This document shows, piece by piece, positions 1 through 64,000 of a stretch of DNA of 64,000 nucleotides. Made by a program: the position numbers and the translations under genes. Below the pieces are notes generated by a model. That model was not told the origin of the DNA and ran no database searches. It worked only from the letters and a program-made list of their open reading frames with translations. Every line of letters starts with the position of its first letter. Positions within the stretch are counted from its first letter, which is position 1. Source of the stretch: Heterotrichella gracilis (taxonomy: Eukaryota > Sar > Xanthophyceae > Tribonematales > Xanthonemataceae); assembly GCA_032358255.1 (NCBI GenBank), contig JAULBX010017303.1, positions 25,311 through 89,310 on the forward strand, in the 5' to 3' direction.

Positions 1-187
1 GTCGGGGCGCTGGCGCACAGTGGCGCCACCACTCCCCTCGTTGGCAACCAGCCCTGCCCCTGCCAGCCCTATCCCACACCACTCCATGCCCACGTCACCC
101 CACTACATCACACCGACACCCCCTCCACCGCTCCATCGCCCGCCCTCCGCCACCACCGCCCCACCTCCCCACTCCACCCCACCCCAC

Positions 188-526
188 CTGTCTGCGTCTG
201 ACTCCACAAAGTAGCTGTCCTCGCTGCTGGAGTAGGCGGGGAGGAGGCTAATAACGGCGGTGGCGGGTTGGCCTGGGGCACACGGCCAGGGGGTTCGCAT
301 GCGTGGTGTTGTGAATACATGCATGCATATGGGGTGTGGAGGTGGAAGTGGCACGAACGTATATGGTGGAAAGTATGCGCAAGGTTGCAGGAAAACGGCC
401 AGTGGGTTTGTCATGTGGTGTCAAGCTTGGGAACACGGGCGACTTACTGGTGTTGAAGACATCCCACCCGTCATCGTCTTGGGGCTCTCCGGGCTGGTGG
501 TCCAGTGCTGCCTGGTCTGATGACAT
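188..526 (-). CDS. Unknown protein, N-terminal two exons (partial, runs off left edge)
   Basis: Two minus-strand exons join in phase. Exon 1 (526 to 448) starts at an ATG and ends at a GTAAGT donor in phase 1. Exon 2 (272 to 188) follows a CCCCAG acceptor and ends at a CAG/GTGGGG donor in phase 2. The product begins MSSDQAALDHQPGEP, continues with an acidic DDDGWDVFNTS stretch, and exon 2 contains YSSSEDSYFVESDAD. The composition is acidic and Ser/Asp-rich, suggesting a disordered N-terminus. Following exons lie at or beyond the left edge; 1-187 is low-complexity C/A-rich intron-like sequence, with a possible further exon in the first 60 bases whose frame I could not settle. No family is recognised. 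It is divergent from the receptor-like gene. The phase agreement is the main support. Confidence 0.5.
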
Positions 527-1251
527 AGTGAACCTAGAAAGGTTGGGCAGTCTATTTCTATGCGTACGTGAGTCAAAACCCTTGTAAGGTGTGGGCAGGC
601 TGGGATCAAACGCAACGCGCATGCAGTAATCGCACATGCATGCGTAATCAAGATGGGCAGTCCGGGCAAGGCAAATGCCAGTCAACAAATTGTTAGTGGC
701 AGCTTTGATAACGCAAGGACTGGGGTAAACGCTAAACTGGAGTTGCATGCAAGTGTTACTGTGTACATACACCAGCCAACTCGGTGGAAAGGGCAAGGCA
801 TGGAGACAATCAGACACTTGAACTGAAACCCGGGGGTTTGCTCAGCAAGTGGCTGTGCCCTTTTGAACGCTTGGGTGGGTGCGTGCTCTGGCCCAGAGTC
901 TGGGAATGCCCATAACAAGGTGGTCTGCCCATTGCCAAAGGGTACAATATCGTCTACCGAAACGGGAATGTATTGCCAGGTGTCGCCTGGCCCTGACTCG
1001 TCGAGTCACTCGACGAGTGCTTTGACCAAAACACAAAATGCGCCAGTCTTCCGCGGACATAACTCAGCAAAGCCCTGCAAACCTGTACCATAAACACTAT
1101 TCAGAATCCAATCGTGCACAAAAAAGCGCAACGAGCCTCGAGTGCAAGCAAGAGCCTGTACCGACACCCTTCAAGGGTGACCCTGTCACGGCCTTGGCCA
1201 CCCCAATGCCGGCAACAGCCTCTTCCAGTCTCTGAAGGCACCAACAGGAAG
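527..1251. other. Divergent intergenic region (shared promoter and 5' UTRs)
   Basis: About 725 bases separate the minus-strand ATG at 526 from the plus-strand ATG at 1252. No convincing coding exon is visible on either strand. It must hold both promoters and 5' leaders. The one discrete motif is the short palindrome at 996-1018. Confidence 0.6.
996..1018. promoter_or_regulatory. 11-bp inverted repeat with 1-nt spacer in the divergent promoter
   Basis: ACTCGTCGAGT (996-1006) is followed by one C and then its exact reverse complement ACTCGACGAGT (1008-1018). A perfect dyad of this size between two divergent genes, about 235 bases upstream of the receptor ATG, is compatible with a dimeric transcription-factor site. 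It could equally be a small stem-loop in the 5' leader. Binding is inference only. Confidence 0.35.
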
Positions 1252-4200
1252 ATGGGCAGGAAGCTATCCTACGTTGCTTTTGCACTCGCATCGGTGCTCT
1301 GCATCGCTGCAGCATCGGAACTTTCAGGTTTGGCTCTCGTACCCGCCATGCACATGGTTGCAACCGTTTGTTGGACGACGACCAACAACCCACAATTGCA
1401 CTTACTTGTGCAGCCCAGTGGGGTGCATCCACACATAGTGCCCATCAGCCATGTACTACTACCGTTCACAAGCCACTGCCAAGTGCCAGCGCCATGTTAA
1501 CGTCTTGATTGAAGGTCCCTCGTGATGCATGCAGACGCCCAACAACCACCCACCTTCCACCAACCTCCACCATCCGTGACCCCTTGCTATTGCTGCTGCA
1601 GTGACCGATGTGCGGTGCGATGTGGCTCTGTTTGAACAGCCGTTCTTCCAAGGAGAAAGGAAATACCTGCAGACACGCACCACAGCTTCAGACCTCCCAC
1701 TCTGCCTCAACTGGGCACCAGACCTCCCCAAGGTACAGACCAACTGCACATCGAATCGCCAACCACTAGCTGCTGCGGAACCGTCTGTACCCTTCTTTAT
1801 CTGTTTCTGAACCTCTGGTTGGTGTGCAGCTTGGATTTGGCAACGCCACCAAGAGCTTTTACTGGGCGTGTTCCTGCGTGAACACCGAGTGCTACGGTAC
1901 CCTGCGCAGCTCCCAGCTCCTGTTCTATAATGCACCCTTGCCAACACTGGGTGCCCCACCGGCGCCTATCAGCACGTCCTCGTTCGACTGGTCACAGTGC
2001 AACAGCACCAGCTGCTACTTCAGGTCACCTGTCATGCCAGCAACCCTCGGCAGTGTGCCAGTGCAGGCTGTGCGGCTGTGCCTGGGTGCCAGTGGTACGT
2101 GGCGGGGGACGGGCTCTCTACTTGTGCCTTGCCTGCGTTATTAGTGCATGACAGCAGTAAACAGCCAGTCGGCCCTGCACCAAGTTGCGCCACTGAGCTC
2201 TCTTAGTGGGGCTTTGCTTATAGCTGGTACTATGGGTGTGCTTTGGGTGGGTTGGTGGTGGGGACCGACTAGAGACGATGTTCACGCCTCCCTTTGTCAC
2301 ATACCAGGCACAGACCAGAGCGTGTGGCTTGGGGTCCATCGTGGGCGGGACGCCAACCTGATCCAGGGCTCCATCCAGGAAGGCTACTGCCAGATTGGCC
2401 AGTTTGTGACCGCCATCACCTACAACACACGCACCGTCAGGGAGAAGTGTGGGAAGTCCCTCTGCACCCACGAAAGAATATACAACGTCCAGGTGGGTTC
2501 ACAAACTAGCGCATCACAACCATGTGCTTCCCTAAGCATCTTGCACACTGGGTGTGACATTGACTGGGCTGGTGCTGAGGGTTGAAGCGGGGCCAGTCGC
2601 TCCTTCAGTTGCACAGATTAAACACTCACATACCTGAGACTTTGAAGCCACCTGCTTGCCTGATTTCAAAGACTGGAGTGCTTGGGGACACAACTAACTA
2701 TTGTACCTGATGCACGAACGAACAAAGCTACGATCTATCAGTTGCCCAGCTCTCAGCACCTGCATGGAATGCACCGCAGGCAAACTGCAGCGACGGTACC
2801 GCCTTCGCGGTCGGCTCCAGCCTGCCCACCACCTCCTACGCCCTGCGCGCCTCCCCCAGCGGCTTCACCAGCATCAGCCTGGCCTCCTCCTGGGGACTGG
2901 ACCTGCCCCAGGGAGCGCTGCGCAACGCCACGGTGTGGATGGATGTGTGCCCCGAGGGGACCAAGGTCACCGGCTTCAGGGCCCACTGGGACCTCAGCCC
3001 CTCGGCAGATGCAGGCATCATCCACATGGCGGTGCAGTGCGGGCCCTGCGTGGGAGGCTGCGGTGAGGAAATGACCAATCCTTGCACCCTCCCGCACACA
3101 TCCACACGCGGCGCTGGCAACACGCACATGGCAGTGGGGTTTGGGCCATGCCTGGGAGGCTGCAGCGAGGTTGCAAGTCACTCATTTGCACCCTTACACG
3201 CGCAGCACGGCCACAAACTTTGCTTGTATATCATAAGACTAAAGGACTCGCCCCAGCAATGCAATCCAATGCAGCCCCCAACTATTGCATTTCTGCCTCA
3301 GCCACCTGATTCAGCCCACCATTCATCCCCTGGCTGCAGACCTGTTCACCACAGACCAGACAGCAGACGGCGCACCCGTGGGCAGCTTCTGGCTGGGGAC
3401 GGGCGGCACCCCCGCACCCGCCACCCAGCACATCTGCCCCACAGGGGCCTTCATCTCCCAATTCCTCATGGACGTCTCCTACCAGCCTACACGCTCAGGC
3501 ATGACCTCACAGCTTCGGGACGTGACAGCTGTATGCAGCACCGGCCTGCAGCTCAAGGCAACCCTAGCTAAAACCCTAGATTTGGCGCTGTCTGAGAGCG
3601 TGACGGTGAACGCGCCCTACGGGTTCAGGAGGGTGCAGACGGCCAGCGACACCCTGCTAGGGTTTGGCAGTGGCGGGGCATTCGACTCCACCTACCAGTG
3701 CCCGCCCAACATGGTGGTGGCGGGGTATGCGCTGGCTGCGGACGGGGCCAAGGGCCACTCCTTCCTGTGCTCCCCTTGCACCGCCCAGGAGTGTGGTGCG
3801 TTGATGGGAGGAGTCAAACCCATATACTGCAAGCACCATCCCCTTCCCTGTGCTGTCTGGTCTTCCCCTGCCATGCATTGGCCGGGCACTGGTTCCCTCA
3901 CACTGGTGGCTGTATGAGGGAATCGTTGAGCATGCATGGCTTCATTTCAATGATTGCACAGGCATGGCGATGATTGGAATCATGGCAATCATTGCCAATG
4001 CATAGCACCATGAACTCCACTGACCAACCCTTGCGCATGCATGGCCCACCAGAATGGGCGCACACCACCAACATAGGCCTCAAAACGCACCATCTGCAAC
4101 CACGCATCCCTCCCCAGTACTCACCCCTCTCCTTCCCCCTTGCAGACACCATGACCCAGGATGTGCTGCTGAGCTGGCTGTCACCCCACGGCCCCACAAC

Positions 4201-7200
4201 CGCACAGCCCCAGCCCGCAAGCGACGCACAGGCGACACCTGGCATTGTCAGCGCAGCCTCTGTGCCCCCCACTGCGGCCACAATTGCAGGCTCATGCGCA
4301 GAGGGTGCTTTCATCACCAGCTTCTCATATGGCTTCCCGCAGGCCTCTGGCTGCCTGGCATGTGCGTGGAACCCTAAACCCTAAGCATGGGTGACGGTTG
4401 GCATGGGGTTTCCAGCATATTGCGGGAAGGGTTCTAGAGGCGGGGTGCAGAGTTTGCATCACACGTCTGTGGTGTTGACCCAGATCTACATGGCCATGGC
4501 CTGTGGCATTCCCCACAGAGGTCCCATTTTAAATCTCCACCATGTCCGGATACCATGAGCAGTTTCAGTACCTCACGCACCCATACTTATGGTGTGCCCC
4601 CCCTGCAGCCAACGGGTGGATCACCGGTGCCTGCGCCGACTGGTCCCTCACCGCCCCCTTCAACGTCATGTGCAGCAATGGGCAGGTGCTTCTGCCGCTC
4701 ACCACCCTCCCAAACAACACAAGCGTGGCGCAGGTAAGGGTTTTTAGGACTGGAGGGTAATGCCCTAACCTTTGCTATCTCCTCCTTCCATGCGCCTGTT
4801 CAAGGACAGACAACGTAAATAGTTTGCTGCGAAGTTTTGCTCACACATGTAAACACAAAGTGGTGAGGTGACAAATTTACTCAACACTGCATGGATCTTC
4901 ACCTCTCCACAAAAGGAACCAAATGTTATATCGATCAAAATTCTGAGGTTTTCTTACTTGTTTGCTGTTTATTTTTATTTGCCGCTTTGTATGTGTCTCA
5001 GGTATCCAGCGGGGATGGCTTCACCTCCATCCGGGGACAGGCCAGCTCTGCGGGGATTTCAGCGGTTGAGTTTGGTGGCAGCATGTGGGTCCCGGGGAGC
5101 AGCTTCCTGGATGTGTGCCCCTTTGGGACCAAGCTGGGAGGGTTCAAATTCAGCACTGAGAAGGATACTGGGGCGCTCATCACAATCCAGTTTGCTTGCC
5201 AGCAAGCAGGTAAGGCTTGGCTAATGGGGCCTTCAAACAGTTTACCGATGCGTTGCAAATAGATCCCATTGCCATAGGAGTGCTCCACAATGTCAATGGC
5301 ATGCAAGGCAAGCGCCCATGCATCAGGTAACCATTGCGCCTATCGCCCGCATGCATGCCCATCCGGCACCACCACGTTGGGCACATTGCAGCCCCACATG
5401 CCACTATGCTCATGACCCGCCACCTAAGCTCTGCATTGGCCCACCAGCCTGCTGACACCCCGTCTCTCAGTGACACTATGAGCATGACCCCCTACACCAA
5501 TTTTGCAACTTCCACCTGTGTGTTACAGCGCACCGCCCCTATCTTGTATTTCTACCAACCTCCTACTAACAACCCCCTTCTTCCGCAGTGACCGGCACCC
5601 AGTCCCAAGTGTGGACCTCCATCAACACCACCTCCACATGGCAGATTGCGGGCAGCCCATACAGCGTGGACATGCTCAGCGACCCATTCACCTGCCCCGA
5701 GGGGTCCTACATCACCTCATGGCACACGGGGACCAAGGCGGGTGCCCTGCTCACCGTCTCTGCCACCTGCAGCAACGGGGTGGTGCTGGCGGGCGCGGGC
5801 GCACTTACGCGGGGAACTCTGCTGGCCAAGGTGGGGTTCTGGAATGTTAGGTGTGGATGAGACATGGGTATTGTGAGTGGTCTTCATTTGACTCCTTTTG
5901 TGATTTTGTGACAATGCACACATGGTAGGCCAGCACAGGCAGGGTTTGGTCATCCCAGGTCTTACCCTGTACCCGTACTAAACTAATGCACTTTAACACC
6001 TGTGCCATCCAACGCACATCCAAAGTGGAGAGCGCGAATGAAATTAATCTGTTATTAAACCTTATGTTTTTTCTTTTTTGTCAGGTTGAGAACGCCGGGG
6101 GTTTCTGGATGGTTGGGGGGCAGCAGACAAAGTCTGGCCTGACCCTGCTGGAGAACTCCGAGGCAGGGGGTATGCCATGGACTGCCAGGTGCCCCCTCCC
6201 GGGGATGCGCATCTCGGGATTCCAGGCCGGGATTGGGTCCCAGATCAGCGCCTTTAGGTTCATGTGCCAGTGCAGCAACTGCGGTAAGAACGAGACAGGA
6301 TTTGTGCATGCATGTAAATGCACCTTGATGACTGTGTGGGCCTCAGGGTCACGCTCTTGATTGCCAATTAGTAATGTCAATATCAATCAGATTACGGTAA
6401 TTACTGGGAGGCCAGCTAGTCCGTTTTTCGCTACAAAAAGATTAAATTTAAATTTCAACTGAATTTATTTTAGCAATAAATTGCGCACTGAGTTTATTTT
6501 AATGCTGTCGCCCAGGCTCCCAAGCCCTGACCTGGCACCAGGCCCGCATGTCCCTCCTCTTCACCGGCGCTGACATGGCCAAGCCAGAGGAGGTCAAGGC
6601 ACAGGCGCTGCAGGCTGCGCTGGAGGGCGTGGTGTACGACCAGCTGTCTGCATCGCCAGCTGACCTCACAGTGACGGTGGACGACTTTGCGGGTGGGTCA
6701 GGGTGAATGGCCAGGGGGGTGTGACAGATTATCAGTTTTGTTCACGTACTAAAACATATTTGTTATGTCGTTTATCGACACAGGGCTGATGTCTGCCATA
6801 GGGGTGTTTGTGTTTCATCTCCCTTGATGCTGTCATGGCTGACAACTGTGGTGCAGTATTTGGTCAACAATGGTGGGTATCAGCGGCTTTGGATTCAACG
6901 TCTGCATGGACTCCAAAGCTTTGGACTGGATTCAAAAATGAATATTTTACTGCCGGGCCCGCAGGTTACACCGCCTCCATCACAGTGTCAGCCCCCACAG
7001 AGCTTGCAGCCGCCACCAGCGCTGAGCGCCTCACCAGTTTCAACCGCCTGGAGCAGGTCCAGCAGGGCCTGCTGAAGCAGGGGGTGAACGTGTCCAGCAT
7101 CAATGCCATCACGGCACAGGAGTTTCTGGCGGTGCACAGCGAGACAGGTGGGTAATTGGGCAGCTATTAGGGGCAGATGGCCAATGTTATGGGTTCTTGG

Positions 7201-10200
7201 CCTGCTGTTTGGGTGTGTACTGTAAGCATGCATGATGGGCTGGCGAGGTTTGCGGTGTGTGCGATTAATTGACCTTTTGATGTCAGAACTGGACATGTTG
7301 TTCGAATGCCAAATTACGTTGGTCACCTACAGGCATTTTCAGAATTGGCAATTACAACCTGCTTACTAAGCCCTAGTTGCCCACTGTTGCAATGCAGCCC
7401 TTACCCTAATACCCAAACCCTTCTCGCGCGACTGATACCGCCCTCCCCTTGCCACGCAGGCTTCTTCCTTCGGCTGCCCGGCGGCCCCACCTCCAAGTGC
7501 ATCACCGTGTCAGAGACCCTGCTCCCCACAGCCGCCAACTACCTGCACCTCCACGAGTGCGCCCTGCCTTCCTTCCCAGACGTGGCCGGCCAGCAGCTGT
7601 GGTCATATGGCCCCAGGGTGCAATCCGTGTGCCTGGCAGCATACCCGTGGCTGTGCCTGGGGGTGCAGGTCTCTGGGAAGGAGGCAGCCACGCCCGAGAC
7701 GCTCACCGGTGCCCCAGTTGTTGCCTACAACATGACAGCGCTGGCGAATGTTCCCATGCTGGCCTACCAGTGGGAGCTGGAGGTGACGCCACAGGCGCTG
7801 CGGGTGAAGCTGGCGGCCAATGACGGGGTGTGCATCGCTACTGCGGATGGGAACACGGGTGACATGACGTACCTGGCAGTGGGGCCATGCGCGGGGTCTG
7901 ATGCCGCCCTGTTTGCTGCTGATGGTAAGGGATGCAATCAAATGGAAAGATTTGTTCATTAAATGGTAGTGCTGGTTGTGTCTGATCTTGATGTCAAGGA
8001 ATGCATAAATGACTTTTATTTTAAGCATCACAAACAATGTCTTGCATGTTCCAGGACTTCATGTGGCTGAACAAATTGGCCGAACGATTTCTGCACTCGT
8101 GAGGTTCCCATGCCATATTGATGGATTTGTGCACAATTAATCCCCTTCCCGCAGCGGTTGGCTTTGTGGGCAACCTTCCCTCCGCCTCCGCCAACCTCAC
8201 CCTGCAAGGGGAGCAGTGGCTGTCCATCGGGACCAGCGAGAGCGAGATGATGATGGCATCCATCTACTCCCTGCTGCTGGACAACTCCATCAGGGGGGTG
8301 AATGTCAAGCTGCAGCCGGGCACTCCCTCGCAAGCTAGGAGGAGGCTGCAGGGTAAGTAGGGTTTTTTTAGGTTTAGGGCTTAGGGCCAGTATCCACCCC
8401 ACTGATGTCCCATGACATATAGCGCCCGTTTAATGCCTGTACGCCATGTATCAGAACTACCATCAAGCTTGCCAGTGGATCATGTCATGGCTGCCTGCAT
8501 TGGATACATGCTGTTGCTAACCCCTCCACCACTGTGCGACTTACAAGTCAGAGCAATGCTAATCAGTACCCCCCGTGCAGGCGCATTGGATATCATGAAA
8601 GCACCCGTCCCTGTCATCCCCCTCTCCATCGTCTTCCATGCAAGCGACCCAGCGGTTGTGGCAGAGGCACAGACAACCACGCAGGAGGCAATCGACGATG
8701 GGTCCTTTGCAGAAATCATCGCTTCAAATGGGTTCCCAGCCGATGGGGTGGTGCCTCCAGGTGAGGACCTCTTTGCTATAAACCAAACAATAAACTTCAC
8801 ATTTTGCGTTACATGGATTTAAGGAATACAAACTGACACTGAAGTGCTCATCAAATTGCACTGTTGTTGGAGCCGCGTCCGTGAATGGTTTGCACCTAAA
8901 TGTGCAACCGCTCCTCCCGGGTGCAGTCAAGCCATCGCCACCTGCCGTGGTGGGCTCGCCCCCAGTGGTGTCAAAGCCACCTGTCAAGCCCGTGGAGCGC
9001 TCACCACCTAGTGTCAAGCCCCACGCCCCTCCCACTGCGCAGCCCCCAGCAAACACCCTCCCACCCCCACCTGCGGCACCAAATGGTGAGGATCCCCACT
9101 TGCTGCCACGCATGCGCTGCTTGTGCCACCCAAAGTCTGCATGCTGCTGCTTATGCCGAGATCCTGCACTTGCCAACTGGACTGAAACCCGTAGAACACG
9201 TTGTGGATCAAGGACATGCAGACTTTGTGGATTTGTGGATTTGTAGACACGTTGTGGATCAAGGACATGTAGTAAAACACGTTGTGGATCAAGGACATGC
9301 ACTTGCCATCTGGACTGAAGCCCTTGGTGGATCCAATGGCCCAGATTCACTTGGGTGACGTGCGCTGCACGGCATCAGTGGCAATCAATTAAGGCTGCTT
9401 TCTTTATGCAGGCAATGTTGCGTACCACAACTCAATGTCTGCAGTGGAGATCTTTGGGATAGGTACGCAGCTACAATCGCCGCCTGCCGCATCCATCGCA
9501 ATACGCATGCAGCACCTTGGTACATTGCTGTCTTTGTGGCAGGCATCACTTCCTGGACAATAGGCCACCCATAGCGTTTGCTCTCACTACCATGCTTTTT
9601 TCAATGACATGAGTTGTGACAGGATATGTTACTGATCCACCATTCACTTTCTTTTCTTGTTGCCCCTGCAGTCGCCGGATCCCTTGCTGCCCTCGCCCTC
9701 CTGGTGCTGGGATTGGTGTGCATCCCCAGGTGCATTCGCAGCCGCAAGACCAACCGCCTGATGCACAAGCAGGGGCTGCGCAACCTATCCACCGCACCCG
9801 CCGCCGACACCCCCATCATGAAACCCTCCAAAGCCCCAACCAAGGGCAAGAAGGTGTTCCACATCACCACCACCCCGGCTGGGGAGACCGGCAGGCGCGG
9901 GTTCTGGGGATTCATGGGCAAGGGCAAAGATCCCGAGGAATCGGACATCATCTCGCCCACCACCTACAACCAGTCGGCCAAAAACTCGCCCATCAAACAG
10001 GGGATCAAGTATGATGACCTGGAATCCCCAGATCCCATCGTGAAAGCCCTAGGGTCCAACGCGGCCCTGGCCACACCCTCTCCCACCCAGCGCCCAATCC
10101 CCGTCCACATCTCCGCCCAAGGGGCCCCGGGATCAGCACAAAAGGCTTTCTTCTCACCCACAGCCAGCCCCTTTGACGTTGGCAGCGCCTCCCCTTCACC

Positions 10201-13200
10201 TGCCTCCTCCCCGACCCTCGCCCCACCACCCGCCACCACCCCTGGGGAGGCGCCATCCCCCATCGCCTCCCCCTTTGTGCCCCGCTCGGTGGTGCGCCCC
10301 CTGTTCTATGAGTCAGATAATGACAGCGTGACCTCCTCCCGCATGGCGCAGCAATTGGCCACAGTGACGGCTGCGGCGGCAGGCATGGGCATCCAGGAGG
10401 ACCTCATGCTGTTCGGGAATGACACAGGTAGGGTTTAGGATTGGGAACCCGAAGCTAGGGTTTTGATCACAGCAATGGCTGCGGCAGGCATGGGCATCCA
10501 GGAGGACCTCATGCTGTTCGGGAATGACACAGGTGGGGTTTAGACTAGGAACCCTACGCTAGGGTTTCAGTCACAGTGACAGCAACAGCATGGGCATCCA
10601 GGACTGATAGGGTTAAGGGTTTGGGTTGAGACCCTAAGCAGTGGTGTGTAACACAAATGGTGGCCAATCAGTCAGACAGAAGGTCTAAGGTGGCTAGGGT
10701 TTAGACCAAGAACCCTAAACATGTGATGGACAACCGGCGTCCAGCCTGACCTCAAGAACCGGTACCCCAGTCAGAAACCTGTGCCCTGATTATAGCAATC
10801 TTTGTGTGAATACAGGCAGCAGCCAGTTGGTGGACAACCCCGCCTACAGCCAGACTGAGGGAGAGATTGTCGCTGCGCTGGGTGGCGCCCGCCTGTACAG
10901 CAACCCTAGCTTTGAGAAGGACGATGCCCTCCTGCGGGAGGCCACCGAGGAGTTTGAGACCCCGCACGAGCTGAACGACATCACGGGGATGTTTGCGCCA
11001 GACGCGCCAGGCGGTAGGTCCAAACTATAAACCCTAAACCCTACACCTGCTAATGGCGTGATTTTTGCACGTGCTGGGCAGTAGGTGTAAACCCTATTCC
11101 TTAAACTTTGCATTAGCTTAATCGGGTTTCAAGGATGTTTGTGCCAGATGTGTCAGGCGGGAGGTATAAGCCATAAGCCTAAAACCCGCACCAGCGTAAA
11201 TGGGTTACAGGGATACTTGGCCCAGACATGAAACATGTTGCGCAGGAGGTCTAGAGGTTGACCTAGACACCTAGTACCTTCGAGGTTCATAAATGTTGCA
11301 GGCAATGTCCCGACAGGCCTGCATGGTAAATGTTGCTGGTTGCTGGGAACCCAATTCCATTCATTTTCCTCTTTACTGACTGCTTGTTGTGCCACTTCAG
11401 CAACTTCCTCCTCTCTGCTCGACACCCACACCTCCCTGCTCAACACCTCGGCACTGGCAGATATGGTGCTGCTGCCACAAGAGGCGGTGGCCATATGCAT
11501 TGGGGAGGATGGGGCGCCGGTGCTGCTGGGGGCGACTGAGTACGCACAGGTAAGCGGAGATGCTCATGGGGCAAGCAAGCTTTATGTACGGGTCTTTGCC
11601 AATTGAAATGTCATGGAGTTGCCTTTTAGTATAATCCGGTAGTTGCAGTGTATGGTTCCAGCCCATATGCGTGTCAATCTACTCGTGGTCAAGAAATTTG
11701 ATGTCCCACAACTCATAATTATTTGCTTTCTTTATATTATGTTGACTTTTGTTATTATCCGCTTTGCAGGTGTTCAAGGGCGTCCTGAACGGCAGCCAGG
11801 AGGTAGCTGTCAAGGTGATCACCAAGCCCCTGGACGAGGAGCACAAGAAGGCGCTGCTGAGGGAGGTGCTGGTAATGCATGACTGCGATAAGGACAACGT
11901 GGTGGCATTCCATGGGGTCTGCCTCAAGGTAGGGGCACACAGCTGGGCTGTCTAGGTGGTCAATCTCAGCACACGAATATGTTTCAGCATAATTTAATAT
12001 TATTGTCAAAAATGTCTTCTGCTGGAAGTTCCGGTAATACAGTCAGTTTCTGGCCACTTGGCTTTGAATGCCTAGCGCAGGCAGTCCTCTTCTGTGCCAA
12101 TATTCAACCACATATGAGCTGGATGATCATGTCATGAGTTCCAATGATGATGAAGTGACACTCAACCACCGGTGCGTATGTGCAGGGTGACCAGGTGATG
12201 CTTGTGACTGAACTGGTGAGCAACGGCAGCTTGAGGGAGGCCCTTGCATCAGGCACAGAGGACTTTTCATGGAATGGAAGGTGCGGCAAATAACAAAGCG
12301 TGAAAAAATGCCATCCCAATGCAGTCGGGGGGTACATCGCTGCAATGCCGGCTCGATTGGGACTCCTTAGGCTCAGGCTTTGAAATCAATTATGCCAAGT
12401 GGCTCTTGTCGCCGTCTTTTTGAAGGCCATGGCATTGCTTATTCCTTCAGGATAATATAATATACATGCCACCCCTGTCCATCCCATAATACGATTTTAA
12501 ATCCTGACTATTTTTCCCTGTCTCCAGAGGCAAGGCCATTGCCCTGGAGGTGGCCCATGCGCTGCTCCAGCTGCAGAACCACGTGCCCAAGCTCGTCCAC
12601 TACAGCCTGACCAGCAACAACGTGATGCTTGGCTCCAGCGGCACAGCCAGGCTGAGCGACGTGGGCATGAGGAGGGCGGTGGCTGGCGACTCTGCTGGTA
12701 AGAACCAACTCCCAACCCACCCATTGTTGTGAGGGTGGTTTAAATTTTTTTGGTTATTGCGGTATGTATTACAGCAGCTGGATCGGACACCAGAACTATC
12801 AAGGTACAAAATAGAGAAAGCACATTGGAAAAAGAGCACATATTGCCTGCTGCGTTGAACAAGTACATTCCTCACACTAGCCTGAAATATGTGGCAAGAA
12901 CTTTTACACTGTAATCTCCTGGAGGAATCCATCCACCCACGGTGGGCACAAGCCACCCATTCCTGCCCAGCACCATGATGAATTGCAACCACCACATGCG
13001 CCTTTGACTCACCTGCCCTTGGAGCCTCATGCAGGGTCCGATGCCTGGTCCTCCCCCGAGGTGCGCCTGGGCCAGCGCTGCAGCGAGAAGGTGGACGTGT
13101 TCAGCTTTGGTGTGGTGCTGTGGGAGATGGTGTGCACGGGGGAGACGCCTGTGCTCGGGAACATGCGGGCACCAAGGTAAGGCATGCCTGCAAACCCTGT

Positions 13201-13515
13201 AGGGTATACGCCTCTGTGCATCCCCTTTCTTTTCTTCTGTGAGGCGTGCCGTAGGGCAGCAGTAGGCGTCTGCATCAGTAATTACAGATAAAGGCCATTT
13301 TAGAGGAAGATATTGTACTGGCCACATTCCTCTCACGCACCATCAACAGAGTCGGTTAGAGGGTGACAGAACATGTGTATTTCCTGCGCAGGGTGCCCCA
13401 GGAGTGCCCCGACGTTGTGTGGAAGCTCATCATGGACTGCATGGACCCGACACCGCAGCTGCGCCCCACCGCCAGGCAAATCATCCAGATCCTGACAAAT
13501 GCGCCCCAGGCCTGA
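1252..13515 (+). CDS. Single-pass receptor-like protein with repeat/lectin-like ectodomain and TKL-type pseudokinase domain
   Basis: Twenty-six exons chain in frame to 1863 residues: 1252-1327, 1602-1732, 1830-2094, 2308-2492, 2780-3062, 3340-3795, 4146-4361, 4609-4733, 5002-5209, 5589-5830, 6085-6283, 6516-6692, 6965-7147, 7460-7924, 8155-8352, 8581-8760, 8927-9085, 9412-9462, 9672-10427, 10816-11013, 11401-11549, 11770-11928, 12186-12280, 12528-12697, 13035-13176, 13392-13515. Order: signal peptide (1-24); Cys-containing modules with a CPxGxxIxxF core (about 220-795); two alpha/beta-looking modules flanking a ricin-B-like segment (916-1070); a Pro-rich stalk; a membrane helix near 1267-1286; a Ser/Pro-rich juxtamembrane region; and a kinase fold from about 1620. 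The VAVK Lys (K1649) and alphaC Glu are present, but HRD is HYS (Ser1745) and DFG is DVG, so phosphotransfer is doubtful. Almost all ectodomain introns are phase 1 or 0, as in shuffled modules. Ligand and partners are unknown. Confidence 0.85.
9167..9325. repeat. Intronic minisatellite-like direct repeats
   Basis: Within the receptor intron after exon 17, the 20-plus-base unit beginning ACACGTTGTGGATCAAGGAC occurs at 9196, 9247 and 9277. The flanking ACTTGCCA(A/T)CTGGACTGAA element is also duplicated, at about 9169 and 9303. The structure indicates local tandem duplication. No coding role is seen. Confidence 0.85.
10360..10610 (+). repeat. Echoes of receptor exon 19 end and its donor site
   Basis: The last roughly 70 bases of exon 19 with its donor (10360-10438) reappear nearly intact at 10468-10542, including the GACACAG/GTGGGG donor, and again as a shorter copy at 10569-10610. 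The copies are separated by AGGGTTT-type heptamers. A copied exon 20 end with a donor-like GGGAGGTATA also lies at about 11130-11166. The first donor is chosen because it keeps phase with exon 20. Confidence 0.85.
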
Positions 13516-14932
13516 GCCCCTTGCCAGAAGAAAGTAGCACCACCCTTGGGGATGGTGCATGACATGGTTGCGGGTGGACAACTCAAATAGCCCCAGGGAT
13601 AATATATGCCATGTTGGCATGGGGACAGGGTTTGGTCTTAACGCGGGGGAGGGGGGAGTGCATTCCACAGCAACATGATGGGTGCTGCAATATGCACTGT
13701 ACATAGCCAAGGTGGATGTACGGGCTAACAAATGCAAACCACGTTGATCAATGGTACATTATGATCTGCGCCTTTGTTATGTGATCCTATGTGACGTGAT
13801 TTACAGTACTCTGCTTGGACCCATGCATTTTTTACTTTTGTGAGCTTCATCTGTCCAATGTGCTATGTGTGTGGCACCCAGTAGACACGGACACCTGCTA
13901 GTTTATACTGCATGGCCTTAGGCACCCCTAGAGCCCGGCTGGCAATTGGCAATGCCGTCATATATGGCACGGCTAATTTGTACTTACCCACTGACCCAAA
14001 TTAGTAGCATGGTCAGGTTGACGTTTCATCTACAGTCTTCAATGGACATGACATTACACAAGTTGTACTCTCTGACCTTCGATGGATCATGATGATCATT
14101 AGTTGGGTGACTCAGTGAGACTGTGTTTCTAGTTACCTGTCTAGGGGGGGGGGGTGCTGGCCTTGATAAGCAAGCCGTTAAACACGACAATGTAGTAGTT
14201 GTGTTTCTTGACTCAATTTGATTGTTGTACACGGCTGCCAGCAAGAGTTGGCAAACAGTCTTCGACCCTACATGCTGCTGCAGCAGCAGACATTCTGTAA
14301 CAGTCGGCAACCTGTAGTAATTGTATTAAAATTTGTTGGTCGGCGGCCTCCTCAAGTCTAGCCCAGGTCAGCTGACTAGCCTTCTCTCACGAGAATAAGC
14401 GCACAAGTACAGTGCTTGTAAGTAATTGCGGGGCAAACTAAATTTTGCAGCACCTGGCCCACTGGCATTGGTAAGAAAGAAGAAAGAAAGGGAACGCACA
14501 GAAGCGTAGTTAGGGGTAATACTATGCTAGGCAGCAGTGTGCACTTTGGGATTCAAATAGGACACATGTGTAAATTCATGATGAACGATGCCCAGAACGA
14601 ATGTGCCAGATGAGAAGTAGTAGTCAACAACAGGGATTCACTAGTACCGTAACGGCAAATAGTTGGGTCTCCGACTCTGCAGCTGCAGACTCTGAGCTGA
14701 CACTGTCAGGCTAAACTGCTGATCAATACATATTGATTCAATGATTCAGCCGGGCGGCCCAGCGGTAGACCAAGTACCATTATGAAGAGCAATGATGACA
14801 TGGCGTTCAAGACAAGTGATCATCTGTCCTCAAGACTAAATCTTTGAAGTCTGACAATACCAATCATTATATGCGGTCACAAACGGTTTCCTACTGGTCC
14901 ACGATCGAAGCAAAGTACACGCAACATGCTGA
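13516..14932. other. Convergent intergenic region, no gene seen
   Basis: This stretch lies between the stop codons of the plus-strand receptor gene and the minus-strand PHD-GNAT gene. It should hold both 3' UTRs. It contains a G run near 14144-14153 and scattered TGTAA-like strings (for example near 14296 and 14417) that could serve as algal polyadenylation signals, but no ORF with coding character. Confidence 0.6.
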
Positions 14933-17900
14933 TCACTCCTCATCTTCCTGCATCCAAGCAAACTGCGCAGCGCAGTCCATTGCAAGGCTCACCGGCGTGA
15001 TGCCAACAGGCGCATCTTTCCCCACTGCTGCGTCTGCTGCAACAGCAGGGAGCACACTCAACGCTGTACGGGCCCCCATGGCGCATTTTGCTGCTTCCAC
15101 ATCGCCTGCGCCACCCATGGCACTGCTCTGGGGCTGAGGCCAGAACACTATATGAGAGCCTGGAGGTGGTGAAAGTGGTGCACCACCTCCCTGGCTCTCA
15201 TTGTCCAATCCACTGCCCGCCATGATGGTTCCGGTTGTCTGCAAGGCTTGCGGTGCAGGGCTAAGCTGGGGGACGTTGTCGGGCTGGGTGAGCTCTGAGA
15301 GGACGTTGCGGTACAGGCCTTGCATGCATGCTGAAACTGACAGGCGCCGGTTGGGTGGGGTTGGTTGACCTGGTGTGCAGTCTGCAGCAGAAAATGTGGT
15401 TTCTGTCAGGTGGTGTGTGGCAGTGCTGTGGGGAGGGGCGGCTTTGGAGCGAGCGCAATAGAGGCGCTGTGTGCAGGGCATGGCACCAGCGCATGTGCAG
15501 ATTACGCCATGCCACAGTGTCACAAAGATGTGCACAGTGTGACACAGCTCACGCAAAATGCATAATTGCATATTTGCACATCACATTTTTGCATATCATA
15601 TATTTGCATATCACAATGCAATTACCCAAAACTCTCTTATTTTTATATCCTATTGATTTTCAGTAATGGGTAGGCAGCCGTTCATGGCCTGCATTGATCA
15701 TGCAAACAAGCCATCCTCCTGGGACCCTACCTGTATGCTCCACAATGTCCATGGCAGAAGGCTCCCTCTCCACCTCACCCCCCTGGCAGGCCACATTCTC
15801 CATGCCACCACTGCCACACGGCGCGACACCTGTAGCAGCAGCCGGCGCCAGGTGGCCCTGCCTGTGGCCATCAAGATCCATGGGCTGTGGCTCGGCAGCT
15901 AGGCTGCCAGCATGCTGTGTCTGTGTTGCAAACATGGAAAGTGAAGCCAGCCGCTGTGGGGTGCTGCCAATGGTGGGACTGGTGTGCGCCTCAGCTGGGA
16001 ATGTTTGCCTGCCAGCTGCATGGGGTGGAGCGCCATCAGGGCTGGATTGCATGCTGTGTGGCAGGCCTGGTGCAGGGAGGGGGTTGCTGGGCTGCAAACT
16101 TGCCAGGAGCTGGTCGTATTTGGAGGTTTGTTCCAGGAGTTCAGATTTGACCGACTCCAGCTCCTCTATCAGACTGCAGTTTTCAACTTCCAACCTGCAT
16201 GCATTCAGGTTGTTAATAGCTGCCAGCCAGCAACCTGGAAATGGCCTTACATGTACGTCGTAGGGCGGCCCTGGTGCGCCTATCCACTGTTACGGCGCAG
16301 CACAGTCACAGCCATCTGCGCGCTCACACTCCTTGCATGCAGATGGTGAAAACAAACACAATTTTGAATTTGACTCTGCCGCAATTGCAGACAGCTGTGC
16401 ACGGTTGCGTATAGCTGTGATCACAGGAAACTCTAGTTCAAATATGAGTTGATTTACAGTGTCACCTGATCACATCCTTCCGCTACAAGCATTGCTACCA
16501 GGTGTGATCAAAGACATTTCCAGTTCTAATAGGTATTTGTACAAAACTGATATAGTATATTAATTTATGTACAATGTCACCTGATCACATCCTTCCGCTG
16601 CCTTGCCACCAGCTGCTGCGCATTTACGACAGCCGCATCACAAAACTGCTTCAGAGCCCCTGCGTGCACGTGCCGCCAAAGTGAAAAGGAATCACTACAT
16701 GTGAGCAAAGTATCCCAGTATTTGTTTCTTTTACTTTACTAGTAGCATATGTATACACCCCCGAGTGCCCCTAGCAATTGCACTGGCAGGAACTACTCCT
16801 GCGCCATGGGCCTATGTTATATACATTAACAGGGTATGTGAAATGAGTTGTGAGGATCACCCGAATACTCCCCGTAAGCACTTAGCAACCAGGGAAGATG
16901 CCATCAAGGGCTTGCAGAATATCTTTTCACTTACATGTGCGCACTGACTCAGATTATCACAGATGATCAAGGCCAATCCTGCAGCCTGTACTTGTGCACA
17001 CTGAACAGAGCATGCACCTGTTCAGGCTGGAGAATCAGCCTTGATCATCTGTGACAGCTTGTGTATGTGCGCGTCACCTGTGTAATGCGTTCCAAGTGAC
17101 GTATGCACCAGCGCATGCAGTACTGACGTCAACGGCATGGGTACCTGCTATGGAGGTTGATGTTGCCGCATCCAACTTGAGGACCTCAAGCTGCTTGGAC
17201 AGTGTGCACTCCCTGATGAGGATCCCCAGGCCCGCCACTGGGCGAGTGGCTCCAGAAGCAGGCGATGGCCTCTGGATTGGTGTGGCAGCTTTGTTTCCTG
17301 GAGAAATTTCAACTTTACTGGCAGGTAAAGTTGGTGGAAAATACGCCAAGACCTCAAGTATTGACCCATCAACATGCCAGGTATCCTGGCCCAAAACTAC
17401 ATAGCATGTGGCCCACGGGGTCAGGGTATCAGTTGACAACGTTCTTCACCAAATCTACAGCATCTGAATGAGACATCGTATGTTTAAACTTACAGCCACT
17501 GCATACATATGTTCTCGTGAGATTGCTGCGCGTGCATGGTCATGCTGAGCCCAACAACCCAGGTTTTGGTCAGGCGACAGCACACCTCTGGATCTCTGCG
17601 CAGGCTTTGCTGGCTTGCCTTGTGCCCCCGCTGCCTTGCCAGCAGCGCCCCGCGGTCGAGGGGGCTTCTTGTGCGCTGCTGGGGCTGCAGGTTTGTCTGT
17701 GATAGCTGCCCCTGCAAATGAAACACGGGCGCATGTCAGAGCAGAGGAGGGCAGTGAGGCAGAGGGAAGGACAGGGGTGGCTCTGAGTGATATGCAATTG
17801 CTGCGTATTTAAATGCCAGGAACCCTCAAGGACAGGTACAGCTCGATACTGTTGCTGTGCAATGGGAAATGCTGCAGTGGTTGCAATGTACACATTCAGA

Positions 17901-20900
17901 ACACATTGTGGTTTTGCACTGGTGGCCCACCAGATAGATACTGCATCACGTTTAACTGTTGTATAAGGTGTGCCGTGGGCTGACGGAGGGCAGGGTACCC
18001 ACCCGGTGTGGCAGCGGCAGTGGCAGTGGCAGTGGCAGTGGCGCACTCCACAGGTGTCTTAGCAGCAGGTGCACCAGCCGTAGGTTCATGCCCTTTGACA
18101 CCAGCCCCTTTTGGCCCTGCTGGGGTGCCTGGGCGGGGCTGTAATGCAGGTGCCTTCCTGGCTGATGCTGGGGAGGGTGCCGGCGCCTGCAGTGAACCCT
18201 CCTGGGCCTTGGGCAAGCAGCTCCTATGGGCACCGGCCATGTTTTAAGCTTCAATAGCCGTTTTGAAGCAGTGACAGGTGGCATTTAATCAAGGGACACA
18301 TAAACAATCATCTTGAGACATCTTGTTCAGCGCACACAATATAAATTAATATTATTTTCAAATAATACCTATTTACATGCAGCGTTCAATCTAAATTAGT
18401 TGAATGCCGCATGCATAACTAACCAGGTCCTAAGCTCCTTGCCATTGCGCATGCACATTCCATACCTGGCGGTGCAGGGCGCTGCTGCATGTGTTGCTGG
18501 TGCATGCAGCGCATCCTCCTTGACCTGGCCACAGATCGCCTTCTTGACCAGCACAGCCGACTCCTCGTCAGGCGTCACGATGCGGTCCTGCAGCGCTGCC
18601 TTCTCCTGGGCGCTCAGGGGGGCAAAGCCAAACTTGGCGGTCCACATGGGCAGCAGCGACCTCACAGAGGGTATGACCAGGAAGCGCACGCCAAGGTGCT
18701 GGAGCATGTCCTCAACTGCCTGTGGTGGAATATCATATGCACGGTCAGTTGGCATAGTGCATCTTAAGTAAGCACACTTGTCATTGACAGTGTGACCACA
18801 CAGTGCTGTTAATTAACATTAATCACTGACTGACATGATGGATTTGTGGCGGTTGTCATAGTTGTGGGATCATGTGCAATTTTGCCTACGCGGAGCTTTG
18901 AACTCCATGTTCTGCTTATGAATTTAGGAGAAAAACAGTCAGTTTGATCAGCTATAGCTGTTGCGTACATTCACCAGCCGTTTGCAGTTCCCTTCCCGCC
19001 TGTACCCTTGCTTGGTGGCGACGAATGGCAGTTCCGCAAAGTTCCTCCCAAATATCCTGACACAACATCCACACAGTGACTGCGTTTGCATACAGATACG
19101 CAATCTGCAAACTGCGCAATGTTGTTCATTCTTGTGATGCATGCATGATCATGACGTGAAAAGTGCTTGGATTCAAACAAATTTTACTGCTATCATGAAG
19201 GTACAAACCACCTAGTCAAACATGGCATAGAGAGATGTCCTTCATTTTGAAGACTGCATATGCTTGCAGAGTTGGCATTCAAACTGTGTGGGGTGGTACA
19301 GTAACTCACCGAAGCGAGGCAGCGCTCACAATTGTTGCTCCTTTGCGCAGCACGGCGATCCTGAAATTACCTGCGCATAAACAAGACTTGTGTTATACAT
19401 TGCGCAACAAAAACTTCTAACCTGCGCCAGAATACAATTTGAAATGTGTGAGCTTCAACAGCTGGCCCTGTTTAATTTGCATGTTGCCGCAAGGCTTTTT
19501 ACGCTATCTGTATAGAGAATGCGGCATATAACAGTAATATCCTTCATGAATCTTAACCAGCACAATCACGTACTGAAATCAAACGTTTCTTCCTCCTCAT
19601 CCTCATCTTCTGTGACTTTGTCCTTGGGAGCTGGCATCTCATTGTCGGGGGTTTCATATGATTGGCACACCATTTCAATCAGCTCCCTTCCATTCTCCAT
19701 GTCCAAAGGATCTGTGAAAATTGCGTGCACACATTCAGCGCAGGCGCCTAGGATATCAATGATGAAACCAACAGCAGTGGCTTAGCCTTGACGTTCCAGC
19801 ATTTTATAGGTGGCAGTGCAACCATCTGATGAGAATTCGTGCATCTTATGGTTCAGCACCAGATTGGACCATGATACAATTTGCACTCGAAGTCTTGCTG
19901 CAAGTTTCCGGTGTATACTGGTCCAAAACGATCTTGGAATAAATGATGCCAACTATATATATCATGTCACGAGTATACCTTTCTGTAATCACTTGTTATG
20001 TGATGGCGTGTTATCGTGATTGTGACTGATAGAAACACAACACCAGTGGCTACTGTGACAGTGGCATATGCATTCACCCCATCCCGCATGATACTGATGG
20101 GAGCAGAGTGCGTGTAGTGTGTAATCAGGGCTGCACACGCACCAAAGCACTCTTTGAAGATCTTCAGTGCCGCTTCAATCGCCCTCTCACTTTCTGCAGG
20201 TGCATCATGATTCAGAAGCCAGAATAGCAGCAGTCATACACATGCATGATGCACAGTGACTCCAAACACTCTCAGGCGATATGAACAAACCAAGCTTGAT
20301 TCACACTACCGTAGTTTATTATTTTTAAATGTATTAAAAAAGTTGTAACCTCTTGATCTCTGGATATTACTCTACAGTATGTTCTCAGTGCACATTGTGA
20401 TTAGAGTGCTGAATAGTTGCAGCGCGTCACCTCTGCGACCTTCAGCATATTTGACAAGTTGTATGCTGTAGTTCCCTGGTAGTTGCTTGCGCTGCAGGTC
20501 AATGTCCTGCAAGTACTTTCCAATCTTGCGACATTCCTGCAAGTGGGTAGCTCATTACTTGCTGTTACAGCGCGTGGGGTGTGCACCACATCTGCATGCG
20601 GCATTACTAATGAGCATTCAGAGCAATTAAGGCACTGCAAGGTTGCAACACATTTGGCTCATAGTGCATCCGCGGGTGACATCCATATGACCTACCCCCA
20701 AGGGTAATTTACTGTGACGTGTCCGGCATTTGCCAGGTGGGTTATTTACTGTGACATGCATTGCATTTGCCAGCTGGGTCCTCAGCATTGACCTCCTAGG
20801 GTTTTTCTAGGCCTGCGGCAAATGCACGCAAAACCCTAGGAGGTCAGTGCTGAGGACCCAGCTGGCAAATGCAATGCATGCATGGCTAGACTCTAGGCGC

Positions 20901-21217
20901 AGTGCGCCACATAGTACCACATGTTGTGACATTGCTACAATGCATGATGCTCCAGGATATCCAGGAGGCTTCAGGAGTCATCTTTTGCAGCAGCGTACCT
21001 CACTGCAGTAGTATGGGTGGTCCTTGTCTGCAAGCTCTTCTTCTGTGAGTACTGTCCCAGTTGCTGCCACCTCGCATTCCACATGGGCTCCCATGTCCTG
21101 GCATACATCGCAAACCACAAAGCTCCTGGGCCCCCATTCCATCTGAAAATCGTCCTGCCCACAATGGACGCATTTCTCCTGGAGCTCAGCCCACGCTTCT
21201 GAGACCATCATGACTTT
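14933..21217 (-). CDS. PHD finger and GNAT acetyltransferase protein (IDM1-like) with coiled-coil C-terminal tail
   Basis: Exons (high to low): 21217-20999, 20536-20431, 20193-20143, 19711-19574, 19370-19310, 19056-18969, 18719-18525, 18186-18003, 17711-17586, 17396-17145, 16659-16581, 16194-15731, 15330-14933; all phases agree, about 785 residues. The first exon carries a Cys4-His-Cys3 PHD finger (CVHC, CDVC, HVEC, then CSEEC across the splice). Exons 3-7 match the plant IDM1-type acetyltransferase domain: KECFDPL, an acidic insert, VSAASLRIFGRNFAELPF, a QGYRREG acetyl-CoA loop and WTAKFGF. Plant IDM1 acetylates histone H3 in active DNA demethylation; a chromatin role here is inference. The tail has an Ala/Pro/Lys segment with KKPPRPRG (AT-hook-like) and a coiled coil (LIEELESVKSELLEQ). 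The 5' end is uncertain: ATGs at 21211 and 21208 are possible starts, but family members usually have more N-terminal sequence. Confidence 0.75.
16455..16620 (-). repeat. Echo of a small coiled-coil exon and its donor
   Basis: On the minus strand, the end of exon 16659-16581 (CGGAAGGATGTGATCAG with donor GTGACA) is repeated downstream at about 16460-16490 with the same GTGACA donor but a diverged upstream half. Only the upstream copy has a preceding open exon and acceptor in the right phase. Confidence 0.7.
16957..17054. repeat. Intronic imperfect foldback
   Basis: Seventeen-base arms TCACAGATGATCAAGGC (16957-16973) and their exact complement (17038-17054) enclose nested inverted pairs CAGCCTG/CAGGCTG and CTGAACAG/CTGTTCAG. 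The whole element of about 98 bases can fold into an extended hairpin. It lies in a PHD-GNAT intron. Confidence 0.75.
20755..20880. repeat. Near-perfect 51-bp inverted repeat in PHD-GNAT intron
   Basis: The arms 20755-20805 and 20830-20880 are complementary except for one mismatch (ATTGACC against ACTGACC), with a 24-nt loop at 20806-20829. The motif TTACTGTGAC(A/G)TG followed by CATTTGCCAG is also directly repeated just upstream (about 20708-20776). It lies between the first two assigned PHD-GNAT exons. Candidate hairpin RNA precursor or palindromic insertion. Confidence 0.9.
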
Positions 21218-23946
21218 CTGAAGGAAATTGCTACCTAGGCTCCTTGGTAACTGCTCCTTGAGAAGGCAGAGAGCAAGACTAGCGCACGCGTCAAAACTGC
21301 TCCCCAACTAGCAAACTGCTGAACTTGTTGAACGCAGGCTGTCTGCTGCTATTGAACCAGCCTTAACTTGGCAACCAACAGCAGTGACTCAGTCTGGAAG
21401 TGAGGCTGCTGACAGGCATGAGGCCTCAGATATTGGAAGGTACAGTTGATTTTCGGATGCACTACCAGTTACTGTTGCCTTGTGGTAGCTGGCAGCCCAC
21501 TTTGTTCAATAGCTGTTGAGCATGGTGCTCTTGACATAGACTGAGGCTCACTGTGCTTTCTTCAAGAGTCAACTTGACAGTGTGCCATGGCCCTTGCAAG
21601 TTGGGAAACGGTCGAGGTTCAGCATGGACAGGTTAACCCACATCAAGAAGAACTTGCAATCGCCCGGGAGACGTCCACTGGCAATTAGATTTGCTTTCAA
21701 AGGTGGCTGGTAACCGACTTTGTGTCAACACACGTAATATGGTGTTCCCATAGAGTTGGGCAACCGTCACTCAGTGGTGTGCCGTAGCTGTTCCACCTCT
21801 CTTCTGCAACCCAAAACCGAAACTGAAACAGTGAGACCACCCAGTTGATATCAGAAGGACCTCAGCATGAGACGTGTGAAACCTTGAGCCTTTCCTTGCC
21901 GTCGACTGTCGAGCTGCAGCAATTTGAAGTCAGCCAATAGAAAAAGGGCAGCAATATTGCAAAAAAATGCATTAGAGCAATATTACTATTCAGACTTTGA
22001 ATTATGGTTGGCATTACAGTTGGAGCTAAGAGCTGGCTCTAAGATTTCAATTCAGTTGTCACGCGTTGAAAACAAAAAATGCTGAAGAGCTAGCTCGAGC
22101 TAGGCTCCAGCTGCAAGTTATATTCAGCGACTGCCAGTGGCTGAATATGCCATTTCAAGGATGACTCGAGGGCGTAGTGCGTAGGGTACCCACGCCTTAC
22201 TAAGATCATGATGAGTAAGGCGTGGGTACCCTACGCACTACGCCCTCAAGTCATCCTTGAAATGGCAGCGTTGTATGGCATAAGGTTAGCATATGGCAGG
22301 ATGCATGTGCAATGCACATCTTGCTGGGAGACATCGCTGCAGTCAGTGACATCTGTGTAGCACTTCCGCTTTATTGGCGTCCTGTGTGGTACCATGCGTA
22401 TGCTAGGGTCATATAGCCCATAGAAAGAAAGGAAGAAAGAGGACGCGCAAAGGCTGAGTTGAAGGTAAGAGTAATCTTGGCCCAGGGTCAACAATGGTAT
22501 TAGAGATGCAAACTAAAAAACACTCCTGACCATGTCCTGTTCCCAGTGCTGCATGTTGCATGCCTTGGTGAACAGTAATCTCAGCCTGTGTGGTATCCTC
22601 TGCTGTATTTGATCATCAGGACTGCCAAGGTGCGCGGCAGGACTACAGATTGGCATTGAACTGGGTCTGGCACTGTGCGCGCCGTGCAGCCTAGGGTAGT
22701 CTTGGTCATGCTGGTGACCATGTGGTACGATATGACGGATCGTGGCTGGATCATGCCATTGGATGCACAATCATTTAATGCTGCGTGATACAATTTTAAA
22801 TGGTGCGCAATAAGACTCCCTGTGACAAGAACAGGGAACATCCTGCTGTCATGGTGGCACTGTGCATGCATGCGGCAATAACTGGTAGACAAAAATCATG
22901 ATGACATTGTGACACTGATTGATACATGGAAAAGTATGATCTGATTCAGCTGACCAGGGGTCCTCCATCAGTAATGATTGACAACATTGGTTGCCATTTG
23001 GTTGCCGCATGCATTGCAACCAACTGCACTACGCAGCGGCACTAATGGCAGCGGGACAGCATGCACATCGTGATGATGAAGCGTGCAACCGTTGACCCTT
23101 CAATATTGGTCTCACACAGCTGAGCACAGTTGGCAACCGGAAAATTCAATGCATGCAACCAAATTTGCGCCAGGCGAGGCGCCAATTTGGGCGCCAGTGG
23201 CATTGCACTGCTTCAGATCTGGGATTCTGAAGCGCCGTGGCGGTTAGCATGTTCCCCCTTGGTCCTGGAGAGAGTCCCATGTTGTGCATGATGGTGCTCA
23301 TTCCATGTGACTCCGGGTCAATTTGAGAGCATGGCACAGATCCTGGATAGATGGATGGATGTTGCTATGGCCACCAACACTGGGGATTCCAAGCGTGAGG
23401 CTGTGTGCTGCCCATGTGCAGGCACAAATGATGGGGACAATGGGTAGGCACCGGGCCATGCGACGTGTGCTTCATCATCATGATCATGTCTTGTCGGAGT
23501 TCATGGCATGCACCCCCCCCCCAAAAAAAAATGGCGATGCGGATTCATACGTTGACGCAACCATGATTGTGGTACAGGAATAGTAAAATTTGTGTTACAC
23601 AAGATTCTGCCATGTCAGGCATCTGCACCACACAATTGGTTGTCCTGAAACCCCTCATAAATGACAATTCATTGGCCAAAGGTCAGGCTGTTGTGGCTGC
23701 TGCTGTTAACATACCCCATGCAAGCTGGGCAAATGATAAACGGCTGGCTTGCCCTGTAAATGAGTAGCATAGAAGCAGTAGTTGGTGCTTCTCCAGTGTC
23801 ATTGCACCAACGATGGAAAAACGCTTCTTTTGCATGGCATGTGCCAAAAGATGAACCCATCACCCCATCACCCTCTGCTGCCCCTGGGATGAAAGCACTG
23901 AAAGCCGCATGCTTGCACAAATTTCCAGCGTCTGTAGCCCCCATGC
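21218..23946. other. No confident gene; possible missing 5' exons of the PHD-GNAT gene
   Basis: This 2.7 kb separates the PHD exon from the stop of bL9 (same strand). No exon chain with agreeing phases was found. It contains the 54-bp-arm palindrome at 22148-22267 and adjacent C and A homopolymer runs near 23512-23530. Upstream PHD-GNAT exons would be expected here if the protein has a full-length N-terminus. Confidence 0.5.
22148..22267. repeat. Near-perfect 54-bp inverted repeat (foldback)
   Basis: The arms 22148-22201 and 22214-22267 match at 53 of 54 positions (a C/T difference within ATGACTCGAGGG), with a 12-nt loop. The long stem and tiny loop resemble the hairpins that give rise to small RNAs in green algae, or a recent palindromic duplication. 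It lies upstream of the PHD exon. Confidence 0.92.
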
Positions 23947-24973
23947 TTATGCGTTCTTCTCCTTTTGGACCACCACCTTGAACACCCCGTTGACCTCGGG
24001 GTGCAGCTTGATGGTCGCCTCGTACGTGCCAAGGGTCTTGATGTCTGGCAGCATCATGTCCTTCTTCTCAAGCTTCCTAGCTGTCTGCTGGAAGATGGCG
24101 TCAACCACCTCCTGGGTCGTCACGCTGCAACAAACAACCCACCGCCATTGTGAGTACCACGCGAGGGTGTGCCTTGCATGGGGCAGGACCCAAGTACCCA
24201 AATTGCTTTGTGCACGCACCTGCCGAAAATCTGGTCCTTCTCTCCGCACTTCTTCTTGATGATGAACTTGCCGATGGTCGCCAGCGCCCTGGCCATAGCC
24301 TCAGCCTTGGCCTTGACCTGCGGTGCAGCGGGTGTCCAGTGGGTTGCTGCGCTGGCCAATTCATTGCGCTGGGGTCATGCTGGCAGCTAGGTACACAGAT
24401 GTTGAACAAACAGACGGCTTACCTCAGCCTTTGCCTTCAAGTCTAGGTCCTTCTCCTGCTGGATGCGCCTGAGTGCATAGGGGAATGCATGTCAGCAAGA
24501 GAACCACAACTGTTGGCCAGCCACCCATGGGCAGCAAGGCTGAACAAGTGCAGTGGACCAACGTACTCCAAGATGGTCTCTGTTGCCTGCTTGGCATAGC
24601 CTTGTGGGGACAGGTAGTTCCTGAAGTAGCCAGTGGGCACGTTCTTGAGCTGACCAGCCACGCCCAGACCCTGGATGTCCTTCACAAGGATGACCTGCTG
24701 CTTCTTCTGCACCCGCTTCTGGGCAACCACCTGGAAGGGCCGTACCTGCCTGGTGGCACACCTTGACGACGCTGTCAACGCGCTTGTCTGTGCCTGTGAA
24801 CATAGGCTGGAGGTGATGCACATGCATAGTACAGGCATGAGCAGGAATTCCTCAACCCGAAAATACCTCACCCACAACACAAACATGGTAATAAGCAGTT
24901 ACATGCACGTGCACACGTCACGTACCGCGCCACTTGCCCGTAGGCCTTCGTAGGCCTTCAGTTGCAAACTCAT
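23947..24973 (-). CDS. PRPL9: Plastid large-subunit ribosomal protein bL9
   Basis: Five exons chain in frame to 198 residues: 24973-24926, 24793-24567, 24468-24423, 24317-24220, 24124-23947. The first about 40 residues ([16 protein letters not shown] then Ser/Thr/Ala-rich) behave as a chloroplast transit peptide. The bL9 N-terminal domain follows, with [15 protein letters not shown] and the rRNA-binding [13 protein letters not shown] motif, then a long Lys/Glu/Ala helix, the FGSVTTQE junction and a C-terminal domain ending [10 protein letters not shown]. bL9 sits at the base of the L1 stalk in bacterial-type ribosomes, here presumably the plastid ribosome. Length fits the family plus transit peptide. 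It shares a divergent promoter region with HYPK, another ribosome-associated protein. Confidence 0.93.
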
Positions 24974-25533
24974 TGTGCAGGGATCAGTACTAGCGAGGCT
25001 AGCAAGGTTCTATGCAGTGGGGCGCCGCCAGTACCGGGTTGTCACACTCAAGCAAAGCACAAAGACTCTGTAACTTGGCTCGGAGGTGCCTCTTTGGGCA
25101 TAAATCCATCCTAGTTCGCAACGCAGCCACCCCTGTGGCTGGCTGAGACTTGGGCAGGGGTAAAACGCAAGCGGGGGCGTCAGTGGGAGCTGGAGCATGC
25201 ATGCATTGTGCACTTCACTCCTGTTTGCTAACAGATAGGCCACCTGCCCATTGCTACAAACCGACCGCTTGCAAGCTTGCTGTGTGAATACCATACTTGG
25301 AAGCAGCTTTGCCTTCAACTGCTTGGCACTGTGTCGTACGCCACGTATACTCTCGATTGTTGGTGGCTGGGTTGTGCTTAGTCAGGGGATTTGCTTCCAG
25401 GCTGCGACAGCCCACTGCAAATAGAGTTACTTATTGCTTTTGGGCAGGTTAAACACTGTCAGCAGGTGTAACAACCACACCCAAAGTGTCTCTCTAGTAC
25501 ACGGAGCACTGCACTTTGCCAGAGCCAATCACA
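24974..25533. promoter_or_regulatory. Divergent promoter region between bL9 and HYPK genes
   Basis: This 560-base gap separates opposing start codons at 24973 and 25534. No coding potential is seen. Its size suggests a shared bidirectional promoter for two translation-related genes; no individual elements could be assigned. Confidence 0.5.
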
Positions 25534-26311
25534 ATGGAGGACACACCGGAAAAGAAGAAAGACAGGCAGTCCCGGGAACAGGACAAGGCTCTTGACTCTG
25601 TAACAGACTTGGTACGTTACTACAAAGGCTCCCTTCTTTGCAGATGGCAACACTTTGCCACTGTGCCCTGTCGCCCACATCGCTGTGCATGTGTTGTCCT
25701 GCACAGCCGCTAGTTTATGCACAGCGGTGGTCGAGTTACATGTTTTATTCTGCACTCAGCTGTATGTGCCTGCACTTACTTGATTGCACACACAGGTGGA
25801 GGAAAAGGAGCTCAACCAGTCAAAGGTACAGAAGGCAATGGAAGCACTGCATGCCTCACAACAAGCAGACCGACAGGCACAACGTGCAAGGTAATGCTTA
25901 TGTACGAACATATGGTATGAACATGGGTACTCAACCGTTCCTCATAGGCAGCAGGGTGGTTATTGGTTTTGAAAGTATTTGTGGTTTCATTTTCATCCCG
26001 TGGGTCATGGTTCCATTTGCGAAACTGTTCATGGCATATGGGCGCGCACGCTCAGCACACCTCTGCTGTTTGTCCCGCCCAAGCGTGTTGCATATGGATT
26101 AAAAGAGCCGCGACGGGGGTACCCATCTTTACTCTGAACCATACTAATGGTTTGGTGCAGGGAGAAGGAGCTTGCTGCTGTCAAGGTTGCCAAGGAGGAC
26201 ATCGACCTGCTGGTGTCAGAGTTTGAGGTGGACAAGCGGCTAGCTGAGCTGCGGTTACGGGAGAACAAGGGGGACGTCAAGCAGGCGCTGCTGTCCTTCC
26301 TGAAAGTATGA
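25534..26311 (+). CDS. HYPK: Huntingtin-interacting protein K homologue (NatA regulator / ribosome-associated UBA protein)
   Basis: Three exons (25534-25611, 25796-25890, 26161-26311) encode 107 residues. The N-terminal half is charged and helical (KKKDRQSREQDK), and the C-terminal about 45 residues form the UBA-like domain typical of HYPK and NAC-alpha: AKEDIDLLVSEFEVDKRLAE followed by LRENKGDVKQALLSFLK. In eukaryotes HYPK binds and regulates the NatA N-terminal acetyltransferase at the ribosome exit tunnel. The length is typical of the family. The splice phases (0, then 2) and the stop at 26309-26311 are unambiguous. Confidence 0.9.
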
Positions 26312-27307
26312 GTCGGAGGTGTGAAGGGAGACGGCGGGGGGCAATGCGAAGCTACTGCTACTGTTCAGCATGCTGGGTTCAGCACGGCTGGCTGCTGGTG
26401 GTGTGTCGTAGAGTGGTGATGGGGTTTTAGTGGGTTCTGGTGTAAGCCAGCTGTGGCAGGTGACTTGCTCGCCAGGACAAGGTACCACGCCTGCTGCAGC
26501 GCTGGGTGGTGCTGCTGTCAGATTACGGTTCTCTCTGACGGTAGCCAGACAAAATTGAGCAGAATTTGGTTTATTTACTGTCAAAGGCTGCAGACAGTCT
26601 ACCAGTCGTAGCCAGACAATGGTTGTAATTGTATGGTGCACCCATGCACGGGAGTGGTGTTTGGTTGCATCGTATGTACTTTACTGCCTTTTGGCTTGCA
26701 AGACAGTGATTGTGCGTTGGTGACTGATGTTATGCATGGTATTCCTGCTAGTGCGCAGACTCATCTGCCACTAGATGGCTGTTGTGGTGTGGCGCCTCTA
26801 GCAGTGCAGCCGTCAAGGGGGTTTTGCAGGTTTCCCGGTTCAGCAAATACGCCTTACGGGGCTGCCAATGCATGGGAACGATGGAGCTATTATTAATCTG
26901 CTTTGCATTATTACTCCAGCCTTGGGACACTGGCTCTGAACAAGCATGCCTTGTAATCATCCATCATTCCTGAACAAGAAGATAAAGAGCAATAAATAAA
27001 TAAAAGTCGATTTATAGTAAAATTCCAGGCAATTTTAATTAAATATGGCATCCACGAGCTTGCAGGGCTGCTGTAACCCACACCACTGATATAACCGTTC
27101 GACTTCAACAACGAGGATTCACTGCAGTAAAGCTACTCGCCTGGAAGCAGAGAGCGTCGCAAATCCAATACAGTTGCTAGCAATGTGCACAGATTTTACT
27201 TGAGACTGCTGCCTGTGCTGCCCGGTTCATCCCCTCACTGGGAAGCTTTTTGCCCTTGGTTCGTCAACCAGTGCCACTTTCCCGTGTTGGGCAGGGTTGG
27301 ACAAAGC
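26312..27307. other. HYPK 3' UTR and upstream region of the next gene
   Basis: No gene is seen. A TGTAA string at 26624-26628, about 310 bases after the HYPK stop, matches the usual green-algal polyadenylation signal. The stretch near 26980-27045 is AT-rich and probably promoter-proximal for the gene starting at 27308. Confidence 0.5.
26624..26628 (+). terminator. Candidate TGTAA polyadenylation signal for HYPK
   Basis: TGTAA replaces AATAAA as the main polyadenylation signal in many chlorophyte algae. This copy is the best-placed one downstream of the HYPK stop. Position is the only evidence. Confidence 0.35.
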
Positions 27308-28175
27308 ATGGGTTCCCTGCCTACTCCCTGGTGGGAGCGCTTCACGTATACGTCGGACGTCACGCCACTGCCCAGCTGTTCAACCCACACTGTCTTGCAC
27401 ACTTCCTGCAAGGTGGAGGTCAGCCCAGAGGGGATTCCAATCAGAAAGTGTGAACGATTGTTTGAGAAGTTCCTGCGCTGCCCTGGCAAGCAGGATGAGC
27501 TCGTTGAGAGCTTGAGCGAGCACTCAGAGGAGGAGCTCCCATGCTCGTCCGGGCAATCACCGCAGGGCGACGTGGATCTGAAGCAAGGCCAAGTGATAGC
27601 CTCCAACCCTGGACAGGTTGGTGTCCCTGGTTCCAGCTCCGTACTCTGCCCATGCAGCAGTACACTGTTGCTTTCCCAGTACAGTGCCACAACCAGGATA
27701 GTGCCCTGGGAGTTCAAACAACTTTGCCTTTGTGACATGGGAGTCCACCATTGCAGGCCATCGAGGACTTCATCGCCAGCTTTGCAGCAGAAGTACTCAG
27801 CTCTGCTGCTCAACAGGCCATGGACGGCAGTAGGCAGGAGCACGGGGACCGAGGGTTGCATGGCTTTTTCAGCAAGCTGTTTAAGCGGCCGGCAGGTGAT
27901 GCACAAACAGGTGGGTTCATGAGATCTCCAGCTAGCTTGCATGTTGCCTAGGTCACCCTACCACCTTGGTTTATTACCAGTTCTGCCACTAGGCTGTTGA
28001 CCATGATGCACACCTACCGATGCCTTGGTGCCTTGGTGTCTATGCAGATGGATACATTGTCGCACGTCGATGCATCAACCTCCTGGGCTGAGTGCTTGTT
28101 GCCATACGTGCAGGAGACAAGAACAAAAAGCGCAAGGCCTGGGAGGAGTACTCCAAGAACTTCCAGGAGGTTTGA
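27308..28175 (+). CDS. Small protein resembling the plant Mal d 1 / Fra a 1-associated protein family
   Basis: Three exons (27308-27616, 27757-27910, 28114-28175) encode 174 residues. The ATG is the first in frame with the conserved-looking core. That core, SCKVEVSPEGIPIRKCERL followed by FLRCPGKQDELVES and EHSEEEL, has the Cys-x-x-Glu ... Lys-Cys-(D/E)-(R/K) pattern of the plant allergen-associated family, whose biochemical role is unknown. A second half predicts amphipathic helix (IEDFIASFAAEVL) then GFFSKLFKR and a basic tail KNKKRKAWEEYSKNF. An alternative donor at 27896 would remove five residues in frame. The family assignment rests on pattern similarity and needs a profile search. Confidence 0.7.
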
Positions 28176-29596
28176 GCCACGGACAGACCCGATGTCAAGT
28201 GCGTCAGCCTTGGTCTAGGCAAGTCTGCCCATGGGTGGCTAGTTGACAGTTGCGCCACAGCATGGGTTATATTGATGCCACAGCGGTAAACGAGGCATGG
28301 TTGGGTAAGCATAGGCCAGTAGCACCTTTGGACTTTCAAGGTCTTGTTAGCAGGCGGCACTCCTTCTGGGTAGGTTTTCAGTTTGAGATAGATGCCCTTG
28401 CAATGTTCAACCATGCTATCAAGTGCCCTTTTCCAGTGTAGTGAACTGACTGCCGTAGTACGTGCCGCAACTGATATTTTGACAAAAGCAAGCCTCGTAG
28501 TTCCCTGGTTTCGCACAGTTGTACAGTTTGCTGTGGAAAACCGTTGTACCTTCGGCCATGCTTGGAATTTTAGGGCCCTGCCTGTGCTGGGTGTGTGAAC
28601 AACGACTGCTTTAGAGTTTGAAGAGTTGAATTATAGCCATAGGATGTTACAGCACTTTCTCACTTGATACAATTTCTGAAAAGCGAAATTCAAGCGCTCT
28701 TGCCTAAGTGCTCATTGTTTTCAGTGTGCTATTTCCATACCAAGCTTGCCCATATCAAAAACACGGTGAAACACTTGAAAGTAGATACGAGCAGTGGTTT
28801 CAAGGCTCCCACCGGCTGACAAAAGGTGAACTTTGCGTGTTGTTGACAGCTAGTGTCTCGTCGATGTGCTTTAAAAAGACTCCACGGAGCTGGCCAACCA
28901 GCTTGCGGCATTTTTTGCAAATACTTGCTTGTTGCTGTGCTTGCGCTAAATTGGCGCCTGTTTTGTGGTGCATGCTGTGCATATACTTGTAACCAGACCA
29001 TTTGCAGTTGCATTTTGCAAGCAAACCTTGTTGGGTGCTCGCTGTCTCACTCAGACCTTTGCGGCTGGGCTACTGTAATAGGTGCCATGCCTTGGGCGGC
29101 CCATGGCATCGAGTGCAGTACACGCGCCCTATCACGAGGCACCACGAAACTGAGTGCATTTTGTCACCAGCAACGTTTGCACTGCACCCACCTGATGCAC
29201 TAGTGGTTCATAAACCCTAGCTTTAAACCCTAGGCCAGGGTTTATCCACACGAGGGCAGGCAGCGGAGGTGCAGCCGTCAGAGCGGTCAGGTCTTGGAAG
29301 CCGTGACCCAGGGCTTAAGCTTTGTGGTGTCAAAGCAGTGCTAGGCGCTTTTTGGTGACATAATCTCGTGCAGCTATTGTCCGCTGCATTTGCTTAGCTG
29401 AAGAGGGGAACGGTGTCGTAGCTCGACGCGCAGCCAGTCAATAGCCACTTCCGAAAGAGCTTGTGGTGGGCGACCGTGGTAGCCTAACCCCGAAACTAGT
29501 TGTCGTCAAACGCATATAGTTGCGGGCGTTTGCCATACGCATTAGGCAGCTATATTGTATTTGAAACTTCCGCGCGACTAGCGGGGATAGTGCAGG
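28176..29596. other. Intergenic, no gene seen
   Basis: Short ORFs only, none with consistent splicing. Telomere-type heptamers occur at about 29212-29242 on both orientations (AAACCCTAG, CCAGGGTTTA). The last few hundred bases must hold the promoter of the Phox-type gene. Confidence 0.6.
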
Positions 29597-32500
29597 ATGG
29601 GCAAGAAGTCGAGAGCATCGCCCACTGGGCCTGCAGTGGTTGATGAAGTGAGTGGTGCACACACTCACCAGCTGCCCTGAAAGCATCCTGGTTACCCCGG
29701 GCTCGGTCGTTTCCAACCACCTTGACGGTGCTGTGTGTTTGCAGGCGGCTGTGTCGGCAATCGCTCAGCTGAAGGACGACGGGAACAAGCACTTTGGTCG
29801 CAAGGAGTACCAGAAGGCGCTGGAGAGCTATGAGAAAGCCATCAAGCTCATTCCCGAGAACCACGCAGACGGTGCACTCCTGCACAGCAACAGGGCGGCG
29901 TGCTTCATGATGTTCAAGAGGTACGTGCGGCCCTGGTTGCGGGGTACGGAACCCTGCACAGCTCATGCCATGTAGTCCACACAACCTTTGGTACTGTACG
30001 CAACACTTGGGGGGGGTGGGGGGGTAATTTACAAAACCACGCTCGTGTATGAGTATGAATTCGTTTTTGTTGGGCTCTGCTGTCGTGAATAATACGTAGT
30101 TTTAGTGGGCAGTACTGTTTATCAGCTTTCATCTGGGGGAGGTCTCAGGTTGTCAGTTGCATGCATTCCAGCAGTGCAGCTGTGGTAGCACTTCACCAGC
30201 TTTGCGTTACACCAGCTCTGCACTGGCAACCAGCACCTATCCTGCTGCGGTCCATGTAGTTGCACAGTGAAACCCCGTCCTAGCTTTCCCTCAGCAACCC
30301 GCTAATCCCCCGATCCTCCAAGCACACGCTTGCGCCATTGCCAATGGCTGTATTGACGTTTCACAAGGTTGAGCAACGGCAGTGATCTGAACTGGACACC
30401 GTCTGGGTGTGACGCTACTGGTTGACAATGCTCCAGCTCGAAACCCGCCACCAGCAGCCCATTTAGCAAGCTGGTGCCAGTTTCTCACTATCATGGTGGT
30501 GATCTGCGTGCAAGCGTTTCTGTTACGTGTGTTGCCAGCTATCGTGCCCGTTATTGACGCTGAGTTTCGATTTTGGCAACAAGCGCAAGTAACCCCTTCT
30601 CTCGCGTAAGTGCAGTAACCGAGCCATGCACGGTCCACCCGACCCAGCCTGGCAATAATCACCTCACCACCTCTCACCCACTCACCACAATACCCCTGCA
30701 CGCACTCACACTCTCGACTCTCCCACAATTTGTGCACCCACCACCCACCACCCAGGTGCCGTGAACCTTAAACCCTAAACCCTAAACGCAACCCTTAACC
30801 CTACTCCAGGTTCAAGGAGGCTGTGAAGGAGTGCACCGCTGCCCTGGATGCCCAGCCTGGCTACCACAAGGCGCTCATCCGCCGCGCCAAGGCTTACGAG
30901 CACATGGGCCAGTTCAAGCAGGCGCTGTCGGACATCCAAAAGGTCAACAAGACGGACAGCGCCACAAAGGACACAGCGGTGCGTGGCGACAGGGGGTTTA
31001 GGCGCAGGGTTCAAAATGGTTTAGGGTATTAGGGTTTGGGGTATTTGCGGTGCCAAGGACCATTGTCAGCAGACTCTATGCATACAGAAGGTCAAGTAGG
31101 TGAACAGCGCCACAAAGGAAACAGCAGTGCGTGGTTGAAGGGGTGCAGGGGGTTTTCCAGGTCCAGGGTAGGGTTTTCATGGGCGGTGGGTTTGGGGTTG
31201 AGGGTTGAGGCTGCGCCAAGGCCTGCGAGGGCATGGGCCGGGTTAAGCAGGCGCTGTCAGGTATACAAGGGGTCAGGTAGGCGGTCAACGCCACAAAGGG
31301 CACAGCGTTTAGGGTATAGGGTTTAGCGTTTAGGGTATAGGGTTCAGGGTCAAAGCAATTGACAGTGGGATGGACCTGCGGTATGTTGGAGCGGGAGGGC
31401 TTCGGTAGGGGCGGGTGGTGATGCTGCCTTTGGCACGGGTTGGGGTGGTGGCGGGTGGGGGTGTTGCGTGGTGGGGATTGGTGGGGGTGCTGCAGTAATG
31501 CCTGCCCACTGCATGCATGACACATTTAGGAGGGTGCATGCATAACACGCATGGGTAAAGTCAGGAAACATGAAATTATCACAGAAATATTCCGGGGTGT
31601 CTAAGGTGGAGGCTACACATTCGTCCTCCCCACATACAGCATCTGGATTCCGGGCAAATGCGCAGCTGCCATATCCATCCGTGCCCCTCTTCCCGGCCCT
31701 CCCCTCCTACACACACGTCCCCCCTCCCCCTTGCAGGAGTCTGAGAAGCGCCTGCGGGAGGCGGTGGCGGGCAAGCGCACAGCGGCACTGGCCAACGGGG
31801 CGCCCCAGCTACCCCAGCGGGCCCCAATCTTCCAGGTGCGCCTAACCCTAAACCCTAAACAGCTACCCTAGCCTAGTCTTCCAGCGTGGGGCTGAGACCA
31901 ACTCCCTAAAACCCTGCAAACCCACCACCCAAACGGGGCGCCAATTTGTGGCCGACCACTGCATTGCTTTAATCATGATATGCCCATGCAGAGGGTCTTG
32001 TTGGCGCAGCATACTGACCGCATGTGGCCATGGGGCCTGTGTGGATGGCCCAAGGGTCGAGGATCTTAAATTCTGGGTTGAATGTGGTGGTGGCGGCATG
32101 GCAATTTAGAAGTGGCGCTGGGGGAGGTGGATGGGTGGTGGGGGGGGGGCGACATGGACTCGCAATCTGTCCTACCCACCCCCACACATTCTCCGTCCCC
32201 TCCCGCATGACAGTGGAGGGCACCGCCAACCAACTCCCCATCCACACACCCATACTGGCGCACCTGCACCTGCGTCCCCTCCCCTTCCCTATACCCCCCA
32301 CAAGGATGACGTAACCCCCCCCCTGGGCTCGTCTCTAGGCCAAGTGCACGCTTGGCAACGAGACGAGCGTGGTGGAGGGGTGGGTGGGGAGGTGGGTGGG
32401 TGACATGGACTCGCAATCTGTCCCACCCACCCTACAGACATCCTGCGCCCCACCCCCACACTGCCGCATCTGCGTACCCTCCCCTCCTAATGTCCCCCCC

Positions 32501-35500
32501 CAATCTCCCTCCCCCCTCGTCTCCAGGCCAAGTGCACGCTTGACAATGAGACGCGCGTGGTGCACATGAACGAGACCGTGTCGTACGCCGATCTGCTCAA
32601 CGCGGTGCGCCAAAAGTTCCCTGGGTCGGGCCCAGTCATCCTCAAGTACCTGGACAAGTGAGTGAGGGTTGGAGGCTTTGAGGGCTTAGTTACTTTATTG
32701 TGGGTGATTAATGTGCGGCAATGGTTCCCTGGTTCCGTCGGAGTCCTTCTCATGTACCTGGACAAGTGAGTGAGGGTTTGGAGACTTTGAGGGTTTAGAC
32801 AGCTAATTGTGGGTGGTTAGTGTGCGCCAATGGTTTCCTGGCTCCGTCCCAGTCATGCTAAGTACCTGGGCGGGGGGGAGATGAACCCCGTTCCTGCTTT
32901 GTGTATCGTCTTGCTGGGTTGGCCAGCGCATGTAGTTGTCAGGGTAGTGAGTTTGAGCAAAACGGGGTATGGTAGCTATGAAAGGTCTTAACAAAGTAGG
33001 ATTTGGTAACTACAAAAAGGTACTGATTTACAAATCATTATCTCGTTTTTCTGAACAATAAAACACAATCAATATCCACATTCTAGGGAGGGCGATCTGG
33101 TGACCATCACAGAGCGCGGCGACCTGCACAAGGCTCTGCGTGAGCTGGTGGAGACCAGCGAGAGGATGGGCCAGCTTCAGCGCGGCTACCCTGCGCTCAT
33201 GACACCCCTGCGCATCCAGGTCATCAAGGTGGCCTCAGAGGTGGGTAATAAGAATAAGAGAAACTAATAATAATGTGGATATTTTTTGTAAAATAATCAT
33301 GTGGTCATCAAGGTGACCACAGAGGTGGGTACTGGCGCTGGGGGGGAGGGGGGGGGTTTTGGGCGTTGTGGGCCCGGCACGCATGGCGAGGGTTGGGGCG
33401 AGGTTGAGGCGGCTAGAGCGCATAGGTCAGCCGCAGGGTGGGTAGCCTGCACTTTGGAACCCCACTGGGTTGTGGGTCCCGCAAGGCTTCATGCGCCCTC
33501 GCGAGGATCAGCACCAACTTGAAAGGCATGGCGCAACCATGTTTTCACACGGCGGTTTGCAGGAAAGTCTAATGCAAGTGCTGTGTTCCTGATGTCCCAA
33601 AGCATTGAACGAGCCCAGTTATTTCCTCTCGTCTCCTCTTATCCACACATTTTCTCCCCCTCCCAGGCTGATGTCCCCCGCCCCCCTGATGTGGAGCTGG
33701 CCCAGATCGCGCGTGCGCAGGCCGCGTTGGCTCAGAGCCACAAGCAGCAGCAGCTGGCACTGGAGCAGGCAACAAAGAAGGTAGGGGCGCAAACCCTAAA
33801 TCCTAAACCCTAAACCCTTACCCTTAGCAGCAGGCACAGGCGCAGGCAACAGAGAAGGTGGGGGCACAAACCCGAAACCCTAAGCTCTTAACCCTTTAAC
33901 CCTTAGCCTTAGCAGCAGGCACTGGAGCAGCAGACAAAGAAGTGTCACCTTTGCCTTACACGCTAGTGTGCGCTTGCAAGCATGAGGCATGCAAATCCAC
34001 CTCAACGCGTGGCAATCTAGCCCAAAGGTGGTTGGGTGGCGGCAGGTGAAGTTGCTGCATGGGCTGGGTTGCACCTAAACCTGTAGGCCTCCAAAGCCTG
34101 ATAGCCTATATCATTCGAATACTGGTGCATGTATACGTGCATCTGCGCAGTACGGTATGCAATACATGCGCAAAGCTCCCCCCTTGCCACTAACCCTGCC
34201 ATACCCTCCTCACCCCCCACCCACCCCCCACCCCCCTTGCAGGAGGAGCCCGACCAGGTGTATGAGGTTGAGGAGTGGCTGGTGGACTTTGCAAATCTGT
34301 TCAGGGACCAGCTCAACATCGACCCAGAGAGGTAAAACCCTAACCCAAACCCTAGAACAAGCCAGCAAAACCCTATCACCAAAACCTGTTTAAGAGCCAG
34401 TTCAACATTGGCCCAAAGAAGCAAAACCCTAATTTGAATAACCCCGGCATGCCTCTGGGCAACGTGTTGCGCACACTCTACCTACCAAAACCTGGTCACT
34501 AATCTGAGTACAAACCACTCTTGCTAGAAAGCGCTGGCAGATGAAACATCACAAATAAACAGATATGCAGCTCGGTGATGCTGCAAAACCCCTAGGCACA
34601 TGCGCCGCGGCAGTCACTCATGCAGCCCTAATCGCCACCCCCTCTAGGCACCTGGACCTAAACCCTAAACCCCAAACCTGTTGCCTACACCCTAAACCCT
34701 TGCCACCCTGCAGGCACCTTGACCTGGTTGCCGAAACCCTATACTTACACCCAAGACTCTAAACCCTTGCCACCCTGCAGGCACCTTGACCTGGTTGCCG
34801 AAACCCTATACCCTACACCCAAGACTCTAAACCCTTGCCACCCTGCAGGCACCTCGACCTGCACGCCATTGGCTACGACAAGTGCACGCAGGCGCTGGAC
34901 GCTGCAGTGAAGGATGAGAAGGCGTTGCCGCTGTTTAGGCAATCGGCGGACAAGTTCATGGTAAGGGATGGGACTCTGGTGGACCCAGGGGCTGTGCAGG
35001 CAAATGCCTGCGATTGACTGTGCATGGCTTGACAAGGGTGTTGGGGGTGGTGATGGTGGGGGTGGCGCAGAGTAAGTGCACACTGCTGTGGTGGATGAAG
35101 AGACGCAGCCGCTGTCCAGGCAAATCAGAGGGCGCGTGTGTGTGTAGGAGTAGACAACCCTGAACTCTGAAACCCTACCCTAAACCCTACATCCCACCCC
35201 TCGCAGGGGGTGACCATCACGGGTCTGTACAACTGGGGCCAGTCACTAAACCCTATATTCCTCCCAGTAAACCCTAAAGCTGAACCCTTAACCCCTGCAG
35301 GAGGTGACCATCACCGGGTCTGTACAACTGGGGCCAGTCAATAAACCCTAAGTTCCTCCCGATAAACTCTAACGCTGAACCCTTAAACCCTGCAGGAGGT
35401 GACCATCACGGGGCTGTACAACTGGGGCAACATCCACCTCTGCCTGGCCCGGCGGCTGGTGGAGCAGGCACAGGCCGCAGGCACGCCACTGGCTGAGGCG

Positions 35501-37811
35501 CTGCCAGCTGTGCTCAAGGAGATGGACGAGGCGGAGCGGAGGTGGGCACCGTTTTTCTACTATTAGTTAGACTACTGGACTAGGATGTATAGTTCTTAGA
35601 GTCTTTTTAGCTCAGAATAATGGCGAGGTGGACCGCAGCCGATTGTGGAAAGGGGGGCATGTAGATATTGACATGTATAAATATGTCTGTCGCCGATGGG
35701 TTAGTGGGTTGACTGAACCATAGTTATCGGGCATTTCCACACTGACCCCCCACCATCGCATAAAGGTGAACAAGAAGGATCTACAACCAAAAGTTTCTCA
35801 AGCTTTTGGTGTCTGTTGCAGGTACAAGCAGGCCCTTGAGTTCAAGAGCGACTTCTACGACGTGCTGCTGGGCATGGCCACGCTGGAGTTTGAGCGGGCA
35901 AAGCTGGTGGCGGGCTTTGTGCCAGAGTCTGTGAGGTGGGTGGGGCGCTGGCGGGGGATAGGCGGAGGGGGTGGGGGGGGGTGCAACATGTGGCAGCGGT
36001 GAGGCCACTTGCCATGTGTGCAAGTGGCTACACGCACGCATTGGCTGGGAGATGTGGCGACGGCAAGCACGGGTTTTACCCTCAAAATCAATGAGGACCA
36101 GACCCGGCCCCTCATTTTGCCCAGAGCGACATCTACTAGATAGCTTCTAAACCAGCTTTCCACACGATGCATACAAGACGCCACCCTCCTTCAGCACCTC
36201 TCGTCCAAAAAACTCAAAACACCCCCGCTTCCCCATGCAGGCCGGCGCCCCCCGCCGAGGGCTCTGACAAGCCCCCCCCCGAGGCGGTTGAGGAGCTCCA
36301 GAAGGCCACCCATGCGGCCAATGCAAAGGCGCTGGCGGGGCTTAAGGCGGAGGATGTGGAGGCGGCTACAGCGCACTTTGAGGCGGCGCAGTCCTGGGGG
36401 GGCCTGGCGCTGGAGGCGGCTCCCGGGCTGCAGGTGGCTATGGAGAAGGAGCAGCAGGTGGGCGGCAAAATGTAACAATAATAAATAATGATAATGATAT
36501 CAATAGAGTTATGAGGCGGCTCCCGGGCTGCAGGTGGCCATGGAGAAGGAGCAGCAGGTGGGTGGGAGGAAATGGTGATAATAATATTACGTAATAACAT
36601 AAAGTATCTAATAGAATTGTCAATGGCAATGAGAAGAAAGTAACAGCAGGTGGCCATGGAGAAGGAGCAGCAGGTGGGTGGGAGGAAAATGTGGTGGAAT
36701 AATTATAATAGAAACACAGAATGCATATAATGGCGCGGCTCCCGGGCTGGAGGTGGCCATGGAGCAGCAGCAGTATGTGGGTGGGAGGAAAGCAAGAAGG
36801 GATATGGTTTGGGGTCTGGGGCTGAGGTCCAGAGGAGCCTTGGGGTAGGCAGGCGTTGGAGGCGCAGCAGTGGATTTGAGCTTGAATATGGTCCTGCGGC
36901 TAGCCATGAATGCATCATGACACTCCCTCTCCCTATCCACATGCCCCTCGTTTTTCAACCCGTTCCACTCCACCCGCCCACCCCCCTCCTCTCCCCCCTC
37001 CAGGAGCGCATTGAGAGCTTGACTGGCTGGTTTAGGGTCCAGGATTAGGGTTCATGGTCCAAGGAGGATATTTCCTGTATGTCACTAATAACTCCCCACT
37101 TCCCCCCCCCCCAGGAACGCATCGAGAGCTTCAAGGCCGCTGGCCAGGAGCCCCCCACCTTTGACACGCTTGACGCTGCTGCCAACGTGCACCTCAACGT
37201 GGGTAACCACCTGTTTGAGTGGAGCCAGATCACGGGGGCGGTGGGGGCCAAGGGGTGGAAGGAGGCGGTGGTGGCGGCGGTGGAGAAGTTCCGCACCGCA
37301 AAGTGCCCAGAGGTGAGGGTTTAGGGTTTAGGGTTTGGGGATGAGGGTTTCGGCTCAGGATAGGGGTTTGCTTGGACATTCTGAATATTGCTAATTGCGC
37401 AGAGGGAAGGCGTATCTGGCTGGGTCACTTATACAAGGGTCAGATGCAGCACTGCAGGACGACCTAGATGGCGTAGGGCCACATTAGGCTGGGGACCCTC
37501 AGATTGCACATCATTATTAACACGTCTGCCCAGCGATTGTATGTCAGGCTGGCTCATGCCCTTGGTGTATGACCTGGAATGCACCTAAACTACCGTAATA
37601 ACCAATCGCCCTGCCCCAGGTGGACATCCGCAACGCGCTGCTGACCCACACCCTGAAGGACCAGCTGGATGACGTCATCCCCCCTGCACCCGAGCCAGTG
37701 CCGGAGCCAGAGGCAGCGCCAGCACCAGCGGCTGAGGCTCAGCCGGCAGCGGAGGCGCCCAAGGGGTTGCCTGCCCTGGGGAAGCCCAAGGGGAAGAAGG
37801 CGGAGGCTTGA
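29597..37811 (+). CDS. TPR-PB1 protein of the plant Phox/CLMP1 co-chaperone family
   Basis: Fourteen exons chain in frame to 653 residues: 29597-29647, 29745-29920, 30810-30978, 31737-31835, 32527-32657, 33087-33240, 33667-33780, 34243-34331, 34849-34960, 35396-35541, 35822-35935, 36241-36457, 37115-37312, 37620-37811. Residues about 18-130 form three TPR motifs (LKDDGNKHFGRKEYQKALE, LHSNRAACFMMF, YHKALIRRAKAYEHMGQ), the Hsp70/Hsp90-tail binding type. Residues about 166-235 are a PB1 domain with the acidic OPCA motif (YLDKEGDLVTITERGDL). The C-terminal half repeats TPR-like helices (LYNWGNIHLCLARRL, NVGNHLFEWSQ) and ends in a Pro/Ala/Lys tail. Arabidopsis relatives act as chaperone adaptors and in chloroplast positioning. 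Introns are full of exon-edge echoes. Confidence 0.9.
31091..31312 (+). repeat. Two echoes of Phox exon 3 end
   Basis: The 3' portion of exon 3 (30885-30990, including its GTGCGTGG donor) is copied at 31091-31134 (short, donor kept) and again at 31211-31308 (about 98 bases, donor decayed). TTTAGGG-type heptamers follow directly at 31308-31345. Confidence 0.85.
32329..32870 (+). repeat. Echoes of both edges of Phox exon 5
   Basis: Acceptor side: 32329-32377 copies the acceptor and first about 40 bases of exon 5 (real copy from 32520). Donor side: the end of exon 5 plus donor and the following intron start (32604-32690) is repeated at 32712-32798 with an intact GTGAGT donor, and again at 32822-32870 in shortened form. 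Only the 32527-32657 copy keeps frame with exons 4 and 6. Confidence 0.88.
34639..34860 (+). repeat. Ladder of acceptor-site echoes before Phox exon 9
   Basis: The string CTTGCCACCCTGCAGGCACC, followed by TTGACCTG, occurs at 34698 and 34767 before the true acceptor at 34846-34848, with a more diverged copy at about 34639. The unit length of about 69 bases includes CCGAAACCCTATA-type telomeric heptamers. Each copy carries a plausible polypyrimidine/AG acceptor. Confidence 0.9.
35203..35430 (+). repeat. Triple acceptor ladder before Phox exon 10
   Basis: The acceptor and first about 35 bases of exon 10 (GAGGTGACCATCACGGGGCT onward) occur at 35203, 35296 and 35390, spaced about 93 bases apart. 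The first two copies break after about 40 bases into telomere-type repeat; only the third continues as open exon. Confidence 0.92.
36414..37026 (+). repeat. Echoes of Phox exon 12 donor edge and exon 13 acceptor edge
   Basis: The end of exon 12 (GCTCCCGGGCTGCAGGTGGC through the GAGCAGCAG/GTGGG donor) recurs at 36513-36572, 36644-36690 and 36731-36792. An acceptor-side copy of exon 13 (CCAGGAGCGCATTGAGAGCT) lies at about 37000-37026, ahead of the true acceptor at 37111-37114. Confidence 0.9.
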
Positions 37812-40067
37812 CCGGGGAGCGTCTTCCTGAATCGGTTCAATTCTAATCCTCCTGGTGTTGGGGCCGATGGCAGAGGTGGTTGTGGCTGTGGCTGTGGCTG
37901 TGGCTGGTGCGTGCAAGGGGTTGCCTGCCCTGGCACCAAACCCAAGGGGGGAGAGGTGGAGGGGATGGGGAGTGTGGGTGTGAGGGGACATGTGAGGGGG
38001 CTTTGGGGTGAATGGCAGGCCAGAAGAGGTGGGACGTGGGGGGTTGCGCGGGGTCCGCCAGTAGGGTCGTGGCAGGGCAGGCATGTGTGGTCTACAGAGG
38101 CTCGGCACCCTAGAGGGGTTAATTGTGTTCGCCAGGATGCGCCTTTTTCTGAAGGCTGGGTGGCAGGGCTACCTTAGGGTGCGCCGAGGCCATAGTAGGT
38201 AGGGTGGACGAATTGGACCACATGCAGTGCTGCGACATCATGTATGGTCACCAGTGCATTTACCATGATTGCATTCACTGCAATTCGGGCCACGGCGGAG
38301 TCACGTACTAGTAGGGTTGCATGGCATTGCGGTTCATTGTTGCATGGACCATGGCGCTGGAGCACAGTAGCAGGGAAGATTTGTACGTACATGGCGTATA
38401 TGGCAAGAGTGCCGCACAGGTGGTAGCGGCTACCAGGCTGCCGCACAGTTTTTCATTGCTGCAGCCTCACTGGTATGGGGTTTGCATGGCAGGTTTCAGC
38501 CTGAGCCACGGTGGTGCCTTGAGGTGTGACCATCACGGTATGGTACGGGATTTACGTTAATAACGTGTTGGCAATCATTCACAATCATGTGGTGTCCGAG
38601 AATGATTATCGTTGACGCACTGCTGCGGCAGTTGACAACAATGCGAGACCCTAGATGTTCTTTCAATGTTTGTCGTTGGGTCACTACATTTTGTTCAACT
38701 TGATGGATCAATTTACAGCTCAGCTGTAGCTGCAGACTGCTTTGAGTGCAAATTTGGGCTCAGTGCACCAATGGTCCATGGCTGACTGTCACTTGCACAA
38801 TGCTGCCACATGTAATACCCGGTATTGTGTCCAACGACATTGTATTGCCAGGGAATTTGAACGATGTTGCTTACATTCTCTTTCTTTCTATTGTACATTT
38901 GGCCCGGCCACTGTGACAGTGACTGGCCTGTGTGGAGCCCAGGTTCAACGTGCGGTGCGCACTGCTTATAAGAAACTGTTCTACTCCAATCAATTGCTTT
39001 CAAAGCACCTGCAGGCTGCGTTCCAACATTGTCAACGCGTTTGCACTGGAATGAAAAATAAACACTATATTTCAAGGTCCTGGACGTAGTGTCCCAGGCA
39101 GACTACGACCAATTCTTGTACCAACGCAACCACCGTTGAACGATCAACCAAATGCCACTAATAAAAGCCTGGTGTGACAGCAATGTTGTTCAAGCAATCC
39201 ATAATTTTGCAGCACAGCCAATAAAACGCAAGCTCTAATAATACACAAGCGCCTCAAGTCAGACTAACATCCACACTTTTCAGGTCTTAGACTAACCCTT
39301 AGGGCGCACATAGCAGAAAGCTAAATCAGCATATACACAGTTATCAGACATGTCATTGCTGAACTGCAATTCAAATCTGTCCAAGGTGGCGCAATCGCCC
39401 GCTCCCTCCAAACCATTGTGGAGCTTTTTTTGGCAAAGCTGCCCTTACTAAGGGCCTTAGCCATTACTGTACACACACTGCCTGGCCCTGCACGTGGCCC
39501 CGCCTGGCGATACGCCTCCCCATTCCTCCCACCTCCCTTTCCTGACACCCATGCCCTGCACCTTGAACCCTACTCCATGCCCTGCCGCATCATCGCATGG
39601 CCCCTGCGGGTGCCACACGCCTCCCCTCTTCCTTCCTCCTCCGCCACAATCCCACTGATTTTTGCTCCAAATACCCCTTGACCAGACCCTTCAACACGCG
39701 CCCCCAGCCGCTGCAACTGCCATCTATGCACATGCCCCTCCCATCCCTTCCCTGTCTTCATGCGTCCACTCCCCTTAACACTTGATCCTCATCCCCATTT
39801 CTGGCGCTCCAGCCTTGCGGCAGCCCATTTGCACCCAGCGCATGCCAGTGCATCCACCCATGCGCAGCTGCATATGCCTGGTGTGCTGGCTCCCCCTCAC
39901 ATACCCCGCCCTGCTTGCCCCCCTGCCTGCTATCCCCCACTGCTGCCCCCCTCCCACATGCTTTGTACTGCTGGCCCCCTGTCATGTGCCCCCTACCAAT
40001 GCCGCGCGGATCGTCCATTGGTACCATTGCCATGCTGCAATGGATGCCGCATTGGTCCATCGCTGGC
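37812..40067. other. Convergent intergenic region, no confident gene
   Basis: This holds the 3' ends of the Phox-type gene and the His-rich gene. A TGTGGC microsatellite at about 37880-37910 follows the Phox stop. 38000-39300 has short ORFs with no exon logic. 39540-40060 is C-rich on the plus strand and may be the 3' UTR or further exons of the His-rich gene. Confidence 0.5.
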
Positions 40068-41402
40068 TCAATGGCATGTGAGGTGTTGCAGAGGGTGTTC
40101 ATGCCGCAGTGGGTGGCAGGAGTGTGGGGGGAAGGCCCATGGCGGTGGTGGTGGGAAGTGCGCCATGTGGTGGTGGTGGTGGCCGGGGTAGTGGTGGTGG
40201 GGAGATGGGTGGCGGCGGTGGTCGCGATGGTGGTGGCGGCGGGGCGAATGGGGTGGGGATGGGTGGCGATGGTGGTGGTGTGGGGGCGGAGGTGGAGGGG
40301 GTGAGTGGTGATGGTGCGCGCCGGGTGGGGGCGGAGGTGGGTGATGGTACACTGCCCCTGGTGGTGGTGGGTAATGGTGGTGGTGGTGGCCCGGCGGCGG
40401 CGGCGGTGGGTGGTGTGGGTATGCCCCGTGTGGGTGTGAGAAAGGCGGCCCAAACGGTGGTGGTGGGTGGTGGTGGTGGTGGCCCCTGTGGTGGCGGCGG
40501 TGGTGGTGGTGGTGGCGCCTGTGCTTGTCAGCGCCGCCATGCGCACGGGGGCTGCTGCTACCACTGCTGCTGCTGCTGCTGCCGCTGCGGCGGTGGTGGT
40601 GGTGGTGACGGTGCTTGCCCGGGCTACCATGCCTGTGGGGGCTCCTGCTGCCACTGCTGTGCCTATGGCAGTGGTGGTGGCGGTGGCCGTGATGGTGGTG
40701 CTCATGGGTGCCACGTTCCCCCCCACACCCACCCCTCTCCACCACCCCTTCCTCCCCTGCTGCGCCACCCGCGACACCCACCTGGCCACCCTCAGTCACT
40801 GTGAAGGTGACCCTGACTGCTGGCAGGGGGTTTGGCTGAGGCTCCTGGTTAGGGTTTAGGGTGAGCCCTGCCAGTGCTGCTGCTGCCTCGTGGACCGGGC
40901 TGGCGGGGGGTTGGGGGGCGCTGGCGGTGGGTGTGGAGGGGGAGTGATGTGGCGCCGGGTGGGAGGGGTGGTGGTGCAGGTGTCCACCGGGAGGTGGTGG
41001 TGGGTGGTGGGGTGGCCCATGGTGGTGGGGTGGGCCATGGTGGGGGTGGGGGCCCCCATGGTGGTGAGGTGGGCCATGGTGGGGGTGAGGACCATGGTGG
41101 TGGTGAGGAGGGCCATGGCGGTGGTGGTGGAGAGGAGGGCCATGATGGTGGAGGTGGAATGGCGGCGGCTGGTCGAAAGGTGGGGGGGAGCGGAAGCCGG
41201 TTGGGGGGAGCCCGGTGGGGGGTGGCAGCACCTCCCCAGCACCCGGCATGGCCCAGGCTGGGTGTGGGTGGAAGGGATGGAATTCGGACTGGTCCCCTGG
41301 CAGAGGACTTCCGGAGCGATAGCTCCCTTCCTCATCGCTGTGCGAATCGAAAACCTGCGCCGGGTCGCCTTGGCTTGGCCTGGGTGAGACGTGGTCCGCC
41401 AT
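40068..41402 (-). CDS. Histidine/proline-rich low-complexity protein
   Basis: A single 444-residue open frame starts at an ATG at 41402. The first about 75 residues look like ordinary protein (MADHVSPRPSQGDPAQVFD, SDEEGSYRSGSPLPGDQSEF). They are followed by long blocks of HHH, HHGPP and PPPP, an ordinary patch (RVTFTVTEGGQVGVAG, about 200-215), a Ser/Arg/His patch (RSGSSSSSSGSSSPR) and more His/Pro. Such polypeptides can bind divalent metals or form condensates; neither is shown here. The opposite strand is also open as Gly/Val-rich frames, a by-product of the CCAC/GTGG composition. I prefer the minus strand because of its non-repetitive N-terminus. Introns cannot be excluded; a CCCTAAACCCTAACC string lies in frame as LTLNPNQ. 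Confidence 0.6.
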   Translation of the reverse strand: MADHVSPRPSQGDPAQVFDSHSDEEGSYRSGSPLPGDQSEFHPFHPHPAWAMPGAGEVLPPPTGLPPTGFRSPPPFDQPPPFHLHHHGPPLHHHRHGPPHHHHGPHPHHGPPHHHGGPHPHHGPPHHHGPPHHPPPPPGGHLHHHPSHPAPHHSPSTPTASAPQPPASPVHEAAAALAGLTLNPNQEPQPNPLPAVRVTFTVTEGGQVGVAGGAAGEEGVVERGGCGGERGTHEHHHHGHRHHHCHRHSSGSRSPHRHGSPGKHRHHHHHRRSGSSSSSSGSSSPRAHGGADKHRRHHHHHRRHHRGHHHHHPPPPFGPPFSHPHGAYPHHPPPPPPGHHHHHYPPPPGAVYHHPPPPPPGAHHHHSPPPPPPPHHHHRHPSPPHSPRRHHHRDHRRHPSPHHHYPGHHHHHMAHFPPPPPWAFPPHSCHPLRHEHPLQHLTCH

Positions 41403-42080
41403 TGCTGAAGGGTCCTGCAGAACGTTGAGTTTGTGTTAGTTCGCGTATGCAACCTCCAGCTGATAGGTTACAGTGGACAAAACAACAGCCAGAGATGCAG
41501 CTTGCTTCAGGGATCCAAAAGGGAATAGTTTTGCAGTCGAGGTGGGTGTCGGAAGCCAGTTGCGCAGCTGAGGGCATGCCCTGCTACCCTCCAGAAAACT
41601 CCACGAAGCACGCAGATACTGGGCAAAAGCAACCACGTTGTGCAACCTTAGACTCAATAAGTTTAATGCGTGGCGTGCGCTAGTGCTTTCGTGTCAGGTT
41701 TCAAGCAGGCCCGTACCTTAGCCGCGAGGTGGGCGAGGGTAGTTCAATGTACAGCCGAAAGCTTCTGTTCACCCCAACGATTCGGTGGGGCTCCCTTGTG
41801 CAGCTGTGCTCGAGTAAACAGCAGGTGTTTTTGCAAAAGGGGGTTGTTGTTGTGGGCGGTTGTGCCTTATCAAGTCATGGCATGCTTTTAGGGGAGGAAC
41901 GCAGGTTAATAAGGCGGGAAGGAAAGTCGTCGCTCTCGATTCATGTACATGAATTTGCCCCCCTGGCCAAAACGGAGGGGTTTATAAAGCTCTACAAAGC
42001 AAGCTCGACACCCAATTAATCGCTCCTTCTGAGCTGCAGGAACAGGATTCCATTCCGTTGGACACCCTCTCGGCCGCACC
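41403..42080. promoter_or_regulatory. Divergent promoter region (His-rich gene / phosphogluconolactonase)
   Basis: This 678-base gap lies between opposing ATGs at 41402 and 42081. No coding exon is seen. No individual elements could be assigned. Confidence 0.45.
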
Positions 42081-43345
42081 ATGCAATCCCAACTCGCCTC
42101 TGGCCTGGGCAGCCCTCAGAGACTTGCCCCCAAAGTTGGAAGCTCTGCCTCGCCAGTTGCCCCCCGCTCCTCCCGCCGCAGCTTGACAGTGGCAAACAGC
42201 GCACAGCAGACAGCCCCTGCCAAGGTGGAGGTGGTTGAGGAGGCAGGCCCAAGCTCTCGGATCAACCTCATCCCCAAGAGCAGGTAAGGCCCCGTTTCCT
42301 CCAACCTGCACTACTACCTATCTGTTCTGGATGTTTGGTTCGCTAGGCAGCTGGTTCTTGTCGCACCACCCATCCTCTGCCGTGAGTGGTTGCGTAGACC
42401 CTTTTCCTTCAACTTGCATCTCTCGCCGTCAGGTGGAACAAGGGCATCCCCCCGGTTATGGGAGCCCACCTCATGGCGTCTGGTGTCGTGGCTCCTATCT
42501 CTACCTCCAAGGGCGTGGAGCGCACTCCCTTCTTGTTCTACTACCCAGAAGGCGACGTGGACATCACCATTGCGCAATATGGGACCCCATCATCAGCAGC
42601 TGCTGGGTTGGCCGAGGTGGTAGCCGCTGCTTCCGCCAAGGCGATTGCCACTAAGGGGGCCTTCACAGTTGCGCTGTCAGGAGGCTCTCTGGTGAACACA
42701 CTCACAGCCCTGCTGGACAAGAAGGACATTGACTTCTCCAAGTGGTATGTCTTCTTTGTGGACGAGAGGAACGTGGCTCACACCTCGGATGACAGCAACT
42801 TCAAGGCAGCCAACGAGGCCCTGCTGGGCAAGGCAGGCATCCCATCAGACCAGGTGTTTGCCATCCACGAGGGCCTCAGCCCCAAGGACGCAGCCATCAA
42901 CTACGCTGGGAGGCTGATTGGACTAGACAGCAAGGTGATGCCCACCGAGAATGGCATCCCAGTGTTTGACACCATCCTCCTTGGTGTGGGGCCCGATGGC
43001 CACGTGGCGTCCCTCTTCCCCAACCGCAAGCAAACAGCAGACAAGACCAACCTGGTCTTGCCAGTGGAGAACTCCCCCAAGCCCCCAGCGCAGCGCATCA
43101 CCTTCACCTTGCCCCTCATCAACGCTGCCAAGGACGTGATCGTGGTGGCCATCGGGGCGGGCAAGGCGGAGATCGTCCACAGGGTGTTGGAGGTGCAGGC
43201 GCTTCCCGGTGCCCTCCCCGCACAGCTGGTTCGCCCCACCAATGGCAAGCTGACGTGGCTGCTGGATGCAGCGGCAGCAACAGAGCTCAAGCCCGAGCAG
43301 TGGCAGAACTCCAAGGCCTACCCCAGGAGCCAGGTCAAGCAGTGA
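42081..43345 (+). CDS. PGL: 6-phosphogluconolactonase, probably plastidic
   Basis: Two exons (42081-42283, 42433-43345) encode 371 residues. The enzyme hydrolyses 6-phosphoglucono-lactone in the oxidative pentose phosphate pathway. Signature motifs are present: LSGGS (149-153), FFVDERNV with SDDSNFKAANEALL (about 175-200) and LGVGPDGHVASLFP (about 250-263). The first about 45 residues are Ser/Ala/Arg-rich with few acidic residues and read as a chloroplast transit peptide. Between it and the catalytic domain is an unexplained but non-repetitive segment (WNKGIPPVMGAHLMASG, about 69-85). The start is the first in-frame ATG of a good exon, and the single intron is phase 2. The protein is longer than bacterial PGL (about 230-270) because of this N-terminal part. 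Confidence 0.93.
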
Positions 43346-44771
43346 CAGCAGCTTTTGTGCACTTGGAACTGACACTTTTAGAGCAGCTTGGACACTTGCA
43401 GCAGTTTGGGCACTAGCAGCAATTATGGCGCACTTGAATTGACACTAGGGCAGTGGTTTGCTGGAACTGCAGCTTGGCCAGGACGCGTGTTGTCGCAGCA
43501 TTTGAGAGTTGTCACTTGTAGAGCAGTGCGGGGATATAGCAGGGTTTTTGTGGGGTGTTGGGACTAACAGACGTGTATTGATAGGCACCTGCACACCAAG
43601 GGCTAGTCGTTGCAGGTGTGCAACGCTTGCAGCAGGTAGTCGCTGTGCAACCTGTGGCAGTGTATGATAGTGTAGAGGCGAGTTGTGCAACCTGAATGGG
43701 TCTTCGTGAACTGTGTGAAGGGCACTCAGACCTGGTTGTGTTACTGCGAGAGGTGCCCTCGGGTCAGACAGATGCAAAACAGTATCCGGGTACTGAATAT
43801 GATTACTGAACATGCCTGCTGTCACAAACTCTTTGTAACTCAGAATAAGTCTCAACATTATCGGATTGGATCCCGCCAACTTGCCGTTTACTATCCACGG
43901 CTGCGGGACCTTGCACGGCCTCTCAGTTGCATGAACCAAGAATTGCTTGGCAACCAGCGCACGTGGATTTGAAGATGATAAATGACATTGCCTGCAGGCA
44001 ACAACTAATTGCATCCGTCCTGCAGTAAACCACATAAGGTGGGGACAACTATGCTGACACAGTCGCAATATTCAGCTGCTCAGCGTACTACTCGAAACGA
44101 CATGCAGGTGCTACCAGCTTGCCAATGCCCCAAAATATGAGGACATGAGCGCCAGACAAAGCTAGAAGCAGTACGCATTGAAACAAAGAATCTGGCTGCA
44201 GAACCAGTCAACTGCACCGTCTTGCATAGCAGCGGTGAAAACAATGTTCCAGGGTGCACCTGGGTCTTGACAAGGCAGGTATAGATGTAGTTCAGCAGCA
44301 TAAATACTAGCAGACTGAACCCTTGCGCAAAAGTACTGTCACAGCGGTAAACTAGGTGCTTGGTAGTAGTAATCTTTATAGACAGCAGGTGCCAAGGGGC
44401 ACCAATCTGGCTCTAGCAGGCTGCCATTGAAACTCAAAATTCAATAGGCCTACCCTCTCACACGTCCCCATGCGTGCTCTGCGTACAGCACCTCCAACCA
44501 GAGGACCAAAAAGCAATTGTGCATCACAGTCCCCCTGCCTGGAGTTAAGTCATGCTGAGTCATGTTCCTCCCCAGGCCACACGATCCCCCCCATACAAGG
44601 CGCATAGCCATTTCCCTCCCCAGCGCAGGCGCCTCCCCTTGATCGCCTACTGCCGGTTTCAACTAAGGAATCCTATCATGCAACCATCCAAATTTCGCAT
44701 AGCACACCACGTAGACCCCTGTGATGGAGTCATTCCCTCCCCTGCGCCCCCGCACCCCCTTGCGCCCCCCC
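43346..44771. other. Convergent 3' region, no gene seen
   Basis: 3' UTRs of the phosphogluconolactonase and P450 genes. The first 150 bases after 43345 contain imperfect repeats of the words GACACTT, CACTTG and GCAGCA, low complexity rather than coding. A TGTAA at about 43831 could be the PGL polyadenylation signal. Confidence 0.5.
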
Positions 44772-47700
44772 TCACAGCGCCTTGAAGTGCACCGGCAGGC
44801 CCTCCACCAGGCTGGGCATGGGGAAGTAGTTGAAGGCCTCGTCAGGGTTGTCCAGGGTCCAGCTGTAGCCCCGGCCCAGCTCGGCCAGCACAATCTGCAC
44901 ACGCCATCCCAAATAATTAGATACATACATTGGAGTATAGCATGAAAGGCTGACTGCTGACCTGCAATTTTGCTGGAATATAATAACATCCTTACATAAA
45001 TCCCCACAAATAATGCAAGATTAGCAGTCAACCCCTACACATGTGGGGCCGGTCTGACACTGCTTGTTTTGCTGAAAAAACGGGGCGGGAAGCGATAAGT
45101 ACATCAACGCGGTTTGTCCTTGCACAAGCTCGCTCATTATCAGGAGCAAAGGGAAGGGCAGTGCCTGGCTCCCCACCTTGACCTCCATCATTGCAAACTG
45201 GTAGCCCAGGCACATGCGCAGCCCACCCCCAAAGGGCAGCCATCCGCCCGCCTTGGCACCCTCAGGGGTCAGCCAGCGGTCTGGGTTGAAGTTTGCGGGG
45301 GACAGGGCGCCTGCCTCGCCCACCCAGCGCGGGTCGTTTTCGTGCACGTGCCACAGCTGCACCTGGATGGGGGTGCCCTGTGCAACGAGAGGGGTGTGCG
45401 TGTGATGTCAAAGTGGGGTTTGTGGTTGGGCGGGTAGAACGGCTATATTCACATGTGCAAGCAGCTAATCTCAACATATAACAGGTATAGTTGGACCACA
45501 TCCATGCCCGAGTGGTCAGTCCTCAGCCACCAATCCTCAACGTCTCTTGCCCACCCGCTAGTGCCCTTACAACAACATGCGTGCCCCCTGAAGGGTGCCT
45601 CCACCAACAGAGGCCACACGCCATGAAGGGTACAGGAAATGAGACATAGTTATCCCAGCAATTAAATCATATTAAATCATAAATAAATGATTTGTTATCT
45701 CATTACCCGTGACACCATGCATTCCCATGCATCACAGCCGGCTACCCACCTTGTCAACCCTGTATCCCCCCAGGCTGAACGTCTTGAGCGCCCTCCTGCT
45801 GATCTCCCTCACAATGGTGCGGTGGCGGAGCATCTCACGCACAAGGGCATCGGTGAAGGGCATGGCGCGCAGTGCAGCATCGGTGATCTCTGCGCCATGG
45901 GCGGCAACCACAGCCTGCGGGGGGAAAGGGAGGGGGTGGGAGAGGTGACATGTTCAGATTAGGGCCATGGACTGCAACCACATGCGGGAGTGGGCGTCAA
46001 CAGCTTCCAGCGTTTTTTTGGCACCTGTTTAGTGCAAGAAGGCGCTGTGAAGGCAATGGTCAGAATGGAAAGTCGCTTTATGTGTACATGACAATACTGC
46101 CATTATTGTATATATATGGCGCGGAAATGTTTGTTCACATTCCGGCATGCTATGGGGTGCCGAACAAAGCTGCCCGCTGCTTTCCTACTGATGCATCCTG
46201 CCGTCTACATTAGCCATGCACCCCATCGTCTCACCTGCTGCTCCTCCCTGAGCCTGTCCATGAGGTGCGGTTGTGCGGCCAGGGTGTGCGCCAGGCAGGT
46301 GAGGGTGGAGGAGGTGGTGTCGTGGCCCGCAAAGGCAAGGCCAAGGCACATGTCCTGGGGCGGAGGAGGAAGGGTGTTCAGGTGGGAGGGTGGGTGGGTG
46401 GGGAATGAGTACTTGGTTGCGTGCAACCAAGGAATGAGCATGCAGTGAGGTCCAAGAGCACGCCCCATTGTGAACATGTGAAATGTGAAACATAGTAGAA
46501 TGCCTGCACACACCCATGTGGACGCCATGCAGAGCAAGCAACACACCCACACTGCCACCAAACACCAAGAATTAAACCGCAGTTCTGCAGGCAAGCACAG
46601 GCCCCCACCCGCCTGCACATCCCACCCGCCAAGCTCCCCGCATTTCAGCCACAATGCAAAGCACCCTCCACAAACACATACGCCCCGGCCCCCCCTTCCC
46701 CCCACACCCATACACAAAACCCCTCAACCCACCTTGAGCACATCCATGGATGGCAGGTTGCCATCATCGTCCCGTTGCTCCATCGTGATCTCCATGGCGG
46801 TCTTGGTGCGGGAAGGGTCGGCGGTACTGGGAAGGAGGGGGTGCACATGGCATGATGAGCACGAGGTTGTATGCGGGTGGTATGCAGGAGTGCAATCGGA
46901 CAACAGGCCGCAGTTTTCTACATTGTAATATTGTCAAAGGTGTATGGCAGCCACATTCACTAGAATGCATGCGGTATGGAGAGTGGAAACACTCCATTCA
47001 ATTTGAGGCTTTATATACTGGAAAATACACTACTTATTCCTGTTTGGAACTCATGTATCCCTACAGGACATCCCTAGTAATGCATGGGCAGCGGCGCATG
47101 GCCACAGGCCGGTTGGCTCACCGCATCCCCTCCTGCAGCATCTTGATTCCCTCCTCCAGCTGGACCAGGATCTCCTCGCGGGCTTGGAGGGCACGGCGGA
47201 AGCCTGCAGGGCAGCAAGGGTGTAGGATTGCCAAGGGATGAAAGACTGCCTCAACAGCTCGTTGGGGTGCATACGTGCGCACACTGGCCCCAAAATCAAA
47301 TCTGTCCACGCGAAGCTAATGTAGCATGCAGGGAAGCATTAAAAATTGCAAACATCAGGCATGGTAAACATCAGGCAGCCTGTGCAGCCCAGCGTCAACC
47401 GTTCCCTATCCCAAAACAACCACACATTTGCAGTGTCTGACATGGCTCTACACCTATTTTCCTGATGAAAATAGGCGTAGGGCCATGTCAGACACTGCAA
47501 TGCAGACTGGCCCCATACCCCCTTGCGCCGATTCTTCTCCACCCACCCCACTCACCGCATCCCGGCAGGTTTATTGGCAGGCTGAACAGCCCCTCCAGCC
47601 AGGTAGTGAACAGGTCCTGCAGGGCCACCACGCGCTCCTCGCTGAGCCAGGGCTTGCGGAATCCGATGATCACCTCAAGGGCAATCTCAAAGGTCAGGCG

Positions 47701-49790
47701 CTTGATCTGGGGAGGGGGAGGGAATACGAGGGTGAGGAGGGGAGGGGAGGGGTGGGTGGGCCAGCAGAGAACTTGTGTCGCATGACAGGGTGATAGGCGT
47801 CAGAGAATTTGAGAGTAGTTGGGATTTGCCACTACCTTTGGCCTATTGAGCATCCAACAAGATCCCGCTGCGCTGTGTCAACTCTACTAGGAATGCACCG
47901 CATCAACCTGTATTGGAAGGTGCCTTGCTATGGCTAAGCGAAGGATTTTGCTCAAGGAAGGCACAAAGAATTTGAGAGTAGTTGGGATTTGCCACTACTT
48001 CTGGCCCAGTGAGCATCCAACAAGTTGCCGCCGTGCTGGTGCATCTATGCTGTGTAGAATCAATAGGAATGCACCGATTCACCCTGTGATAGAGGGTGGC
48101 CTTGCTAGCTATTGTCAGTTTGCACACGTTCGATACATAGTTCTTCATTAGCTCACTTTTAGGAAATTCGGCAGCTCAGCATCATGGCTGCCAACCCTAA
48201 ACCCAAATTCTAAACAGAAAACCCTAGGCTCGCTGTGCCCCCACCTGTGGCTGCAGCTGCAGGCTGCCAGTGCTTGCCCAGCTGGTGCAGTACTTGCGTG
48301 TGAGGGCCTGCAGGGCGGGCAGGTAGGACTGCAGCGCGCGAGGGCTGTAGGCTGCGGAGCTCACTTTCTTGAGCTTGTCATGGGGTCCAAACTCCAGGTT
48401 AACCATGGCGTTGGGGCCCAGCAGGGCGCGCACGGAAGGGGGCCAGGCGGCTGCAAAAATATGGAATACATATTACTTGATTATGGACCAAGCAGGAGGA
48501 GCTGAATAAATCACATGGAAGTCCTTCGGAAACAAGCAGATAAAGATAAGAAATGTATAGTTATCATGCAGCCTGTTTTTGGCACTGGAGCTGGCGAGGG
48601 GAGGCGGAACCCTCCTGTCCACTACATCCCCTACCATAGTTGGTTGATGGCCAACCGGGCTGCACAGGAAAGGTGGGGACAACGGGTGTGGCTCTTGCAG
48701 TTTGCAAAGAGCCTCCCACATATGCCAATAGCTTACGCTGGTATAATTGCTGTAGTGCACCACTGGCAAGATATTATGAGTGCCAGTACCCTGGGGATAA
48801 TGAAGCCAAAAAACGCCGACACACACATGGGACAAGAGGCCACTTGGTGATGTCAACACATACCTTCCACCAGGTCGTGCTCTGCCATGAGCAGCTTCCT
48901 CACGTTTTCAAAGCCACCCACGCACACAGTCCTCCTGCCCAGCAGCCTCGTGCTGTACACGTCCCCAAACTGCTCATGGCGCTTGTAGGCCAACCCCAGG
49001 TCTGCTGTCAAAAAGGCGATGGTGTCGTCCCCCACTATGGGTACCTGCAGTGAAGGCCCTGGGGGAGGCCTGAGTCTCCTGCACACAGAGGACAAGGTAC
49101 TGAGAATGATTGAACCCCATGGAGCAATGATTGGCTGGGGTTTGTAAGGGCACACTGATGCTTTGCTGCTGCAAAAGTATCTCAACTTTTGTTCTTTGAT
49201 TTGGGTTGGACAGTTTGAAATTCCTGGAGGATTCTGTGTTTCGTGCAGACAGAGTATGAGGACCTTCACAGGTGCATGGCTTGATTCTTGGTCAAGCAAG
49301 GGATGAGGCATGGAAGTGCAGGGGTTGGGACGCAGGAAAAGAGACCGCTGACACCCAGCCCAACTCCACTGTTGGGGTAAAAAGTATACAGCTTCAATAA
49401 GAAGGTTTTGCAGGATTCAATGTTGTTTTTGATAAGGCAGTTGCAAGCCACAGCCACTGCCACAGCCACAGCCACTGCCACAGCCACAGCCACACATTGC
49501 AAAGGGACATGCCGTGGGAATGCGATGGTGGCCTTCTTTCCGCAAATCGACCGTGCAACGGCTTCCGACATAGCTCGCCTTCCATACACTGTTTTTATAT
49601 GAACCCACCTCACATCTTTATCCACCTGTTCGCCTTGCCTTGCCATCCAGCTAGTCGAGAGGAATAGCACCAGCACAGCCACAGCTGCACCCAGCGTGAT
49701 ATGCAGCACGGAGTGCGCATCCGCTGGGTCCAACAGCGCGTGCAGGCTTTTGACGGAGCCCAACGTGGTACTGTTGGTCAAGGACGCCAT
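44772..49790 (-). CDS. Cytochrome P450, CYP26/CYP120-like (CYP85 clan)
   Basis: Ten exons chain in frame to 512 residues: 49790-49609, 49078-48864, 48450-48245, 47706-47556, 47203-47122, 46826-46733, 46354-46235, 45914-45750, 45377-45177, 44894-44772. A membrane anchor lies at about 29-48. Then come a Pro-rich hinge (RPPPGPS), the LLGRRTVCVGG/ENVRKLL strand-helix that is characteristic of CYP26/CYP120, the substrate-region motif LPINLPG, the oxygen-activation helix AGHDTT (319-324), ExxR (E377-R380), the PERF-equivalent FNPDRW, and the haem loop FGGGLRMCLG with Cys461. All catalytic signatures are intact, so it should be an active haem monooxygenase on the ER or an envelope membrane. Relatives oxidise retinoids, carotenoid products or sterol-like molecules; the substrate here is unknown. 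No pathway neighbours are seen. Confidence 0.93.
47430..47498. repeat. Near-perfect 32-bp inverted repeat in a P450 intron
   Basis: The arms 47430-47461 and 47467-47498 match at 30 of 32 positions around a 5-nt loop (CTGAT). The element lies in the intron between exons 4 and 5 of the P450 gene. It is a tight foldback, a candidate hairpin RNA or palindromic insertion. Confidence 0.9.
47811..48110. repeat. Diverged direct duplication in a P450 intron
   Basis: A segment starting GAATTTGAGAGTAGTTGGGA at about 47809 is repeated at about 47968 (offset near 159 bases), with shared downstream words GAGCATCCAACAAG and AGGAATGCACCG. The copies differ by several substitutions and small indels. Confidence 0.8.
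49440..49497. repeat. GCCACA / GCCACT hexamer microsatellite
   Basis: Alternating GCCACA and GCCACT hexamers run from about 49448 to 49494, within the first intron of the P450 gene. Confidence 0.9.
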
Positions 49791-50345
49791 GGTACTATGC
49801 AATAGTAGTGATACCCCCAGTGTCTTATCAGCATGCAAATAATTGATGATCTAGGGCGCAGAACGGCACTGGCCTGCAGGGCGCAATACCTGGATTCCCT
49901 CGGCGTAAAGATTCACCGTTCCCTTCTTCAGCAGCGGTGGCCTATTCTTGGTGGGGCATCAGCAAGTGCAAGTAGCATTCCCACTCCTGGGGGAAGTGGA
50001 GATATTCCGAGGTGGACATTGCACTCTCATTTGAGGATAGGGCTAAAATGCACCGCAGGTCAATTTCCCCATTGGGACCCTTCAATGCTGAACATTGCAA
50101 ACTCTCAGGCAGCCGAGTGGTTGCTTATGCCGCCATGACATTGCGATGTGTGAACAAACCCAAGTGGCAGACACGCTTTCTTTCCAAACGGACGAGCAGA
50201 AAGGACCCAAAAATACATTTTTAGAACACCCACTTGAAATCAGGGGCCCTGGCACCCTGCATGCATATCCACTGACCAATCACTTTCTCCACAGTGCCGG
50301 TTCCCCACGCCTTGACACACCACCAGCGCCCCCCTCTGCTGCACC
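49791..50345. promoter_or_regulatory. Divergent promoter region (P450 / histidyl-tRNA synthetase)
   Basis: This 555-base gap lies between opposing ATGs at 49790 and 50346. No coding exon is apparent and no specific element could be assigned. Confidence 0.45.
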
Positions 50346-53300
50346 ATGTCCCGGGCAGTCCACTTGGGTGGTGTGGGCGCCGCCACCACCCTCGAGGATG
50401 TGGTGAAGGTGGCGCTGGGCGCGCAGGTGGCTGTGGACGCCATCATCCCCGCCACCAAGCCAGATGCCAGCGCTGACCAGGTTGCACTGGTGTGCCCCGT
50501 GGACCGAGACAATCCCCCCCTCCCCCTCACGAAGCCCCAGACGCGGGCCGCCGTCTTCTCCAAAGCGGTCGCCCTAGCAGCCTGCAAGGGCAAAGTCAGG
50601 GGCTCACTGGTACACTATTTGGCCCAGATGCTCAACCACGACATCCCCCTGCAGCTACCTAACGCGCAGTCAGACGGGCCGGCGATGAACGCCATAGCGG
50701 CGGCGATCGTGGCGGGGCCGCCCTCCTCTGACGGGTTCCTGGACAAGGGGGTTGAGGTCCCGGGGCTGAGGGGGGATGAGATGGCGCCTGCCCACACTGG
50801 GCTGAGTGTGTCTGTGGGGTGTGCAGCGCTGGCGATGGAGGCAGCCAGGCAATTAATCGCAGCTGCCACGGGGGTTGCAGCCCTGTCCTTTGAGGCGACG
50901 CAGGCACAGGTAGGGGCTCCCTGTGAAAGCAACTCATCGTGATATTTACAATTCCCACCGCCGCTGTGCATCCACCCTTGCAACCACCCACAACCCTGAC
51001 TAAGGGTATTGCTGTAGGCCCCGCACCCTTCAGGGCACTCATGCCCACTTTCCGCAAGGTTCTTGCGGCTGCCCTCCAGAAAACCCTAACAAAAACCCTA
51101 AACCCTTACCACCCCAGGTCAAGGTGCTTGACGAGGAAGGGGGTGAGCAACAGTCAAAGAGCAGCGGGGAGGTTGTGGCTGCCCTGCAGGGCCTGGTTGA
51201 TGGGTCCAAGCAGGTCAACGGGCGCAAGGCAAAAGCGACAGTGCCGCTGGTGCAGGCGCTGCCGCAGGTGGGGATGGGGCTCTAGGGTCTAGGGTTCCAC
51301 TGGCGCAGGTGGTAAGAAACGCCTAGGGATTAGGGTTCCGCTGGCGCAGGCGCTGCGGCAGGGGAAGATTGAGCTATAGGGTGTAGGGTTTTCAATTATG
51401 CATGCGCTGCCTAAACTGCAACCAGTGCTCCTGGGTTTGGGTAGACCCTAAACCCTAAACCCTAAACTGGGCATTCCAGCAAAACAAGCATGTGGCAGCC
51501 AGGTTGACCTGTGGTCACACCACCTCACCCCCCCACCCCCCACCCGTGCAGGTTCACGGGCAGGTGCTGGATGCGCTTGCAGCGGTGCGCACCTGCGCCC
51601 GCACCCTCCTACTCAACCCCGCTGTTAACCCCCTGGCGCCCTCCCCAGTGTTCCCCAATGCGCTTCTCGCCCTGGGCCAATGCCTTGTGGCGGTGGGGGG
51701 TGCCAGCTTGAGGCGCGCGCAGGCGGTGGTGGCGGCTACGAGTGAGGTGGCGGGGGGCCCGGAGGGTGGGGAGGTGGCGGCGTGGTGTGCGGCGCTGCAG
51801 GTGGGTGGTGGGCGGGTGGAGTGGGCGGGTGGGGATGCTTATAGATGAGCATGGAGTGGGGGCAGGCTGGTGGGAGGTATTATCATGGGTGCATACCTGT
51901 AATACAATACCACACAATGCATGGAGGTATAGGCATGGCATGTGGTGCCTGCCACATGGCGCATTGTGCATGGTGCACGGTGAAGCGCGGGCAACTCAGA
52001 TGATTCATCCCGCATGACCCACCATGTCCATCCACACCCGTGCATCAATCCACCCCCCCACACACGAACACACACACCCCTCTCCACCCACCTCCACCCA
52101 CCCACACACACATAACTTGCAGGCCCAGATCACCAGCGCCACCGCTGCATTGGGCGTGTTGCGCGTGGCGGGTGCGCAGGCCGCTGGCCAGGTGGCGCTC
52201 AGCGACGAGGGGTACCCCTGCCTGCGGTGCTGCGCGGTGGTGGAGGAGTGTGTGGCGGGGGTGCGGGGGGTGCTGGCGCTGGAGGGGGTGGCGGCGCTGG
52301 TGGCACTCAGGCAGCAGGAGGTGGGTGTGGTGGTGGTGGTGGTGGCGGTGGTGGTGGCGGTGGTGGGGATGGTGCTTGTACCCAATAAAGTGGACGTTAC
52401 AACTACGCCTTCTGGGGCGCTTGCTGTTTCGTGCTTTGTAAGATGCATTTCAGGAATGCAGATACAAACAAACAAACAAACAAAAGGCATTCCCAGCCGT
52501 CATCGGCTTATTGCCCCTGAAGGGCACACATTTGCAGATATACTGGGGCAACAAGCTGTTCCATGCTGGCACTGACTACATTCTTTTTGCACAATACAGT
52601 ATGTGATGCATTTCACGGCACCTAGGTTCTCGGTGTGCCCATAGGTCAGGCCCTTGGTGTAAGGCCTTTCAGAGTCTCATTTTATATTCCATGAAAAGTT
52701 TTTTTAGGGTGTTGTGCTTGCCCCACAGGGTCCCGCACAGGCTGCATCCGACGCCCCCCCTGCTGAGGAGGAGCAAGGGAAGAAAAAGGATAAGAAGAAG
52801 GGGAAGTCGGCAGGTGTGGCCCTGGGCAGGGGGAGCGCGCTACTGAGGGGGTACCTGGAGGGGGCGGCGGTGGGGGGTGGGGTGGAGGATGTGGCGGCCA
52901 GGTAGGTGGGGGAGTGGGAGAGTCGGTGGGGTGGGGTGGGGTATTAGTTAGTTAGTTACATGCATTCCAGCAATACAGCCAGATTGCAGTCAGTCTTGCA
53001 CATGGGGTGGGGTATTCCATGATGCATATGGCAGTTGCATGTGGTAGTTGTGGGGTTGTGTGTGACAAGGATGCCAGCGGGCCACCCCACCAGTGGCATC
53101 AACATTTTGACCCACCGATAAATGCCACTCACATTCAAAACAGCTGGATCACTTATCTCATTGCTTGCAACGTTGTGGTACCACACCCTCCCCCCCTCCC
53201 ATATACGGGTGCCAGCGCAGCAGCAGGCAGCGCATGCGTGCTTTAATGCTTGCTTTGCCATGGTGGCCCGCGCTTTTCTCGCTCTCCTTAATTAAAAGAA

Positions 53301-56300
53301 ATGTATGTTCTAAATTATAATATCTTTTATTCCAACATTAATTTGCCCCATCCCGCAGGTTCCTGAGCCTGTCCCTGGATGCCAGCTCAGCAGCAGGCAG
53401 CGCGGTGGCATCCAGCCTGGCGGGTGTGGGCGCGGCACTCGACCCCATGGGTGCGCCCCTCAAGGCACAGCTAACAGGGCTGCAGGCGGTCATTGAGGCC
53501 AACCAGGTAAACCCTGCAGGGCATGGCGAGGGTGAGGAGTTACCATTGTGTATGCTTGTGCTTTGAAGTGGGATGTTATGGTGGAGTGCAATGATGGTTG
53601 AAATCCTGCACAATGGGTTGTGCAGAAGGTTGTGGCCAGTTGCTGAAGAAAGCGCACACACGCGCAAGCCCAAAGGGGCAGTAATTATTTGTAAAACATT
53701 TCGCGTAAATTGCCTCCCCCAGGCGCGCTTAAGCCCCAAGCAACCCAACGGAACTTTCATTTGACACTCAAATTCAATTGCATGTGTATACGACCACCAT
53801 GCACATCTCCCTACTGTGAATGTATTCCCAGTAAACCCACCCCCCTCCCCACCCCTCAGACGCGTCGCAAGCCCAAGCTCCCCAAAAACAAATAAAAGTC
53901 TGATCTAATACAAATACCCCCCCCAAAATCCCACCCCCCACCCCTCAGACGCGTCGCAAGCCCAAACTCCCCAAGGGCACCCGCGACTATTTGCCCGACC
54001 AGATGGCCATCCGCCAGGTGGCGTTCAACCGCATCACCGCTGTATTTGAGCGCCACGGGGCGGTGGCCATTGACACCCCCGTGTTTGAGCTGAGGGAGAC
54101 GCTGATGGGGAAATACGGGGAGGACAGCAAGCTGATCTATGACCTGGCGGACCAGGGGGGGGAGATACTGTCGCTCAGGTGGGGAAACACACCCCACAAT
54201 GAATTGTATGCATTGCTGCATGGGCCTTGCGTCCTCCATCATGCCACCCATGTTCTCGTACCACCTACTCCATGACTATTTTCTATCCCCGATAGAGGAA
54301 CCCCCTCACCTCTCTGTGCACCACCCATCACCACAGCACACACACTGCCGCCCAAAATCTGCACGACTTGTTCTATCTCTGCCAGGGGTACTATCCCACC
54401 ACCACAGCACACACACTGCCCCCCGCAATCCCTCACCCCAACCCCACACTCCCCAGGTATGACCTCATGGTGTGCGCCACGTGGTCATGCCTGGCCTGAG
54501 CAACTCCAAACGTGCCATCCTAAAACCCTAAACCCCAAACCCTACTATATTACGCCTGTACCCCTCTTCTTACACCACCACACAATTACACCACCACCAC
54601 CCAACCTCACAACCCCCTCACCCCACCCGCCACGCTCCCCAGGTACGACCTGACGGTCCCCTTTGCCCGCTACGTGGCCATCCACGGCCTGGGCAACATC
54701 AAGCGCTACCACGTGGCGCGCGTGTACCGGCGCGACCAGCCGCAGATGAACCGGGGGAGGTTCCGGGAGTTCTTCCAGTGCGACTTCGACATCGCGGGGA
54801 CCTACTCGCCCATGGTGCCCGACGCGGAGGTCATCAAGGTGAGACATTTGCATGACCCTGGGGAATTCGCACTAAGCAATATGTGAGGATTTATGTACTA
54901 AGCAAATTGTGAAGCATTGATGGGGACCTACTCGCCCATGGTGCCCGACGCGGAGGTCATCAAGGTGTGTGGAGGGGAAATCTGGCACATATGCATGTGT
55001 TATGAGGCCCTCGTGATGAGGGGCTCACGTGCAAATTTGAGACATCAGGAGGGGCATAAGAGGACTCTGATTTTCATTACAATAGCTCATCTTTCTTTTT
55101 GGTGCCATTCATTACACCCAACAAAGTGCGATTTTGACATCGCGGGGGCCTACTCGCCCATGGTACCCGATGTGGAGGCCATCAAGGTGTGTAAGGGGGG
55201 TGGAAGACTGGGGTTTAGAAATATGCATGCCTTTCACGGCCTTTCACCATAGTGGAGCACTTGATGTTTATGCATGCCATGCATAGGATGCACTTTAGAG
55301 ATAAGGAGCAAGACTACTTTTCAATCGATCACATAATCATCAGGCGGTAGGGTGTTGATCGTGATGGTAGTATGGTTCTCCCTCCTGCAACGTGCCAAAG
55401 GATGAATTGAAAAGTGTGATTTTTTCTGTCACCCTAACGCTGTGTGCCACCTGTGTCCTCTATCGCTATATCACTGTGTGCCATGATTTCCCGCAGGTTG
55501 TTGTTGAGATCCTGACCGACCTTGAGCTGGGTGAGTTTGAGATCAAGCTGAACCACAGGGGGCTGCTGGACGCAATACTGGACATTGCGGGGGTGCCGCC
55601 ACAGAAATTCAGGTGGGGCACAAATGCTTGGCTTTCAAGCATTTTCTGTTTTTTCTAAAATGTATTGAATGTAGTGGAGGTCGTGCGCTACTGTAGCGTG
55701 ATGGTGATCGTCGTATGTTACAAGCATATTGTCCCATTGGCAATTACAACTACAAGAAAGCTGATAGGACTCAGGGCGCTAGACGCATTACCCTGAAACC
55801 CTGAAACCGTCATGCAGGGCCATCTGCTCCTCCATCGACAAGCTAGACAAAGAGCCATGGGATAATGTGCGCGCGGAAGTAATCTTAAAACCCCATTACA
55901 AACCCGAAACCCTTCGCACCCGGCAGGGCCATGCCAGTCACGCCACAGGAATAACCCTGAAACCCCATTACAAAACCCTAAAACCCTTCCTATGCTGCAG
56001 GGCCATCTGCTCCTCCATTGACAAGCTAGACAAGGAGCCATGGGAGGTGGCGCGCTCAGAAACAACCCTAAGAGCCCATTACAAAACCGTAAAACCATTC
56101 CCTGCCGCAGGGCCATGCGCACAGAAGTAACCCGAAAACCCCATCACAAGAACCTAAAACCCTTCGCTCCCGCAGGGCAACGCGGACAAAATTAACCCTA
56201 AACCTCATTACAAAACCCAAAAAACGTCCCGTCTTGCAGGGCAATCTGCTCCTCCATCGACAAGCTAGACAAGGAGCCCTGGGAGGTGGTGCGGGCTGAG

Positions 56301-58850
56301 ATGGTGGGGGACAAGGGGCTGGAGCCGGAGGTGGCGGATGCGATTGGCGAGATGGTGGTGCTGCGGGGGGCGCCTCTTGAGCTTCTGTCCAGGCTGACTG
56401 CTGAGGGGAGCAAGCTGGCGGGGCACCAGGGGGCAAAGGTGGGTTCTGGTACTAGGTAGCCCAGTACTAGATGCATCCCAGAGTTTGCCAGCCGTGCACA
56501 AAGCGGCCGCAAGATTTGTTGTCCTGGGTGGAATTTGGGGTATTAGTTGGAGTTATGCATAAATACGACACCAATACTTAGTTATCGAGATGGATGTACA
56601 ACGGGTGGCACTGCTGGCGCGGCAGAGTGCAGTAAACTGATGGGGGACCAGGAAGCAAAGGTGGGCTTGGTGGTGGTGGTGGTGGTGGTGGTGGGGGTAT
56701 CGAATAGAGATGGATAAATATTAAAACTGCAAGAAGGAACAAGATGGTGGAAAATTTTACTCCTTAGACAGCCTTAGATGGTGTTCTCTTAACGACATTT
56801 GGTTGAGGGGGCAACCCCCTTGAGGAGATGCGGCTGCTGATTGACTTGCTAGGCTCAATGGGCACATTAGACCTCTGTCATTTTATTGCATTTGATCGCA
56901 TTTAATCACATACATCCCCCCCTGCAGGTTGCTCTTGAGGACATGCGGCTGTCGGTTGACTTCCTGGGCTCCATGGACGCATTAGGACCCCTGTCATTCA
57001 ACTGCATTTGATCGCATTTAATCACATATACCCCACCTGCAGGCTGCTCTTGAGGACATGCGGCTACTGTTTGACTTCTTGGGCTCCATGGACGCATTGG
57101 GGCCCCTGTCATTTGATCTCAGCCTGGCCCGGGGGCTGGACTACTACACAGGGGTGATATACGAGGCGGTGCTCAAGGGGGCGAATGTGGGGTCAATTGC
57201 AGGGGGCGGGAGGTGCGTGCGCAGGGCATTGCCTGCCAGAAACCCTTCACCCTTCTGCGGGCCCTTACAGGCAACACATGTGGTTGCTTTGAGCTTGCTG
57301 TGCACCCCGTTGGCTGTCAGCCTGCCCCTGCACCGTTTGGCCCTACCTGTGCTTTGCTGTGTTGCTGCTTGTTTCTACCCCTCCTCCTCTCAGTTCCTAC
57401 CCCGATGTACCCATCTGCACTTTCCTCAGAGGCAACAAATGTGCTTGCATCAGTGTACATTTGAGCCCCATATCCCTTGCATGCACCAACCGCATGCATC
57501 CATGTAGCCGCAGTGATACCCTCATCCAATGTATGTGTATTCACTCCAGAGTTACTTTCATGGGGGCCCATCATATGCCCCTCATTTTGTGCTCATCCTC
57601 CACCCCCATTCACACCCCTTCCCCCCCCCGCAGGTACGACAAGCTTGTGGGCATGCTCAGCGGCAAGGATCTATTAGGCTCTTATTTCATGATATCATAT
57701 TTATGACATTGTCTATATTTTTCACTGAGTTTTATCCCACGCAGGTACGACAAGCTTGTTGGCATGTTCAGCGGCAAGGATGTGCCTGCGGTGGGGGTCA
57801 GCGTGGGGATTGAGCGCGTGTTTGCAATCATGGAGGCGCAGGTAAGGAAAGGGGAATCGAGGCACATTTGCACACCCTGCACTTTGCATGCCCTGCTTCG
57901 ATTGTAATATACGGGTGTTTGCCAGCATGGCATGCCGGGAAGAAAGGACAAGTGGCTGTGTGGGGAGGGGGTGCAGGCGCGACCTTGGAGCCCAGAGCAG
58001 TTTGGTAGATTGCATGCATTGCAGTAGTACAGCCTGCCACATGGCGCGTGCACCTGGAATGAAGGCCGCAGGGCGTGAACCACGCATGTGACTCCCGCTG
58101 CATGATCCGCACGCATTGTTCCCTACAACCGCCACCCCACACCCCACCCCACCCCGCAGGTGCGGGCCCAGGCTGCTGCTGCGGGTGGCAGTGTGCGTGA
58201 TGCCCACACTCAGGTGCTGGTGGCCAGCATCGGGTCTGGGCTGCAGGGCAGGAGGATGGAGCTGGCGGCGCAGCTGTGGCGGGCGGGGATAAAGGTGGGG
58301 TCAAAAACCCTAAACCTAAAGCCTAGGCTTACACCCTGAACCTAAACCCTAAACCTAAACCGTTGACTTACTGGCGGCGCTGCTGTGGAGGGCGGGGATG
58401 AAGGTGGGGTCAACTTTTTTAATTAAGTGTAAACCCTAAATCGTAACCCTCGCGTCACTGGTGGTGGAGCTATGGCAGGCGGGAATAAAGGTGGGGGATG
58501 GTGTGGGTGCGCATGCAGGGCTTAGTTTAGGTTCAGGCCAAACCCTAAATTTGAACAACCCGAACCCTGAAACCCTTAACTCTAAACCTTAAACCCTGAC
58601 CTTGCAGGCCGAGTTTGGCTTCAAGCCCAACCCCAAGATGGGCGACCAGCTGGGCGCCGCCCTTAAGGGGGGCATACCACTCATGGTGCTGTTTGGGGAG
58701 GACGAGCTGACCAAGGGGGAGGTCAAGATTAAAAACCTGAGGGAGGAAACCGAGGCGAGCGTGCCTGTGGGGGAGCTGGTTCCCGAGCTGCAGCGGCGCC
58801 TGGCGGTCATCACACCCTCGCTCATTGTGCCGGGTAGCTACAAGCAATGA
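50346..58850 (+). CDS. HARS: Cytosolic-type histidyl-tRNA synthetase with long N-terminal extension
   Basis: Fourteen exons chain in frame to 955 residues: 50346-50909, 51118-51267, 51552-51800, 52123-52320, 52729-52901, 53359-53506, 53949-54178, 54643-54838, 55497-55612, 56240-56438, 57043-57212, 57745-57841, 58160-58294, 58608-58850. The class II core starts near 495: [35 protein letters not shown] (motif 1 region), [25 protein letters not shown] (motif 2), the His-binding [23 protein letters not shown] and [11 protein letters not shown] (motif 3). The C-terminal 150 residues form the anticodon-binding domain. The 494-residue Ala-rich helical extension, with a Lys-rich KKKDKKKGK near 434, corresponds to the extension of land-plant cytosolic enzymes, which has been noted as lyase-like; I infer homology, not function. 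No transit peptide is obvious. Introns are dense with exon-edge echoes. Confidence 0.93.
53851..53886 (+). repeat. Echo of HisRS exon 7 acceptor
   Basis: ACCCCTCAGACGCGTCGCAA and the next about 15 bases duplicate the acceptor and start of exon 7 (true copy from 53940). After CCCCAAAAACAAATAA the copy leaves the exon and meets a stop. A similar partial copy of exon 6 (GCAGCAGGCAGCGC) sits at about 53215. Confidence 0.88.
54452..55200 (+). repeat. Echoes of both edges of HisRS exon 8
   Basis: An acceptor-side copy with about 50 diverged bases (CCCCAGGTATGACCTCATGG) is at 54452-54510, ahead of the true exon at 54643. Donor-side copies of the exon end (GACCTACTCGCCCATGGTGC through ATCAAG/GT) are at about 54919-54967 and 55127-55190. 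Both retain GTGTG donors. Confidence 0.92.
55812..56245 (+). repeat. Ladder of HisRS exon 10 acceptor echoes
   Basis: Copies of CTGCAGGGCCATCTGCTCCT and following exon sequence begin at about 55812 (about 70 bases of exon-like sequence) and 55996 (about 75 bases). Three truncated versions (GCAGGGCCATGC or GCAGGGCAACGC) occur at about 55922, 56107 and 56173, before the true acceptor at 56237-56239. Each is separated by AAACCCTNNAACCC-type spacers. Only the last stays open for the full 199-base exon. Confidence 0.92.
56809..57050 (+). repeat. Three tandem copies of HisRS exon 11 start
   Basis: The exon 11 start (CTCTTGAGGACATGCGGCT, TTCCTGGGCTCCATGGACGC) is copied at about 56809-56900 and 56925-57030 with the shared spacer TTGATCGCATTTAATCACAT. 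The third copy, at 57043, is the functional exon in phase with exon 10. An echo of exon 12 (CAGGTACGACAAGCTTGTGG) precedes the real one, at 57632 against 57742. Confidence 0.92.
58372..58500 (+). repeat. Two echoes of HisRS exon 13 donor edge
   Basis: The exon 13 end (GGCGGGCGGGGATAAAG with donor GTGGGG, about 58262-58300) recurs at about 58372-58412 and 58458-58498, each followed by a donor-like GTGGGG and separated by CCTAAACC-type heptamers. Confidence 0.88.
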
Positions 58851-59760
58851 GGGAGGGAGGGGACGGCACCGGGGAGGGGGGCGTGCGGGGCTGTCATGCG
58901 ATCACTGGGCTGTGCATGTGCTGGTATGGGGCTTGCGCCTGCGGTCACTGGGGATTTGCAAATGCTGCGGGAGCTGGAGTTCCCGAGTTGCAGTGGCGGC
59001 TGGCGGCAATCACGCCCTCGCTCATCGTGCCGGGGAGCTACAAGCAGAAAAGTGGGGAGGGGGGGACGCCGAAGGGGGGAAATGCATGTGCGATTATGCG
59101 GGCATGCATGCGATCCCTTGGAATGCACATATGCATTATGGAGCCAGGCATGTCCACTGCAAGGCTTTCTTTGCTGCCCATGAGAGAGACAACGAGTTCA
59201 GCAAGAGTAGGGTAGGGTCTTGAAATTTACGAGAAGTATCTCTTTGCCATTCCCTGCATACGGGCCTTCCATGTTGACCATGCAACTGTCCAACATCAGA
59301 TCAATCTGACAATAGTATGGTGGGATGTCCGGACGGTATATGGTATGCATAGTATGGTATTGCCTGCCCTGTATCAGTGGGTCACTGCAGTTCGTTCAAT
59401 CAGTAATTAGGGAATGGGAATGCCCATCATGATGCACATGCTTGGCAGCCTCAGACTCATGCTGCACTGAGTGGCCCTTAACAGCAGTATGCAAGCATGT
59501 TATAACGGTAGCTACTAGTATGCACCAGTGGCTCCATAACTACACCTTTGTGCGTCCCCTTTCTTTCTTGCTCTCTTCTCCTAGCGCATAATTGGACCCT
59601 TCCGTGAGCCATCACCCATGGCATGAGCATGCATTACATGAGTGCGGCGTCGCAGCGGCTGCAATTGATTGGCGCGTCGAGTGTGGAGTAAAGACTCTTT
59701 GAAATGGAATGCCATTAGCTGCGGCTATTAGTGGCTGCCAGTCAACTTGTCAATAACCCA
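58851..59760. other. HisRS 3' region containing an echo of the last exon
   Basis: At about 58972-59045 the last about 70 coding bases of HisRS are duplicated (GAGTTGCAGTGGCGGCTGGC, then CTCATCGTGCCGGGGAGCTA and CAAGCAG). The copy lacks the TGA of the real end (58848-58850). No other gene is seen; it presumably holds the 3' UTR. Confidence 0.7.
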
Positions 59761-59979
59761 TCAGTGATAGCCAAATAGTTGCTGAAGGGCAGCTTTTGGA
59801 CCGTCCAGTGTCAGTGCCAGCATCTCTCCTGCCTGACACACTGTGGCGACCCCCCTGTCCATATTGCTGAGCACAACCTGTGACGATCTGTTGGCGTCCA
59901 TATTACCGTGTCGCTTCTCAAACTCGCGGAAGTCAAGTGGGGGCTTGCGCGCAGTTGTGGCCCACAGATGCGGCAACAC
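59761..59979 (-). CDS. Possible terminal exon of an unrecognised minus-strand gene
   Basis: The minus frame ending at the TGA complement 59761-59763 has ordinary protein texture: PPLDFREFEKRHGNMDAN, NMDRGVATVCQAGEML and a C-terminus TLDGPKAALQQLFGYH. An acceptor such as GCGCGCAAG at about 59945 could open the exon. No upstream exon could be joined with confidence in 59980-61900, and no family is recognised. It may be a chance ORF. Confidence 0.3.
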   Translation of the reverse strand: MLPHLWATTARKPPLDFREFEKRHGNMDANRSSQVVLSNMDRGVATVCQAGEMLALTLDGPKAALQQLFGYH

Positions 59980-62290
59980 CGTACCAGGGGGTACCGGACA
60001 AGGTCGTCGAGTTGCCGATTGCTCTTAGCCTACGGTAGTGTAACGTAACGTCCAGAATTGCTGGGTCAGTTTGGCAGGCCTCTGAAAGGCCCAGGGGTTG
60101 ACGGCCCAGGGGTCCTGGCCAACATTGCAGCTTGCGCGCCACCCGCGCCGCGCGCCAGAAGTACCCGGCTGTACAAGGTGACGCATGGGAATTACGTCAC
60201 CACGTCCTCCTGAGCGCCCACCACTGGCGGCGGTGGCGTCAGCAGCCCCTGTGACATGACGTGTTTGCGCCACATGGCGTGCCCAGCTACAACGTCCCAT
60301 TGCCCACATGACCGCCACATAAGACCACGTGCACTGCCACATGGCATGTGGGCGTTTTTCATGCCGTGAATTTAGACCCGCCACACAGGGACTTCGCTGC
60401 CGTTGGCGGACAGCAATTGTAATCAACATGTGAGCCTGCCGGTCCGGGCTCCCGCAGCAGGGGCGCTTGCAAGAGCTGGTTGTGCCCGCTTGCAAACGCA
60501 GTTCAGCAGCTCAAGTGCATGCAATTCGCTGCGCTTGTCTCTATTGCACACATGCGCAGCCTTGCCGCACATACCTTTTCTGGCTAGCCTTGCCGCACCC
60601 AGCACGTCGCAGTGCGGCACATGACCCTCGCGCGTCACTGCTCCTGCCCCCGTTTTGCCGGGTCGACTGCATGCACACACAGGGACTGTGGAAGGCGTTG
60701 CTTCACATCGCCAAGAGCAGAAGGTTGCCCAACAGCCGGCTTGGACTTGCATTATAAGGACTGAGGTTTTGGTTGCCCAAGCAACCTGTTGAACAACCAG
60801 GACAGGTAAGCCCCAGCCCGGCGCGTCGTGGCCGACCTGCATGCACAGTGAGACACGCAGAACTTCAAGCCAACGCACAATCCATGGAGTAAGGACTCTG
60901 TCTTTGCAGTTGTAAAGCCATGGGATGTAACGGTAGCAATTGGTGCGTTGGTAGCCTGTGTAGTGGGCGACATGGAGTGCACTGTCACAGACTAAGTTAG
61001 TCAACGGGCGGCACACGGTCGAGGGGGCGATGGGGTGAACAAGCCCGACAAGGTTGAAAGAACGTTGCTTTCCCGGCACATTATGTCCTCATGGGTCCAT
61101 GCCAGGGCTTGGGAGCGTTTTGGGGCTGTTGCATTGCGTTTGTTCCGATCTTGTACGTCTGCACACCTCCCCCGTCAACGGCACAGCTGGGCATATATTA
61201 CTAATATAGACGGCACACACAGCCACCAACACAACGCCTTGAACACGCAGCACAACGTCCAGCATTGTCTATAGCTTGGCCATTGTTCGAATGCATCGAG
61301 TAGTTGCGAATGGGTGTGCTCAAGCATGCAAAACTGTGTCACACGGTGTTGAGAGGTTGCTACCCATGCACACAATGCACCACGCTGTCGGCCCATGGCT
61401 AGCCCATCATGCTCAGCGCTCCAGCATTTGTTCATGCCGTCAGCGCGCCAGAAACTGCCGATGCCAAGACGTTATATGTTAGCGTGCATCTGTGGGTCTC
61501 GAATCCAAACATGCCTGCCGCGGCGTGTGTAGCAGCTTGCAGCGCCGGGTTCATGTCCGAGCGGCACCACGACGCCCCACTCTGCACACATATATGCGCC
61601 TGGGTGGTTTGCACACTGGAACCCTTTTCACCCGCACCGGGTACCCTTCACCCCATGCCGACCCAGATGTTTTTTGCCGAAGAGCACAGCCCGACGAGAA
61701 CCCCCATGCTTGCAGGTTGTTGGCGCCACAGACCAGCACTGCGCACCCCCTGACCCGGCCCGGCACCCTCCGCGCGCGCCCCTGTGGCGCCATGAGTGAC
61801 CAGTGCTCTCACCGGGCATACCGGTTGGGGCAGCACAGCCATGCACGGCTGGTTTCAGCGATACAAGTGAGGCAACTCAACCAGTAGCCATTTTGACCTT
61901 TTACAGGATGAATCAGATAGTGTAGCTCAATTCTGAGGTCTTCGAGGGGCCCCACTGCAGTCTTGAAGCTCAGAGCTTACACCTGGCAGCCCACAGGTTC
62001 CAGTTACAAGTGGCGCACGTGGATCATGTTTCCAGGCCCATTGCAGCCTGTGCAAATGCCATGCAGTATGACACACTGGGTCTTTGAAATAATACCCACC
62101 TGTGCCATGCGCCATGGGCAATCCATTGGTTCAACCATTATGGTTCAACCAACCATGCGCCATGGGCAATCCATTGGTTCAACCAACCATGCGGATATGA
62201 TATCCGCACGAGGCTGCTTCATTGACACCTGGGCCAACACCCCCAAACCCTGAATTATAAACCCTGAACCCCCTCCCCCCTCCCCTGCAG
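59980..62290. other. No confident gene
   Basis: Moderately GC-rich sequence with several 60-220-residue ORFs in conflicting frames, none with homology I recognise or consistent splicing. It may hold upstream exons of the possible minus-strand gene at 59761 and the promoter or 5' exons of the gene at 62291. A tandem duplication is at 62106-62185. Confidence 0.45.
62106..62185. repeat. Short tandem duplication
   Basis: CATGCGCCATGGGCAATCCA followed by TTGGTTCAACCA occurs at about 62107 and 62155, offset 48 bases, nearly identical. Confidence 0.85.
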
Positions 62291-64000
62291 GCCGCAAGAG
62301 CGTCCCGCATGCTATTGGCCGCCCTGCTCCTGCTGCAGCACACCCATTGGCACACGCAGCACCCACATGGGCGCCCGCCAGGTGGCGTGGCGGCAGCGTT
62401 CATCCCCAACCCCTTTGCCAGCCCCAGCGGGATGGATTCTGCGCCTGATGTCACGCCAGTTGGGTCTGACAACAACAGCGACACAGTGGCGTCCATTCCA
62501 GAGGTGCGTGGAGGGTCTGCAGGGTTTGGGCCAGGGTTGCTGGTGTATGTGTAGGGTTTGCAGGGTTTGTGGGTAATGCTGGATGGTCTATGTCAATGAG
62601 AAAATGCAGGTGACTGAGCGTGCACTGCGTGATGACTGCCAGGGCTAGGGTTTAGGGTTTAGGCCCTAACCAATTGGCATCACATCAGCAGCAAACGTCT
62701 AAGACTTGGTAAATGTTTCAGCAATGGCAAATTGGCTGATGTCTAAGATTGCAGAGTGACTGTTTAACATTGCGGCTTGCTGCACACACCTTCTGGTTGA
62801 TTACGTTACCTCCAACCCTAAACATCAAATCTAACCCCTTCTGGCTGATTACGATACCTACCGCCATTCCCGACCTGTTCCCTCCCCTCATGCAGTGGCT
62901 TGAGCGCACCCTCTCCGCTGTGGGCCCCATCATCCAAACCTGGATCAACCTGTACCCCCCACTCTCCACCACCGCCCCCCCTTCCCCCGAGCCATCGCAC
63001 ACCCAGGGCTTGCATCAGCTTCCCTTCTACCTGGAAGGGGTAAAACAGGATCTGGAGGAATTCGGGCTGAACGAAGGGGAGGTATCCGAGTTTGTGGATG
63101 CCAATCTGGCAATGGTGAAAGCAGCCAGCGAGGGTTCGGTTGTTGTGCCAGGGGAGGAATTGGATGAGGAGGTTGTAGAGGAGGACGCAAGGGACCTGCA
63201 GGATTTGACTGCCGATGAGACGCGCCGCCGTGCGCTGCTGCAGGTAGGGTTTGTAGTACAACCAACCCATACTATGCAGTGGTGAAATCCTAATGTAGGG
63301 TTGTGGTATGTCTGCTGAACACCTTGAACGGTAGTGATGCGTGATTTTTGACAATTCTGACCTACAGTGGCTGTTGTGGCGGGCGGCTGATTTTTTAATT
63401 TACAGTAAATTTCCTAAGAAATGAAATTTTTGAATGAATTATTCACTCATGACAATGCGCGCACGCACCCCAATGACCGCATGACATGTGCCTAACACCC
63501 TTGGCCACACGCTGTGCCACCGAGCTGCATGCGCATGTACAGCTCCCCTCCTCCCTGCCCTCGCCTCCCCAGATACCGTCCTCGGCTCACACCCGGATGT
63601 GTCCCGCAGGTGGTCAACCGGCGCGATGGCGACAAGTGGACCGAGAGCCCTGAGTGGCTCCTCGGCCTCCTCCCTGAGCAGGTTGAGTCTGAAATGGCTG
63701 CCAGGTCAGCGCGGCTGCTGGTGGAGTCCACATCCCCCGCCCCCGCCCCCGCATCCAACGACACCAAGACCCCACCGCCACCCGCTGCCGCCAACAAGAC
63801 CCCACCGCCACCCGCAAAGGTCAATGCTGAGGCGCCAGCTGGCGCCACCACCAGCAAAACTCCCCCACCCCCCGCAAAGCCCAATGCTGAAGCGCCAGCT
63901 GGCGCCACCACCAGCAAGACCCCCCCACCCGCCGCAAAGCTCACTGCTGAAGCGCCAACTGGCGCCACCACCAGCACGACCCCCCCCCCCCCGGCCCCGG
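62291..64000 (+). CDS. Unknown protein with Pro-rich 20-residue repeats (partial, runs off right edge)
   Basis: Three exons join in phase 0: 62291-62503, 62896-63243 and 63610 to the edge. An in-frame ATG at 62309 gives MLLAALLLLQH, possibly a signal peptide or anchor, but an acceptor just upstream (CCCCTGCAG) leaves a further 5' exon possible. The middle exon is acidic and helical (LEGVKQDLEEFGLNEGEVSE, EELDEEVVEEDARDLQDL). The last exon has WTESPEWLLGLLPEQVESEM, then a tail of three about 20-residue units (xxAEAPAGATTSKTPPPPA). No family is recognised. The Pro/Ala/Thr tail resembles stalks of algal secreted or wall proteins, which is only suggestive. Confidence 0.6.
63817..63985 (+). repeat. 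60-bp coding minisatellite (three units)
   Basis: Units start at about 63817, 63877 and 63937. Each encodes K-x-x-AEAP-x-GATTS-x-TPPPP. The repeat core GCGCCAGCTGGCGCCACCAC is itself partly palindromic (GGCGCCAGCTGGCGCC). The array is cut or ends near the window edge. Confidence 0.85.

Follow-up and report, generated by a model that had tools for sequence, protein, structure and literature searches.

The 64-kb stretch of DNA analyzed here (the window) raises the question of why introns of some genes carry copies of the exon ends beside them, and of what process could have placed the copies there. A sequence-only reading had counted about thirty such copies in a receptor gene, a TPR/PB1 gene ('Phox') and HisRS. 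We detected local direct repeats in the window by TRF and BLAST self-comparison. Most of them lay in three clusters, at 10.4-11.2 kb (receptor), 30.8-37.2 kb (Phox) and 53.2-59.1 kb (HisRS), with few outside these (e.g. at 3.0, 9.2, 16.4, 47.8 and 51.2 kb); low-complexity repeats were present near 40 kb. We identified 25 pairs of an exon edge and its copy (echo) at 21 edges, and the window held further ladder copies and pairs beyond these, which makes 'about thirty' a fair count. The genes said to be free of echoes were so: bL9 (23947-24823) and PGL (41495-43345) had no pairs, and for HYPK, which the gene finder merged with Phox, there was no BLAST self-comparison pair at 16.7-30.7 kb, TRF reporting one 37-bp repeat at 20.7 kb.

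Exon edges and their echoes in the window

All sites described here are on the forward strand. In the receptor gene, the donor edge at 10427 was followed by one full and one partial echo (10360-10603) with a period of 105, filler of the TTTAGGG type and an exon-part identity of 0.982. The donor edge at 11013 (10987-11056) had its echo at 11133-11203 (10987-11203 overall), with filler that includes AAACCCTAAACCCT. The donor edge at 3062, beyond the range of the sequence-only reading, had an old echo at 3113-3170 (3011-3215; exon-part identity 0.769). The donor edge of Phox at 30978 had echoes at 31081-31134 and 31210-31307 with telomeric filler (30881-31307), while the exon at 32527-32657 carried an acceptor-side echo at 32279-32374 and a donor-side tandem array at 32605-32869 with a period of 108 (32266-32869). 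At the donor edge at 33240, 22 bp of exon and 7 bp of intron were repeated at 33303-33331 after 55 bp of unrelated, non-telomeric filler (33219-33331). Further Phox donor edges were accompanied by echoes inside 33826-33942 with filler of a CCCTAAA-type repeat (edge 33780; 33749-33942), by an echo at 34382-34432 (edge 34331; 34293-34432) and by an echo ladder with a period of 100 (edge 36457; 36413-36791). The acceptor edge at 35396 had two upstream echoes with a period of 95 and telomere repeats in the filler (35196-35428), and that at 37115 had one at 36980-37020 (36980-37131).

The reference coding exons of HisRS were 53949-54178, 54643-54838, 55497-55612, 56240-56438, 57043-57212, 57745-57841, 58160-58294 and 58608-58850, the last of which the gene finder had stopped early, at 58833. 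We checked these edges against Pfam and in an alignment with four green-algal HisRS, which showed no gap at any of the 7 exon joins; the spliced model can therefore do without the echoes. Upstream of HisRS, a gene region had a donor edge at 51267 with an echo at 51335-51390 (51241-51390). Within HisRS, echoes were found for the acceptor edges at 53949 (53841-53885, exon part 0.962; 53841-53974), 54643 (54397-54519, with telomeric filler in between; 54397-54705) and 57745 (57625-57670, the homology beginning 9 bp ahead of the exon; 57625-57781). The acceptor edge at 57043 had two upstream copies of exon head and intron tail with a period of 115 (56819-57113), and that at 56240 had a ladder in degenerate telomere repeats (55807-55862, 55941-56054 and short ones; 55807-56293). 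The donor edge at 54838 was repeated at 54922-54967 after 80 bp of non-telomeric filler (54796-54967); the copies were identical over 43 exon bp (54796-54838) and GTG, beyond which the intron sequence had no clear homology. This was the sole nearest echo identical over at least 25 bp, and the same edge had a second, older echo at 55124-55192. Echoes of the donor edge at 58294 lay at 58371-58413 and 58458-58496 (58262-58496) with differing telomere-repeat fillers (58305-58370 and 58414-58457), and the donor edge at 56438 had a weak one at 56622-56665 (56400-56665; 35.6 bits, under the cut-off of 40 bits in later counts). The copy reported beyond the HisRS stop is real: 58768-58862, which spans the stop codon (58848-58850) and has no splice site, was repeated past the gene at 58966-59062 (58768-59062). 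Because the gene finder called a false donor at 58833, this echo is counted among the 21 window edges and the 65 nearest echoes.

Copies were direct in 134 pairs and inverted in one. The commonest spacing was 100-120 bp, a preference that the sequence-only reading had missed together with the telomeric filler. That reading had placed the echoes beyond microsatellite growth, and we agree, since the spacing was mostly 80-150 bp and the repeated unit held exon-edge content rather than a short motif unrelated to gene structure, as microsatellite or minisatellite growth would give. The median exon-part identity over 61 nearest echoes was 0.894, so assembly stutter is unlikely as a general cause; mismatches between copies at codon positions 1, 2 and 3 were 7.9, 8.1 and 15.7%. 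The divergence of the echoes resembles that of neutral DNA. Adjoining intron was copied along in many echoes, as had been claimed, but in 21 of the 65 nearest ones the homology extended no more than 19 bp into the intron, stopping 2-19 bp beyond the splice site. Between unrelated introns, the shared splice consensus by itself accounted for a median of 3-4 bp. Copying extended further on the exon side than on the intron side (mean 51 versus 29 bp in 41 spaced echoes, p = 3e-4; p = 0.10 in the 16 recent echoes alone). Echo-bearing introns were longer (median 485 bp, n = 57) than echo-free introns (297 bp, n = 228), in line with the proposed intron expansion and indicating growth at the edges.

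Placement of the echoes at exon borders

In a set of 26 stretches, 9 of which are probably bacterial, the real sequence had 111 pairs and Markov-chain controls had 0, and 16 other stretches of the same genome showed the exon-edge pattern too. The echoes are neither chance nor peculiar to the window. With 50-bp probes, intronic copies were found for 38 of 258 donor edges and 27 of 259 acceptor edges (65/517 overall, about one exon edge in 8). The mid-exon and intergenic controls named by the sequence-only reading gave 5/247 and 0/118, respectively; probes in intron interiors gave 18/456, those inside long exons 0/36, and there was no match of probes to unrelated targets. In repeat draws, intergenic probes had 1 match in 2 of 10 group draws. 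The difference between edges and intron interiors had a p-value of 0.005 in the 16 loci, and one draw in the window gave 7/65 for intron interiors versus 17/149 for edges.

One copy lay across an exon edge with its partner in the intron in 86 of the 134 pairs, versus 24.2±4.4 under random placement and 30.4±4.5 when pairs were shifted within 1.5 kb. Excluding the window, the 16 loci had 61 border pairs out of 89, versus 16.6±3.7, a number reached in 0 of 400 placements. When intron length was allowed for, 64 of 70 events were at borders versus 34.3±3.8 expected; two further events, one at a border and one intronic, were excluded because they had no bounded host intron. Wholly intronic pairs numbered 23 of 134 and intergenic pairs 0 of 134, the latter versus 20.5 expected globally and, in a weaker contrast, 5.7±1.9 under local shift. 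The z- and p-values are too strong because events cluster in 16 of 38 genes and pairs were treated as independent. Exon GC content was 0.625 and intron GC content 0.517. The proposal that splice junctions as such are duplicated agrees with this border enrichment but not with the echo across the HisRS stop codon. Border-concentrated copies and intron growth were upheld; as to the link with splicing, the stop-codon echo and the longer exon side fit a 'coding-exon border' at least equally well.

Telomere-type filler between the copies

Telomere 6-mers (from the CCCTAAA/TTTAGGG repeat) occurred in 35 of the 64 gaps between edge and copy, versus a mean of 7.1 and a maximum of 16 in 500 position-matched draws. 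We take TTTAGGG, the plant-type repeat, to be this alga's own telomere repeat. The other 29 of the 64 fillers had no telomere 6-mer, and in the strict filler set 22 of 40 had no tract; a nearby template for the 29 non-telomeric fillers was not found, save one 22-base match. Taken by itself, the telomere filler does fit a 7-bp repeat. Introns held 101 of 105 sampled telomere tracts, and 39 of 104 intronic tracts were inside echo spans, which make up 9.0% of intron bases. The sampled introns contained 178 telomere dimers; among units of 5-9 bases the runner-up reached 23, and scrambled motifs reached 0-1. Genome-wide we found 834 exact CCCTAAA trimers (0 in the backward-read control), 497 sites with a donor motif followed by a telomere repeat (control 3) and 93 with the reverse order (control 4). 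The genome also had matches to the telomerase RNA-binding family and to Ku families.

Gene by gene, the density of echoes rose with that of telomere repeats (rho 0.69 over 38 genes), and telomere six-mers were found at 10.6 per kb in echo-bearing introns versus 2.0 in echo-free ones. In echo-free introns, 28 of 49 telomere 7-mers lay no more than 60 bp from a splice site, against an expectation of ~34%. An echo was still present at 17 of 205 donor edges in introns without a telomere tract. In single-step echoes the filler between the copies was itself uncopied, and the exon part could be 90-100% identical while the flanks had no clear homology; ladders with a common filler also occurred.

Possible origins of the echoes

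We put at about one in two the probability that the echoes are long, target-site-like duplications from the repair of staggered breaks at exon borders, with telomeric DNA commonly joined in. The two strands would be cut tens of bases apart, typically with one cut in the exon and the other in the near-border intron, and the ends may then be processed like a chromosome end, telomeric repeats being added or captured and single-stranded overhangs copied. The product, a border followed by telomeric or other filler and a second border, is the arrangement observed; each such step would add ~100-120 bp and a decoy splice site to the intron. The ladders suggest that the new direct repeat could then grow by slippage or unequal exchange with the filler copied along. 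Intron-internal copies would be neutral and decay, wholly exonic events would be purged by selection, and TTTAGGG filler beside acceptors, which was scarce, may be selected against since its AG could be misused. The ratio of direct to inverted pairs (134:1) fits the prediction from fill-in, whereas free templating predicts otherwise. The simplest form, in which telomerase adds to the 3' ends of both overhangs, would put TTTAGGG at the left side of the filler and CCCTAAA at its right. Whole introns leaned in this direction, TTTAGGG favoring the first half and CCCTAAA the second (p = 6e-4), though splicing selection could also cause the lean. The strict filler counts did not follow the prediction (TTTAGGG 5 left and 3 right, CCCTAAA 10 and 7; wider counts 24 and 12, 37 and 36), so that end addition and capture of ready-made telomeric DNA are both possible. 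The staggered-break model gives no reason for the placement at exon borders.

Paired-nick and 'patch-mediated' duplication models exist for plants. Fill-in by CST-Pol alpha yields small tandem duplications from staggered breaks with complementary 3' overhangs, as described for 53BP1-Shieldin-CST-Pol alpha (PMC8355091), and this machinery belongs to telomere maintenance. The echoes share with such duplications direct local copies of tens of bases, adjacent or with short filler, and the lack of inverted copies. They differ in their often telomeric filler and their exon-border placement, with none seen in intergenic DNA; our own, unpublished expectation for a general repair process is no sequence or regional preference beyond break sites, and the preference for borders was strong. 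For mammals, PMC2246262 describes telomerase insertions at breaks, with duplications at 4.6% of loci in rodents and 16% in primates. Short internal telomere tracts, sometimes with duplicated flanks or extra bases, are common to both systems, but here the tracts were nearly all intronic and a larger share, 39/104, lay in echo spans. The potato RdRp gene in PMC4974935 has a tandem duplication involving an exon-intron region and also an 83-bp duplication inside an intron; in the alga existing introns lengthen and no new intron was identified. We found no account of such echoes in searches of an open-licence library.

Ordinary local tandem duplication might act throughout the DNA, and only survival and geometry would decide that copies are seen at exon edges: events within exons would be lethal, short introns would force ~100-bp units across the junction, and border-crossing events would be harmless, their exon copy being conserved and hence recognizable. 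Small tandem duplications occur often in humans and have been noted in plants too (PMC8355091), and the wholly intronic pairs also agree with this explanation, which we nevertheless think unlikely. The border excess persisted when intron length was allowed for, presumably neutral intergenic DNA had no pairs and hardly any probe matches, intron interiors fell below edges, the telomeric filler is left unaccounted for, and a twofold detection advantage of the conserved exon copy was judged, not computed, to be too small for the gap. It is less likely still that telomere-like repeats came first and made introns fragile or slippery, so that nearby sequence including exon edges was duplicated by replication slippage or unequal exchange. 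The shared density of echoes and telomere repeats, the closeness of telomere 7-mers to splice sites in echo-free introns and the ladders with shared filler speak for this order of events; the uncopied filler and unrelated flanks of single-step echoes and the echoes in tract-free introns speak against it, and it does not account for the arrival of telomere repeats at exon edges.

Improbable, in our estimate, is a splicing-coupled or RNA-guided process (R-loops, spliceosome-linked nicks or reverse-transcribed pieces of pre-mRNA) that copies splice junctions. It would explain the location at exon-intron borders and the 21 nearest echoes that end shortly past the splice site, but the HisRS 3'-end echo has no splice site, no copy of joined exons came to notice incidentally, and other features, such as nucleosome edges or the base composition of exons, could equally set these borders apart. 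We consider an introner-like mobile element, or intron gain through AGGT tandem duplication, very improbable. Introners, which bring about large-scale intron change, are found mostly in fast-evolving groups, green algae among them (PMC9860276); the insert here is flanked by direct repeats, and some introns do carry dispersed repeats. However, a 2.6-kb piece of HisRS that includes several echoes and fillers matched only itself genome-wide, and none of 302 introns had a non-telomeric inter-locus match of at least 60 bp in a 224-kb sample, which would miss families of modest size. Target-site duplications are 3-9 bp in some families (PMC9860276), far below the tens of bases duplicated here. Copies at both junctions of one intron, as expected from AGGT duplication, were found in 0 of 134 pairs in cleaned gene models, which treat very short predicted exons as echoes; the count depends on short exons, being 3/134 when exons <70 bp are dropped and 29 when all are kept. 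Least likely of all is an assembly artefact. The draft assembly has 903 contigs including low-GC, probably bacterial ones, but the exon parts of the copies show a median difference of ~11%, with mismatches most frequent at third codon positions, the pattern tracks gene structure, and telomere repeats adjoin splice motifs genome-wide.

Beyond the repair of staggered breaks, our preferred reading, we propose tentatively and at less than even odds a mutational process in this alga: one that recognizes exon borders in DNA or chromatin, repairs breaks as chromosome ends, inserts telomere repeats and duplicates the border in ~100-120 bp steps, resulting in intron lengthening and decoy splice sites genome-wide. 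Our observations suggest that broken DNA within genes is repaired in chromosome-end fashion and that this repair makes introns grow at their edges. Intron growth is mostly inferred from old, decayed sequence, while here the exon edges with a readable copy cover a range of ages, and the telomere repeat is an inserted marker that points to a repair route. A single-celled organism thus offers a way to test where breaks occur, how telomere-type repair acts far from chromosome ends and how decoy splice sites arise. The echoes would show a mutation that depends on the position of exon ends, as few known processes do in our judgement.

Sample, gene models and the HisRS gene

The window forms part of a 68.5 Mb draft assembly in 903 contigs. 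As controls we used 26 stretches of 10 kb from the same genome, picked non-randomly by contig number. Ten of these (L007-L015 and L035) were left out as probable bacterial contaminants because their GC content was 33-43%, and the analysed set, the window and the 16 remaining stretches, amounted to 224 kb. The low-GC contigs from which the ten stretches came (C1, C111 and C100) look like bacterial associates or contaminants of the assembly; C1 and C111 carry long unbroken HisRS frames, and contig C227 holds a second HisRS-like piece.

Genes were modelled with a small, purpose-written HMM gene finder trained on the same sample, and all counts by region class reported here depend on these predicted models. 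Forty-six predicted exons were reclassed as non-exon, 26 of them being shorter than 30 bp while the rest overlapped a repeat of a longer exon. The finder recovered the exons of the HisRS gene in the window, with the last exon ended too early. In an echo-free model of this gene the Pfam HisRS core and anticodon domains covered residues 10-444 of 461, and the alignment to four algal HisRS proteins was gap-free at all seven exon joins. The closest named relatives were green-algal proteins with 70-75% identity, among them the HisRS of Monoraphidium, Chlorella, Haematococcus and Dunaliella, and they place the host among the chlorophytes. A genome-wide search for a paralogue with which to polarise the events found no second DNA match to 2.6 kb of HisRS, and a further search gave no useful paralogue, and no loci, among the matches listed.

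Direct repeats at exon borders

A sequence-only reading of the window had described copies of exon edges in the introns of three genes, HisRS, Phox (TPR/PB1) and a gene for which "receptor" is that reading's own label, from sequence alone. Tandem-repeat scanning and self-BLAST confirmed these copies, here called echoes, as direct repeats, with 25 edge/echo pairs at 21 edges of the window. When local direct repeat pairs were counted at separations of 30-600 bp in the analysed set (n = 134), 86 combined a copy spanning an exon edge with a second, intronic copy, as compared to 24.2±4.4 under random placement. Under the same placement, 36.1 wholly intronic, 20.5 intergenic and 9.2 exon-exon pairs were expected while 23, 0 and 5, respectively, were seen. 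Shifting the pairs within 1.5 kb gave expectations of 30.4±4.5 border, 51.4±5.2 wholly intronic and 5.7±1.9 intergenic pairs, and allowing for the length of the host intron left 64 of 70 events at borders against 34.3±3.8 expected; the errors of these border tests are too narrow because the events cluster in genes. The border pairs were divided between the 16 control loci (61 versus 16.6 expected) and the window (25 versus 7.2). Echoes occurred in 16 of 38 genes, nine of which had at least three (chi-square 105, 37 degrees of freedom).

The control proposed with the sequence-only reading, a comparison of junctions with mid-exon and intergenic sequence, was run as a probe test and came out in its favor, since edges were matched most often. 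A copy was found for 38 of 258 donor and 27 of 259 acceptor edges, against 5 of 247 mid-exon, 18 of 456 intron-interior, 0 of 118 intergenic and 0 of 36 long-exon probes; probing of unrelated targets gave no matches. The 65 edges with a nearest echo include one at the HisRS stop codon, where the end of the last exon (58768-58862) is copied past the gene at 58966-59062 without a splice site. Five draws from the 16 loci without the window gave 48/368 edges, 2-5/174 mid-exon, 7-9/163 intron and 0-1/130 intergenic probes with a copy, and five draws from the window alone gave 17/149, 0-1/73, 1-7/65 and 0-1/59, respectively. The border excess stayed when the repeat-guided step was omitted (64 versus 25.2 expected with raw models; 77 versus 21.8 with exons <70 bp dropped), and edge probes were then matched in 44 of 508 and 60 of 497 cases, relative to 3 of 237 and 2 of 249 mid-exon probes. 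The raw models also contained 29 junction-junction pairs, which means that genuine small exons may be among the echoes.

Several other explanations of the repeats were weighed. Chance or low complexity was ruled out by Markov controls and by nulls drawn from other loci, and an introner family was not supported, either by the 2.6 kb of HisRS or by comparison of introns between the sampled loci. A bias towards detecting copies of conserved exons was considered through the age of the events: exon identity was at least 0.90 in 31 of the 65 border echoes, and among seven independent wholly intronic events only one was similarly recent (96.7% over 30 bp), a 98.7% intronic pair in locus L031 having been left out of the seven as part of an echo array. 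Templated insertion from nearby DNA would have left source matches for the DNA between edge and echo (the filler); in 29 non-telomeric fillers the longest exact matches were like those of the control, save one of 22 bases. Base composition was likewise rejected as the driver, as the echo share per gene did not track GC (rho 0.16, p 0.33).

Other repeats were noted in passing. A 145-column tandem repeat of 77% identity at 47801-48107 of the window is a rare wholly intronic event without an exon edge, in a gene that, by its motif, reads like a cytochrome P450. At 40068-41402 (-) of the window lies a 445-residue single-exon frame, extremely His/Pro-rich, with many internal repeats. An interspersed repeat of ~165 bp in a predicted intron of L025 (708-879) is matched at least some 40 times in other parts of the genome, at 80-98% identity (39 of 388 candidates scored), and is possibly a small transposon or intron-resident element. 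For two stretches in echo-rich introns of L021 (8748-8901 and 9640-9813), most matches on other contigs had 71-80% identity, and one reached 95% for 8799-8901; the two stretches match the same places on opposite strands, as would an element with inverted ends.

Anatomy, age and telomere-type filler

On the donor side, which held 40 of the nearest echoes, the order in gene sense was exon edge, short intron start, filler, copy of the edge with its splice signal, and remaining intron; the 25 on the acceptor side were its mirror image. The commonest spacing between copies was 100-120 bp, which held for 25 of 86 pairs, and the nearest echoes formed a second group near 200. In 25 single-step spaced echoes the spacing was 114±17 bp, and the lengths of the duplicated part and the filler were inversely related (r -0.68). 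In some arrays the filler was repeated too, which we read as later expansion of a first direct repeat. Five of the seven wholly intronic events had a spacing of 81-122 bp, similar to that of border events, so the spacing is apparently not determined by selection on splicing.

Exon-part identity ranged from 0.68 to 1.0 (median 0.894, 61 nearest echoes), indicating events of different ages, some of them recent. From the first to the third codon position, exon and echo differed at 7.9%, 8.1% and 15.7% of sites, as expected if the exon is constrained and the echo evolves freely. On average the echoes are decaying leftovers, not conserved decoys.

Introns contained 163 copies of the telomere-type 7-mers TTTAGGG/CCCTAAA, a density of 1.37 per kb; the count was 10 for intergenic DNA, or 0.24 per kb, and 2 for exons. 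Introns held 178 perfect dimers of the telomere unit. Of the other units with a length of 5-9 bases and three or more different letters, the commonest reached 23, and scrambled versions of the telomere unit reached 0-1. Telomere 6-mers were present in 35 of 64 fillers, where draws matched for position in echo-free introns gave 7.1, and 39 of 104 intronic telomere tracts lay inside echo spans, which make up 9.0% of intron bases. The 6-mers were concentrated in the first 60 bp past donors, those of CCCTAAA type 20-40 bp upstream of acceptors. Genome-wide, a donor motif followed by a telomere repeat was found 497 times (backward-read control, 3) and the reverse order 93 times (control, 4), while TGCAGG was preceded by CCCTAAA 958 times and by TTTAGGG 490 times. 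Acceptor-side fillers had 44 CCCTAAA and 4 TTTAGGG 6-mers, a scarcity of TTTAGGG that would be expected from selection against false AG acceptors. By eye, among the matches listed, telomere-plus-splice-motif sites were often paired or laddered ~90-120 bp apart (e.g. C11:65634, 65747 and 65860), independently pointing to the echo spacing. At the level of sequence, the echo pattern and its link to telomere-type repeats are established. No published case of exon-edge copies with telomeric filler was found among the titles and abstract openings listed in searches of the open-licence PMC literature.

A possible origin in break repair

Direct orientation (134 pairs direct, 1 inverted), a duplicated target and filler are together the mark of staggered-break repair; we infer this route, its enzymes and the order of its steps. 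CST-Pol alpha, the complex that by fill-in makes small tandem duplications at 3' overhangs, is the one that fills in telomeres (PMC8355091), and telomerase is known to add repeats at breaks, a minority of these additions carrying duplications (PMC2246262). Because of the identity of the fill-in complex and these telomerase additions, breaks at exon borders may be processed as telomere ends. The genome has matches to the telomerase RNA-binding family and to Ku families. The repeat orientation at filler ends that end-addition by telomerase predicts was not seen in strict counts, and capture of ready-made telomeric DNA is therefore as possible as the simplest end-addition version. Splicing, R-loops, nucleosome edges or base composition could each serve as the mark that singles out the border. 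The echo at the HisRS stop codon favors the border of the coding exon over the splice site as the target.
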